From assembly GCA_021904315.1 (NCBI GenBank), contig CM038923.1, positions 4,898,001 to 4,962,000 on the forward strand: DNA of 64,000 nucleotides, given 5' to 3'. Within the stretch, counting starts at the first letter, position 1; each line of letters begins with the position of its first letter. The position numbers were made by a program, and so were the translations under genes. The notes under the pieces were generated by a model. That model saw nothing but the letters and a program-made list of their open reading frames with translations, searched no databases and was not told the DNA's origin. Positions 1 to 64,000 of the stretch are shown here, in pieces. The stretch is from Sphagnum magellanicum. Its lineage: Eukaryota; Streptophyta; Sphagnopsida; Sphagnales; Sphagnaceae.

Positions 1-334
1 GTTTTGACAACTAACAATGTGTCTACTGATGTAAATAAACAAAATATTAAAATTTGATTTAGTGCATTGTGAATTAAGTTGTATAAGAATGTTTCTAGAT
101 TATTTGGATTGACTTCGAAAAGATGTTTTTGTAATGATAATGTAATTTGGACCTCCAACATTTTCCATGACATTCACTATGGGTGTAAACAATTCGCCTA
201 TACTTATAAAAACAATAAAAGATTTGCATCTCAAACATTTTAATCAAAATGAAAAGATCAATTTTGATTACTCATTGAATAATAGAGATCTTGTTAGAAA
301 TGAACTTATTACATGTGTGTGATATTATGAACAT

Positions 335-1017
335 ATGATGAACAATTTTTGCAAAATACTTAAAAACATAGATATTTTGTTTGGTCAAGTTGTGTATTAT
401 TTTTTCATTACAAAATTTCAATCTGGAGGACTACCTCATGACCATGGTTTAGTAGGGGTAAAGAATGCACTTCAATTTGGTATTTCATCAAATAGTGAGG
501 TCAAAATTTTTGTTGATACATATTTGACAACTGATCAAACCATTTTTCAAAAGGAAATTCATAATGCTCAAATCCACCAACATAAACAAACATGTAAAAA
601 GAAATGGCAACAAATTTGTCATTTCCTATATCTGAAACCATTAATGAAATATATAAATATATTGTTACCTTTGAACGAAGGAGAATGTACTTCAATCTTA
701 TTCTATAGGAACTTAGATTTTTAGCAAGCTTGTTGACATGAGGTTAGGTTTAGAAATTTCGTTTGATGAATTTCTTACATAATTACAAACAAATCAAATT
801 ATTTATTTATTTGCATTATGTTGTACATTACGTACATCGACATTTTAAAAAAAAACATAAACCATGGGACATACACACAAATATATTTAACATACATGTA
901 AGACCTTTATGGGAAGCAAATACAAATGCACAATTTATTTTAGATCCAAATGTTGTTGTTATTTATTGCATTGCTTATTTAACAAAAATAGATAAATTTG
1001 TTACATGTGAAATGTAA
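335..1017 (+). pseudogene. Helitron Rep (HUH nuclease) relic
   Basis: Two open stretches (335-724 and 763-1,017) in different frames match consecutive parts of the Helitron Rep domain. The first contains the paired-histidine motif, LPHDHGL at about 431-451, as in the family's LPHxH block, followed by a HQHKQTC segment resembling the conserved histidine/cysteine block. The second contains LWEANTNAQFILDP and then IYCIAYLTK, in which two tyrosines four residues apart (codons at 964 and 976) precede a lysine, as in the Rep catalytic site that cuts and joins DNA strands in rolling-circle transposition. The frame change between them and stops further on mark this as a relic. Confidence 0.75.
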
Positions 1018-1780
1018 TATAATTAGATAAATAAAAATTTGAACAAATTGAAGCATTTGAATGAAGAAAAAAAATAGGAATCGCATTTTTGAATGCACTA
1101 AAAATGCCTATTCAATAAGCAATACACATACCATTATCAATTCCACTTTATCATTCAATAAAATCATTTCAATTTATTAATACATGTGAAGAACTTAATA
1201 GAGGTTTTTTGTTGTTACAAAAAAAAATATTGTAAAATTTACCACCAATTTCAACAAATATTCATTGTCAATCTTTAATTGCAAAATATAAAAAACAATT
1301 ATTGTGTTGGAATCTTTGTGCCTTGTTGAATTTGTATGAAGTATGATACCAAAAAATGCAAATGTTATAAAAAAAACAAAATTATATGTTGGGTTTTTTT
1401 TAATGTTTAGAAAGATCTGAAATCCATTATAGAAAATTACTATTATTATTGAAACCTTTTCATGAATTAGAAACTAATTTGGAAAAACTTCATACTTTTT
1501 TGAGGGATGCACATTTAAGTGAAAAAGTAATATTGAAAATTTAAAGAAAAATCTTTATAAAATTTAAAATATGATGATGAATGGGATAATTTATAATCAA
1601 AATTAAAACAATATAAAAAATTGCATGAAACTAATGGATGGGAAAAATTTATTCAATATGAAATAATTGTTGATGTAAGTAATCCATGTAAAAATTCTCT
1701 TGTTACTAATGTTAATGATGTTGAAAAATACGACTTAGGGTTTGAAAACCATGTATTAACTAGAATAAATATATGAAAAT

Positions 1781-3232
1781 TTGAAAAACATTTATAATGT
1801 ATTTGAACAACATGACGGGCACATTCCATATGAACAATTTTATGTACAAATGAAAAAACTAAATGAAGAACAAAGAAGTTTATTATTGATGATATATTTA
1901 TTAAAAAAAAAAAGACCCATCAAAACCTTTACATTTTTTTTAACAAGAGGTGTAGGGACAAGAAAAACATTCACAATAATGTGCATTATACAAAGTATGT
2001 TACAACATTACATAAAAGAAATGATGGATGTTCACCCTTTAAAGCCAAAAGTTATGAAATAATTAGCATATACATGAAAAGTTGCTTGCAATATTAATGG
2101 CATAACAATACATTTAGCACTTGGAATCCCAATAAATAGAAAATATAGTGAACTTAATGTACTAAATGATGGAAAATGAAACATTTTAATTAAATGTTAT
2201 GATCAATTATGATTAGTTGTAATAGATGAAATATCCTTAATTGATAATAGAATGTTAACATTCATTCATCTTAAATTACGTGTTATAAAATAAGTTCATA
2301 CATAATTTATGAGTGGTTTTGATATTATAATGACAAGTGATTTTTCTCAATCTCCTCTAGTTTGAGATTCATGGATTTTCAAATCTAATGTCAATGTATT
2401 TAATGTATTCACAACAAATTTTTGGTGCAAAAATGTAAAATTTTATGAATTGAAACAAGTTATGTGACAAAATGATTTTGAATTCATTAATATTTTGAAT
2501 AATTTCCAAACAACATTGTAAACTTTTAAAAATATTGAATTTATTAATAATTTATTTGTTTCAAAACACCACCAAGAGACAATATTTTACCATATTTGTT
2601 TTACATAGATGCTAAAAAAATTCAACACAATAAAAATACATTTGAAAAAAAAATGGTCAAATATTCACATCCTAAACACAAGACATTCATTTGGACACAT
2701 GTCCTTTTCATTTTAGATTACCAATCATACCAAACGAAACAATTGGATTGCATTTTGAATTATTGTTCAAAAAAATAAATGTGGAATTATGTGCAAGGAA
2801 TTATGTGACATTAGAATATGGCCTCGTAAATGGTGCATATGGGATTTTTGAAGATTATACAAAAGCATTTTCAAAATCATTCATATTGATAAACTTTCAA
2901 AACCCTCAAATTGGAAGTAAAACAAGAATAAAAAATTCAGAATATACAGAAAATTTCCTAGATTGAATAAAAATTGGACAACTATACAATGCAAAAATGT
3001 TGAAATACAAATAGGTAGCAATCCTACTCACATTATTATAACAATTCAATTCCCTATTCAATTAGTTGTACGTCACACTATACATCAAGCACAAGGGTTA
3101 ACTTTTGAATGCTTAATATTTTATCCATTTGGTGTAACAAAACATAGTTTCGCATACACACCAATATTTTGTATTCATTCAAAAGGATATTTATTTTTAC
3201 TTTGCCCATTTTCAGGTAGTTTTCTAACATAA
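1781..3232 (+). pseudogene. Helitron Pif1-like helicase relic
   Basis: Superfamily-1 helicase motifs can be followed across several frames. A Walker A-like loop GVGTRKT lies at about 1,949-1,969; the family has GVGTGKT, so the last loop glycine is replaced by arginine here. A Walker B-like VVIDEIS lies near 2,217-2,237, then IMTSDFSQ near 2,328-2,351, a PYLFYIDAKKI segment near 2,589, and near the end TIHQAQGLTFE (about 3,078-3,110), the motif that precedes the final helicase block. In intact elements this domain unwinds DNA during transposition. Multiple stops and frame changes show that it is dead. Confidence 0.75.
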
Positions 3233-3544
3233 ATCCTGTTATTGAAGAAGAAATGTTTGATTTAAAAACAACAACACAATACAAATTAAACTTTCCTAAA
3301 TTAAGATTATATTGAAAATAATTTGTACTTATACAATCTTTAAATAGTCATTTGCTACATTTGCATTTTTGAGATATTTTTATGGAACTTATTTACATCA
3401 AATATTTTTTTAAAATGAAAAAAATACAAAATATTTTTTTGTATAAAGAAATTCACAATGCGATATCCAACAAATTTAATATTTTATCTTGTTATAATGA
3501 ACATGGCATAATGATATTTTATGATGAAAAAGTTGTTTACTAGA

Positions 3545-3840
3545 TACAATTTCAATAACAAATATACGTGCATAATTTATTATTGCAACTTTTAATAAAA
3601 ATACACAAGACATTGTGCATATAATTGCAATTTACAAACCACCCAAAATGCAAATATCTTATTTGATTTCTATTTTGGAAACTACATTTAAAAAAATACC
3701 AATTTAAAAATTGTCCAACTATAATAGTTGGAGATTTTAACATAGACATGTTAACAAAACCATGCCAATCAATTATATTACAAAATTTCACGAACAATAT
3801 AAGCTTATTGGATAGACCACAAACTTGTATATTTCACATT
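3545..3840 (+). pseudogene. Endonuclease-like (EEP fold) relic at the Helitron 3' side
   Basis: Fragments read as AIYKPPKMQISYL (about 3,620-3,665) and, in another frame, IIVGDFNIDM (about 3,722-3,751). The GDFN core is the hallmark of the endonuclease/exonuclease/phosphatase fold found in non-LTR retrotransposons and at the C terminus of Helentrons. Its position directly after the helicase relic on the same strand favours a Helentron domain over an independent LINE, but a separately inserted LINE fragment is not excluded. No reverse transcriptase follows it. Confidence 0.6.
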
Positions 3841-4139
3841 TAAATTATCGAACTATGTTGCAAAATTCAATATTTCAAATAATATAATATAAATTTCCCA
3901 ACCCATACAATCATATAAACATTCATTTATTCATGAAATATATCATTCATCATGTCTATATATTGTATGTATATATCTATATTTGAACATATTACATTTG
4001 TAATCTAACACATTGAATGAAATCTAATATAATATTTAAAGTAAAAACCATGTTATATCTAGTTATTTATGTATATTTATGTTTATGTATCCACGCAACT
4101 AATGCATTTATAAATATATGAATACCTATAATGCATCCA

Positions 4140-4435
4140 TCCATGTCTTTTTTTTTCCTTTTGGGGAGAGTCAGGGTTGTTGTTTTTTTTGGTTGTTCCC
4201 AATGTGTTCACATCAAACTCCTAATGGGTTCCCAATATGTTCCTCAAGTTCTCAATGTGTTCCTCAACATGTTTCCATTAGCACCTCACTTTGTCCCAAA
4301 TGTTTTGCCCTAAATTTTACTCTTGTAAGCTATATAAGTAGCACAAAGGAGGAGAATTTAATATACAAAATTTGAGACTATCCAAAGCTTGATTATTATT
4401 ATTATTATTATTATTTTGTGATTGGCCAATAAAAA
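4140..4435 (+). repeat. Dispersed repeat, GTTCCCAA family, copy 1
   Basis: A block rich in short units of the form GTTCCCAATGTGTTC is followed by TTTTGCCCTAAATTTTACT and an (ATT)n run at 4,390-4,413. The same order, short units then a TTGCCCAAA-like stretch then a TATTATTATTTTGGGGGATTGCC-like stretch, recurs at 6,490-6,690 on the same strand and at 45,985-46,205 on the opposite strand. This is probably a non-autonomous mobile element, but no termini were identified. Confidence 0.55.
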
Positions 4436-4659
4436 ATGCCAATCACAAATATTAAAAATATTGAACTTTGGGGGTCCTTACAACTAATTCTACAAGTCAC
4501 ATTATTCTTTGGATTTATCAATAGTTTATGGTTTCAAGTGGTCAATATTACATATAGTTCAAAAACTATTGCTCAATTTTTAAAAATTTCAGTGCATTTT
4601 CAAAAAAAAAAACATGAAATGGCACACATTAACGTGCCTTTTGATGTCTATTTTATATA

Positions 4660-5118
4660 GTAAAATTGAGATTGACATAAATAATGATGAATTATTGAAA
4701 ACCATATGAAAACATATGACGGAATTAAAATGGGGGGAAAGGGAGTTTATTATTAAATTAATAAAACCTCCATCTCTTCTACCATTATTCTTACCCTCTT
4801 TCTCACAATTTCAAAGTGAAGCTTCGATTAAAAATTTAAATAGTGGTAAAAAATAAATAAATTAATGCAGTTCTGTTTCTTCAAAAAGAAAAGAAATTCT
4901 GATCCTGGTTCTGGTTCCAGTTCTGAAAATCAATCCAAGTAACCTGGGACTGGAAACAACAATTAACTGCCGGTTAACCTCTGATTAGCCCTTGGTTTTA
5001 GTCCTTTTTTTAAAAATAAATAAATAAATAAATAAATATGAGCTCCCATTCCACACACATAAATGGAACTGGGATCCAGTTCTTCGAAAAATAAAATAAA
5101 ATAAAATAAAATAAAATA
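4660..5118 (+). repeat. Dispersed repeat with inverted copy at 52,440-52,930; microsatellites inside
   Basis: Several segments are found reversed at 52,440-52,930. They include the AACTGGGATCCAGTTCTTCG stretch near 5,069 (reversed counterpart near 52,540), and the AATAAAACCTCCATCTC...TCTTACC and CAAAGTGAAGC stretches near 4,762-4,822 (counterparts near 52,850-52,910). Within it are (AAAT)n at 5,013-5,037 and (AAAAT)n at 5,085-5,118. No coding potential was seen. Confidence 0.55.
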
Positions 5119-6050
5119 TTTCTTCTTTAAGGGTTTTGAAATAAACAAAATTGGGTTTCAAAATTCTGAATTTTTTTCAAAAGATCCAAAAATAAGAAGT
5201 TCACACTTAAGGAACCCTTAATGAACTGGAAGAACCACACTTAGGAATTACATATGATAAAGGACGTTGTGAAGAATCATTTCATCCATCTGTCCTGTCA
5301 TCCATCCGTCTCATCATGGTGTGTTTATTTTGACAGGGTGGAGAAAGAGTGGAATACAGATGTGGCACGACGGAGAATAATATATATTAGTGTTATAAAT
5401 TTTTATTTTTATTTTGGGGTTTTTGGACTTAGGTACACTCATCCTGTCTCTTTCTCAACAACTGAAAGCGTCAGGTTGGGTTTTGTTTTTTTTTTTTTGA
5501 AATTTCATTTAGAATTTTGGAAATTTTCAATGCTTTTTACATGCCATAATTTTTTATTATAGTTCAATGGATGCCAAAACGAGCAGCCATTAAGCACATT
5601 TTTATTAGATATTGGCAATTTCAAGGCTTGCATTTGCCATAATAATAATGGCAATGGATGTCAGTTGCCATTTTAGCACACAAACTTAATAGATATATTG
5701 GTAATTGCAATGAACAGGGAGGGGGTCTGGATACTGGAACTTATCAACATACAAAAACAAAGAAATAATTTTCAACAAATTGATACCTACTAAATAAGTA
5801 ACTTACTACTTACAAGTTGAACAACGTTGGTGTATATTTGCCGTCTCTGGTCTATTCCCATGGTCAGCTGTGTGTTGCTATCTCACGGGTCACAAGCAGT
5901 GCAAACATCAAGATTTTCAGGGCCAGGGTCCCAATGGATACTTGTGGAATGTTGTATATAAAAAGGTTTTGGAAATGTAGTTTGTAATTGTAATTTTGTA
6001 ATATGTACCATCAAATATACACAAACACCTGTGCATTAGGCATGGGGTTC
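5119..6050. other. Intergenic, nothing recognised
   Basis: AT-rich sequence with short open frames only. One of 102 codons (5,254-5,562) has low-complexity, phenylalanine-rich composition and no recognised motif. No gene, RNA or repeat family is supported here. Confidence 0.5.
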
Positions 6051-6054
6051 AAAC

Positions 6055-6480
6055 TAGTCATTATTATATTAGTTATTCTTTTGTTCATCATTGGTTATAA
6101 TGGGTGTTGTAACTTGTAATTAGGTAGTGATTAAAGTTGTATGAAAGTTATCATAGTTCAACAAGGGGTGTGTCACACACATTGTGGCCTTGCCATTCAC
6201 ATTAAAAAGTATCTTAAGGCAAAAGAAAAATTTATGGAAACTCAAATATTTCACCATGCCAAAAATATAATCTTAAAAAAAAATCCTCTAAAAGAAACCA
6301 AAATCCTTCAAGATATTATAACACTCTATAATTAATCTCAAGTGAAAACTCAAGCCAGAATATCATCTTTCAAAAATCCTCATATAAAAATAGACATGTT
6401 ATTTATTATTACCTAGGGGCCAAAGTCCCTTAAGCTACTATACTCTATAATGAATCTAAACACAATATCCTTGCCTACCA
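6055..6480 (+). repeat. Composite dispersed repeat with inverted copies at 47,335-47,450 and 53,675-53,995
   Basis: Two adjacent blocks each have a reversed copy far to the right. The first (about 6,060-6,175) contains GGGTGTTGTAACTTGTAATTAGG and ATGAAAGTTATC and matches 47,335-47,450 reversed. The second (about 6,160-6,480) contains CTTAAGGCAAAAGAA, CCTAGGGGCCAAAGTCCCTTAAGC and ACACAATATCCTTGCCT and matches 53,675-53,995 reversed over about 320 bases. They look like decayed mobile-element pieces. No terminal repeats or coding frames were found. Confidence 0.6.
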
Positions 6481-6489
6481 ACCGAGTAG

Positions 6490-6690
6490 GTATGCATCTC
6501 TCACAGGTTCCCACTGATGTTCTCAACATGTTCCCAATTTTGCAAACGGTTCTCCAAGATGTTCCCAATAGTACCATGGTTTATCCCACAATTTTTGCCC
6601 AAAGTTTTTACTTTCATAACTTATGAAGGGGTGCCCAAGGGAAGTACCTCTCTATATTATTATTTTGGGGGATTGCCTTTGAATTTCAAA
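6490..6690 (+). repeat. Dispersed repeat, GTTCCCAA family, copy 2
   Basis: Contains CAGGTTCCCACTGATGTTCTC, ACATGTTCCCAATTTTGC and CCCACAATTTTTGCCCAAAG, then ATTATTATTTTGGGGGATTGCC. It parallels 4,140-4,435 and the reversed block at 45,985-46,205. The 6,690-6,950 stretch after it holds a GA-rich run and nothing recognisable. Confidence 0.55.
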
Positions 6691-7039
6691 GTATAAAAGC
6701 ACTTCAACTTATAATATCTTTAATTGTGGAGTCTCACTCTTTGAGAGAGAGACAAAGAAAGAAAACAAGTAAGTTACTTACTCACTTTCTTTCTACTCTC
6801 TTTATGGTATGCTCTTCCTTTAATAAATAGTTTAAGTTTTTTTGGTTTTAACTTATTTTCAAGTATGATTAGTAGCCTAAACCTGGCAACTTGTTCTAAA
6901 CTTGGGAGATTTGATTTTAATTTTTTTTTGGGGTGATTGATCAATGAATGAGATCCGACACATAAGAAAAAACCATTGATACACCCATAACAATTTAATA
7001 GAACCTACAGCAATATTAACATCTAATATACCACCATTG

Positions 7040-8130
7040 GTACCCATTGCTCATGGGTGAGGAACAGTTTAAGAGCACTTTGCCATTTCATTCCTTATAT
7101 ATTTGGACACAGAAAATGCCTTGGCCAGAGCAGATCATGGAGGGAGGAGAGCACGTAGTTGAAAAGTAATAAGATGCTTGGAGGGCAAGAAAATGAGCGC
7201 ATCTAGACTTTTTTTTTTCTACAATGTTTTGGTTATGTATTCAGAGATTTTAGTGTCAAATATTGTAATTAGAGTGCAGGAGAGATTGTGTGTGGGAAGC
7301 ATGCCCAGCGCTGCTGCTCAGTCTCTGTGACCTTGCAAAAGAAATTTCTCACATCCAAGTTTAGTTATTTACTTTTTTTTTTTTTCCCAACCCCACCCAT
7401 AAAACTCAAACTCCCAAATAGGCGGGACACTACCGAGTAACAGCAAAATGGAGCACATTTATAACATTTTTCTCTAGAACGTGAAGGGCTCTCCTGGGCC
7501 TTTCCTGGACGTCAGCAAGCTGCGCAAATATGTACGAGCAAATCATCTTCCTGAGGCAAGCCGGCGTGTCTCAACTTTTCTTCATCATTTGAATTTTAAT
7601 CTGAAGGGTTACATACTGAACACCGCTGGGAATGCTCTTAGGCTTTAGACACATGAAGGAAAGAAAGAAGAAAAGTGTCACCATCAATCAACGATCCAAT
7701 GAGAGGACGAATGAGACACTTGTGAGAATTGATCATGATGATGGCTTGAATTTGTTTGATTTTCGAGAAGAAATGAGACTTTTAGGTGGAATTAGTGGCT
7801 TTGAGAAGTGTGCACAGGAGCTTGTTTCCCACGCCATCCATCACATGGAAAGTTCGCCCGAAGGTCTACACAGAAATCACAACTACATAAATTTGCTGCC
7901 GTGGTGTGCAATGGAGTGCTAGAAGACACCAGACGTCACACAGTAGAAGAAGAAGAAGAAGAAGGAAAAGGTAGTAGAAGAAGAAGGAAAGAGAGGGAGA
8001 GGCAGACAGACAGGCAGAAGAAAGGCCACCTATCACGATTTCATTTTTTGTTCTTTCTTTTTCTTCCTCCTTGGAAATCCTAAGGAACCCTAAGGATTAG
8101 GGTTTACAATCAACATTGGACTTGGACGAA
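7040..8130 (+). promoter_or_regulatory. Upstream region and leader of reductase gene A, with paired telo-box motifs
   Basis: The 5' side of gene A is shared with gene B in the other arm. Just before the coding start there is a (GAA)n-rich purine tract (about 7,944-8,000) and then two telo-box-type motifs facing each other, AACCCTAA (8,087-8,094) and TTAGGGTTT (8,097-8,105). Telo-boxes are known elements near plant transcription starts. No TATA box was assigned with confidence, and the transcription start is unknown. Confidence 0.45.
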
Positions 8131-10365
8131 ATGGTTGTTGGCAAGACGGTTTGTGTGACTGGTGCTTCCGGCTTCATCGCCTCTTGGCTTGTGAAGCTGC
8201 TTTTGCAGCGTGGTTATAATGTCCGAGGGACGATTCGTAACCTAGGTACGCAGTTAGTTTTTGGCATGGCCAAGAAGCAAATAAATCTTCCAGAATATTG
8301 TTCATTGTAATCTGGTTTGTCATCTTTGCTTCCATGAACATTTCAGTGTTTTTTTGTTTTGTTTTTAGGGTTTCGTTCCTCATCATGCAGAAAGTTGTAG
8401 CATGTGCGATGATGATTGCATTCTGCCATCATAAATTTCGTTTTTATGCATGTGCTTGGATTGAATTTATGTGGATTTTGTTTTCAAGTTTTTTTTTTTT
8501 TTTCATGCTCATTGCAATGTTACTGGGCATTTCAAACCTCAATTTCGTCTTCACTGGGTATTTAAGTTTAGGTCGATACAACATTGAACATCATGATGAT
8601 GCAAAAGCTCTTCAGCATTGTGCTGCTTGACATCATGGATCGTATGGGCATTATGTAGACCTTGGTTCAAAATATGCTGCAGATGAAGTGGGGGATGAAA
8701 TCCATGAAAGTGACTGCACCCAAGCCCACCAAGGAAGAGTTTCACAGTGTTGGAGCCTGTGAGCCTTCACTATTTGAAAGAATTTCTCTTGTCATGAGGA
8801 CTAGAAAGTTATGTTGCAATGGATGGGGGTGTGGCAGAGAAAGCGAAGTTTCTGCTGCAGTTACCAGGTGCCAGTGACCGCCTGAAGCTGTTTTCTGCTG
8901 ACCTTTTGGAACCTGGAAGCTTCGATGAAGCTGTGGCTGGCTGTGATGGAGTATTCCATGTCGCATCTCCAATCATCGTACAGGCAATTACAGATCCCCA
9001 GGTTTGATTCTCCCTGTTCAACCTATTTGGTTGCTACTTTTTCCAAGATGCAAAATTTATCACAAGTCTTGATTGTTTAGTGTTCAAAAACCATTTACTA
9101 TCTGTTTATTGAGGGAAAGGAAAACCAATAAGCTTTCAACTATCACATGTGGAATTGAGAAAGGAAAGGCAATTGTCCCTTGGTTTGTTCTTTAATAGCT
9201 CAGAGGATTGTCTATGTGGCAGGCACAATTCATTGAACCGGCGGTGAATGGAACTCTGAATGTGCTAGCTTCCTGTGCAAAAGCACACACACGGAGGGTG
9301 GTCTTGACATCAAGTGTAGCAGCTATCAACCACACTTCTAAATGCACTCCTGATGTTGTTCTGGATGAGAGTTTCTGGAGTGAAGAAGACTATTGTCGGG
9401 AAAGGAAGGTCTGTTGGATCTACTGATCTCTATTTTCTATTACTGGGTTTTTCCTATGTGTCTTAGCTTTGCTTTTCACTTTTTCTTGCAAAGTTTAGAA
9501 TTTAGCGGATTTTGGAAGATTTATTAGATAGCATGTGGGTGGTGCAGGATTGGTATGCGTTGTCAAAGACACTTGCAGAAAAGGCAGCATGGGATTTTGT
9601 GAAAGAGAAAGGTTTGGACATGGTGGTCATCAACCCCGATGGGGTTTTTGGTCCTACTTTACAAGCTTCAGAACTCGGAACTAATATATATATTTTGGGA
9701 ATACTAAATGGTGAGTATCTCCAAAACCTCATAGCCTGAAATATTTGGCTCGTCATATAATGTGCATGAGTTAGAATAAAGCCTTTGGACTCCTTGGGAA
9801 CTTTGCCAACATGTTTGATATTGTTTTGGCATTTGCAGGGACAATCAAAGGATATCCAAACATTGCTTTTGGGATTACGAGGGTCACAGATGTGGCAATG
9901 GCTCATATATTGGCATATGAGTCAGAGCATGCAACAGGCCGGTACATTTGTTCTGGGCCTGTACATCCGTTGGCTGATGTGGTCTCACTTTTGAGAAAGC
10001 TGTATCCAATGTATGACATTTCTGATAAGTAAGTTACAAGCCTCTCTCCCTTCACTTTCTCTCCAGTTTGCATTATCAACTCCAAGAAATGGGTGTTATT
10101 CACATCGTAGGGGGATATGTTCCCCACCCATGCCTTTCCTTGGGAGCAGCTTTCTTGATGTCTGGTTCTTTCAGCTTGCCAAGTTGATAGAAAGTGGTGG
10201 TTGAATTGGTGGGTTTCCAGGGTTGTTGACGAAACTGCCCCTACGATTCCACCACACAATGTGTCATCCCAAAAGTTGAGGGATCTTGGACTGCGCTTGC
10301 AACCCACTGAATATGTCATTCATGAAACTGTAACAAACTTTAAGCAGTGGGGGCTGTTGGACTAA
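8131..10365 (+). CDS. NADPH-dependent CCR-like / phenylacetaldehyde-reductase-like dehydrogenase, gene A
   Basis: Six exons, 8,131-8,245, 8,838-9,001, 9,223-9,408, 9,548-9,710, 9,839-10,028 and 10,221-10,365, join in frame to 320 residues, usual for the family. The extended SDR fold is shown by the nucleotide-binding [11 protein letters not shown] (residues 10-20), [11 protein letters not shown], the TSS serines (123-124) and the catalytic tyrosine and lysine in YALSK (158-162). CCR's NWYCYGK signature is replaced by DWYALSK, and YxLSKTLAE is typical of CCR-like and phenylacetaldehyde reductases. These cytosolic enzymes reduce aldehydes, acyl-CoAs or ketones with NADPH; the substrate here is unknown. 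The ATG at 8,131 was chosen because it fits [11 protein letters not shown] in all four copies. Exon 2 could start at 8,805 instead, but the 8,838 acceptor is the one that also works in genes C and D. Oddity: residue 186 is Asp in INPDGVFGP where gene B has Gly and C/D have Ser. Gene B in the opposite arm is the closest copy. Confidence 0.88.
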
Positions 10366-12935
10366 AGACATTCCCTGCATATGCGATACACATGGATGGG
10401 ACTTTCCTGTTGTTTTGGAGCAAACGACTTACCTTAAATTCCATCCTTCAATAGGTTAATTGCCAGAAGCCCTTAGCGATTTAATTTTTCTTGAGTCCTA
10501 TACAAGGAGAGGATGGTACATGCACTGAAGAGGGCTATGTTCTGATGTTGCCTGCAATGTGAGTTTTTGACTTGCATAACTTCTTTATGGTTTTTGTGTT
10601 TTCATAAAATCTATGGCATATTTTAATATGAGTGTTGTTGTGTAATTAGTGTCATATTTGATGAATTGCTGTATCAATGGATTGGACTACATATTTCATG
10701 ACTTTGGTGAATGGAACTTTGGAATCTTATATGGATCTTTGTTAATTATAATGTTGAATCAAAGGCAAGTGCGCTGATTTTGTAAATTGAGTATATAAAT
10801 TGACAATCGATCTTATAAATAGTTTATTTATAAGAATTGCCAAGTTGGTTAGAAATTTGAAGCTTAAAATTGATATGAATTGAAGTTGTTTTGATTGTCA
10901 TTTCTTTGATATTTTGAAATGATTTGCCTCATTTAATGGGATATATTCTTGGGGGTAACAAGCATTTTTGGATGGCTTAGAGAAATTAGTATTTTTTTTT
11001 GTTTTCAAATAATTGCACTAATTAGCAGACTAATTATCCTGCATTAGCATAAATGCCCGGTTTGCATAACACTTATATTTAATTTAAGGATTAACTTGAA
11101 GGGGAAGAATATGAGGTTAAATATCATTTTGTTTTCACTGCATAGGGCGCTCCTTTTATGAGGAATGAATGAACTCATTCTATATAAGGAGCTTGTAATG
11201 TTTTTAATTATGTTGAAGGCTTTATTGTAAGCACCTAATTTTCTTTTGATCATTTTCAGAAATTGAAAAAATTAATTGTTGTTAATACATCTATGTCTTA
11301 CAATGTGCGCATGCAAATTGAATATTTTTGGTTTGAAAGTCTAACTGAATCAAATAAATAAATAAATAGAACTACAATTGAAAAATGCATTCACACATAG
11401 CCCTAATATACATTATAATGAACATGTCTTGTTAACAATTGTATTTATAAATGAATTGTATATTAAGTCTATTAAATTTCCATAGAATGTACTTTACAAG
11501 AATTGAATGTCAAAATTAAACAAGATTACAATTTACAAAGCAAGCTCACTTAACTTGTGATAAGACTACCAAGATTTGTTTGATGTTTAATGGATTGGTT
11601 GTTCTATCTATTTTGTAACCAAACTAGTTCATGATTTCTTATTTTTATAATATAGAGTAAAACCTAGTAATTTCTGAAATACATTAGAGGAAAGCTCCAG
11701 AAATTTGATTGTTACAACTTCTAACCAATGCTTTTTATTTTTGGAGACTTTTTGCATTTTTTTTAAAAACCTGGAAAAATATGATTTTCATACAGACAAA
11801 GGATTTTTGTGAAAAAATGATCCTAATTGGCCATATATGGGCTTTTTTTTTAATCATCGGATTTCTACAACATGGTGGCCAAAATGTAATAAGATTCTTT
11901 TTTTAAAAAGCTTTCACTTATGCTCTATAGCCAAATTTGGCTAAATCACCAATTTTCATTAGTGTTTTTCCTGGTAGGAAATTTTTTCCAAAATGGGAAA
12001 AGTGAAAAAATAAAGGGGAATATTCTTTCAAAATATTCCATTCTTCTAACAAAAATAGCCAGTTTCAAAAAGAATTGTTTAAAAAAATCTTTTCACCATA
12101 TTTGAACTCTGATTGTAGTTAGGCAGCATATTTTGAATTAGTTTTTAAAAACATTTAGATATATTCTAATAACATGTTGTCATTTAATGTTAAATCCCTC
12201 TTGGTATGCTAAGCCAAGGATGCAGGATCGAATTTTTGAAAAGAAAAACACTTATTTGGCTGCATTACAAAACACAATGGGACACTTTGGGACACGCATG
12301 ACCTTTGGGATGTCCCCAGAAACAGAGAAAACCATCAATTTTTGTGATAGACTGAGTTGCACCTTGTCTTCTTTTTCTGGAGCGCCTCGAGTGCTACTAC
12401 ATATATTTTCACTGCTCCTCCCTGGTACTATAATTCCTTCGCACCTTGTGCATTAAATGCTGAGTCTCAGCATTTCATACCTAGGTTTGATAAAATTTCA
12501 CTACTTTACTTTATGGATGTCACTGAAAGAGGGGTTAGGGGGCTGAAAGGAGGCCCAAAGACAGAGCGAGGACACGGGGACTTTTACGAATTTCTCTAAT
12601 AAGATTCAAAATTGTGGATTCAGGATACGTTTTTAATAATTAAACAAAAATCAATTCCTAAGGTCGCTGAAGGGTGAAATAACCAAGCAACATGATGTGA
12701 TCGTCTACATCAATTATTTGACTTTTGTGATCAAAGCAACTAAAGACATGGAAACGGTGTTGTGTGCCTGGAAACAATGCAAAATTCTTCGTCCATTATG
12801 CTCAATTCAAACCCAAGTGGTTCATAACATTGTTAATCAATTCTAAAATTCATCATCCATTACAATTTAGTTGGCAACCTGGGTTTAATAATCACATCAT
12901 TCCATTTGTGGACAAAAACTCTACTTAAATGATGC
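10366..12935. other. Gene A downstream region, non-coding, part of the left arm
   Basis: No gene was found. The first 550 bases should hold the 3' UTR. The stretch at about 10,900-12,460 appears once here but twice, in direct order, in the right arm (about 31,340-32,665 and 32,815-34,235). About 12,480-12,600 (GGGGTTAGGGGGCTGAAAGG area) has no counterpart in the right arm. Short open frames here, for example 12,187-12,456, have no recognised motif and differ between the copies. Confidence 0.6.
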
Positions 12936-14692
12936 GAGAGTGAACCAGCACCCACCGGTGCACCAAAGTGGATGGATGGTGCACTGATGGGTGCACCTTT
13001 TTCGTCCCTCCCTGTCCCTGGGCTAACCAAGGTGGTGAACTCAAGTTGACCTCCTTTTTTTTCCACAGCCCCATGCTGGCCCAGGTCTCACCTACCTACC
13101 TACCTACATCTATACTACTTGGCTACGCACCCTGGTCTCCTCGCTCCTCCACCTACCTACCTACTTGTCCATCTACCCACCCATTTGCCTACCTACCCAT
13201 CAACCTACCTATCTATGTATTTATGCACTAAATCTCCACCAAGGCAATGACAAGTGAAATGATCTCCTTTTCATGTTCCTTTTGGGATGAAAATCTCGTT
13301 TAATTTCAGCTATCTTAAACATCTCTAACCCCTTTGCATTAAAAAACCTTGTTAATTCGAATTAATCAGCAAGATCCTCATCCTTTTTTAATTTGGTCAT
13401 TACATTACATGGGGGGATGGACTCCACACCCCATGTTGGAATGCCCAATAGAATGAACAACTTGGAAGAAATGATTTTTACCAATGTGGGCATCAATGCC
13501 ATTTTATTCATAAATGCATCATTTCACAAGTGATCCCACTCACATGTGGCACATGTTTTTGTTCAAGCAATTGCCTTTTTCTTATTACACTAAAGCCTAA
13601 AAAAATGATTATTTAAGATTTATGCATTTATTGATGCATGGTCTTGATGGCATGGCCCTTCCTGTTGAGTAGATGGGTGCTTGAGTCTCCTTGGTTTTGT
13701 GGATGGACCGTGCTCTCAATGTAAATAAATTGTTAAACAAGATGCATTACAAGTTTCAACCTTGCAAATAAATCTATGCCCATCTTTCTCCCAAATCATG
13801 CCCTCCTTGGCAACCCCATGCAACACATTTGCCCCTAAACCAACAACATAAAGAAAAATCAAGATATTTAGATAAATCATAAAAAACAAGGGTATTGCAC
13901 TTGATGATGAAATATATTACAAAGGAAATGAGAATATTGCATGCACACTAATGACTAATTTTAAGGTTATTACATAGGCAATGAAAGTATTGCATACACA
14001 ACAATGACTATTAATAAGATTTTTACATACACATCCATAATATTACATACCAATTGATGATTATTAATGAGATTAAATGTTTGGCAAAAACAAACCCCAC
14101 CCATTCTCTCAATGTGAAAGAATGAGGGGGGCAATGAATTAACATAAGTTGTAAACTAATGTCAATTTGTGGGAAGATTGAAAACTACAAATGCTTATTG
14201 GTCTTGTTTTCGCTTTTCCATTGTATAAATGTTGTTTGTTGGTGTTCTTCTATTATGACAACATTAGATTGCATTTGTTCATTTGCACTAGTGCAAGTTC
14301 ATGTGAACCAACAACTTCATTTGTTGCACATGTTCTAGCTAGTGATGCCTATGATATAACCAATGTTGCATCTTCCATCACAAATGATGCTAACTCATTG
14401 CTTACATCAAAACCGCCTTCAACAAATTGCTTGAATTTTTTTTCTAGTTTGCATCTTAGTAAAAAATTAATAAAATTATGCTTCATGAAATTATAAAGAA
14501 CACAATCAAATCAAAATGAAGAAATCAATGAAATAACAATTATTAAAACTATGATATGCAAACAAAAGCAAGACAATTAGTAAAAACACCATAATCAAAA
14601 TGACTAGCAAAAGCTCAGATGAAATATGTGAACCTTTTTTTTGTGGTTGGGACAAACCCCAACACACAAAGGAGAGGTTTACCTTTTCACAG

Positions 14693-14729
<37 letters not shown>

Positions 14730-15505
14730 ACAAAAACAAAATGAACAATTAAAATTAAAAACCCAAAAAGAGGGGGGAAAAAAAATCAGCAAGAAACAAC
14801 AGAAATAAATAATATTTTCAAATTTTTATAAAATAAAACAGAAAATAAAATAATAAAAACATCAAAAAAAGAAAAACAACAAAACTTGAAAAAAAGAAAT
14901 TAAAGAACCCCAAAAAATCTATTAAAATCCCAATTAAAATAATAAGGAAAAAACCAGAAAATCCAAATTTTTTTTTCAGAAAACAGAAATTTTAAACTCC
15001 AAAAAAAAAAACCAACAAAAAAAGGAAGGAAAAAAAAGAAAAAGAAAAAGACAGAATTATTATTTTTTAATTACAAAAAATGAAAAAAAACCAGAATTTT
15101 AAAGAGTACAACAAGAAAAAAACAGAAAATAAAAATAAGAAAAAGGGGAAACAATGGGAAAAATCCAGGAGAAAACCAGGAAAATAGAAATTAAACCCCC
15201 CCCCCCCCCCCCCCCCCCCCCCCAAAAAAAACCAATATTAAGAAAACCAACAAAAAAAAGAGAAAAAAACAGGGAAAAAAATGAACAAGATAGAAATAAT
15301 ATACAATAAAAAAACGAGAATATGAGAAGAATATAAAACCAGAATTGAAAAAATTACTGAGAATAAAATATTAGAAACAGGAAAAAAAAAGAAAAAAAAT
15401 CTAAAAAAAAGAAATTCCAAAAGAAAGGTATTAAAAAAACCAGCAAAAAAACAGGAAAAAAGAAACTAAAAGCAAAAAATAAAATAAAAGAAATTTCTGG
15501 GGCTG
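12935..15505. other. Insertion unique to the left arm
   Basis: Homology with the right arm stops near 12,930 (right-arm position 29,757) and resumes near 15,505 (right-arm position 29,750), so about 2.57 kb was gained here or lost there. It begins with GTGAACCAGCACCCACC, nearly the terminal repeat of the small element at 57,735-58,117, followed by (CTAC)n-type repeats at 13,093-13,215. The middle (13,240-14,690) is AT-rich without a recognisable gene. It ends in the low-complexity tract at 14,697-15,480. It is probably composite rather than a single transposon; no matching second terminus was found near 15,505. Confidence 0.6.
14697..15480. repeat. (TC)n(AC)n followed by an A-rich purine tract with a 28-base poly-C run
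   Basis: A (TC)n(AC)n dinucleotide run (about 14,697-14,729) is followed by some 740 bases in which the + strand is overwhelmingly A with scattered G and C and little T. A run of 28 C occurs at 15,196-15,223. There is no coding signal; the 60-codon frame on the - strand (15,238-15,420) is pure low-complexity phenylalanine. Confidence 0.8.
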
Positions 15506-15514
15506 GGCTGTGCA

Positions 15515-16127
15515 AGAGACTCATGTAAAGCATACCACAGCTTTCCTAAATTTTTCAAGTCATGGGTACACAAATTGCATGGGACTTGGCTTACTAGTGG
15601 TGATTAATATTGCAATTACACATTTTAATTGGCTATCACTTGTTAATCAATATTGAATCCTACAATAATTGAACCACCTAATAATGACCATGCTAGACGC
15701 AACTATCTAATATTCTTTAAGTGATTTTATCCAAAGAAACAATAAAATGGTCTTGCATTACAACAAACAAAAATAATTATAGACATTCATAAGTGAAATA
15801 GGTTATCATCTTAATCATAAGGGTACGTATTAATATACTGAACCTCTCATTTGTAATGGTGTTCATGTCATCATTTGTCCCCAACTCAATGCCATTGCCT
15901 ATCGTTTCAATTCCTTTACTTAGACATGTGCACACCATATACAAAGCTTGGGCAATGGGCACACATGGAAACCCTCATGAATGAGGTGTAATGTGAGACT
16001 CTAATATGAAGAACACTTGTTAAATTTGATTGGGGATAAGATTAAAATTTTTGACGTTAACTTGATTTGCCATGGCTAAAAAGCTTCTTCCCTACACCAT
16101 TAGTAGGGATTCCAAATGGAGGAAACA
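15515..16127 (-). pseudogene. Unrecognised ORF relic at the inner end of the left arm
   Basis: On the - strand a frame at 15,777-15,962 reads ALYMVCTCLSKGIETIG followed by ELGTNDDMNTITNERFS. The mirror copy at 29,182-29,412 (+) reads LYVVCTCLSKGIETISN and ELGTNDMNTITN. The agreement at protein level suggests a piece of an old coding sequence, possibly from a transposon. Upstream sequence in both copies contains stops in this frame. I do not recognise the family. Confidence 0.3.
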
Positions 16128-17030
16128 TTAACATACATGGTTGCAATGTTAGTTCGATTGTTGGTTAGTTACTCACCACCCTATTGTATTTTATTAGATG
16201 GAGTTAGTATGTGCCTAACAAATGATGCATACTTGTGGACAAATGGTTTTAGAAATTCAATATTGTTAGGGGGGGGGGGGCTCACTTTAATTAGATGTCC
16301 TTTGATTTTTCAAATTGATTGTTTTGGGGGACATAAATGAAATTATTTCATAGCCAAAATCAAAATGTACTAAATTAATAGACGCATGTTGATAAAGGAA
16401 AAGCCATTGGCTGAAGCCAAACATGACTTTTTTTGTACTCCTTCATATGTCAGAAGTTCAAAACATGAAGCTCTCTATTTGATTCTTGTACTAAAAGCTA
16501 GTTTTAAATTACCATTGGGTATATGTAAAGGTTGTGTTCTCATGGTTAGTTAGGTGCCTTTGGTTGTTGGGACTATGTCGTGCGGATGGATGTAAAAGGC
16601 ACATCACTTGCATCTAGGTGTGTAAGTATTTCCTAAATATATGAATGCAGTTTTCAAAAAAATCTAAGTCCTAACAAAGTAGCCTTTTTGTAATAGTATT
16701 GTCGGTTCCGTGTTTTTATGAAAGGAATTCTCGATGGCTCTGCCCATAGGGAAGAGACTATGCAAATTGGCCTAAGTAAAGAGATTGGGGCATCAAATTT
16801 TGGCTTGAACTTGAAACAATGAGCAAAGCCAGATCTAGAGTTACTATGTGTGTGCATATGATGGATGGGCATGTTTGGTAGAAGTGCATACATATGGATG
16901 AGAAATTCTACATTTATCTTGTAAGGGAACGTATGGATGAGAAGTTTTACATCCAGTAAGGGAAGTTTTTAGTTCGAGGTGGAACCTGCCATAACTTAGG
17001 GCAGAATCCTAACCCGACTCACTCAGATTC
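16128..17030. other. Start of the spacer between the arms, nothing recognised
   Basis: AT-rich sequence with an 11-base poly-G run near 16,269. Two short frames (16,116-16,340 + and 16,654-16,893 -) show no motif. No gene or repeat family is supported. Confidence 0.5.
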
Positions 17031-17034
17031 TTCT

Positions 17035-17509
17035 CAGAACTCAGAATTTCTTCTCAAAATTCATACTTCACAAACACAAACCCAATATTTGCAGAATTTA
17101 TGGAATTGCTCACAAAACAAAACAGGTTCAGAATTTGCAGAACTCAGAATTTATTCTCAGAATTCATACTTCACAAACACAAACCCAACATTTGCAGAAT
17201 TTACAGAATTGCTCACAAAACAAAAGAGGTTCAGAATTTGCAGAACTCAGAAATTGTTCCCAGAATTCATTCTTTCACAAACACAAACCCCAACATTTGC
17301 AGAATTTGCAGAATTGCTTACAAAACAAAAAGAGAGGTTCAGAATTTTGCAGAACGCAGAAATTCTCGGAATTCAATTCTTCACAAACAAAACCAAAATT
17401 TGCAGAATTGTTAAGAAAAAAAAAGCTTCGGAATTTGCATAACTCAGAATTTATTCTTAGAATCAATTCCTCAGAAACAAACCCAAAATCTGCAGAATTT
17501 GCAGAACTG

Positions 17510-17540
<31 letters not shown>

Positions 17541-17541
17541 G
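17035..17541 (+). repeat. Tandem repeat of about 100 bp, 4-5 copies, ending in (TG)n
   Basis: The phrase TTCAGAATTTGCAGAACTCAG recurs at about 17,127, 17,230 and 17,338, and in altered form at 17,427, giving a period of 89-108 bases. Each unit also carries TTCACAAACACAAACCC and GAATTGCTCACAAAACAAAA. The array is followed by a (TG)n run at 17,513-17,541. Because many units avoid stops, two long overlapping frames (117 and 164 codons) run through it; they encode only repeated Q/N/F-rich peptide and are probably not genes. Confidence 0.85.
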
Positions 17542-17544
17542 TGT

Positions 17545-18959
17545 CTTGCTTGCTTCTCCAGTGCCGCCGATTCTTCTTCTTCTTCTTCTCGTCGTCGTCG
17601 GTCGGGGTGCTAGTATCTACAATCATTAATTCCGAGAAAGTCGGGAGAGAAAGAGAAGACTGATACTTTGATCATGCAAAACGGTGGGCTCCATCCACTT
17701 TTGTGCCAATGAAATAGTTTCCACCAAAAAACCCAAAAAGCTTGAAAAAGTCTTGGGATTTGTCTGCCGGAATTTTATTTCTACGATTTTACAAACCCCC
17801 CAAATAATCAAAAATCAAAAACCAAATCAAAGCAAATCAATCAGAAAGAGGAACAAAGAAGCTGCAATGAACAATGGACCCCACTCACTCACTCACTCCC
17901 ATGACGATGACGCAAATCTGACGTCCTTGTGTTTTTTGTTTTTCTTAATTGTTGTTGTTTCAATTCAGAAGATCTTTTTTCAGATTTTCAATTTTTTTTT
18001 TGGGTAGGTAGCTGGATTCATAAAGAAGGGAAAAATAAGAAAACCCAAAAAACCAAAAACCAAAAAATGTAACCATGTTAGACTGCTTTCAGCTTGCAAC
18101 TTTTTTTTTTTTTTGGGGAAGGGGAGATGGGGATGGGGTTTTCCCTAGGATCATGATCAAAATGATGAAGTGCAGCAATGCACAAGAAGAAAACAAGCTT
18201 TGGGTATTTGTTTTGTTGTGTAGAAAATTTCATTTCCTTGAGAAAACACCATCCCCAAATCCTCTACTGGTTTTTGTTGGGTGCTCAAATAGAAGTCTCA
18301 GTCTCAGTCTTGATTTTCTAGTGCAGTAAGGAAGGAAGGCAAGGCAAGGAAAAAAGGTTTGGGGAATAGTGCAGGTTTGTTCATCTAGTTGGCTATGAGT
18401 GGGTTGCACTCCACACCCAAACTAGTGTTTTTATTATTTCTCTCCCAGCTTTCTCTTCTGCAAAAACTCTTCTCTGCAAAGAGCCTCCTCAAGGAATAAT
18501 CCAAGGGTTTTCTTTTTTTTTTCTTTTTTGGGGGTTGAAGAAAGAGCTGCTGTTGTGGGGTTGTGGGGTTGTGGGTACCTCATAAAGCTCTCTTTCTTCA
18601 CCAGGTTTTCTTCTTCTTCCTATGTTCTAGCAAAGGGGGAAAAAGATAATGGAATTAGGAAGAAGAGATTCTTACACCTTCATCGCCAGCAGCTTTAGAA
18701 TTGGGTAGGATTCTGCAGTGGGTGGGTGCCTCATAAAGCTTTCTTTCTGTCTTCAGCAAGTTTTCTTCTTCTTCTTCTTCTTCTTCTAGCAAGGGAGAAA
18801 GGAAGGAAGGAAGAAGAGCTTCAAGAGCTTCTTACATCTTCATCACCAGCAGCTTAGAATTTGGTTGTTGTTGTTGTTGTTGTTTCTTCTTCTTCTTCTT
18901 CTGGCAATCTATCTACCTTGGATGGTACTATGGCCATTTCTGCCGTCGAATTCTCAAAG
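17545..18959 (+). promoter_or_regulatory. Putative promoter and first leader exon of ATG2, with a 151-bp tandem duplication
   Basis: This region precedes ATG2 and ends in a good donor site (CAAAG then GTACGT at 18,960). It is rich in TTC/CTT runs, common in plant 5' leaders. A tandem duplication with a period of 151 bp is visible: GTGGGTACCTCATAAAGCT at 18,571 and GTGGGTGCCTCATAAAGCT at 18,722, each followed by a TTTTCTTCTTCTTC tract and CTTCATCNCCAGCAGCTTTAG. The transcription start is not determined. Confidence 0.45.
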
Positions 18960-20382
18960 GTACGTATGGGGTTTTGAGTTTGACCTAGAAGAAAACTCTC
19001 ACTTTTTGTTTTCTTCTTCGGATTTCATTTCCTTTGGCTAGAAAATTCAGTCTGGAGGCGGATGCAGTGTTTTATTGTTGGGGGGAGTGGTTTCTGGGAT
19101 TGATTTTCCATTTCCTTTTGTCAGCTCATGTGAGGGCTTAGCTAGGAGAGTAAGGCCTGTGCATGCACACAGGTACTGAACAGGGTTGCTGTTTCTGCTG
19201 CTGTACTGGTGGAACCTGTGGGTGCAGTCATCATCACTGGAGGAGTTGAAGAAAACTAACAGCCAATTTGCCACACTCTTTTTTAACTTCTTTATGAACT
19301 TGCCTGCTCAAGGTAACACAAAATCTAGACCTTTCCCTCAAGTTCCTATCAGTTTTGTGGATTGATTCAAGTTTAGGGTTTTGTTGTCACCCAAGTTTTA
19401 CCACCCACCACCACCATCCCCCCTCCCTCATATTCTAAGAATTCTGAACCCAGGATTGATACCATGTGCACATATTGCCCCTTGCCCCCTTCCCAAATTT
19501 TCTACTTCTGAGAAAGTGCATATCTATTTTCAGCTCCTTCTGTTTTACAAGGAACGGAATTTTTTATTGTTCTGTTGGAGAATCTCTCTATGTTTTGCAG
19601 TTGGGGACTAGTTTTTTTTGAAGCCAGCTCAATCAACCACTTGCTAGGGCAAAACTTGATCTTCCCATGTAACAATTGTTTTGCTCTTGGGAAGACAAAA
19701 GGTCTTTTGACTTTGATCAGTACTTTGAGCAACGGGTTGGTTTGGAGGGTGATTGTTGTAATGAATTAGAGTTACTGCAGCGTGTTGTACATGCGACTGA
19801 TCGAAAAGAACATAACTCTTTTTCTGTGGCATCATTTTAACAGCTTTATGCCTCTGCAATAAGCATTTAGGGTAAACAGCCTTACCGATTATCTAGTAAG
19901 CATTTAGGGTAGATGACAAGACATATAGCAGCACAAAGTGAGATCTGCCCTAATCTCATTTCCATATTCCCCATTCAGTTGTTGATAAATGAGTAAATTT
20001 GAGATTGCATGCTTTGAGTGTTTGATTTGAAAATAGGGTTCTGCAGTAGCACTTGGGTTTTTGTTTCTAAGTGAATGTGTAATTAAGGACAAAGATGGGT
20101 ATTGTTTTGTGCATTTGATCCTGAAGTTGTTGGCATGATGGATGATTTTGCTGTTATTGAATTCACCCATGTATGACGTTAAAATTCAGCTTGGTTGCCA
20201 TTTGGGATCCTCATGAGGTGTTGTTGGCCTGATGATTGATTGTGCTTTTATCTCATTTACAGGTGTACAATGTGAAATATCAGCTTGGTGGCCATTTGAA
20301 AGAAGGGAAATTCAGAGACTGGGAACATTGCATTGAGGGGGCAGGCAGTGGTGAGGTTTTACAGCAGCAGCAGGTGGGTTAG
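18930..20382 (+). other. Possible spliced upstream ORF (49 codons) in the ATG2 leader
   Basis: ATG at 18,930 opens ten codons up to the donor at 18,960. If the 1.3 kb intron is removed at the acceptor at 20,261-20,262 (TTTTATCTCATTTACAG), the frame continues from 20,263 and ends at TAG 20,380-20,382, 22 bases before the ATG2 start. The joined peptide begins MAISAVEFSKVYNVKYQLGG. If real it would be expected to reduce ATG2 translation. The second leader exon lies inside one unit of a 93-bp tandem duplication (20,128-20,205 and 20,221-20,298), and only the second unit has the AG acceptor. Another ATG at 18,922 is out of frame with it. Expression evidence is lacking. Confidence 0.35.
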
Positions 20383-20404
20383 TGACGGATCAGTGGGAAC
20401 CACA

Positions 20405-23400
20405 ATGTTTTCGCAGTGGGCCACAAGGCAGGTGGTCAAGTTCTTCCTGAAGCGCCTGCTGGGGCGTATTCTCCGCAATAATCTTGACCTTGAACAGTTG
20501 GATGTTCAGCTTGGATGGGGAACAGTCCAGTTGAAAGATCTTGTCCTCAACACTGACTATTTCAATGATCAGGTGCCTGGTTTTTTGGTGCTTCCAACAT
20601 GGCATTTTTCAGAACATATCCTTTGTTGGAAGCATAGTGTCAAAGAGTCCACTTTTATCAAGGAGTTCGTGTTTGAACACAAAAAAACCATGTATAATAA
20701 CTATTGTTTTTCCTGGTGTGATTTTTCTAGTTTTAAGTGCATTGTAAACTAACGAGTTTTTATTTTGATGCAGCTTGGGGCCTCGTCATCATTGCTCTTA
20801 AAGCAAGGGTCTATTGGAAGTGTCAGTGCCAAAATCTCCTGGAGGGTGTTGTCTGAAGATCAGCCATGTGAAATAGAAATACAGGATCTGGAGCTTGTGG
20901 TTGTGCCAAGAGACAAGGGCCATGTGGTGCACAAGGAAAATAAAGATGTGGAAGCAGCAGCAGCAGATGTGTTCTTGGTCCCACTGGCTGGTAATGAGGA
21001 TACAAGCAGCAGTATCAAAGGAACAGACGTTGCTGCTTCTTACTCAAGTATCCAAGATGGGGTTCGTTTGGTTGCAAGAATGGTGGAGAAAGTGCTTCTC
21101 AGCATGTATGTGAAGGTCACAAATCTGGTTATTCACTTGGAAGCACAGACCCACAAAGGCACATCTCAGTTTGCAACACTTGATCCCCAACATCTGGTCA
21201 GATTCAAGACTTCACAGTTTGCAACTTCATGATTACATATACAAGTTGCTGAAAGAAATGAGAAATCTGACATGTGCTGCATTTGCAAGTCCTTTGTACT
21301 CAAACACCTTTTAGGTGTTGTCATGGTTCAAATCCCTCTATTGAACTGAGTGCAGTGAGAAGTAGTACATAGTGTCTCTTGCTCTCCACCATAAGTGAAT
21401 TTTGTGTCTGGTTTGTTTTCTCGGTGGGAATTGACTCAGGGACAAAGTTCACCGGGGGCATCGGAATGCATACTAATCATCCAAGTGGGTTGCATTGAGT
21501 ATGGTTTGGATGCAAGTGTAAGCCAAGCAAGAGTGGCGACAAAGTGTACTGCTGAAAAAAATAGCACAGACACAACAGTGCTGGTGAAAGCTGTCAGGTT
21601 CACGGGAGTGACTGTGAAGTTACTTAGGTTGGAGCTCAAAGAGGGTTTGTTGAAGAGTTCGAACATGGACAACTTTGTGGGCTGTTCAGTTCCGTTATTC
21701 AAAGGGGTGGGCAGTGATGGTCTTTCAGGTTCAGTCCAGCTGCGCATCCCATGGCGAGGTGGACACATGGATGGACCAAATGTAAGTGCTGAGGTTGTCA
21801 TTCAGCCTACCAGAGTGATACTGTCACCTTGGAAAATCCAACAACTTGTCAGGTTAATGGAATCATTTGCCATTGGCAAGAAGGAGGCGGGACAGGTGAC
21901 AGCAGGAGGGACCAAAGAAACTAGCACAGGTCTGGTAGGCAGTTTTCCGAGGAGAATGGTTTCCAGAGACAGGGGAGAACATGATGTGTCCAGTGACATT
22001 TTCGTGCCATCGTATATGCTAATATCAGACTGGATGCATTTGAGAAACAGAAGTGGCAGTCAAAGAATACAAGTGGGTGTGGCTGAGGAAGATTTGGCTG
22101 CAAGGTGCGTCTGTTTTCCTGTGATACCCAAGAATCAATATTGAAATCCTTTGTTCAAAGAATCCACATCAACATCATCTGGACAGAGAATTGCTTAAGT
22201 CTTTCAAAGGGAGGCAGGCAGTGTGGGATTTCTATTTCAGGCGATTCTGTAAATCATCATTCAATCCATTGCTTTTTGAAAATAAGTGTGTCTACTGAAT
22301 TTGGAGATGTGGAGAAAATGTTGGTTGAACATTGATGGGGATGTCTTTGTGCAGTGTGGACGAGTTTTTTGAGTGCTTGGATGCGGGCTCAATAATCCTC
22401 TCTCCTGGTAAGTCAAGAATTTTAGTGTTCTCAGGCTTAATTGCCATTATGTGTTTGCTGGACATTTCTCCTGCTTTAGTTTCTGTGGTTTTTTTCTCCT
22501 TTCTCGACTGGTTATTCTGACCCAAGCAAAGTGGTGGAAATGAGAAACAGAGTAGTGTGTTTCTTACTTTCTGGAAAAATTCCATAAGCCCGACCATAAC
22601 TAACTGCTTCAGGTCATATGAATTTTTCATTCCTTTGTTGCGGGTCGATGAGCTATTTGCAGGGAGGCAAGTGGAGTATAATGTAAATGTCAGGCTGATA
22701 AGCATAGTGTTGGAGCTGAGTTACAAAGACCTGGGAATGGAAGGTGTTGCTATTGCACATGACAAAGCTGGAGAGCTTTTGGAACTCAGTTCATCGGAAT
22801 TATGTGCATCTCTCACTGTGAGTATTTTTACACTCTCAGACTGCATTTTAGAGTCATGGGTACAAGGGTTTTTTTAAAAAATTGCTTATCAGATCCAAAA
22901 TCTGATTTTCCTGAAAGAGAAAACAAATCGATGTTATATGGGTTCTTCTTGCTTTTGTAGGTCTCTGAGTGCCAGACTGAGGTGTGCATTATGCTTGGAA
23001 GCATGGAGGTTACAGAGGTAATGACACAAAATCCAAAAAAGAAAGAAAACCATGGGGACACTACTCACAACAACCACAACCCACACTCTGTGTGCCATCT
23101 TGTCGAAAAGAGTCTTCCCCCATTCATGCCTTTGCTCCACTACCCCTGCGCAACTCATTCAGGTAGTCACAACAAGAAACTTGAAAGAAAAAGGTTGTTA
23201 CGGCTGGTGCCATCATCCAACATGAGTCTTTCGGCTAAGGTAACAATAAAGTGGCAATTTCTCCATCATGGTGCTGACATGAATGGAAATGGTGTATGGG
23301 ATACGGATGTGGCAGCAAATCTTGAGCTTGGTGTTGTATGGCTTGATTTTCAGACCTTGCAACGGTTGCAGCTTTTTGCCTTGGAACTCAGTGGTTTAGT

Positions 23401-25265
23401 GACTGGAAACCAGGGTGATTTTGGTGATCCAGGGAGTACTGAAAGCACTGATCAGGTGATTAAAGGTCCTGTTAGGGTGAGCTTAATTGCTTCCCATGTG
23501 CGAGTAATTTGCTGCTTTCCTCAAGATACACAACAACAACCACCTGGTGCAGGACTTTTGAGTAGCTTTTGTGGACTGGATTTGACACAACCCATGATAA
23601 AATTTGAACAGCTAAATTCTGATCCTCGTGGAATGAGCAACCCATCTATGGAAACGCTAGTCTGCAGTGTAAAGGAGGCTGCTTTCTACTTAATCTCGAG
23701 TGCAGCAGAGGCTGCAAAGGCTCGACCACAAGACGGAACAGTGTTTCATGCAGATCGGGTACTGCTGATCAAGCAAGAGATGGACAATAATCCAGCATCT
23801 GTTGAGGTTCGTTGGAATCGCACAGCAGAAACAGGGCTGTGGATTTCTGAGAAAGCTTGGAATGCTGCTGTTGTAGAACTAAGGAGAGGTGACAGTGGCA
23901 GTGATGGTTGTAACTCTGTGTTTGTCACAGCAACAACTGCTCAAGTTGTGGAACAAGATACCTCATGGCACCTGCAGCATGAAATCCTAAGCTCCTCATC
24001 TACTGTAATCCGAGTCAATGTCCCAATCACCATCCTCCACTTGTCAAACTCACAGCATGCACAACTCCTGGACCTGATTTCTTGCATCCTCAAATTGCAA
24101 AGGAGTGTCCATCAAGAAAAAAGTGGTGATGATGATGATGACAAGAAACTGGGAGACCTGAAACCTGCATTACAATTGCTTGAAGTCTTGCAGACCTCAA
24201 TTAGTCTACGCTGTGCACATGTATTTGTTGTGCTGAATGTGGATTCTCCTGTCTCTGTGGATTCAGCAATGCATTCAGAGGAAAAAACTTGGGATGCTCT
24301 ACACTTTGACATCCATAAGCTTAAGGTATTACTCTTTATTTTTTGCTAGTGGTCAGGGTTCAATGCTTCACAAGGTTATCATGACAATCTAGATTTTGTA
24401 GTAGTGTGGGTCCAGTTCTGTTGTGCATGTTTTGAACAGTAAGAAAGGTCTACCATTTGATTTTTCCCACCTATTTTGATGATGGCAAACAGGTCCTGAT
24501 GGTCTCTGGAATGGGGGGGAGCAATAATACCTCATATGTGACAGTGGGCCATGAAGAATGTGAGATATTAGGCCGGATGCGAAAACCAGGTGTTTCAACT
24601 CCACAAATGGAGAAAGAATCATTGCTGTTTGCTTGCAAACATAATGCTTTACAGCGGGGGGATGGTGGGGGTGGGAATATACTGGCATCAGATTCAGCTG
24701 GAGTTACAGTAACATACATGACTTGGCCTCACAAAAGACATCTTGCAGATACACTTGTCATTGCAAACATGAGGGGCAGCACATTTGTTGCTAGTAATGA
24801 GCATATTGACCGGTTCAGTAGTCTTATTTCTTTCTTTGATTCATTCAAAAAACCAGAGTGTTTAGGTGGAGGAGGAGGAACAATTCCTCCTCCTTCTGGA
24901 AACAGGGAGAAGCTAGCCAACATTGACGACCAGAAGAATAAAAATGCTGAAAACTCACTTCGAACATATTTTCTCTTGGATCTCCATGATGTCGCATTGT
25001 ACCATGGTCCTGGGGCAAAGGGTACAGATCTGCTGAAGTCACCACCACCGGTTGCATCTATCATTGCAGCTACCTCAGTGCGGGTTTCAGGAGGCAAAAG
25101 GTCCAAATCAGATAGTGATCGATTCACTATTCGAATGCGGGATATTGCCCTCCATGTGATGGACACGGGTTTGAAGAAACCCATTATGGTTGATTACACA
25201 ACTAGTTCCTTGCGCCGATCTGGATATGTACAGGTTGACTCTCCAATCACTGCAGCTATATTATT

Positions 25266-25297
<32 letters not shown>

Positions 25298-28036
25298 GAG
25301 TAAGTTTCTGATAATCTGCAGGAAAGTGTGCAAATGATCTCATGAGGAATAAGACAAAAAGTTCCTTGTAGATTTCATGGGAGGCAGAAATCTCATTCAG
25401 TTTGCTGTGGTAAAGTGGCAGATATAAGGAAGGTCTTGGTTAATGTTGGGTGTTTTGGGGTTTATTCTAGATTGTTCTATTTGCCATCAGTTTGAGAAAT
25501 ATAGCCTTCTATTGGTTTTCTGATGCTAAAGTCTATGTAGCAAATGGAGGTTAAAACAACTGAAAATATCTTGGTTTGATAGGTGCACGTGTAGATGGAT
25601 GTGCATGTGCTTTTTATGAAGTTTTTTTGGGGAGTTTTTGGAGCAGGATTTCAGCTATTTGTTTCTGATGGCAGGTGGCTAATGAAACATTGATGGAAGT
25701 GGTTGTTCGGACAACAAGTTGTGACACAGGTTTGAAGTGGGAAATCGAATGTGAAAATAATGAGATTCGGTTTAACACCTGTCATGATACATGGTCAGCA
25801 TTTGTGCAGCTTCTAGCCCAATTACAGGAGAGGTTTGCTCCACCTTTGGAGCAACAAAGTGTGCAAATCAAAATACAAAGGGAAAACGAATCTTCGGGAA
25901 ATGAATCCCCAAACTTGTTAGATGGGGTACTGGAGGATGCATTTGCTAGCACTCAATATCTACAGGATCCGGAATATGTTGATGTTCAGAGTCCCAACAT
26001 GAGTAGCAAGGAATTTCAGGAATTCATTGAGGATTATGTCTCAAGGGAAATCTCCGGGGATTCTTCAAGCATAAGTGATGATGAATCCTTCTTGAGTCTG
26101 CCTCAAGAGCCCGCAACGAGTGGACATCAGCTGGCCCCTGGAGGTGGGTGGTATGGTTCTGATGTTCTTGAGTTTGTGGAAGACCATGTTCCGAAAGAGA
26201 TACTGAGTGCCAAAGTCAGTCTGCCCAAGAAATATCCACCATCAATTGGTCGAGTGTTGCTGCGCAATTTGAGTGTCAGGTTGCGCCTTTTCAGTGGGAG
26301 TGATTGGCCCACGAATGATGGTACTCAAAAGGCAACACAATTCAGTGGACGAGATTGCAATAACTACTTGGAAGTGTTTCTGAGTGGGGTCAATCTGCAG
26401 CATGACATGTTCCCTATGAGTGGGCTCTATGCTTCAAAATTTGCACTTTCTGTATGTGACTTTGGGGTATATGATCGCAGTATTGGTGCTCCATGGCGAA
26501 CGGTAAAAACCCATCTCTTTGAAAGATAAAAGACTGTTGAAAGTTGCTTAGAATTCCATCAATGAACTGTAATAGAAGACTCCCTTTTGGGTGGTCTTTG
26601 AATGTCTTCAGTCCTGATCAGACACTTGGATTTCTGAGGTTTGTACCATTGATTTGCTACAGTATGGGTTCGTCTGTGAACTGGGATGTGAGGCCTTTCT
26701 TCCAATAGGGTTCATGTCTGTTTATTGCAAGTGACAGTCTTATTTTGAGCCTCACTGGGGCAGACAATCTCTGATGAGGACAAGGTTTATTTGCACAGGT
26801 GATTGGATACCATAAGGTAATGTCAAGACCAAGGGAATCTTCATCACAGGCAATCAAAATAGAAGTGGATGCTGTGCACCCAGATCCCAGCGATGCTTTA
26901 GAAGAGTACCGGTGTGTTGTCCTGCACTCTCTAATTACTTCAACTCAGTATGTTTTCCTGAACTGGGTCTCAGATAATAAATCTCTCTTCCTTGGTAGTG
27001 AGTCCATTCTGACAGAAGACTCATATAATCATGTTCATGGGCCAGGGTATCACTGGCATTTCTGCCAATCCGTCTTCATTTGGACCAGCGCCATGTTGAC
27101 TTCTGCACTGAGTTTTTCTCACCACGCCCGTCTGCTCCTCCTCCTAGAGACAAGAAGTTGATGGATGAGGGCTTGTACCATAAGCATTCTCCAAATGGCA
27201 CCCTTCCTTTTGCCCTTGAAATGTCCGAGTCTGCTACAGAGCCCTTGCTTCCCTTCTTCCAGGTATGCTTGTATCAAAACCCTAAACCCTAAATACAGAA
27301 CCATAATTTAATGTCATATGTAGGTAGGTTCTTCATTCATGTCTGTTTAGTTTTGCATTTTAAAAAACTTTTGAGACTCACCGAGGAAAGGACTGTTTGT
27401 CTAAGAAGTGATGCTCAAACTGCAGGTTTGTGAAGTTTTGCCTTTCACAATTCGGGTTGACTATCTTCCACACCGAGTCGATCTTGCTGCATTACGGGGT
27501 GGGAATTATGTGGAGCTGGTGAATTTGGTCCCATGGAAGGCATGATTATCTTCTTCTCTTTTCCCTTTTCTTGTTGCCACACTGGAGAAAAAGGCCCATG
27601 TTGAAAGAATTATCAAAAGTTGAAATTAAACCATGAACCCTAAAATTTTGCTCATTTTGCTCATTGCTTTTGACTTTCCATATGTGTGCAGGGTATAGAG
27701 ATTTCAATGAAACATGTTCGGGCAGCAGGTGTGCATGGTGTGAGTAGCTTGACAGACATGGTGTGCAAAGAATGGATCCAAGATATATTCCAAAACCAGG
27801 TGCACAAGTTTATACAAGGTGCAGGTCCAATCCGGCCACTATATACTGTGGGATCCAGTGCTGCCAAGCTTGTCATCTTCCCTGCTCAGCACTATTGGAA
27901 AGAATATCATTTACTTCATGAGATCCAGAAAGGACTGAAACGTGTCTCATCTCTTTACAAGATAAGAAAAGAGGTAATGTCTGAAGAAAGACGAAATGCA
28001 AAACAAAATTCCTCAACTACAACTCTGCAATCATAG
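20405..28036 (+). CDS. ATG2: Autophagy-related protein 2 (ATG2), C-terminally short
   Basis: Twelve exons join in frame: 20,405-20,572, 20,774-21,196, 21,440-22,104, 22,355-22,407, 22,663-22,817, 22,961-24,325, 24,493-25,233, 25,675-26,502, 26,799-26,911, 27,046-27,262, 27,426-27,539 and 27,692-28,036, giving about 1,728 residues. The N terminus carries the chorein-type block of ATG2/VPS13 lipid-transfer proteins ([19 protein letters not shown], residues 30-48). [40 protein letters not shown]-like sequence and the NQVHKFIQG...VGSSAAKL block match plant ATG2, not VPS13. ATG2 moves lipids from ER to growing autophagosomes, with ATG9 and ATG18/WIPI. Introns are short. The intron after 27,539 has a GC donor (AAG then GCATG). 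After [13 protein letters not shown] the protein leaves the family pattern and stops; plant ATG2 is near 1,890 residues, so about 150 C-terminal residues are missing. A donor (GAG then GTAATG at 27,974) could lead to a further exon, but none is evident before 29,134. The 20,773 to 21,439 junctions are the least certain. Confidence 0.9.
25264..25300 (+). repeat. (ATG)n microsatellite in an ATG2 intron
   Basis: A run of about ten ATG/GAT triplets lies 30 bases after the donor site of the intron that follows 25,233. It keeps the exon frame open past the splice site for some codons but is intronic by splice consensus (TACAG then GTTGAC). Confidence 0.85.
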
Positions 28037-29133
28037 GGAAAAAAACACAAGCTGTGCAACAAAGGATTAATTAGTTTGGTGTTTCCAGATAAGAAGGTTA
28101 CTGTACCATATTAATCTGATTTCCATCAATCTAGCTATAGAGCAGAATTCTTATGGGGGGGGGGGGGTTAGTAAAACAATTAGCACTTTACAATCGGGAG
28201 GAGAAGGTCAAGGTGGTTCAGGTCTTTTAAGGTCCAGAGGAAGGTTAAGGGCTTAAGGGCTTAGGTTCAGGGGCAAGGGTTTAAAGTAGGGAAGGTGAAG
28301 GCGGTATGGTTCACACTTGAAAAGACTCACTTCCGCTGTTGCCCACAGAAACACTGCTAAAAAGCTGTGTACTGTGTTCAAACCAAAAGTTTGCAGTCTG
28401 TATATGAGACGCCTCTGCCTGTCCACCCATGTGCAGGTAGCAAATTGAATTGATAGCAATTTTTCATTTTTAGTTCCGTATTTGGGTTTTTCTTTGCAGT
28501 TATGAGCTTCACTCAGATCTAATGTGGGTTTGAATTCAAAGTTTCTGGTAAGCTCTGTTACAAGGGATGGGGGAACTTCATCAATGGATATGCATGTCAA
28601 TGAAAATGGGAAGAATGAGAATGAAAATCTAACATCCACCCCAAAAAGTCCTGGCAAGCAAAAACTACTGTGAGTCATCTAGTATTAGTTTTTGAGATTT
28701 TTTGGAGACCCATTGTGGTCACATACCAGAATTGGTCCTTTGATTGTTGAGAACTGTGGTTGTTTTATGAATCTTAAGGAACCGTCCTGGGGACTGTCCA
28801 TTCTTTGGTTCCATTTTCCAATAACCCAATCCAACACTCATATAAACTGCATACTTTTATTCATCCAAGTTGAGACCTTTTGTATCCATATCAAATGCAT
28901 TCATCCACAATGGAATGTGAAAAAATGAAATAATAAGTTGAGAGAAACAAAGGGCAGTGTCTTGTGAAGAAAAATTGCTGAAGTTTGTGTAACAAATGCT
29001 AATAAGTGCTACATACCACACCACATTTTTATCGCAAGAATAAAAATATGTGACCTTGGCAACAAATCTCCATCCTGAGTATATTTTTTAACTCCTGGAC
29101 TTCTAATTTCTTGAACTTGAAACTAAGATTTTT
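28037..29133. other. ATG2 3' flank up to the inner edge of the right arm
   Basis: No clear continuation of ATG2 was found. A poly-G run lies near 28,156. About 28,340-28,560 resembles 60,060-60,300 (see the fossil LTR entry). A stop-free frame at about 28,508-28,675 reads VGLNSKFLVSSVTRDGG and NENLTSTPKSPGKQKLL then a stop. It looks somewhat protein-like but has no resemblance I recognise to the ATG2 tail. From 28,690 to 29,133 nothing is recognised. Confidence 0.4.
28340..28560 (-). mobile_element. Fragment resembling the LTR of the fossil at 58,500-60,310
   Basis: The CACCCATGTGCAG, CAATTGAATTGA and TGAGCTTCA-TCAGAT segments occur in the same order and spacing at about 60,165-60,270. This makes it probably a short remnant of the same LTR family, lying just 3' of the ATG2 coding end. 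It is an old, partial, broken copy. Confidence 0.4.
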
Positions 29134-29181
29134 TCCTCCATTTGGAATTGGTACTAATGGTGTAGGAAAGAAGCTTTTTAG

Positions 29182-29412
29182 TTGCGGCAACTCAAGTTAA
29201 TGTCAAGAGTTTTAATTTTATCCCTGGTAAAACTAAACATGTGTTGTTCTTCACATAAGAGTCTCACATTAGACCTCATTCATGAGGGTTTCCATGTGTG
29301 TCCATTGCCCCAACCTTTGTATGTGGTGTGCACATGTCTAAGTAAAGGAATTGAAACAATAAGCAACGTCTTTGAGTTGGGGACGAATGACATGAACACC
29401 ATTACAAATTAA
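29182..29412 (+). pseudogene. Unrecognised ORF relic at the inner end of the right arm
   Basis: Mirror copy of the relic at 15,777-15,962 (-). The two share CTCLSKGIETI and ELGTND-MNTITN. This copy is open for 76 codons with a TTG-type start in the listed frame; the first ATG lies at about 29,200. Function and family are unknown. Confidence 0.3.
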
Positions 29413-30479
29413 ACGTTCAATATTTTAATACCTATCCTCATGATTAAGATGATGATGACCTATTTCGCTATGAATGTCTATAATTCTTCTGTTTGTTGTA
29501 ATGTAAACCATTTATTTGTTTCTTTGGATAAAATCAAGTGAAGAATATACTTGCCTCTAGCATGGTCATTAGGTAGTTAAATTATTGTGTGATTCAATAA
29601 TGATTAACAAGTGCTAGCCAATTTAAATGTGCAATTGCGGTACTAATGACCACTAGTAAACCAAGTCCATGCAATTTGCACCCAAGACTTGGCAAATTAG
29701 GAAAGCCATGGTATGCTTTGCATGAGAATTGGCATAATCAGCCAATTCACTCAAATAAGGCTTTTGTCCATGAATGAAATGATGTGATTATTAAACAAAG
29801 GTTTGCCAAGTAAATTGTAATGGGTGATCGATTTTTGTATTGATTAACAACGTTATGAACCACTTAGTTTTGGATTGAACATAATGGGTGAAGAATTTTG
29901 CATTGTTTTCACGTGCACATCGCTTCCATGTTTTTAGTTGCTTTGAACACAAAAGTCCAATAATTTAGGTAGATGATCACATGATCTTTCATGACCTTGC
30001 TTGGTTATTTCACCCTTCAATGACCTCAGAAATTGATTTTTCTTTAATTACTGAAAACATATTATGAATTCCACAATTTGGAACTTATTGCATGATAATT
30101 GTTTTTCAATTTTTTTGGGGACATCCCAAAGGTCATGGATGTCCCAATGTGTTTAGGTATACAAGCTAATAAGTAGTTTTCTTACTTCAAATTTTGTTAA
30201 CATGATAGTGTTAACAGGATGGAGATTGGAAAATAAGTCTAGGTAAATATATTATAATTTAAAATCTGACAAAACTTTAATGATGATACTTACAAGTTGG
30301 AACTTGGAACTAGGGTTTAGTTTTTTGAATATTGAATATTGAATTTTGTTATGCAGCCAAAGAACTGATTTTTTTTCTCAATTTTGTGATGTTGCATCAT
30401 TGGTTAGCATCCCAAGAGGGATTTAGCATTAAATGAAAACATGTTTTTAGAGTATCTCTAAATATTTTAGCTCCACACT

Positions 30480-31340
30480 TCTGCACACTACCATTGATAA
30501 TCAAAAAAATAATAATTCTTATATTTTCATATGGTTTTCAATAATTTATCATTATTTATGTCAATGTCAAATTTAATTTAAGTTAATATGCATTACATGG
30601 ATGTGAAAAGACAAATGTTAAATTTTTTTTTCATATCCATGTTGGTGGGTAAGGGAAAAAGAGTGAGGTAATTATAAAATGAAGATAGTTAATAGGAAAG
30701 GTGGGAGATAGTTATTAAAAATGTTAATAGGAAAAGGAAATAGTTATTAAGAAAGAAATGAAATAATCATGCTTGAAAATTAGATAGTGTTTTTTTTGAA
30801 ATGGCCCATGGATGACATACAAAGGATTCCAAAAAATCTCCCATGTACTAGATTTGATTATTCATCACTAAATTGTTTTAAAGTAATTAAAAATATGCTA
30901 CTTCGTGTTGCTATACCTTACTAGTGATGATTTTCCTTCTTATTATGTTCCTATATGATTATCAAGAATTCATCATCATTTATGTCAATATCAGATTTAT
31001 TTTTAACTAATATAAATATCATGGGCATGAAAAATCACATTTTAATTTTCCTTTTCATATCCATGTTGGTGGGTAAGGAAAGGGGTGAAATAGTTATAAT
31101 GATTAGAGATAATTATTAAGTAAGGAATGAGATTAGTCGTAAAGATAAGAGGTAGTTATTAGGAAGGAACTAACGTAGTTAAGCTTGGAAATGAGATAAT
31201 TATATTTGAAAATGTCTTTGGAATTATCTAGGCACAACTATACATAGGATTATGCAAATAAGAAGCCTATGAAAGATGATAGAAAACCACCCATATACCA
31301 TGTCTTTGAAATTATCGTCACTTGAACTAAAATCAAAGTG
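30480..31340. repeat. Insertion in the right arm made of a repeated unit
   Basis: Two related segments (about 30,525-30,780 and 30,945-31,210) share TTTATGTCAATRTCA, TTTTCATATCCATGTTGGTGGGTAAGG and a run of AGTTATTA-type motifs, with a spacing of about 415 bases. Related phrases occur near 4,665-4,720 reversed and in the tandem array at 52,870-53,345. There is no coding signal. Confidence 0.5.
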
Positions 31341-34235
31341 CAAATATGGTGAATTTTTTCCCAAAAAAAACTCTTTTAAAAATCTAATGGTTTTTTTTTA
31401 GAGAAAAAATTCCATCTAATATTTATTTTTCACATTTTGGCAACATTTTGTACCAAAAAAAGAAAACACTAAGCCAAATTGATGATTATCAACAAAAAAG
31501 ATTTAAGCAAATTTGGCTATAGAGCAGATGTGAAAAAAAAAAAATTTTAAATAATCCTATTATATTTTGGCCACCAATTGCAGAAATCCGGGGATTAAAA
31601 AAAATAGAAAATCGAAATCTAGCAAATTAGGATCATTTTTTTCACAAAAATCCTTTGTATGTATCAAAATCATTTTTTTCAGGTATAAAAAAATGCAAAA
31701 TTTTCCAAAAATAGAAATATTGGTCGGAAGTTGGAACGCTCAAAATTCTAGAACTTTTGTTTAATGTGTTTCAGAAATTACTAGGTGTTATTATGTGTTA
31801 TGAACATAAAAAATCATGAAGTAGTTTAATTACAAAATAGATTTAAAAACCAATACATTGAACATGAAATACATCTTGGTAGGTCTTATCAGAAGTAGGC
31901 TAGTTTTGTAGGTTAATTTTGTAAATTGTAATCTTGTTTAATTTTGACATTCAATTCTTGTATTTAGTACATTTTTTATGGAAATTTTAATAGAATTAAT
32001 ATACAATTCATTTATAAATACAATTGTTAACAACATGTGTACATCATAACGTCTATTAGGGCTACATGTGAATGCAATTTTCAATTGTAGTTCTTTCTAT
32101 TTATTTGATTTAGTTAAACTTTCAAACCAAAAGTATTCAATTTGCACGTGCACAAGTAACACATAGATGTATTAACAACAATTAATGTTTTCAATTTCTG
32201 AAAATGATTGAAAGAAATTTAGGTGCTTGCAATAGCGCCTTCAACATAATGAAACATTACATGCTCCTTTTATGGAATGACTTCATTCATTCAGCATACA
32301 AGGAGGGCTATATGTGGTGAAAGAAAAATGATAATTAGTATCCTTGACCCTCACTTTAATCCTTAAAATTAAATACAAGTGTGTTATGCAAGATTGCTAA
32401 TTAGTGCAATTGTTTGAAAACAAGCCAAAAAAAAAAACTAATTTGGCTACGCCATCCAGAAAAGCTTGTTACCCCCAAGCATATGTCCTATTAAATGAGG
32501 CAAATAACTTCAAAATATGTAGTAGCAGTGGAGGGTTTAGGGGTTTATGCACAAGGTGCGAAGGAATTATACTACCAGGTAGGAGCAGTGAAAATATATG
32601 TAGTAGCAATGGAGGCGCTTCAGAAAAAGAAGACAAGGTGACACTCAGTTTACCACAAAAATTGATGGTTTTTGGAGTTTCATCGACCTGTGCCCTTCCT
32701 TTACTGTTAATGTACATTTTTGCAGGTTTTTTTTTTTTTGGAATCTCACTTTGCTTATGTGCTTTATTTTCCTCGCATTACAGATAACTCTATTGCAATT
32801 CTTTTTCAACTGTTTTTGGGAACATCCCAAAGGTCATGCATGTCCCAAAGTGTCCCATTATGTTTTGTAATGCAGCCAAATAAGTTTTTTTTTTTTTCAA
32901 AAATTTGATGCTTTTGTCATTGGCTTAGTATACCAAGAGGGATTTAACATTAAATGACAAAACATGTTTTTAGAATCTATCTAAGTATTTTTAAAAACTA
33001 GTTCGAAATATGCTGCCTAACTACAATCAGAGTTCAAATATGGTGAAAGGATTTTCTTAAACAATTCTTTTTGAAACTAGCTATTTTTGTTAGAAGAATG
33101 GAATATTTTTGACAGAATATTCCCTTTGATTTTTACTTTTCCCATTTTGGAAAAAATTTCCTATCAGGAAAAACACTAATGAAAATTGGTGATTATCAAC
33201 AAGAAAATTTAGCCAAATTTGGCTATAGAGCATAAGTGAAAGTTTTTAAAAAAAGAATCTTATTACATTTTCACCACCATGTTGTAGAATCTGATGATTA
33301 AAACAAAATTCCATATATGGCCAATTAGGATCATTTTTTCACAAAAATCCTTTGTCTGTATGAAAATCATATTTTTCAGGTTTTTAAAAAAATGCAAAAA
33401 GTCTCCAAAAATAAAAGCATTGGTTAGAAGTTGCAACAATCAAAATTCTGGGGCTTTCCTCTAATGCATTTCAGAAATTACTAGGTTTTACTCTATATTA
33501 TAAAAATAAGAAATCATGAACTAGTTTGGTTACAAAATAGATAGAAAAACCAATACATTGAACTTGAAACAAATCTTGGTAGTCTTATCACAAGTTAAGT
33601 AAGCTCACTTTGTAAATTGTAATCTTGTTTAATCTTGACATTCAATTCTTGTAAAGTACATTCTATGGAAATTTAATAGAATTAATATACAATTCATTTA
33701 TAAATACAATTGTTTACAAGACATGTTCATTATAATGTATATTAGGGCTACATGTGAATGCATTTTTCAATTGTAGTTCTATTTATTTATTTATTTGATT
33801 CAGTTAGACTTTCTAACCAAAAATATTCAATTTGCATGCGCACATGTAACACATAGATGTATTAACAACAATTAATGTTTTCAATTTCTGAAAATGATCG
33901 AAAGAAAATTAGGTGCTCACAATAACGCCTTCAACATAATTAAAAACATTACAAGCTCCTTATGTAGAATGAGTTCATTCATTACTCATAAAAGGAGGGC
34001 CCTATGCAGTGAAAACAAAATGATATTTAACCTCATATTCTTCACCTTCAAATTAATCCTTAAATTAAATATAAGTGTGTTATGCAAACTGGGCATTTAT
34101 GCTAATTAGTCTGCTAATTAGTGCAATTATTTGAAAACAAACAAAAAATACTAATTTTTCTAAGCCATCCAAAAATGCTTGTTACCCCCAAGAACATATC
34201 CCATTAAATGAGACAAATAATTTCAAAATATCCAA
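31340..34235. repeat. Direct duplication within the right arm (units of about 1.2-1.4 kb)
   Basis: The sequence at about 31,340-32,520 repeats at about 33,050-34,235 in the same orientation. Shared markers are TTTGGCTATAGAGCA at 31,511 and 33,218, TTAGGATCATTTTTT at 31,627 and 33,326, TAGATGTATTAACAACAATTAATG at 32,164 and 33,854, and TGCTTGTTACCCCCAAG at 32,463 and 34,176. The left arm has a single copy (about 10,920-12,330). The duplication therefore postdates the inverted duplication, or the left arm lost a unit. It is non-coding. Confidence 0.8.
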
Positions 34236-34751
34236 GAAATAACAATCAAAACAACTTCAATTCATATCAATTTTAAGCTTCAAATTTCTAACCAACTTGG
34301 CAATTCTTATAAATAAACTATTTATAAGATGGATTGTCAATTTATATACTAAATTTACAAAATCAGCACCCTTGCCTTTGATTCAACATTATAATTAACA
34401 AAGTTCCATATAAGATTCCAAAGTTCCATTCACCAAAGTCATGAAATATGTAGTCCAATCCATTGATACAGCAATTCATCAAATATGACACTAATTACAC
34501 AACAACACTCATATTAACACAAAAACCATAAATAAGTGATGCAAGTCAAAACTCAGGTTGCAGGCAACATCAGAACATAGCCCTCTTCAGTGCATGTACC
34601 ATCATCTCCTTGTATAGGACTCAAAAGAAAAATTAAATTGCTAAGGGCTTCTGGCAATTAACCTATTGAAGGATGGAATTTAAGGTAAGTCGTTTGCTCC
34701 AAAACAACAGGAAAGTCCCATCCATGTGTATCGCATATGCAGGCAATGTCT

Positions 34752-36999
34752 TTAGTCCAACAACCCCCACTCCTTAAAGTTTGTTACAGTTTCATGAATG
34801 ACATCTTCAGTGGGTTGCAAGCGGAGTCCAAGATCCCTCAACCTTTGGGATGACAAATTGTGTGGTGCAATCGTAGGGACAGTTTCGTCAACAACCCTGG
34901 AGACCCACCAATTCACCCACCACTTTCTATCAACTTGGCAAGCTGAGAGAACCAGACATCAAGAAAGCTGCTCCCAAGGAAAGGCATGGGTGGGGAACAT
35001 ATCCCCCTAGGATGTGAATGACACCCATTTGTTGGAGTTGATAATGCAAACTGGAGAGAAAGTGAAGGGAGAGAGGCTTGTAACTTACTTAGCAGAAATG
35101 TCATACATTGGATACAGCTTTCTCACAAGTGAGACCACATCAGCAAATGGATGTACAGGCCCAGAACAAATGTACCGGCCTGTTGCATGCTCTGACTCAT
35201 ATGCCAATATATGAGCCATTGCCACATCTTTGACCCCCGTAATCCCAAAAGCAATGTTTGGATATCCTTTCACTGTCCCTGCAAATGCCAAAACAATATC
35301 AAACATGTTGGCAAAGTTCCCAAAGAGTACAAAGGCTTTATTCTAACTCATGCACATTATATGACGAGCCAAATATTTCAGGCTATGAGGTTTTGGAGAT
35401 ACTCACCATTTAGTATTCCCACAATATATATATTAGTCCCGAGTTCTGAAGCTTGTAAAGTAGGACCAAAAACCCCACCAGGGTTGATGACCACCATGTC
35501 TAAACCTTTCTCTTTCACAAAATCCCATGCTGCCTTTTCTGCAAGTGTCTTTGACAATGCATACCAATACTGCACCACCCACATGCTATCTAATAAATCT
35601 TCCAAAATCCACTAAATTCTAAACTCTGCAACAAAAAATGAAAAGCAAAGCTAAGACACATAGGAAAAACCCAGTAATAGAAAATAGAGATCAGTAGATC
35701 CAACAGACCTTCCTTTCCCGACAATAGTCTTCTTCACTCCAGAAACTCTCATCAAGAACAACATCAGGAGTGCACTTAGGAGTGTGGTTGATAGCTGCTA
35801 CACTTGATGTCAAGACCACCCTCCATGTGTGTGCTTTTGCACAGGAAGCTAGCACATTCAGAGTTCCCTTTACCGCTGGTTCAATGAATTGTGCCTGCCA
35901 CATAGACAATCCTCTGAGCTATTAAAGAACAAACCAAGGGACAATTGCCTTTTCTTTCTCAATTCCACATGTGATAGTTGAAAGCTTATTGGTTTTCTTT
36001 TCCCCCAATAAACAGATAGCAAACGGTTTTTCACTATGTCGTTTTTGAACACTAAAAAATCAAGACTTGTGATAAATTTTGCATCTTGGAAAAAGTAGCA
36101 ACCAAATAGGTTGAACAGGGAGAATCAAACCTGGGGATCTGTAATTGCCTCTTTGACGATTGGAGATGCGACATGGAATACTCCGTCACAGCCAGCCACA
36201 GCTTCATCGAAGCTTCCAGGTTCCAAAAGGTCAGCAGAAAACAGCTTCAGGCGGTCACTGGCACCTGGTAACTGCAGCAGAAACTTCGCTTTCTCTGCCA
36301 CACCCCCATCCATTGCAACATAACTTTCTAGTCCTCATGACAAGAGAAATTCTTTCAAATAGTGAAGGCTCACAGGCTCCAACACTGTGAAACTCTTCCT
36401 TGGTGGGCTCGGGTGCAGTCACTTTCATGGATTTGATCCCCCACTTCATCTGCAGCATATTTTGAACCAAGGTCTACATAATGCCCATACGATCCATGAT
36501 GTCAAGCAGCACAATGCTGAAGAGCTTTTGCATCATCATGATGTTCAATGTTGTATCTACCTAAACTTAAATACCCAGTGAAGACGAAATTGAGGTTTGA
36601 AATGCCCAGTAACATTGCAATGAGCATGAAAAAAAAAAAAGACTTGAAAACAAAATCCACATAAATTCAATCAAAGCACATGCATAAAAACGAAAATTAT
36701 GATGGCAGAATGCAATCATCATCGCACATGCTACAACTTTCTGCATGATGAGGAACAAAACCCTAGAAACAAAAAAAAAAACACTGAAATGTTCATGGAA
36801 GCAAAGATGACAAACAAGATTACAATGAACAATATTCCTGAAGCATTATTTGCTTCTTGGCTATGCCCAAAACTAAGTGCGTACCTGGGTTACGAATCGT
36901 CCCTCGGACAGTATAACCACGCTCCAAAAGCAGCTTCACAAGCCAAGAGGCGATGAAGCCGGAAGCACCAGTCACACAAACCGTCTTGCCAACAACCAT
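34752..36999 (-). CDS. NADPH-dependent CCR-like / phenylacetaldehyde-reductase-like dehydrogenase, gene B
   Basis: Mirror copy of gene A with identical exon lengths on the - strand: 36,885-36,999, 36,131-36,294, 35,709-35,894, 35,407-35,569, 35,089-35,278 and 34,752-34,896, joining in frame to 320 residues. Extended SDR features are [11 protein letters not shown] at residues 10-20, [14 protein letters not shown] at 122-124, YALSK at 158-162 and INPGGVFGP at 183-191. The protein differs from gene A at about two dozen positions. At many of these ([25 protein letters not shown]) B agrees with genes C and D, so B looks closer to the ancestral form. Residue 156 is Tyr before WYALSK (Asp in A, Ala in C/D). 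The expected role is NADPH-dependent reduction of an aldehyde or related carbonyl in the cytosol; the substrate is not known. No frame break was seen. Confidence 0.88.
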
Positions 37000-38200
37000 T
37001 TCGTCCAAGTCCAATGTGGATTGTAAACCCTAATCCTTAGGGTTCCGTAGGATTTCCAAGGAGGAAGAAAAAGAAAGAACAAAAAATGAAATCGTGATAG
37101 GTGGCCTTTCTTCTGCCTGTCTGTCTGCCTCTCCCTCTCTTTCCTTCTTCTTCTACGACCTTTTTCTTCGTCTTCTTCTTCTTCTTCTACTGTGTGACGT
37201 CTGGTGTCTTCTAGCACTCCATTGCACACCACGGCAGCAAATTTATGTAGTTGTGATTTCTGTGTAGACCTTCTGGCGAACTTTCCATGTGATGGATGGC
37301 GTGGGAAACAAGCTCCTGTGCACACTTCTCAAAATAATTTAGTAGGACATTGCATCCACTAATTCGACCTAAAACTCTCATTTCTTCTCAAGAATCAAAC
37401 AAATTCAAGCCATCATCATCACCATCATCATCATCAATTCTCACAAGTGTCTCATTCGTCCTCTCATTGGGTCGTTGATTGATGGTGATTCTTTTCTTCT
37501 TTCTTTCCTTCATGTGTCTAAAGCCTAAAAGCATCCCCAGCGGTGTTCAGTATGTAACCCTTCAGATTAAAATTCAAATCATGAAGAAAAGTTGAAACAT
37601 GCCGGCTTGACTCAGGAAAACGATTTGCTCGTACATATTTGCGCAGTTTGCTGACGTCCATCCAGGAAAGGCCCAGGAAAGCCCTTCACGTTCTAGAGAA
37701 AAATGTTATAAATGTGCTCCATTTTGCTGATTGTACGAGCATATATGATTGGTCCAGATGGTTTGCTATTACTGTACGATCATAATGATTGGTCCAGCTG
37801 GTTTGCTATTACTCGGTAATGTCCCACCTATTTGGGAGATTGAGTTTTATGGGTGGGGTTGGAAAAAAAAAAAAGTAAATAACTAAACTTGGATGTGAGA
37901 AATTTCTTTTGCAAGGTCACACAGACTGAGCAGCAGCGCTGGGCATGCTTCCCACACACAATCTCTCCTGCACTCTAATTACAATATTTGACACTAAAAT
38001 CTCAGAATACATAACCAAAACATTGTAGAAAAAAAAGAGTCTAGATGCGCTCATTTTCTTGCCCTCCAAGCATCTTATTACTTTTCAACTACGTGCTCTC
38101 CTCCCTCCATGATCTGCTCTGTCCAAGGCATTTTCTGTGTTCAAATATATAAGGAATGAAATGGCAAAGTGCTGTTAAAATGTTCCTCACCCATGAGCAA
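37000..38200 (-). promoter_or_regulatory. Upstream region and leader of reductase gene B
   Basis: Mirror of 7,040-8,130. The paired telo-box motifs are kept (AAACCCTAA at 37,025-37,033, TTAGGGTT at 37,037-37,044 on the + strand), as is the TTC/GAA-rich tract near 37,145-37,190. Unlike gene A, it carries an extra stretch at about 37,726-37,803 in which TGATTGGTCCAGNTGGTTTGCTATTACT occurs twice in tandem. This could change spacing of upstream regulatory sites. Confidence 0.45.
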
Positions 38201-38285
38201 TGGGTACCAATTAGATGTTAATATTAGTGTAGGTTCTATTAAGTTGTTATTGGGTGCAACTAACGTTTTTTTTTATGTGTTGATG

Positions 38286-38649
38286 GGACCTTCACCAAAA
38301 TTTATAAGCCTTGGAACAATTTGTCCCATCATAGCTAGTTTAGTGGGCGAAAAAAGACGTCCTACATGAACAACACAATTGGGATGGACCAATATGGGTT
38401 ATTCATTTATTTGGACCTTGGGTACCTAGGGTCATATCATAACATCATATCCTTCACCAATCAATATTCACAAATCATGGCATTAGTATTTTGTCCATAC
38501 ATATGAGTAGTATTTTGAGTACTTATTGGGCAACCCTAATTACATGGGCGAAGACATGTTTGTGATGTGCAACATTGGGAAGCATGAGTTGGCATTTGGA
38601 GTTCATATGTATGTTGTTAAGACATACAACAAGTTACATGCAGGTTTGA
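38286..38649. other. Outer flank of the right arm, nothing recognised
   Basis: AT-rich sequence between the end of arm homology and the telomere-like array. One short frame (38,169-38,369) crosses the arm boundary and has no motif. Confidence 0.45.
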
Positions 38650-39685
38650 CATTTCATTTCATTTTAAGGTTTGGTTTAGGGTTTTAGGTTTTAGGTTTAA
38701 GGTTAGGTTTAAAGTTCATGTTTAGGGTTTTACATATAAGTTTAAGTTTCTAGGGGAAATATAAGTTTTACGATTTGGTGTTCATGGTTAAGGTTTATCT
38801 ATAGGTTTTAGGTTTAAGTTTAGGGATTAGACTTAAAAGTTTAGGTTTTTACATTAAACATGAGGTTATAAGGTTATAAGGTTTTAGGGTTTTAGATCTA
38901 AAGTTTAGGTTTATGTCTAGGGTTAATGCTTTAGGTTTAACAATTAGGTTTATTGTTAAAATTATAGGTTTATAGGGTTATAGGGTTTTATGTTTAGAAT
39001 TAAAGTTCATTCTAAGGTTTCAAGGTTTATGTTTTAGGTTTTACGTTTAGAGTTAAGTTTATGGTTTTAGGTTTAGGGTTTATAAAGTTATATGGTTTTG
39101 GGTTTATAGGATTGTAAGGTTTTAAGGTTTAAGTTTAAAATTTTAGGGTTTTAAAGTTAAAGTTTAAAATTTTATGGTTTTAAGCTTTAAGTTTTAGGGT
39201 TTAGGATTAAGTTTAGGGTTTATAGGGTCATAGGCTTTTATGTTTATAATTAAAGTTCATTTCTAGGGTTTTAAAATTTAAGTTTAAGGTTTTACGTTTT
39301 AAGATTAATGTTTCAAGTTTTAGGTTTAAGATTTAAGAGTTTTACGTTTTTGGTTATAAGTTGAAGGTTTAGGATGTTAGGGTTTTACATTTAATGTTTC
39401 AAGTTTTAGGTTTAGGATTTAACGATTTTAGGTTTTTGGTTTTAGGTTAAAGGTTTAGGGTGTTAAGGTTTTAAGTTTAGGGTTTCAATTTATAGGTTTA
39501 AGGTTTTAAAGTTTTAATTTTAAGGTTTTAGGTTTTAGATTTAGGGTTTTTTAATTTTTAGTTTAGGGTTTCAAGTTTTAGGTTTTAAGTTTTTAGGTTT
39601 AAAGCGTTAGGTTCAAGGTTTAAAATTTCATGTTTTAGGGTTAAGTTTAGGGTTGCATTTAAAAGTTTTAGGATTTTAATTTTTT
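38650..39685 (+). repeat. Degenerate TTTAGGG-type (plant telomere-like) array
   Basis: About 1 kb consists almost entirely of variants of GGTTTAGGGTTTTAGG on the + strand, such as TTTAGGG, TTTTAGGT and TTTAAGGT. TTTAGGG is the plant telomere unit. Exact units are scattered among many variants, so this is an old interstitial array and not a chromosome end. It starts within about 365 bases of the outer edge of the inverted-duplication right arm. Confidence 0.85.
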
Positions 39686-40257
39686 TGAAAAGTGGTTAGA
39701 CTAACTTATAACAAATTGATGCAAGTTTCCAAGTTAGAATGGAATGGGGCATTGGTGGATTGAAATTCAAACACCTTGAAGAAAGCTAATGAAATGTTTT
39801 GATTCAATAAATAAAGTATAGTCATTTGTTAAGGGCTACTACATTATGACTAACTTTTTACACATGTGTTGCTAAGATTTCACAATTGGAGTTATTGGCA
39901 AGCACCATAATGACCTCATAAAACATGGTTGGGATGGTGACTATTGATTAAAGGTCTAACAAATCCTTGACCTTACCCTTGAACTCTACATCCGTAATGA
40001 CTTCACACTCCTTAGCTACCTTTAAATTGGCTATTTTGAAGGCATTTTTTTTTCTATGCTAACATTTACCTTTGTTCTTAATAGAACCTCCCATTCCTCC
40101 ACACTAGCTGTCAATTTGTTAGCAATAGTGGCAAGGTTCCTTGATTGTGATTACAGCATCTCCAATTTGGTCATTGGTCTTTCAATTGATGTACTTGTAG
40201 ATGTGGCAAGAAGTATAATTGACAGCTTTAATGTTTCATTTGATGTAGGGTTAGGAG
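39686..40257. other. Between telomere-like array and CACTA-like candidate; nothing recognised
   Basis: AT-rich sequence. A frame at 40,056-40,316 (86 codons) is moderately protein-like in composition but matches no family I know, and it runs into the left end of the candidate element. Confidence 0.4.
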
Positions 40258-42348
40258 CATTAATAGAAATTGGCCAAAATGTAACTACTATATTTGTAAC
40301 TACATGCAACTACTAGTCATTTGCAACTACCTTTGGACATTTTTGCAATTATTTCTTATGTCGGTCGTATTTGCGACTACATTGAAACTAGTTTGCAACT
40401 ATTTTGATTTTCATCCTTCCATGTGAACAACATTTAGTTTGGTTTTCATTCAAAAAGAACAATTTATGTCCCATTAGTTATAAATGTGACCAATTTAGCT
40501 GCAGCCTTGTGAATATACAAAGGTGTATTTTGTGTATTTTAAATAATATAATTGGGCATATTAAAATTTACAAATGTATATTTTGAATGTATATGAACGA
40601 CCATGTTACATGTGTATTCAAATATTATTATTGACATAAATGGCCTCAATATTATGGTTAAATTATGTATATATTTTGAGTATATTAAAATTTTATGTAA
40701 GATATTTACTAAATATATTGTGCCCATATTACAAGTTTATCCAAGCTATTTTATTATACTCTTTAAAATTATTACAAATGAAATTTATTACTTGTATTAT
40801 ATTATATATTTATATTAATTACATATAATTTTAAAATAATTTTATTTTACTACATAATGATGATGATGATATTAATATAATAGAATAATAATAATATAAT
40901 TACTGAAATTAAAACCATTATGCCTATTAGAATTATTATTATTATTATTATCATCATCATCATCATCATTATTTTTGTTAGATATTTATAATTTAGAGAA
41001 ATTATAAAAATTGACATAATAATTTTAAAAATAATTAACTAATTAAATTAAGTTAGTTAATACTTCTAATGATAATTTTTTTAAATGACTGAAATATAAT
41101 TTTTATATTCAATTATATTATTATATTATTTTATATTAATTACTGTAATAGTTAGTAAGGAAATCTAATAAATTATTATACAAATGCAGAAATTATTTTC
41201 AAAGGAATATGTATTTATTAAAACTAAAATATTTGTTGTAACAATTCATAAATAGCTATAATGAGTGAAGTAATAATATGAATAATAAAAATAAAATAGT
41301 TAATGTTGGCTACCAACTAACTATAATAATAATTCAATTAATGTTATTTTTATTGTTAAATATTTATTATTAACTATAAAAATGAAAAAATAATGGGAAT
41401 AATCATAATAAAATAGTTAGCTTAAGATAAGTTTTATTTATATTATTAGTTAGCTATAGTTATAAATAGTTAGCTAGTTGGATGGTTTATTAATGAATTT
41501 CTAGTTTATTTATTTAGAAAAATTATTAATTAATTAGTCTATATTTTATTCATGAATTAATTAGTAATCTTATTAGTTGACTAGTTAATTTATAAGTTAA
41601 CTAGTTAGCTAATTAGTTGATCAATTACCTACTTAATTATATAATTTTCAAGATGAGAATGAAAACCAAAACATATGGGATAAACTTTTTAATTACAAAA
41701 GTAGTTTGCAACCAAAATGTATAGTCATATTTGCAACTAGAAAATTTATCCCATATGTTTTGGCTTTTATTTTCATCTTGAAAACTATATAAATAGGGTG
41801 TTTCACTTTACATTTTCACATTTAAAAACTTGGGTTGGGATGAACCAATGAAAAGGGCTTAACCCAAAATAAAATATAAGTATTTGTGTATTAACACCTA
41901 ACTACCTATCTCCCTAATTTACCTACCTACCTAAATGTTGATTTAAATTTATTTTGGACAAATTCAATTAAATATACCACATGGCAAGTTCTTATTGCAC
42001 CACGTGTCATAATCTAAACCATCCAAACATAAAAATAAAACATATTGGATTATTTTTAAATTATAATAAAATATTTTTAATTATTAAAAGTTGGGACACG
42101 TGTCAACACATAATTTGTTCTCATTGTTCACCAAAAAAGTCGCATCCTAATTACAAGTGATCGTATGTATATGACTAATCAAAAGATGAAGGTGTATTTC
42201 ATTGACTTTCATCCAAAATTCCTTGTCATTTATGACTATTGTCAATGTAACTTGTCCAAGGTGACTATGAAGATTTTAGTTGCAAATGTCACCTGCAACT
42301 AAACATTAATTGTAAGGACTAGTTACAAAATGGCCATTTTCTACTAGC
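40258..42348. mobile_element. Candidate non-autonomous CACTA-like DNA transposon
   Basis: The ends form an imperfect terminal inverted repeat: CATTAATAGAAATTGGCC at 40,258 and, reading inward from 42,348, TGCTAGTAGAAAATGGCC, both continuing into a TGTAACTA block and then CATTTGCAACTA. The form resembles CACTAGTAGAAAA-type ends of plant CACTA (En/Spm) elements. Subterminal GCAACTAC / TTTGCAAC motifs occur several times near the left end (40,285-40,405), in the central hairpin and near the right end, as in CACTA subterminal arrays. The interior is AT-rich with no transposase. The flanking triplets (GAG and GAA) are not an exact 3-bp duplication, so the call is tentative. Confidence 0.45.
41640..41790. 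repeat. Inverted repeat with about 50-bp arms
   Basis: The left arm 41,640-41,689 (TTTTCAAGATGAGAATGAAAA, then CCAAAACATATGGGATAAA) pairs with 41,740-41,790 (TTTATCCCATATGTTTTGG, then CTTTTATTTTCATCTTGAAAA), with a loop of about 50 bases containing two TTTGCAAC motifs. Mismatches are few. It sits inside the CACTA-like candidate. Confidence 0.8.
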
Positions 42349-42475
42349 AGAATAAAATAAAATAAAAGGTTACGAGAAAATGATTAAAAGGACTGGTTGT
42401 ACCTTCTTTCAAATGTTGTTTTTTTAATCCATTCCATGTTGCATGTCCATCAATTGATTTCAATTGTGCCAAAAC

Positions 42476-42850
42476 TTAATCACTTTGCAAAACAACCATT
42501 TCTACACCTTCTTCATTAGTTGTGTTTGCCTTTAGTTCCTTCAATGTATTTTCTAGTCTATTTTTTAAGCTTTCCTTTTGGAAAATAGATGTAAGGAACT
42601 TCGACTTGTAATCTACATAGATAGTTTTCTGAACATGGTTGGGTACAAATTGTGTGACATTTTTTTTATCTTGGTTATAAAACATATTTAGTGATGCTTA
42701 TAGGAGTTGGTTAAGGAACTCAAATGTATAAAATCCACAATGCACCTTGGGGCTTTCTCTTTCTGAAGTGCCTTTGTGGGCCTCTTATTAATTAGTATTT
42801 CATAATCACTTTCTTGGGCCATGAATTGGTCAAGGTCAATTCCCTCCATA
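42476..42850 (-). pseudogene. Unrecognised small ORFs, possibly a transposon gene fragment
   Basis: A 52-codon frame opens at ATG 42,850 on the - strand (MEGIDLDQFMAQESDYEIL...) and is followed, after a stop and in another frame, by an open stretch at 42,476-42,685 (VDYKSKFLTSIFQKESLKNRLENT...). Composition is protein-like, rich in charged residues. I recognise no family. It lies just outside the right end of the CACTA-like candidate. Confidence 0.25.
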
Positions 42851-42879
42851 CCTTATTGACCTTGAAATGCACTTGAATA

Positions 42880-43660
42880 AATGGAATAGTTAACATATTT
42901 TGTGACTTTGTATGAAGGAGAAAGATTTAAGGTTTGGCAACTACAAGGTCTAATAACAATTAAAAGACACCAAGTAGAAGGTTTGCATTTTGAGACCATG
43001 CATAGATATAGGTTGTATAAAAAATAAAAATGAAATTGGAATGGTTTAACATTTCAAGACTTCAGGGTTTGATAATAATTCAAAGAGACCAAGTTTAAAG
43101 TTATGCTCCTTTAATGAACATGTAACCACCACTAAGCATAGATGCAAGTTGTACTAGAAATAAAAAACAAAAATAGAATTAGAATGGTTTAGGGTTTGAC
43201 AACAAGTCAAGGAGAGTAGGTTTAAGGTTATGCTCTTTCAATGAATTTGTAATTGCCACCATGCATAGGTAGAAGTTATACTGGAAATAAAAAGCAACAA
43301 CAAAATTAGAATGGTTTACGGTTTCAAGACTTCAAGGTTCGATATTAATTCAAAGAGACCAGGTTTGAAGTTGTGCTTTTTCAATGATTTTGTAATTGCC
43401 ACCATGCATAGATAGAGGGTGTACCAAAAATAAAAAACAAAGACAAACTTGGAGTGGTTTAAGGTTTCAAGACTTTAGAGTCTATTAACAACTCAAAGAG
43501 ACTAGATTTAAGGTTATGAAATTGAGACTAGAATCTGTAATCACCACCATACATAAATAAAGTATGTACCATAATTTTAAAAAAAGGCAAAGACATAATT
43601 CTAAAATAGCAACATGCATATATAGATAATGTGGTAGAATTACAAAGATAAAATTATGAG
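42880..43660 (+). repeat. Degenerate tandem array, unit about 115-155 bp, about 5 copies
   Basis: The phrase GAATGGTTTA recurs at 43,039, 43,192 and 43,309, and as GAGTGGTTTA at 43,452. Each unit also has TTCAAAGAGACCAAGTTTAA, ACCATGCATAGATA and a GTACNAGAAATAAAAAACAA stretch. The 117-base unit lacks the TTCAAGACTTCAGGG segment. Not coding. Confidence 0.75.
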
Positions 43661-44399
43661 AATTTATTTCCATTTAGCTTTGTATAAAATTTGTGCCATT
43701 TAAAATTAGAAAGTTACATTAGAAATTTTTTTATGAATCATAATATATGGGATAAATTAGGTCAATGGGATCCAAACACATTGTCAAAGATTGAAGTTCA
43801 AACTCAAAACACATTTGGAGTGACTACTTTAAGATACCACTATTGGCAAGTTGTTGGAGGTAGGATCTATGGTTAATTCTAACTACTTCCAATGCCTTTT
43901 AAGGAAGATTCTTGCCTATAAACATAACCCATGCCTTATTCACTCGATGAAGACACCAAAACATTAAAGGTGTCAAGGGCAAACATGTGAAAATGTGTTG
44001 CATAACAATAGAATCTAGGAGAGGAAATAACAAACTAATTTTTTTCTTTTGAACACATTTGGATTAGGTTGGGATTTTGGGGATACACAAGTTTATAGGA
44101 TGTGGTGTTAGAATTGTTTGAACATGAATGTGTGAAGTAGGTTTCTTGTGCGACTAAACTAATTTTCTTTCATGTAAGGTTTGTACAAATTCACACACAT
44201 TGCAATAGAAAGTGGAAAAAGACCACACACACAACAAAAATGACTACCAAATTGTGAAATTTTCCACACGGTTGTAAAAGACTTCATCATCTTGATAGGG
44301 TTTGACATCTACTATCACCATGGCTCTAAATGGTTTGCGCATCACCTGCAAGTTGACCAACTCCTCAAAGCAAAAAAATGAACTTAAAAAGGTTTTTCA

Positions 44400-45250
44400 A
44401 TTACCTAAAACCTTTAATGATAGGTCAACCTCCTCCAAATGCATTGTTGACTAACTTGACATGTGTGAAGGATGTAGATAATCAAATAGTTGACCTTTTC
44501 CGAGTGCATTATTGGCTAACTTGGGACGTGTGACCAACTTGGAATGCGCAAAGGACACCTTTAATTAGGCCAAATGCACTACCAAATGCATTGTTAACTA
44601 AATGCATTATTGACCAAATGCAGTGTTGACTAATCTGGGACACATGTCGACAAAAATGTGTTGTTAATCGTCATTGACCTAGGAGGTGCATTGGTAGAAA
44701 TGCACTACCAACCATTTTGTTGAACCACATAGACTTGGCCAACAATGCATGCGGCCTTTGTGTTGCTTATCAAACCACGGAAAGTATGCCAACGTTAGTA
44801 ATGATGAAAAAAAAGACTTTGCAACAAACATGTATGCAAATAGACCATGGCAATGACGCAAAAAAAAACCTCGTAGATAATATGTGAACAGACCTGGCAA
44901 TGATGTGATGAGAAAAAACTTTTTAGTCAAAATGTGAACACACCTTGGTAGCCAATCAAAGAGAAAAGACCTTGCCAAGTTTTAGCAATACCTTTTTATG
45001 CTAATGTGCTTGCTATGGATTGACATCAACATATTATTTGTTGATACGCCTCCTAATTCATTAAATGACCTTCAGGTGCTCAACCTCAAGCTTTATTGAT
45101 GTACCTACAAATGTCTAACCTTTTCTTTTGTTGATGCATTAGCTTTCAAATGCACAACCTTTTTTTATGTTCATGTGCCTACTACCTTCAAGTGCTTACC
45201 TTCAAATGCCTCCTTTTTCAAGCATTGGACCTCCCCATTTGAAAAAACTC
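44400..45250. repeat. Three short degenerate tandem blocks
   Basis: At 44,400-44,700, GCATTGTTGACTAACTTGG-like phrases recur every 60-90 bases. At about 44,800-44,960, a unit of some 60 bases with ATGTGAACAGACCTGGCAATGA recurs three times. At about 45,030-45,210, phrases such as TTCAAATGCACAACCTTTTTTTATG recur. The three blocks do not share a unit with each other. No gene is seen from 43,660 to 45,985 apart from short unsupported frames; poly-G and poly-T runs lie at 45,913-45,950. Confidence 0.5.
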
Positions 45251-45984
45251 CAATGACATTCAAACAAACTAAGAAGATTAGACATAGAAATGGCTACTTG
45301 CTCCTTCCACTACAAACCCTAAAGCCTATTCTCTCTTCCCGTTGTCAAACATCGCACCTGTTGAAAAGAACACAAGGCAAAACTTGAAACTGCACTAGAA
45401 TCGATACATTTCCAAGTTTCACCCCATGTTTTTTTCCTTCGTCAACTCCTCACCGTGTGTTTTTGACTACGCCCTATGTTTTCAACAAACACAAGGTACT
45501 CACCCTAGTTGTTTTGTACTTTACAGACAACTTTATTATAAGTTCAAGTCCTTGTTTACTTTGAAATTCAAGAAAACTTACAAAATTGGTTCAATTTTGC
45601 ACAAGATAAATGAAAGTCCTAATGGTGATTGCAATAATGCCTTCAATGTTTAGTGATACCAAACTTAGGTTAAATGAGAATAGAAACAACTTTTGTGTGA
45701 GTAAAATTGAGAAAACAAAACTAATCCTAGAATCCTCCCTCTCCTACCCCACCCCCAAAAAAGATCCTAGGAAAATCTTGGGTGCCTATTGTCTCACCTC
45801 ATCTGTTGCCCTTGAATATTTATTTTAAAATAATGGTCACTGATTTTTGCTTGAGCTAGGTAAGCCCCTATTTTGTTGATTGTTGATTGAGTTGGGGGCC
45901 AGGGGGCCTTTGGGGGGGGGTTGCACCCAAGGTTTTTTTTTTTTTTTTTTCCCTTTTTTGGCAAGGAGACACTTTGATTTGGCC

Positions 45985-46205
45985 CATCAAAATTTTCTTG
46001 GAAACATTAGGCAATCCCCAAAATAAATAAACAAAATTCCTTCAGCATCCTTTTACAAGTTGTGAAAGTAAAACTTGGGCAAAAATTGTGGGATAAAGTA
46101 TGGTGCTATTGGGAACATAATGGGGAACATGTTGGGAACATCATTAGAAACCTATGAGAACATAATGAGAACATGGTGGGAACAAAAAAGTCCAAAAGTT
46201 TTCCT
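45985..46205 (-). repeat. Dispersed repeat, GTTCCCAA family, copy 3 (inverted)
   Basis: Reversed relative to 6,490-6,690. It has TTGGGCAAAAATTGTGGGATAAA (46,075), then units of GGGAACATGTTGGGAACAT, with GGCAATCCCCAAAATAA at 46,010 as the counterpart of TTTTGGGGGATTGCC. Confidence 0.6.
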
Positions 46206-47552
46206 ATCTCCCCTCTGCCCCTGAAAGGAAAAAGATGGACCTGCTTAGATGCATGTTGAGCAGTCTCATTGGTTGCATGAAAATTCTATTGTTTGAACTT
46301 GAGCTCTCAATGGGCTTTCCCTTGTTAAGATACCATAACACCCTTTGGCACCTCAATGTCGAATAATTAATTTAATTTATAATTCAATGGTTAAAAATTG
46401 AATTCTGAAAATTTTGGCAATCTGTATTAAATTTATTATAATCAAATGCTTACAGAAGAGAAGTTTAGTGCTTTTGTGGTTAGGTGACCAGTAAGTTATT
46501 GCTATAAGCCATTCGAAGAGGAGGTGGTTTCTTTTTTGTCATAAATAACTATTAATATCCAAAATATTCGGCAAATTAAAAAATAATTTAATTTATGCCG
46601 AACCTGAAAAAGTGCTATGATACTTGGTTGGAGAAGCCAGATGCTGGGTGGACGAGAAAATTTAATAAGTAGAGAAAGGACCTTTCTTAGAAGATGCATA
46701 TCTTATTTTAAGGTTAGTTTCGTCATTAAATAATCCTCAAAATAGTGACATGAAATTTTATGAAAATATGAAGTTGACATGTTGAAAATCATCATAATTA
46801 TCATAGGCTACATTTTGAATAATTTCACTATTCACATCACAATATCATAGTAGATGATGGAAAAATATATAATTTCAAAATTTTAAAAATGAATTCATTT
46901 TTTTGAAAAATATATATATTCATTTTGTCAATGTGGAAATTGACCATATGCTATGGTACTACTAGGTCAGACAAATCATATTGCATATGGACAAGAAAAT
47001 GTATTAGGTATACTAAAACTTTTGGAGTCTGAAGGATGCACAAAGTGTGCATGGAGGAGCACTTGGCACAAGTGGCCATAGAAGGACCCATTCTCTAGTT
47101 CATTTACTTGTCCATCAAGCATCATCCAAACTTGTGCAACCAAGTAACCACTCAACTGCTCATTTTGCTTGAATGCTCAAAATCGCAATTGGCCAACCAA
47201 GCTCCTAAAATAGGTACCAAGAGTTGGTCAGCAGCAAAAGTTTTCATTGCAAAATTTCACAAAAGTTTTCTCAAGAACTGAACCCAAAGATTCATTGCCA
47301 AAATTTCCAATGAAAGTGAGTGGAAAAAATACCACACACAAAATTTGTTGAACTAGGACGATAACTTTCATGCAACTTTAATCGTACCTAATTACAAGTT
47401 AGAACACCCCTTATACATGATTATGAACAAAAATAACTAACAATGATTCCTAAGTGTGGATTTTTGTTACAACTTTTAAACTGTGTCTATAAAGACAATA
47501 GACAAAGGTTACACTTATTTTAGTGTCAGAAAATACTAGTGTTGGACTGGTA
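46206..47552. other. Intergenic, only a short dispersed repeat recognised
   Basis: No gene is seen. About 47,335-47,450 is the reversed copy of 6,060-6,175 (AATTACAAGTTAGAACACCCC and GATAACTTTCATGCA). A fragment near 46,595 (GCCGAACCTGAAAAAGTGCTATG) resembles the terminal repeat of the MITE-like element at 47,553. Confidence 0.5.
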
Positions 47553-47893
47553 TTGTAATACCTTTTCAGGTTTGCCAAGAATTAAATTATCTTTGAAAAT
47601 GTCAAATTTTCTATACATAATCTGCTTGAAATGTTGAAATTTAAGAATATTATGTGGAAGGGCAGAATACAACATTTGATAGAACATTATTTTCCCCCAT
47701 TTTTGCAAAAAGAAGCAGTAAAAGAATTTGTAAAAAATCTTAATATTTTAAGAGGTTGAGAGTCCAGGGAACCTACCAAAGAATTTGGCTATGTTTATTG
47801 TCAAAATTTCTTTTTTTATTTCTTTTTGCTGCCAAAGTGAAATTTAAAATATAAAATAATTATGCTGAACCTGAAAAGGTAATACAATATGAA
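47553..47893. mobile_element. MITE-like element with about 22-bp terminal inverted repeats
   Basis: ATTGTAATACCTTTTCAGG at the left end pairs with CCTGAAAAGGTAATACAAT at the right end (one mismatch over about 22 bases). The 340-bp interior is AT-rich and contains no transposase. A related end occurs near 46,600, suggesting a dispersed family. A target-site duplication was not established. Confidence 0.5.
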
Positions 47894-48629
47894 CTTTTGA
47901 GTGCACCATGTTGGTCATGAGATTGGGTCCAAGATTAATGATTGGTTTGATATGAGGTAGGTATATTTTTGTGTTGTATGGTTTTTTGAATTTTTAAAGA
48001 ACCATTGGTTTTGATTTTTAAATATTCCAAAATCAGAGAATTGTCAATTTTGATTTTTGCAAAAAAAAAAAAAGAGTATCAAAGAATTGCCGGTTTTGGT
48101 TATTTCAAAACCATTAAAGAATTGATGGTCTTCATAAAAGAATCCACAGTTCTCCAACCAATTCTTAAACTTTTTCATGTTTTTGAGAACCATAGTTATA
48201 TATCAAACATAGTTCTTTGAATATTTTGAGAACTGGTGAATAAGTGGATAGATACTTTGGTTGAAAATTGATGGTAAGTGAGTATATACCTAGGTTGTCT
48301 TTCATTTCTAGAAATGCCCAACACTAGTATATTTCAATGTTGGGCAATTACTTGCTTTGGCAAGTTAGAAGCAATGTTGTGCTAGTATGTCATTTACACG
48401 AATATATCTATCAAATATGATTAAGGTATATTATTTATCTTACCTTGATCAAATGTATATTAAAAAAATATTCATTTCATAACCCGAAAAATATCTAAAA
48501 AATACCCATACTCAAAAGTTAGGTATGTTCTCAAACCTGGGTAAATCCATTAGCGTAAGTTTCACCTAAATCTTATAATCATAACATAAACTCTAAAATT
48601 GTCAACATTCCTTCCAAGGATTATTGTGC
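47894..48629. other. Intergenic, nothing recognised
   Basis: AT-rich sequence with only short frames (for example 48,005-48,220), repeated TTTTTGAA-type words and no motif. Confidence 0.4.
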
Positions 48630-49200
48630 AAGGTGTTCAATTTTTTAAGTTGTGTTCAAGTTTCCAATTTCATGTTCAAACTTCCAATGTGCTACAAGTT
48701 TGTGATTAGGTTTCTAGTGTGCTCCAAGTTCATGCTCAAGTTTTCAAATTTTTAGGGTGCTCCAAGTTTTTGTTCAAGTTTCCAAGTTTCTAATGTGTTC
48801 CAAATAGTTCATGTTCAGGTTTCCAAGGTCATGTTCAAGTTTATAGGTTTTTAATGTGCTACAAGTTCTTGCTTAAGTTTATAGGTTTCAAGTGCGCTCT
48901 AAGTTTGTGCTCATGATTCCAAGTTTTTAGCATGCTCCAAGTTCTTACTTAGGTTTCTAGGTTTCAAGTGCACTCCAAGTTTGTGATTAAGTTTCCAAGG
49001 TGTGGGTGTAACAATGCTCAAATTTCCAAGGTGTTCCAAATTTGTGCTCAATTTTTTAGGGTGCTCCAAGTTCATGTTGAAGGTGCTCAAGTTTCCAAAG
49101 GTGCTCCAAGTTCATGTTTCTAATGTGCTCCAAATTTGTGTTCCAAATAGTTCATGTTTTGATTTCTAATGTTTCCAATCCTCAAGTTTTTAGTTTGTGC
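48630..49200 (+). repeat. Degenerate minisatellite, GTGCTCCAAGTTTGTGCTCAAGTTTCCAAG type
   Basis: Roughly 570 bases are built from interchangeable phrases GTGCTCCAAGTTNNTG, TTCAAGTTTCCAAGTTT and TAGGTTTCAAG, with an approximate unit of 35-45 bases and many variants. A stray unit occurs at 49,497-49,525. Not coding. Confidence 0.75.
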
Positions 49201-49262
49201 AACAACCTATCATAAATTTAGTAGTTTCATTGGATCATTCAAAATTTGCACAAAATTTATTA

Positions 49263-49420
49263 TTTCATGGGTTTGTGTTTTTCACAAACAAACGTCATGC
49301 ATTTAAAACATGTATGATGCACATATAAGTAAGGTGAAATATTTTCAAATGGTTTTAAAATATTTCATCCTACTTATATGTGCATCATGTTTGTTTTGCC
49401 AAAAACACAAACCAATGAAA
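49263..49420. repeat. Long hairpin-forming inverted repeat
   Basis: The left arm 49,263-49,345 and right arm 49,356-49,420 are complementary over GGTTTGTGTTTTT, AAACAAAC and ATGATGCACATATAAGTA plus GTGAAATATTTT, with a loop of about 10 bases. The left arm carries an extra bulge of about 15 bases. It could be a short mobile element (foldback/MITE) or the template of a small RNA; there is no coding frame. Confidence 0.75.
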
Positions 49421-50089
49421 AAATGATTTTCACACATTTTCCATTATCAAATTGTGCGACGGGAAATTTGTGATTAAACAAGTAAGTTTCCAATGGCTTG
49501 TGTTCAAGTTTCCAAGTTCGTGCCTTGTGTGTGTGTGTGTTCTTTGTGAGTGGGTGTGTAACAAGTTGTTGAATAGATAATGAGTTAGCAACTGTGAATT
49601 GCAACAACAGGTTGAGGGGCATTAATAATTAAAATAAGACATGTAGTAAGTCAAATAATAGCAATAGTCCCATGATCTTAACAAATAAGGTAGGTTTACA
49701 TTACAACAACAAGTAAAATGTAGGGCTTTGTGGGATTGAAATTTGTTCCTTGGGTTTTTTTCAAACCAGATGATGATGAACGTGTCACTTGAAATAGAAT
49801 AGATTTTTTGTTGTATTTTGTGTCATTCAATTGCTTTGGGTCCTCATGTTTTGGGATCAAAAACTTGAGATAGGCAAGGATTAATCTTTTATAAAATTAA
49901 ATATGGAATTTCAACCATGAAAAAAATTATGAAGTTGAATATTTTGACATTCTAAAAATGTATGTTAGTGAGATTATACAATGATGTTTTGCTAAAACAA
50001 ACATTTCTTAGAAACAAAGTTCCAAGGCTCAAAAAATGGTAACTCTAAGATTCATTTTTGCATTTTTTAATAATACTACAACATACAAA

Positions 50090-52010
50090 AAATTCGATGA
50101 AGAACAAAAATTTGTCATTGATAACCTTGTGTTGGTTGTTGTGAAGGGTTTATTCCTTTTAAACATAGTTGAAAACATACATGGATGAAGTGATTTGGTT
50201 TATGAAAGGATCCATGATTGTGTTTCGATCACATAGAACCCTAATTGAAGAGGTATTATGTTTTGAAGAGTTTGTTTTGCCTTATGTCAATGTTGTAGTT
50301 TTTGTCACATCAACATTTGACCTTTAGATGAGCAAAGGTGCATTTGATCCTTTTGCCCTTGTGATTAATTTTTTAACATTGAATTGGAAACCAAAACATG
50401 TCATAATTGGTTTATTTGAAACAAAAGGCACTACTGGAATTAATCTCGTTAGTTCATTGTAAGCTTTGTTTGAGGACTACAAGTTGAGTAACAAAATTAT
50501 TTACTATGTGAAAGGTGAGGGCAAAAAAATATTTATAATGACAAATGTTCTTAAACAAATTATTCTATATGAAAAATTGGGAATATTGGCACTAGTTAAA
50601 GGTGTTTTTTTTGGCCATGCCATTTCTAAAGCTTGCTAATATGCCACTTCAAATGAGAAGGTAAGTTTAGGTCTACAACCTATGAACATAAAATTTACAC
50701 AATCTTCAATTCAAACTTATATAACATGGTTTTAAAAATAAAAAAAGGAAGGGTAGAATGGACAAAAGCTTGTTTGGTTGCAAGTTTGTGACCACAAAAG
50801 CCCAACACATTAGTGAAAACAAGTTTGCCTCCAAAGTGGTAATGTTTCAACTAGCCTTTGAACTTAAGGTTTTCCTTCATTTTTGTTACAATCAACAAAC
50901 ATTGGTTTTATGAATGATAATTCCAACACTACATAATAGACCATTGTAAAAATCATTACTTCAACCCTAGGCCCAATTGTATCAAGTTGTCTGTTGAATC
51001 AACATTGCACGGTTATTGGTTGTTGAACGATGCACTTGCCAATGTAGTTAACCTTTGTGTGAAATTGACCAATGAAGGACTTGAACTAGAAATCTTGTTG
51101 AGTTCTATTCCCCCATCTCAATTTAATGCAAAATTGATTTTGTTAACAAATAGGATGCAATTGGAAGTCACTTGTGTGCTTACTCCTTTTGGATTGTATG
51201 CATCAATTTGATCCAAAAAAAGGTCACATGATCTTGGCTCTATTATTTGATCCGAAATTCAAGGATATTTTTATTTTGAGTAATTATGTGGGAATAGAAA
51301 AAGGCACAATTGCAACAACAAGACATCATTTTCAAATTTTAATTCCTCTTTTGTGTTCAACTTATAAAAAGTTCATCCATTTCTAGAACACCCATCAAAT
51401 TTTGGCCCCCAATGATAGCCATTGGTGGTGTTTGGTGCAAGATTGATTCAAGATCAAATTTGTCACGGGACATGTAAGTTTTTTTTTTCCCAATCACACA
51501 TAAGTTTTTTTTAAATTTTTGCAATCATAGATTTTAATGAAAAAAAATCTAAGTCAAATTTGTAATGCTAACAATTTTTCTTTGACTATAGGTGCAATGG
51601 GAACTTGCATATTTTCAAAATTTGCAATTGATTGCACAATCTTGTGAAGATCCATTAAAGTGGTGGAAAACAAATGAGGTGCAATTTCCTATTGTTGGAT
51701 TCTTGGCTTGTCAAATTTTAGGTACTATGGGAAGCCAAATTGAAGCATAATGGATTTTTTCTATTGTTGGGATTTTGACAAACTTCACATATGTCAACTT
51801 GGAACTTGAAACTTAAATAAACTTGTATTAATTTCCAAGAACTCGTCAAATGATTCATGCTTTGGTTGTGAAACATTTGTAGGGGCTAAGACTCTTGATG
51901 ACTTTGGGAAATTTTAAGCATATTTCTTAATCATATTGAAGAGGAGTTTGAAGACCAATTAGATCACTATGTTGAGCTTGTTGATATGGCAAATTTTGCT
52001 TCTTAGATTT
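50090..52010 (+). mobile_element. hAT-family DNA transposon, decayed transposase
   Basis: Successive fragments match plant hAT transposases. MSKGAFDPFALVINFL and KPKHVIIGLFETKGTTGINL (about 50,330-50,450) represent the central RNase-H-like region, followed by YYVKGEGKKIFIMTNVLKQI (50,500-50,560). ARLLVVE / GYWLL-type and HMILALLFDPKFKDI pieces lie at about 51,000-51,275. A C-terminal dimerisation-like block lies at about 51,657-51,785 (PLKWWKTNEVQFPIVGFLACQIL and FSIVGILTN). Intact hAT transposases cut and paste the element and leave 8-bp duplications. Here the frame is interrupted repeatedly, so the copy is inactive. Terminal repeats were not located, and the boundaries given are those of the coding relic. 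Confidence 0.8.
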
Positions 52011-52439
52011 GCATTTATGTTTAGTAATGCAAGTGGCATGTTGTCCAATTTGATCTCATTAAATATTTAAATTTTTTTATGCAATTTTATTATTGTAATT
52101 TGACATCACATGTGTGCATGGTCCCACTAGATTTAAGCCTTTGAAGTTGTCTAAATAAATTCCAAAGTGTGACAAAAAAAAAAATCATTTGAATCAAATA
52201 AAAAAAATATTTATCCTTTTTTAACCTTTTTTTTAAAATCCTAACCAAGGGTATATGATAAGGGGTACCCAAGCCCTACCCATCTACCCAAAATTATAAA
52301 ATTTGTTCATTTGGACCCTACCCTAATGGGAAAAAATCATAATATGCCCCTTCCTAATGGATAAATAAATAATTTTTTTGGCATATACCCTTACCCAATG
52401 ATATATCAAGAAAAAAAAAAACCCCACTCAAAAATGGTT
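52011..52439. other. Flank of the hAT relic, nothing recognised
   Basis: AT-rich sequence with ACCC/TACCC-containing words near 52,250-52,330 and no gene. It may include the element's 3' end. Confidence 0.4.
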
Positions 52440-53345
52440 AGAACTGAAGGTTTTTGGCTTCAATTAGTAAAAATCAAACCAAAACCAGGTCTGATTTTTG
52501 GAACCAGTTCTAGAATCGAACTGAAATTTTATTCTTTTGAAGAACTGGATCCTGCTTCCATTAATGGGTGGAACTGGAACTGGGTGTGATTTTTGGAACT
52601 GGGTGGGAACTGGAACCAGAACCAGGAACAAGGGTGGAGAGGACCCCCCTATGCAGCCTAGGTGTGAAGAAAAACCCTTGTGGCCAATGAGATGTTAAGA
52701 AGTGGAGGTCCTAATTGTTTTGAGGAGTTTTCTTGAGTGAATAAACCTGGCACTTATATACCTTGCCATACTTGAACCTTGTTGCCAGGAAAAAGCTCTA
52801 GATTTATGGAATGTATTGTAATACTTAAATACATATTTAAATTTTAATTAAAGTTTCACTTTGAAAATTTGAGGAAAAGGTAAGAATAATGATAAAGGAC
52901 ATAGAGGTTTTATTTCTCTCATATGTTCCCATATGGGTTTTTAATAGTTCATCCATGAGCCTTTTCATGTTCATGTGCATGCTAGGGGAAAAGAATAAAA
53001 TAACTATCAAAAGAAGAATGAGGTAGTTTATGAGGGGAAAAAAATTGTAAAGAATAATGATAAAGGAGATGGAGATTTATCAATTTAAGAAGATACCCTC
53101 TCATCCCTCCCTCTTTCATTTCCCTCATATGTTCCCATATGGGTTTTCAATAGTTCATCCTTGTGCCTTTTCATGTTCATGTGCATGTTAGGGGAAAAGA
53201 ATAAAATAATTATTAGAAAAAAAGTGAGGTAGTTATGAGGAAAAAAGTAAAGAATAATGGTAAAGGAGATGAAGTTCATTGATTTAAAAAATATACCCAG
53301 CCCCCTCCCTCTTTTATTTCACTTACATGTTCCCATATTATTTCC
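52440..53345 (-). repeat. Inverted copy of the 4,660-5,118 repeat running into a ~200-bp tandem array
   Basis: 52,440-52,930 pairs with 4,660-5,118 reversed (GAAGAACTGGATCCTG, GGTAAGAATAATGATAAAGG). From about 52,870 a unit of about 200 bases repeats two and a half times: TTCCCATATGGGTTTTNAATAGTTCATCC at 52,926 and 53,130, CTTTTCATGTTCATGTGCATG at 52,961 and 53,168, and AAAGAATAATGNTAAAGGAGATG at 53,048 and 53,250. No coding signal. Confidence 0.65.
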
Positions 53346-53674
53346 ACTATCATAGCCTAGGTCAGATTCAAGTTCACACTTTAAAGTTAAATTGAGCTGG
53401 ACCACTATTTCTCATATCAAGCCCTCTTTCACATACAGAGGAGGCTCTTCATGGATGAAAAGTAGATTACTTCATCTATGTTCAAGAAGAAGGTAGTTTT
53501 TAAAAAAAATATTAGTGCTTGTCTCAAGGACAAATCAGAATGTGACACATCAGTGAGATTTGGCTTCCCCTTCCTCATGGTGCTGGGTTTCTATACTAAT
53601 GAGCCAATTAGCTCTTCGGTATCTTTTTTATTCCTTGCAGGAGAGTCACAACTAATGTCTTGCATTTGTTGGCC

Positions 53675-53995
53675 TTGACTACCAAGGCAAGGATATTGTG
53701 TTTAGATTTTATTATAGAGTATAGTAGCTTAAGGGATTTTGGCCCCTAGGTAATCATAATAATAGGTCTATTTTTCTATGAGGATTTTTGAAAGATGATA
53801 TTTTGGCTTGTGTTGGAACTTGAGATTAGTTATAGAGTTATAATATCTTGAAGGATTTTGGTTTGTTTTAGAGGACTTTTTGAAGATTATATTTTTGCAT
53901 GGTGAAATATTTGAGTTTCAATAATTCTTCTTTTGCCTTAAGATACTTTTTTAATGTAAATGGCAAGGCACCAGTGTGACACACCCGTTGTTTGC
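53675..53995 (-). repeat. Inverted copy of the 6,160-6,480 repeat
   Basis: Begins AAGGCAAGGATATTGTGTTTAGA and includes GCTTAAGGGATTTTGGCCCCTAGG and TTGCCTTAAGATACTTTTTTAATG, the reverse of 6,160-6,480 over its full length. Both copies have short unsupported frames. 53,346-53,674 between repeats holds nothing recognised. Confidence 0.65.
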
Positions 53996-54907
53996 ACTTT
54001 TATCATACATTTTCAGGTTGCAACTTAATGAAAGAAGAAACTTTGATTTTACAGAGGGCAATGAAACAACAACAGCCCTTTGTTGCAACAGGCAAGAAAA
54101 CCATAACCCATTCATCAAGAAATGTCAGTACTTCACTCTTGAGATCAACTTCCATCTCCGCAACTCAATCTCTGTTCATTATCAAGCTCATTCCATACTT
54201 AATTTAGGTGAACTATCAACTTTTGGTTTTTTGAACACAGTACTCAAAAGTTGAGAGCCCATCTTTGTAATTGGAGTTTGCAATTAAAGAATGAAAAAAC
54301 CAGAGAACTCAAAAGCGTCTTTCTCATTGAGCCTTTGACAATATGAATTGCAATCATCTGCAATTCCCTCAGCAACCTGCATATGTTAGTTAGCTAGTAA
54401 CACATCACATATGGTGGTTAATCATCTTACCTTGACATGTCACATGAAGAAGATATTTTCAGAACCCTCTCAAAATGGTTGCAAACTAACCAATCATAGC
54501 CCTAAAAATGCAAGTAGGGACTCTTTAATGCCAAAATTCACACCCGAAGATTTGCAATTGCTCACTGGTGCATATGGAATTTATTTAGCATCAGTGATGG
54601 GTTAAATAGGTTCCTGTGCGACACCAACCTTATGGGTGGTGCAAATGCTATTGATGAGTCTTGTACTCACCATACACATTTATCCCCTCTTTTGGTATTA
54701 CACAAATACATATCGGTTTTGTGTTGAGAAAATCTCCACACTTAACATATCCAAGGATAGCAACTAGTGTCATGTCAGTTGTGGCTAAACCAAAGCAAAC
54801 ACAACTGTTAGAAGTGCACCACCTTCCTCATCTCATTACTTGCAGATGATCTCAAGAAAACTGTGGCACTGACCTTCTGCATTAGGAATGAGCCACCCTG
54901 AACACAG
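53996..54907. other. Downstream flank of gene C, start of the tandem duplication
   Basis: A frame at 53,976-54,254 has no known motif. From about 54,526 (AATTCACACCCGAAGATTTGC) the sequence is homologous in direct orientation to 60,600 onward, so the tandem unit that carries genes C and D starts here or somewhat earlier. Confidence 0.5.
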
Positions 54908-57480
54908 TCATGCCAACCACCCCAGCTCCTTAAAGCTGGTGACTGTTTCATGAATGACCTCCTCAATGGGTTGGAAGTTGAGCCCAAGATCCTTCACTTT
55001 CTGAGCTGATAAAGTATATTGTGGAACCCTTGGTTCAGTCTCATCAGCATCCCTGGACACCCCACCCATTCACCCTCCCAAATATATCAAACTTCACCTC
55101 TGTGAAAGACATCTCAGGGCAGAGCGGCTCCATACATGCTTAACATTTGTCATGTTGCAATTGGCTCAAAAGCTAGATCTGTTGGTGAACATTGCAAAAG
55201 GGGAGATAAATTGAGGGGAAAGTGACTGTAACCCACTTTGCAGAAATGGGATATGTCGGATACAGTTTGGACAAAAGAGCAACCATGTCTCCATAGTGAA
55301 GCAGACGCTCAGCACATATATAACGGCCTGTTGCATTTGCTGATTCATATGCCAGTATGTGTGCCATTGCCACATCTTTCACCCCCACCCACCCAATACA
55401 TAAATTTGGGAATGTCTTTGCTGTCCCTGCAAGCACCAATCCAATGTCAAATATTTCAGCAATCATTCTAGATATGTTTTCCAAATGTTGTCCTTCATTA
55501 GATGAGCCACATGTGGCAGGCAGTGAAGATTCAGAAAATGCTCACCATTTAGAAAGTCCAAAATAATGTCATTGCTGGTATTTTTGGAGCCTTGTAAAAC
55601 AGGTCCAATGACCATGGAGGGGTTGATGACCACCATGTCCAAATTCTTCTCCTTCACAAAATCCCATGCTGCCCTTTCTGCGAGTGTCTTAGATGCGTAG
55701 TACCATGCCTGCAGGAGGAACCCTCATGAGCAAGAAAAACAAATCTAAATCATCCTGTCTGATTAGTGACAGAAAAATTGAGACCAATAGTCCAGCATCA
55801 TAGATCATTGAGGTCTGGCAGATCCAACCAAACCTTGGTTTCCTGGCAATAGTCTGAATCACTCCACCAGCTCTCATCAACAACACTGGTGGATTTGCGT
55901 TTTGGAGTGTAGGCAACAGCTGCCACAGATGATGTCAAGACCACCTTCTTTGTACGTGCTTGTGCACATGAAGCCAGTACATTCAGAGTTCCCTTCACTG
56001 CTGGATCAATGAACTGTGCCTGTCATGTAGCACCTTTGCTGTTAGAAGATAAGCCAAGCCCACCCCGAGCCCCCAATCTGCCTTTGTATTCTCAGTGACA
56101 ATCATGCAACGGTTGGATCTGGAAACTTTTTGCCACTGTTATGAGAATGTCTGGTATGTCTTCTTTGTGGACTAAGAGACAACTTCTTAAGATCTGAACT
56201 TGGGGAAAATTGGAAAAAATTATGTTGATCAAGAAATGAGAGACCTGCGGATCTGTGATATTTTTTGTGAAAAACGGAGATGCAGTGTGAAATACACCAT
56301 CACAGCCCTCCACAGCTTGCTCAAAAGATCCTTGCTCCAAAAGGTCAGCTGATACAAGCTTCAGGCGATCACTGGCACCTGGTAACTGCAGCAGGTGCTT
56401 GGATTTCTCTGCCAGCCCCCATCCATTCCACTAGCATCAACCTTCTGCTAATTCTCCAGTTCTAACAAAAAGTCCCTGGCCAGTCAGTGTTTTTTCGCTT
56501 GTTAGGTGGGCCTTGGCCCTCTAATGCAAAAGTACTATGAGTTTCTTTGGCATCAGCGAGTTTGCAGATCTAAGTCCTCACATTATGGGAAAAAAGACTT
56601 CACTTGGAGATGCATTTCACTCTGCAAATCCAACAAGCGGACCATTGTGATGAACAGACTGCAATAGGCCCGAGAAGCGACCTTAGATGTGTATGCAAAG
56701 TCAATCAAAGTGTCCTTCTTTTCCCTTTGCCGAAAACGGGGAAACAAAACCGCCAAGGCCAGCAACTCCATTCTTTAGGCATTGATGGCGAAGTTCAAGG
56801 TTTCTGAATAACCCTAGCTCAGTGTTCCCAGGAGACGGAAAAGAAAAAGAAATAACGGAAGTGCAGCAGATCTTTCTTCGTTCCTCGAATATTTGCACTG
56901 AAATCATGGATGTGGATGACGACCGGAGGTAGAGCCAATGGACCAGACCTCACATCTCACATCACAGTTGATTACCTGGTTTCATTTACGAGCAGAACGC
57001 AAGATCATACATGCCGTGTAGGAGAGACAGACAGAGACCAAGGGACATCTGCTCATGAATGTCTTGTTTGCTGAATAAGAGACTTGGCCAAGATCCCTTC
57101 CTATTTCAGACCATTGTTCCTCTCGCAAACTAACTTATTACGAAGTCGTTCACGCTTTTGTAAACAACGAAATTGATGGAAGGTGTAGTACAAAGCAGAA
57201 GAAATCACGAGACGGTGTACCTGGACTGCGAACCGTGCCACGAACTGTGTAACCACGCTCCAGAAGCAGCTTCACAAGCCAAGAGGCGATGAAACCCGAA
57301 GCACCAGTGACACACACCGTTTCACCTGCCATTTCCTACTCTAAAAATCGCTTATCGTGCCTGCCTGAGTGTTCGACTACAAAAAAATAAGTCTGTAGCT
57401 CCACTAGAAAACCTGTGCGCTATAAACAAACAATCTCTGCTCCAGAAGAATCTGTGCAATACTAACAAACAAATTTGTGC
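54526..57480. repeat. Tandem duplication unit 1 (gene C)
   Basis: Direct repeat of about 60,597-64,000. Homology includes the 3' flank (GATTTGCAATTG, TTTATTTAGCATCAGTGRTGGG), all exons, most introns and the upstream CTCCAGAA-AATCTGNGCAATACTAAC stretch. The two copies are about 6.1 kb apart at the 3' ends and 6.5 kb apart at the start codons. The copy-2 intron 1 is longer, with extra sequence near 63,378-63,620. Confidence 0.85.
54908..57332 (-). CDS. NADPH-dependent CCR-like / phenylacetaldehyde-reductase-like dehydrogenase, gene C
   Basis: Six exons on the - strand, 57,221-57,332, 56,245-56,408, 55,834-56,019, 55,546-55,708, 55,237-55,426 and 54,908-55,052, join in frame to 319 residues and end in TGA. 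It opens [14 protein letters not shown], one codon shorter than A/B. It keeps the family's [31 protein letters not shown] and a catalytic YYASK (tyrosine 157, lysine 161), and the substrate-side INPSMVIGP is the usual CCR-like form. Exon lengths after exon 1 equal those of A and B, and exon 2 must start at 56,408 for the frame to hold. The intron before it is about 810 bases. Function is inferred as NADPH-dependent carbonyl reduction with unknown substrate. Gene D, about 6 kb away in the same orientation, is its tandem duplicate. Confidence 0.88.
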
Positions 57481-57670
57481 TCCCAAAAAACCCTGATCAA
57501 TTACAAATAATATATTCTGCAAAAATCTGTGCACCTACGAATCGTTTATGGTCCAATGATCTGTGCACTACACTAAAAAAAAAAACAAAACAATCTGTGC
57601 TCCCAGAATCCGCGCATTACTTACAAACACAAACGTGCTCCAAAGAATATCTGTGCTGCAAAAACTCTCT
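57400..57670 (-). promoter_or_regulatory. Upstream region of gene C with recurring ATCTGTGC words
   Basis: Within 340 bases upstream of the gene C start, the word ATCTGTGC or AATCTGTGC recurs on the + strand (near 57,450, 57,528, 57,570, 57,593 and 57,649), separated by 20-80 bases and mixed with ACTAACAAACAAA and GTGCTCC phrases. The same words begin in the matching place upstream of gene D (63,935-63,990). They could be decayed tandem repeats or repeated regulatory sites. No TATA box was assigned. Confidence 0.35.
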
Positions 57671-57734
57671 TGCGTAAATGAATTTGGAGTTGCGGAAGCG
57701 CTTTGTTTGCTGCAGGCGTCAGGAGGAGCCTTTT

Positions 57735-58117
57735 TGTGCTGAACCAGGACCCACCAGCGCACCATCCACTGGATGCCCACCATTATAACTCAGTTGTGGA
57801 TGAGCCTCAACTGAGTTACCATTTGGTTTCACCTTGGTAACCAATTCTGTAAGAAATAGGTCTCAGACATAGGTAGGTAAGTAGGAAAATAGGTAATCGC
57901 TAGGTAAGTAGATGGTTTACACACATGTAAGAGCTGTTTTGATTATCTACCTACTAACAACCTGCTTGTAGGTTGTTAGTAGGTAGGTAGGAAAACAACA
58001 TGCAACCAAGCTGACCACCATGGTTAGCTAGGGAACTGAAACCCCAACAGAAAACTGTTTCCTGATCACTTACCATTCATCCTTCATGGTACACTGGTGG
58101 GTGCTGGTTCACAGTGA
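57735..58117. mobile_element. Short TIR element carrying GTAG-type repeats
   Basis: TGAACCAGGACCCACCAGCG at the left end and, reversed, TGAACCAGCACCCACCAGTG at the right end form terminal repeats of about 25 bases with three mismatches. The 380-bp interior contains CAACTGAGTTACC, ACCTTGGTAACC and several GTAGGTAGG runs. A related end with CTACCTAC repeats begins at 12,945. This is probably a non-autonomous DNA transposon (MITE). A target duplication was not established. Confidence 0.6.
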
Positions 58118-58119
58118 CC

Positions 58120-58499
58120 CATAAAATTGACCAATAAAAATGAACACCGAGGACTCGGGGATTGCAGCTGTAGCATCTTGGAGAGACGTCATGGTCAGAT
58201 TTTGGCTGTTCGTACAAAACGCTCCCAATTCATTGCAGTGAAGTTTGGTGATCAAAATTTCGAACAAATATATACCTACTTGGTCCCTTCTAACAAAGTA
58301 GAAGGGACGAAGTAGGAGGCTGGGCCCTTCACTCCATGTCGCGACTTCTCAGTGGTTGCATGGAAATTCTATTCCTAAAATTGGCTGCCACTATTTTTGG
58401 CCTGGACTAATAATAGCCCTTCCTAAGAACACCCTACTAAAAAACAGAATTTTAGCCAAAATTTGAATCGATGCCAAATGAGCCTTCTAGTTCCATTAT
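58120..58499. other. Intergenic, nothing recognised
   Basis: Contains a short imperfect inverted repeat around GTCCCTTCTAACAAAGTAGAAGGGAC (58,281-58,306). No gene. Confidence 0.4.
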
Positions 58500-60310
58500 G
58501 TGTACATGAGAGAGAAAGAGGCAGGAAGATATGAGCAAACGAACATGCAAAGTTTTCAACCTCTTCAAAACTTACCCATTAGTGTTTTTGCTGCCTCACA
58601 TTGCTTGAATTTTTCTATGATTGAATTGACTTCAAATTGTTCTTATGTGCGTGTGCAAAGGAGAGAGATATGAGAGAAACAACATGCAAAATTACCAACC
58701 TCTTTAAAGTTGACATTGAATGTTGTTGCTGCCCCACATTGCTTCAATTTTTCCATGATTGTTCTTAGGCACTGAGGTTGGGTGTGGAGATGATAAGCTA
58801 ATGGAGGGAGAAATGGCGGGGAAGTTCAAGTTGAAGACATAGTTACTGAAGTGGTGCATGATACGGACTTTGAATGGGTGAATCCTTAGTTCTAGCTGAC
58901 AGACCTTGAAGTCTTAAATGTCTGCCACCCTCTACAGTCTTTCACACCAATCCACAACATTCTCATGTTCACTTCCAAAACTCAAATCATCTAGCCCTTG
59001 TGGACTTGCCATTTTTGTGTTGGAGACAAATCTCAAAACTCCAAAAATGCATTAGTCAAAATCGAAGTCCTGGTCACTACCAAAAATTCAGTCCCCCAAA
59101 ATGTTCAATGTCAAACCCACTCCCAGCAAAAAGTGTCAATTGCTTTGATACCGTAAAGAAGAGAGGACCAGCCCATCCACACCTATAGTGAACAACACAC
59201 TTTACTTCCCTTTTTATCCATCCAACACCACAACACAGCTCCTTGACACTCCTTTAACACCCTCAATGATAGCACAAACATTCAAATGCATAGTGCTCAT
59301 GCCAACTTGTAGTGATGCAATGCCGATTTCATAATCAGAGGTGCAGCAGAAAGTCAACAGAAAGACAAAAGGAATCAATGCAACATCAAAACCACAATAA
59401 ACAAATACATTGCTTGTCTCACAGTGTAAAAAATTTAAGATCTTGAACACACACACTTGTCTCTGTTCACACACCCTGCATTCCTACCCAACCCTTTCCC
59501 TACCATTTTATTGTTTCTACCTTAATCCCTCTCCTTCTCACCTTCTTCTCTTTAGCAATCACCTTTTCATGAAATTTGGAGACAATCTTCACTTTCACAC
59601 TCCAGCTTGCTCCATAACTTTAGCTGCTTTTAGCCAATGATCTTGAAGAGCTCCTCACCAAAAATAGTGTACCTCCCTGAGCTTGCTTCATTTGTCTCCT
59701 TCTCACTGAAGTAGTTTACATTCATCCAGGAACTCACTTAGTAGAACTTTGTGCACTGTGGACCACTCATCTTCATTCTCCCTGTCACTGATCTTCTGCC
59801 TTGTGTTTGTTCTTCTTGCTTTTCTGGTTCTCTGGTTTTTGCCCCTGTGTACTGTATGGTTCTTTGTTGATGCAAGCTGTAGAGTGTAAGGTTCTTTCAA
59901 GAAGCTAGAGAGCAAGAAGTCATTGCATGTGTTCATGAACACTCCTGTAGTTACATGAATGTCTTGATATCATGTATGCATGCCAATAAATTGGATTTGT
60001 GCATTATTGTGCATTTTGGTGAATGCATTTGTTATTTGTGTTTCTCAGTTTTCATCACTTACAGCCCTAACACTAATTGGAGCTACAAAAGTTTTCAGCT
60101 CTACAGCACAACTAGCCTTACCAAACCTGTTTTCCAACACATGATTTTTCTATCCCTCACCCATGTGCAGATACCTAGCAATTGAATTGACACCTTAATT
60201 TTCATTTGTAATGCCTTATTTAGTTTTTCTCTGCTGCAGGTGTAATGAGCTTCATTCAGATTAATATTGTTTGAATTCTGAGTACCACAAATGTTATCAG
60301 TGTTAACATA
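58500..60310 (-). mobile_element. LTR retroelement fossil (Ty3/gypsy-like), 5' portion only
   Basis: On the - strand an LTR-like segment (about 60,310 to 59,160) is followed by a primer-binding-site-like stretch (GGTATCAAAGCA, at about 59,141-59,152, similar to the initiator-Met tRNA site used by many plant LTR elements). A leader and the start of a gag-like region follow, from about 59,012 downward. The downstream enzymatic part and a second LTR were not seen. The element is broken and looks old. A piece resembling its LTR lies at 28,340-28,560. It separates the two units of the gene C/D tandem duplication. Confidence 0.5.
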
Positions 60311-61002
60311 TGGTGAAGTTGCATGCCTCAAAATCACTAACTTTGCACACACCGTCTCCTTGGTTTATGGGTTTTTGGGCCAGTAAATATGTAGCAGGTA
60401 AGGCATTCCATTGAGGGCATTATGGATGTATGCTCCTGATAGCTGAGCAGCAGTAGCCCCAAGGTGTAAGCTCAAAATTCTCATTTCTTGTCTCAAGTTC
60501 CTTTTACCACATGAAGAACTATTTCTTAAGTGCAGGCAACTTTGAGCTTATAGTGCTATGATTGGTAGTTTGCAAACATGTAGGGACTGTTTTGATGCAA
60601 AAATTCATACCCTAAGATTTGCAATTGACTCATTAGTGTATATAGAATTTATTTAGCATCAGTGGTGGGTAAAATAGGTTCCCAAGCACACTTTGATGAG
60701 TGCCTGGCCCACTGACCCCAACCCAATATCAGTGGGTTTTACTCTTCCAAATTCAAACACTAAATCAAATATCGGTTTTCAGTTGAGGAAAATCTCTACA
60801 CTAAACATGTCAAAGGATGCCAGCAAGTGTTGTGTCAGTTCTGGCTAAACCAAAATAAACACAACCACTACAAATGCACCATCTTCCTCGTCTCATTATT
60901 TGCATGTGACCTCAAGAAAACTATAAATACTGACCTTCTGCATTCTGAATATGCCATATTAAAGAAGAGATTTTTGGGTAAAATACCTGTCAAGAAACAC
61001 AG
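60311..61002. other. Downstream flank of gene D
   Basis: From about 60,597 the sequence is the direct homologue of the gene C 3' flank (54,526 onward) and should include the gene D 3' UTR. No further gene is seen. Confidence 0.5.
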
Positions 61003-63868
61003 TCATGCCAACCATCCCAGCTCCTTAAAGCTGGTGACTGTTTCATGAATGACCTCTTCAATGGGTTGGAAGTTGAGCCCAAGATCCTTCACTTTCTGAG
61101 CTGATAAAGTAAATACTGGAACCCTTGCTTCAGTCTCATCAGCATCCCTGGAAACTCATCCATTCACCCTCCCAAATATATAAAACTTCACTTCTGCAAA
61201 AGATATCTGGGGTCAAAGCAGCCTCATGTATGCTTAACATTCATGTTGAAATTGGCTCAAAAGCTGAATTTGTTGGTTAATGTTACAAAAGGGAAGAGAA
61301 ATTGAGGGGAAGTGACTATAACTCACTTTGCAGAAATTGGATATGTAGGATACAGTTTGGACAAAAGAGCAACCAGGTCTGCATAATGCAACAGTTGTTC
61401 AGCACATATATAACGGCCTGTTGCAGTTGCTGATTCATATGCCAGTATGTGTGCCATTGCCACATCTTTCACCCCCACACACCCAATACATGAATTTCGG
61501 AACGTCTTTGTTGTCCCTGCAAGCACCAATCCAAGTAAAATATTTCAGCAATCAACCAACATATGTTTTCCAAATAGTTTTCCTTCATTAGATGAAACAC
61601 ATTGTCCGGCAATGAAGATTTAGAAAATGCTTACCATTTAGAAAGTCCAAAATATATTCATTGCTGGTATTTTTGGACCCTTGTAAATTGGGTCCAATGA
61701 CCATGGAGGGGTTGATGGCCACCATGTCCAAATTCTTCTCATTCACAAAATCCCATGCTGCCCTTTCTGCAAGTGTCTTAGATACGACATACCATGCCTG
61801 CAGGAGGAACCCTCATGAGCACAGATAACAAATCTAAATCATCCTGTCTGATATGTGACAGAAAAATTGGGACCAACAGTCCAGCATCATAGACCATTGA
61901 GGTCTGGCAGATCCAACCAAACCTTGGCTTCTTGGCAATAGTCTGAATCACTCCACCAGCTCTCATCAACAACACTGGTGGATTTGCGCTTTGGAGTGTA
62001 GGCGACAGCTGCCATAGATGATGTCAAGACCACCTTCTTTGTACGTGCTTTTACACAGGAAGCCAGTACATTCAGAGTTCCATTTACTGCTGGATCAATT
62101 AACTGTGCCTGCTACATAGCACCTTCGCTGTTAGAGGGTAAGCTAAGCTGACCCCAACCCCCGAATCTGCCTTTGTACTCTCATTACCAATCATGCAACA
62201 GTTGGATCTGGAAACAATTTGCAGCTTTGATGAAAATGTCTGCTATGTCTTCTTTGTGGAGTAGGAGATGACTTCCTGAGATGTGCACTCTGGCTAAATT
62301 GGAAACAAATATGTGAATATAGGAAGGAGAGACCTGCGGATCTGTCAAATTTTTTTCAAAAGCTGGAGATGCAGTGTGAAATACACCATCACAACCTTCC
62401 ACGGCTTGATCAAAAGATCCTTGCTCTAAAAGGTCAGCTGATACAAGCTTCAGGTGATCACTGGCACCTGGTAACTGCAACAGGTGCTTGGATTTCTCTG
62501 CCAGCCCCCATCCATTCCACTAGTATCAACCTTATGGTAATTCTCCAGTTCTAACAGAAAAGTCCATAGCCAGTCAGTCAAGGCAAGTGTCCTATGAATC
62601 TCCAAGGCTTTGACATAAGCAAAGTTCATACTCCACACTGTATTTCTACTCATCCACTAAGAAAAGGAGGACAAAGGATACCAGTATCTGCTGACACTTT
62701 TGGAAATTTGGTATGAGGATAGAAGCAGCATAAGTGGACATCTGAAGCATTCTGAATACAAGAATGTACAGCTCAACAAGAATTCAAGTTCAACACTTCA
62801 GATATACCATGTAAAGTTTCAGTCAGAAAATTGCAGAACTGCACTTCCAAGAAGAGAACCTCAATGTTGTTGATATTCTTCATCAACAGCATCTCATTTA
62901 CAACAAAGTACATCTTAGATGTGTGCAACAGATAACGGGAGGAAAGACCTCACTTGCAGATGTATTTCACTCAGAGATGGAAAGGTCCAGGAAACATGCT
63001 TAGCTATGCATGCCAACCATCAAAGTGTCTTTATTTCTCTTTGCCAAAAATGGTGAACAAAACTGCCAAGGGCACCAACTGCATCTTTCCACATTGACTG
63101 TGAAGTTCAAGGTTTCTCAGTAACCCCAGCTCAATGTCCCCAGGAGGGTGAGGGGAAAGAAAATAATTGAGAGTGCAGGTCTTTCTTCCTTGAAATCAAA
63201 GTTGATAGCAAGCTTTAAGGGAGCTAAAAGTTTTGCAAGAATATGGATAGCAAACTTAGGTATCCAATCAACCACAGATAACATCAGATTAACTGGATTC
63301 ATTTACAAGGAGAACACAGGATCATACATGCCCTGTAGGAGAGAGTAAAGTCTGCTCATGGATGTCTTGTTTGCTGAACAAGCGTCTCATTGCATAGTGG
63401 CTCTGCCCGTTAAATGACATCCATAAGGAGGATAATATTGCGAAATTGGAAATACATGGTGGTTAGCATGATGAAGCCCAAGTGGATGCTTCAGTGATGA
63501 TGCCTGAAATGTTTCTATAGTGGACTGACTCCACATAACATTAGAATGTAGAGATACCAAACTTTTGGCCCCGTTTCTGGGTGCATCACAATGTCTGTAA
63601 CTTGGAGGACACAGTCAATAAACAGATGGCCAAGATACCTTGCTATTTCAGACCCTTGTCCCTCTCGCAAACTAACTTATTATTTATGTTCATCAAGTTT
63701 TTGCAAACAACGACATTGATGGAAGGAGTAAAAGGAAACGAAATCACGAGACGTACCTGGACTGCGAATCGTGCCACGAACTGTGTAATCACGCTCCAGA
63801 AGCAGCTTCACAAGCCAAGAGGCAATGAAACCCGAAGCACCAGTGACACACACCGTTTGACCTGCCAT
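61003..63868 (-). CDS. NADPH-dependent CCR-like / phenylacetaldehyde-reductase-like dehydrogenase, gene D
   Basis: Six exons on the - strand, 63,757-63,868, 62,334-62,497, 61,923-62,108, 61,635-61,797, 61,327-61,516 and 61,003-61,147, join in frame to 319 residues with a TGA stop. Features are [17 protein letters not shown] at the N terminus, [22 protein letters not shown], catalytic YVVSK (tyrosine 157, lysine 161) and INPSMVIGP. Compared with C, changes include ERDYTVRG for [15 protein letters not shown] for DMVVINP and GCVGVKDV for GWVGVKDV. Most look mild; the Gly-to-Asp change near the dinucleotide fold is unusual. Intron 1 is the longest of the four copies (about 1.26 kb). The function is inferred as for gene C, of which it is the tandem copy. 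Confidence 0.87.
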
Positions 63869-64000
63869 TTGCTTACTTAAAAACGGCTTTATCGTGCTTG
63901 ATTGTTCGACTACAAAAAGGAATCTGTTGCTCCAATAAAACCGGTGCACTACAGAGAATATCTGCTCCAGAAAAATCTGCGCAATACTAACTAACTTACA
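63869..64000 (-). promoter_or_regulatory. Proximal upstream region of gene D (incomplete)
   Basis: Matches the gene C upstream region, including one or two ATCTGNGC words. It is cut by the window end. Confidence 0.35.

Follow-up and report, generated by a model that had tools for sequence, protein, structure and literature searches.

Known inverted repeats mediate recurrent inversion of the spacer that they enclose, and the locus described here resembles them in having two long inverted arms around a gene-bearing spacer, but differs in that no second orientation was seen in the one assembly and that no net flip appeared in a phase test of the arms. In the palindromes of the primate Y chromosome, inverted duplicates show concerted evolution by gene conversion (PMC3403216). 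The present locus shares with these palindromes inverted arms on the same chromosome of which a part looks younger than the duplication; however, the Y arms are given there as 0.02–0.03% apart, compared with 3.3% in the core here (PMC3403216), and at this locus homogenisation is confined to the middle of the arms and seemingly also involves a copy on another chromosome. A further likeness is to the clusters of CCR/DFR-like reductase genes (PF01370) of plants, which the arm genes resemble in their full-length match to solved enzymes named CCR or DFR, in the YxxxK motif and in clustering, with the difference that one member here is inverted, beyond an unrelated gene. Genome evolution of this type is already known, and a literature search of titles and the starts of abstracts found no title that names this locus.

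The window, i.e. the whole stretch of 64,000 nucleotides analysed, comes from a single assembly of one species. Compared with itself, it gave matches in mirror order between 6,958–16,125 and 38,280–29,132, the best piece covering 4,965 columns at 94% identity with 7,602 bits, against a minus-strand maximum of 41 bits when the window was shuffled 10 times (Markov-1). The inverted repeat exists, and its score far exceeds what chance gives. A preliminary description had reported two mirror arms of about 9.2 kb, ending at 6,955 and 38,285. The mirror order stands, but a plain 9.2-kb mirror does not describe the arms: 6,351 bases align within those coordinates in two divergence classes (5,447 at 3.8% and 904 at 12.5%), the remainder being mostly sequence unique to one arm. 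The ends also had to be moved, since mirror homology resumes in the right arm at 46.0–47.4 kb with about 13% divergence. On a further copy on C3, the counterparts of 37,994–38,281, of 6,958–6,679 in the left arm and of 45,535–47,405 are consecutive, and because counterparts of parts of both arms adjoin there, mirror homology extends to approximately 6,069 on the left and 47,440 on the right. The outer homology was missed at first because the right arm carries an insertion of 7.25 kb that masks it.

Re-delimited by self-comparison, comparison with C3 and segmentation, the left arm (L) occupies 6,069–16,125 on the plus strand, with outer remnants at 6,069–6,164 and 6,499–6,958, a core at about 7,015–12,130 (position 12,132 corresponding to 33,007 in the right arm) and an inner part reaching 16,125, which includes a stretch found in L only (12,918–15,519). 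The right arm (R) occupies 29,132–47,440 on the minus strand, with an inner part at 29,132–30,089, a core at 33,007–38,225 that differs from L at 167 of 5,070 aligned bases (3.3%), a stub from the core end at 38,225 to 38,281, and outer remnants within 45,535–47,440. Between the arms lies a 13.0-kb spacer (16,126–29,131) without a nearby duplicate of its own, an arrangement that, with arms in mirror order, constitutes an inverted segmental duplication. R also contains, at 30,097–32,518 on the minus strand, a second copy (A1) of the segment at 32,797–34,231 (A2), about 15% diverged from it and harboring a dispersed element at 30,464–31,330; A1 is common to R and C11, with no counterpart found in L or on C3. 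Because R and C11 have the sequence at 38,282–45,534 (7.25 kb) and L and C3 do not, it is called an insertion, by parsimony. It starts with a dispersed element, presumably Harbinger-like, that is cut at 38,282 in R and longer on C11, and continues with degenerate repeats of a 7-base type (38.66–39.68 kb). The junction here, at which the match between L and R stops (38,280) almost exactly where that to C11 starts again (38,282), was considered as unusual in its own right, but a deletion in R is simpler; such a deletion would have removed an ancestral stretch together with the 5' part of the dispersed element.

Each arm holds an intact-looking reductase gene of six exons, as had been proposed earlier. 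Gene L (8,131–10,365, plus strand; exons 8,131–8,245, 8,805–9,001, 9,223–9,408, 9,548–9,710, 9,839–10,028 and 10,221–10,365) comprises 331 codons and a stop and matches PF01370 with an E-value of 5.8e-24, while gene R (34,752–36,999, minus strand) has the same six exons; in both, the homology-based models give an open 331-codon frame with GT/AG splice sites, and the two are transcribed convergently on the spacer. By their sequence the arm genes are CCR/DFR-like reductases, with an Epimerase-family domain and with CCR and DFR as closest solved relatives (for gene R, PDB 4qtz, named dihydroflavonol-4-reductase, at 1.8e-91, and 4r1s, a cinnamoyl CoA reductase, at 2.9e-91). The YxxxK motif we take to be catalytic. 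An NWYCY-type signature is the hallmark of cinnamoyl-CoA reductase in the strict sense, and was found in neither gene, L reading DWYALSK and R YWYALSK where 4r1s reads NWYCYGK. The local reductase cluster numbers at least five genes: tblastn exons place the reductase-like genes T1 at 54,914–57,332 and T2 at 61,009–63,862, and T3 lies at about 4.973 Mb on C17. R, T1, T2 and T3 are all on the minus strand, and L is the sole plus-strand member.

The arms are not a unique pair; the arm unit is also present on C11, where it is collinear over approximately 21 kb, and on C3, and more distant copies occur on other chromosomes. These counts are lower bounds, with the best 40 of 1,302 and the best 40 of 7,655 first-look candidates scored, and the best 39 or 40 of 245 to 7,592 candidates in the other genome searches; as the best candidates alone were scored, a missing genome match is weak evidence. 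The block at 30,628–51,822 is collinear with C11:6,828,263–6,850,303, except for 37,935–38,281, which is not on C11, and both ends of the match fall within sequence dispersed in the genome. The innermost part of R (29.1–30.1 kb) has no C11 counterpart, and the inner 0.9 kb common to L and R had no further match among the best 40 of 7,655 candidates. Recombination between copies of the element at 30.46–31.33 kb was considered for the end of the C11 block and set aside, the element on C11 being cut off and followed by sequence that matches nothing in the window.

Divergence between L and R falls into two classes with sharp borders. By BLAST, it amounts to 205 of 5,447 bases in the core (3.8%), 113 of 904 in the inner part (12.5%; Fisher p = 9e-23 against the core) and 31 of 244 in the outer part (12.7%), the last figure depending on the aligner (36 of 244 by MAFFT) and on only 244 compared bases. 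A three-segment likelihood fit placed the borders at 33,007 and 38,225 in R, with 3.3% inside and 11.6% and 13.4% outside, and its coarse-grid gain was 69.2 log units, compared with at most 10.6 in 200 shuffles. The likeness of the cores does not come from coding constraint, because L and R are as close in noncoding sequence (123 of 3,647, 3.4%) as in exons (38 of 996, 3.8%), and L and C3 differ at 611 of 3,494 noncoding bases (17.5%). Neither is local rate the cause: the distances to C3 are similar in the outer flank (R–C3, 109 of 809, 13.5%, the sum of four pieces) and in the core (L–C3 main piece, 347 of 3,036, 11.4%), a ratio of about 1, while L–R divergence differs more than threefold. 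C3 distances of one outer piece ('outer B', 26–30%) were left out of this comparison, the C3 stretch having overrun the homologous part.

Along the arm, the copies group in conflicting ways. In two pieces of the short outer flanks R goes with C11 (R–C11 4 of 96 and 9 of 151 differences; L–R 10 of 93 and 26 of 151; L–C11 8 of 93 and 23 of 151), and in the promoter zone L goes with R (over 542 shared columns, L–R 3.5%, L–C11 10.3%, R–C11 8.9%). With C3 as outgroup, 53 informative core sites divide into 30 that join L and R, 21 that join R and C11 and 2 that join L and C11. In ranges that were picked after seeing the data, 7.55–8.6 kb of L has 16 L–R sites against 2 R–C11 sites, and 9.29–10.35 kb has 8 R–C11 sites against 2 L–R sites. 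With the 2 L–C11 sites dropped, the longest run of a single label among the other 51 is 15 (p = 0.001), and the labels switch 19 times along these 51 sites, marginally fewer than expected by chance (p = 0.064). R–C11 divergence likewise alternates by stretch (9.8%, 3.1%, 7.5% and 3.2%). A low-divergence tract with sharp borders inside older duplicates, and groupings of copies that change along the sequence, both of them seen here, characterize gene-converted duplicates.

Taken together, we consider it likely that the arms belong to a small family of segmental duplicates carrying a CCR/DFR-like reductase gene (L and R on C17, and the copies on C11 and C3), and that they are an old inverted duplicate whose gene-bearing middle was later homogenised by non-allelic gene conversion. 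L and R would have become mirror copies at the time marked by about 12–13% divergence, through inverted duplication or through inversion within the local reductase cluster. A block would later have been copied between C17 and C11, because A1, the insertion of 7.25 kb and part of one flank are common to R and C11. In a last step, non-allelic gene conversion would have rewritten the gene-bearing middle, approximately 5.2 kb common to L and R and also some 5.1 kb (31.9–37.0 kb) common to R and C11, leaving the old divergence on both sides. Conversion as the agent, and this order of events, are what the pattern suggests; against conversion, L–R and R–C11 sites are not far from even overall (30 to 21), and a further duplication that replaced the sequence would look the same here. 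The locus clearly lends itself to measuring non-allelic gene conversion in nature, with three copies spread over two chromosomes, a further copy to serve as outgroup, sharp tract borders and flanks of older age, and it shows again that percent identity can understate the age of duplicate genes.

Within this explanation, the mirror step itself allows a choice. The strands of R, T1, T2 and T3, with L alone on the plus strand, would suit direct tandem reductase copies, one of which was then inverted along with the ATG2-like gene of the spacer, with no inverted duplication at all; we regard this as the less probable course, though a substantial one. Nothing here separates it from inverted duplication, and the inner 0.9 kb without another match (best 40 of 7,655) fits both. 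A single recent inverted duplication whose flanks evolved faster than its core appeals to the fact that noncoding flanks can outpace genes, but is very improbable: the introns of the core are as similar as the exons, the C3 rate control contradicts it (11.4% in the core, 13.5% in the outer flank), and groupings conflict along the arm. That duplicated or misjoined contigs produced the arms is extremely improbable, given arm-specific insertions, deletions and stretches, divergence of 3–13%, and arm features that recur on C11 and C3, which also bears out the earlier argument against an assembly duplicate. The sequenced plant was moreover haploid, if the species is Sphagnum divinum (PMC9946827).

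An active inversion switch, in which crossing-over between the arms inverts the spacer and the ATG2-like gene consequently stands in both orientations within the species, would be compatible with old duplication and conversion, and is unlikely. Cores of 5.2 kb that are 96.7% identical, with identical tracts of up to 224 bp, would favor it, and conversion, if the agent, implies arm pairing; but the inner insert of R, A1 with its dispersed element (30.6–32.5 kb), is linked to the R outer flank (38.3–51.8 kb) on C11 as on C17, and L–C11 sites make up just 2 of 53 in the core. As R keeps the inner-to-outer linkage of C11 and L–C11 sites are so few, no odd number of flips is visible since the C11 split. 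Relative to C11, no exchange of phase between the inner and outer parts of the arms was found in this one assembly, by a test that is weak in the core because conversion can erase the signal there. Flipping is a mechanistic possibility in principle, and is unsupported. A likewise improbable proposal is that the arms still recombine in living populations. In that case a ~21-kb segment would flip, taking with it a diverged ATG2 paralog shortened at its C-terminus, crossovers would generate chimaeric reductases, and conversion would maintain the concerted evolution of three reductase copies on two chromosomes.

The ATG2-like gene itself (20,351–27,946, plus strand) lies between the arms as initially described, and two spacer exons match the ATG2_CAD profile with 67.5 and 71.8 bits (Pfam cut-off 50). 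In this genome it is not of the single-copy type that had been supposed: a second ATG2 locus is present on C18, with which the spacer gene is collinear from the N-terminus to profile position ~1,542 of 1,697. A PF13329 match beyond position 1,543 occurs on C18 only, and no match to the C18 C-terminal exon was detected in the window (best E 7.3). P. patens, M. polymorpha and A. thaliana are each listed with one ATG2 in Table 1 of PMC6652269, and this detail, two loci here, one without a detectable C-terminus, versus one in each of those plants, may outweigh the flip in importance.

A mirror match between 6,160–6,476 and 53,992–53,685 was not reckoned as arm homology, both of its sides matching elsewhere in the genome as well. 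Another, between 4,661–4,842 and 52,834–53,162, lies near tandem repeats and is not assigned to the arms. Three window frames at 1.8–3.2 kb had no Pfam match, and the element at that position is perhaps Helitron-like.

The inverted duplication is real and mosaic, and its mosaic pattern is best explained by gene conversion in the gene-bearing middle of the arms; a converted inverted duplication is a known kind of system. Self-comparison of the window, positions 4,898,001-4,962,000 of chromosome 17 (C17) in an assembly of 438,994,042 bases in 31 contigs, recovered the previously proposed mirror-order arms with a top minus-strand score of 7,602 bits, vs. 41 bits for the best of ten Markov-1 shuffles, and paired, in inverted orientation, 7,441-12,325 with 37,729-32,810 (94% over 4,965 columns), 6,958-7,447 with 38,280-37,802, 12,598-12,917 with 30,089-29,762, and 15,520-16,125 with 29,726-29,132. 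The outer ends given in the preliminary description had to be moved, as homology extends past them and 7.25 kb (38,282-45,534), common to the right arm (R) and a copy on chromosome 11 (C11) and absent from the left arm (L) and a copy on chromosome 3 (C3, our outgroup), interrupts R. Counterparts of 37,994-38,281, of L 6,958-6,679 and of 45,535-47,405 run on outward from the gene in that order in C3, and the arms therefore extend further; inverted outer matches join L 6,499-6,678 to R 46,159-46,009 and L 6,069-6,164 to R 47,440-47,345.

Genome searches, in which the best 40 of 1,302 and 40 of 7,655 candidates were scored, placed the arm unit also on C11, matching R at 95% and L at 94%, and on C3 (86%), with weaker relatives on C13, C9, C5, C16, C7 and C1. 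Collinearity between C17 and C11 starts at 30,628, runs along the right arm and stops at 51,822; the only gap in this block is 37,935-38,281, missing from C11. R and C11 have two copies, ~15% diverged (A1, 30,097-32,518, and A2, 32,797-34,231), of a 1.2-kb piece lying downstream of the gene, of which L and C3 have one.

Divergence between the arms falls into two classes: 205/5,447 aligned bases (3.8%) in the core vs. 113/904 (12.5%) on the inner, spacer side (Fisher p = 9e-23), with 31/244 (12.7%; 36/244 by MAFFT) on the outer side. A three-segment fit set borders at R 33,007 and 38,225 (L ~12,132 and ~7,015), with 3.3% divergence inside and 11.6% and 13.4% outside, and gained 69.2 log units on a coarse grid, vs. 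at most 10.6 in 200 shuffles. Selection on coding sequence was rejected as the source of the core likeness, since noncoding core (3.4%) is as alike as exons (3.8%) and L-C3 noncoding divergence there is 17.5%. In the outer flank, R-C3 divergence (109/809, 13.5%, summed over four pieces) is near the L-R value, which suggests similar ages for the L-R and C3 splits.

Groupings among L, R and C11 conflict along the arms. R and C11 are the closest pair in the outer flank (4/96 and 9/151), with L apart from R (10/93 and 26/151) and from C11 (8/93 and 23/151), whereas L and R are closest over 542 shared promoter-zone columns (3.5%), with C11 10.3% from L and 8.9% from R. With C3 as outgroup, the 53 informative core sites divide into 30 joining L and R, 21 joining R and C11, and two joining L and C11; in ranges picked after inspection of the data, L-R sites prevail over R-C11 sites by 16 to 2 (L 7.55-8.6 kb), and R-C11 over L-R sites by 8 to 2 (L 9.29-10.35 kb). 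Taking just the two main kinds of site (51 in all), the longest single-label run (15) exceeds expectation (p = 0.001), but label switches (19) are only weakly low (p = 0.064). R-C11 divergence up to 48,926, leaving aside 38.6-39.7 kb, passes through stretches of 9.8%, 3.1%, 7.5% and 3.2%, with one border at 36,982, adjoining the start codon at 36,999. The simplest account of these groupings is gene conversion among L, R and C11; alternatively, renewed duplication may have replaced sequence among the copies. Beside the 7.5% stretch, C17 and C11 are ~3-4% apart over 46,716-51,822, perhaps a further interchromosomal conversion tract.

Each arm carries, as the preliminary description had it, one six-exon reductase gene, modeled by homology with 331 codons and consistent splice sites; the two are convergent, both pointing to the spacer. 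Their domain is Epimerase (PF01370); among solved structures, the nearest carry the names dihydroflavonol-4-reductase and cinnamoyl CoA reductase. Constraint is weak, given computed L-R dN/dS ratios of 0.63 (NG86) and 0.74 (YN00). Residues unique to one copy where the other two agree number 16 in L, six in R and eight in C11; gene L (8,131-10,365) thus has the most lineage-specific changes of the trio, yet its frame is intact. Four bases of C3 at the start of exon 2 (L 8,805; R 36,327) are missing in L, R and C11, whose reading frame would fit if the predicted acceptor lay four bases further upstream. Further reductase-like genes, two in the window (T1, T2) and one beyond it (T3), belong with these two to a single local cluster and are oriented as R.

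The spacer gene ATG2 (20,351-27,946) proved not to be single-copy: scoring all 13 candidates with the PF13329 profile gave a second locus at C18:5,785,470-5,794,590 (within C18:5,785,201-5,795,200). The two loci are collinear starting at the N-terminus, and their aligned pieces, where at least 25 residues long, are 27-71% identical. In the window, no counterpart was found of the C18 exon matching profile positions 1,541-1,682, and the likely GTAAGA splice donor predicted before that exon is not retained on C17; the spacer gene is therefore a strongly diverged paralog with no detectable C-terminus. A published listing gives P. patens, M. polymorpha and A. thaliana a single ATG2 apiece (PMC6652269).

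Flipping of the spacer is possible in principle, with identical L-R tracts of up to 224 bp and with conversion implying arm pairing. A single flip with a core crossover would have left the A1 copy and its dispersed element (30,464-31,330) in the left arm; both lie in R, linked to flank also present on C11, and this assembly therefore gives no sign of an odd number of flips after the C11 split. From this single assembly, the proposal that the spacer flips is unsupported.

Short degenerate repeats occupy ~1 kb (38,661-39,685) of the 7.25-kb insertion; their TRF unit, TAAGGTT, bears a loose resemblance to the plant telomere repeat, and they are more divergent between C17 and C11 than surrounding sequence. 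Frames at 1,769-3,229 have related copies elsewhere in the genome, and we take them to resemble a decayed PIF1/Helitron-type helicase; Pfam returned no match for the three frames at a threshold of 0.01. A 28-C run (15,196-15,223) lies inside an L-only stretch, and a dispersed element with many copies (~85-94% identity) occupies 5,247-6,058, directly outside the left arm.
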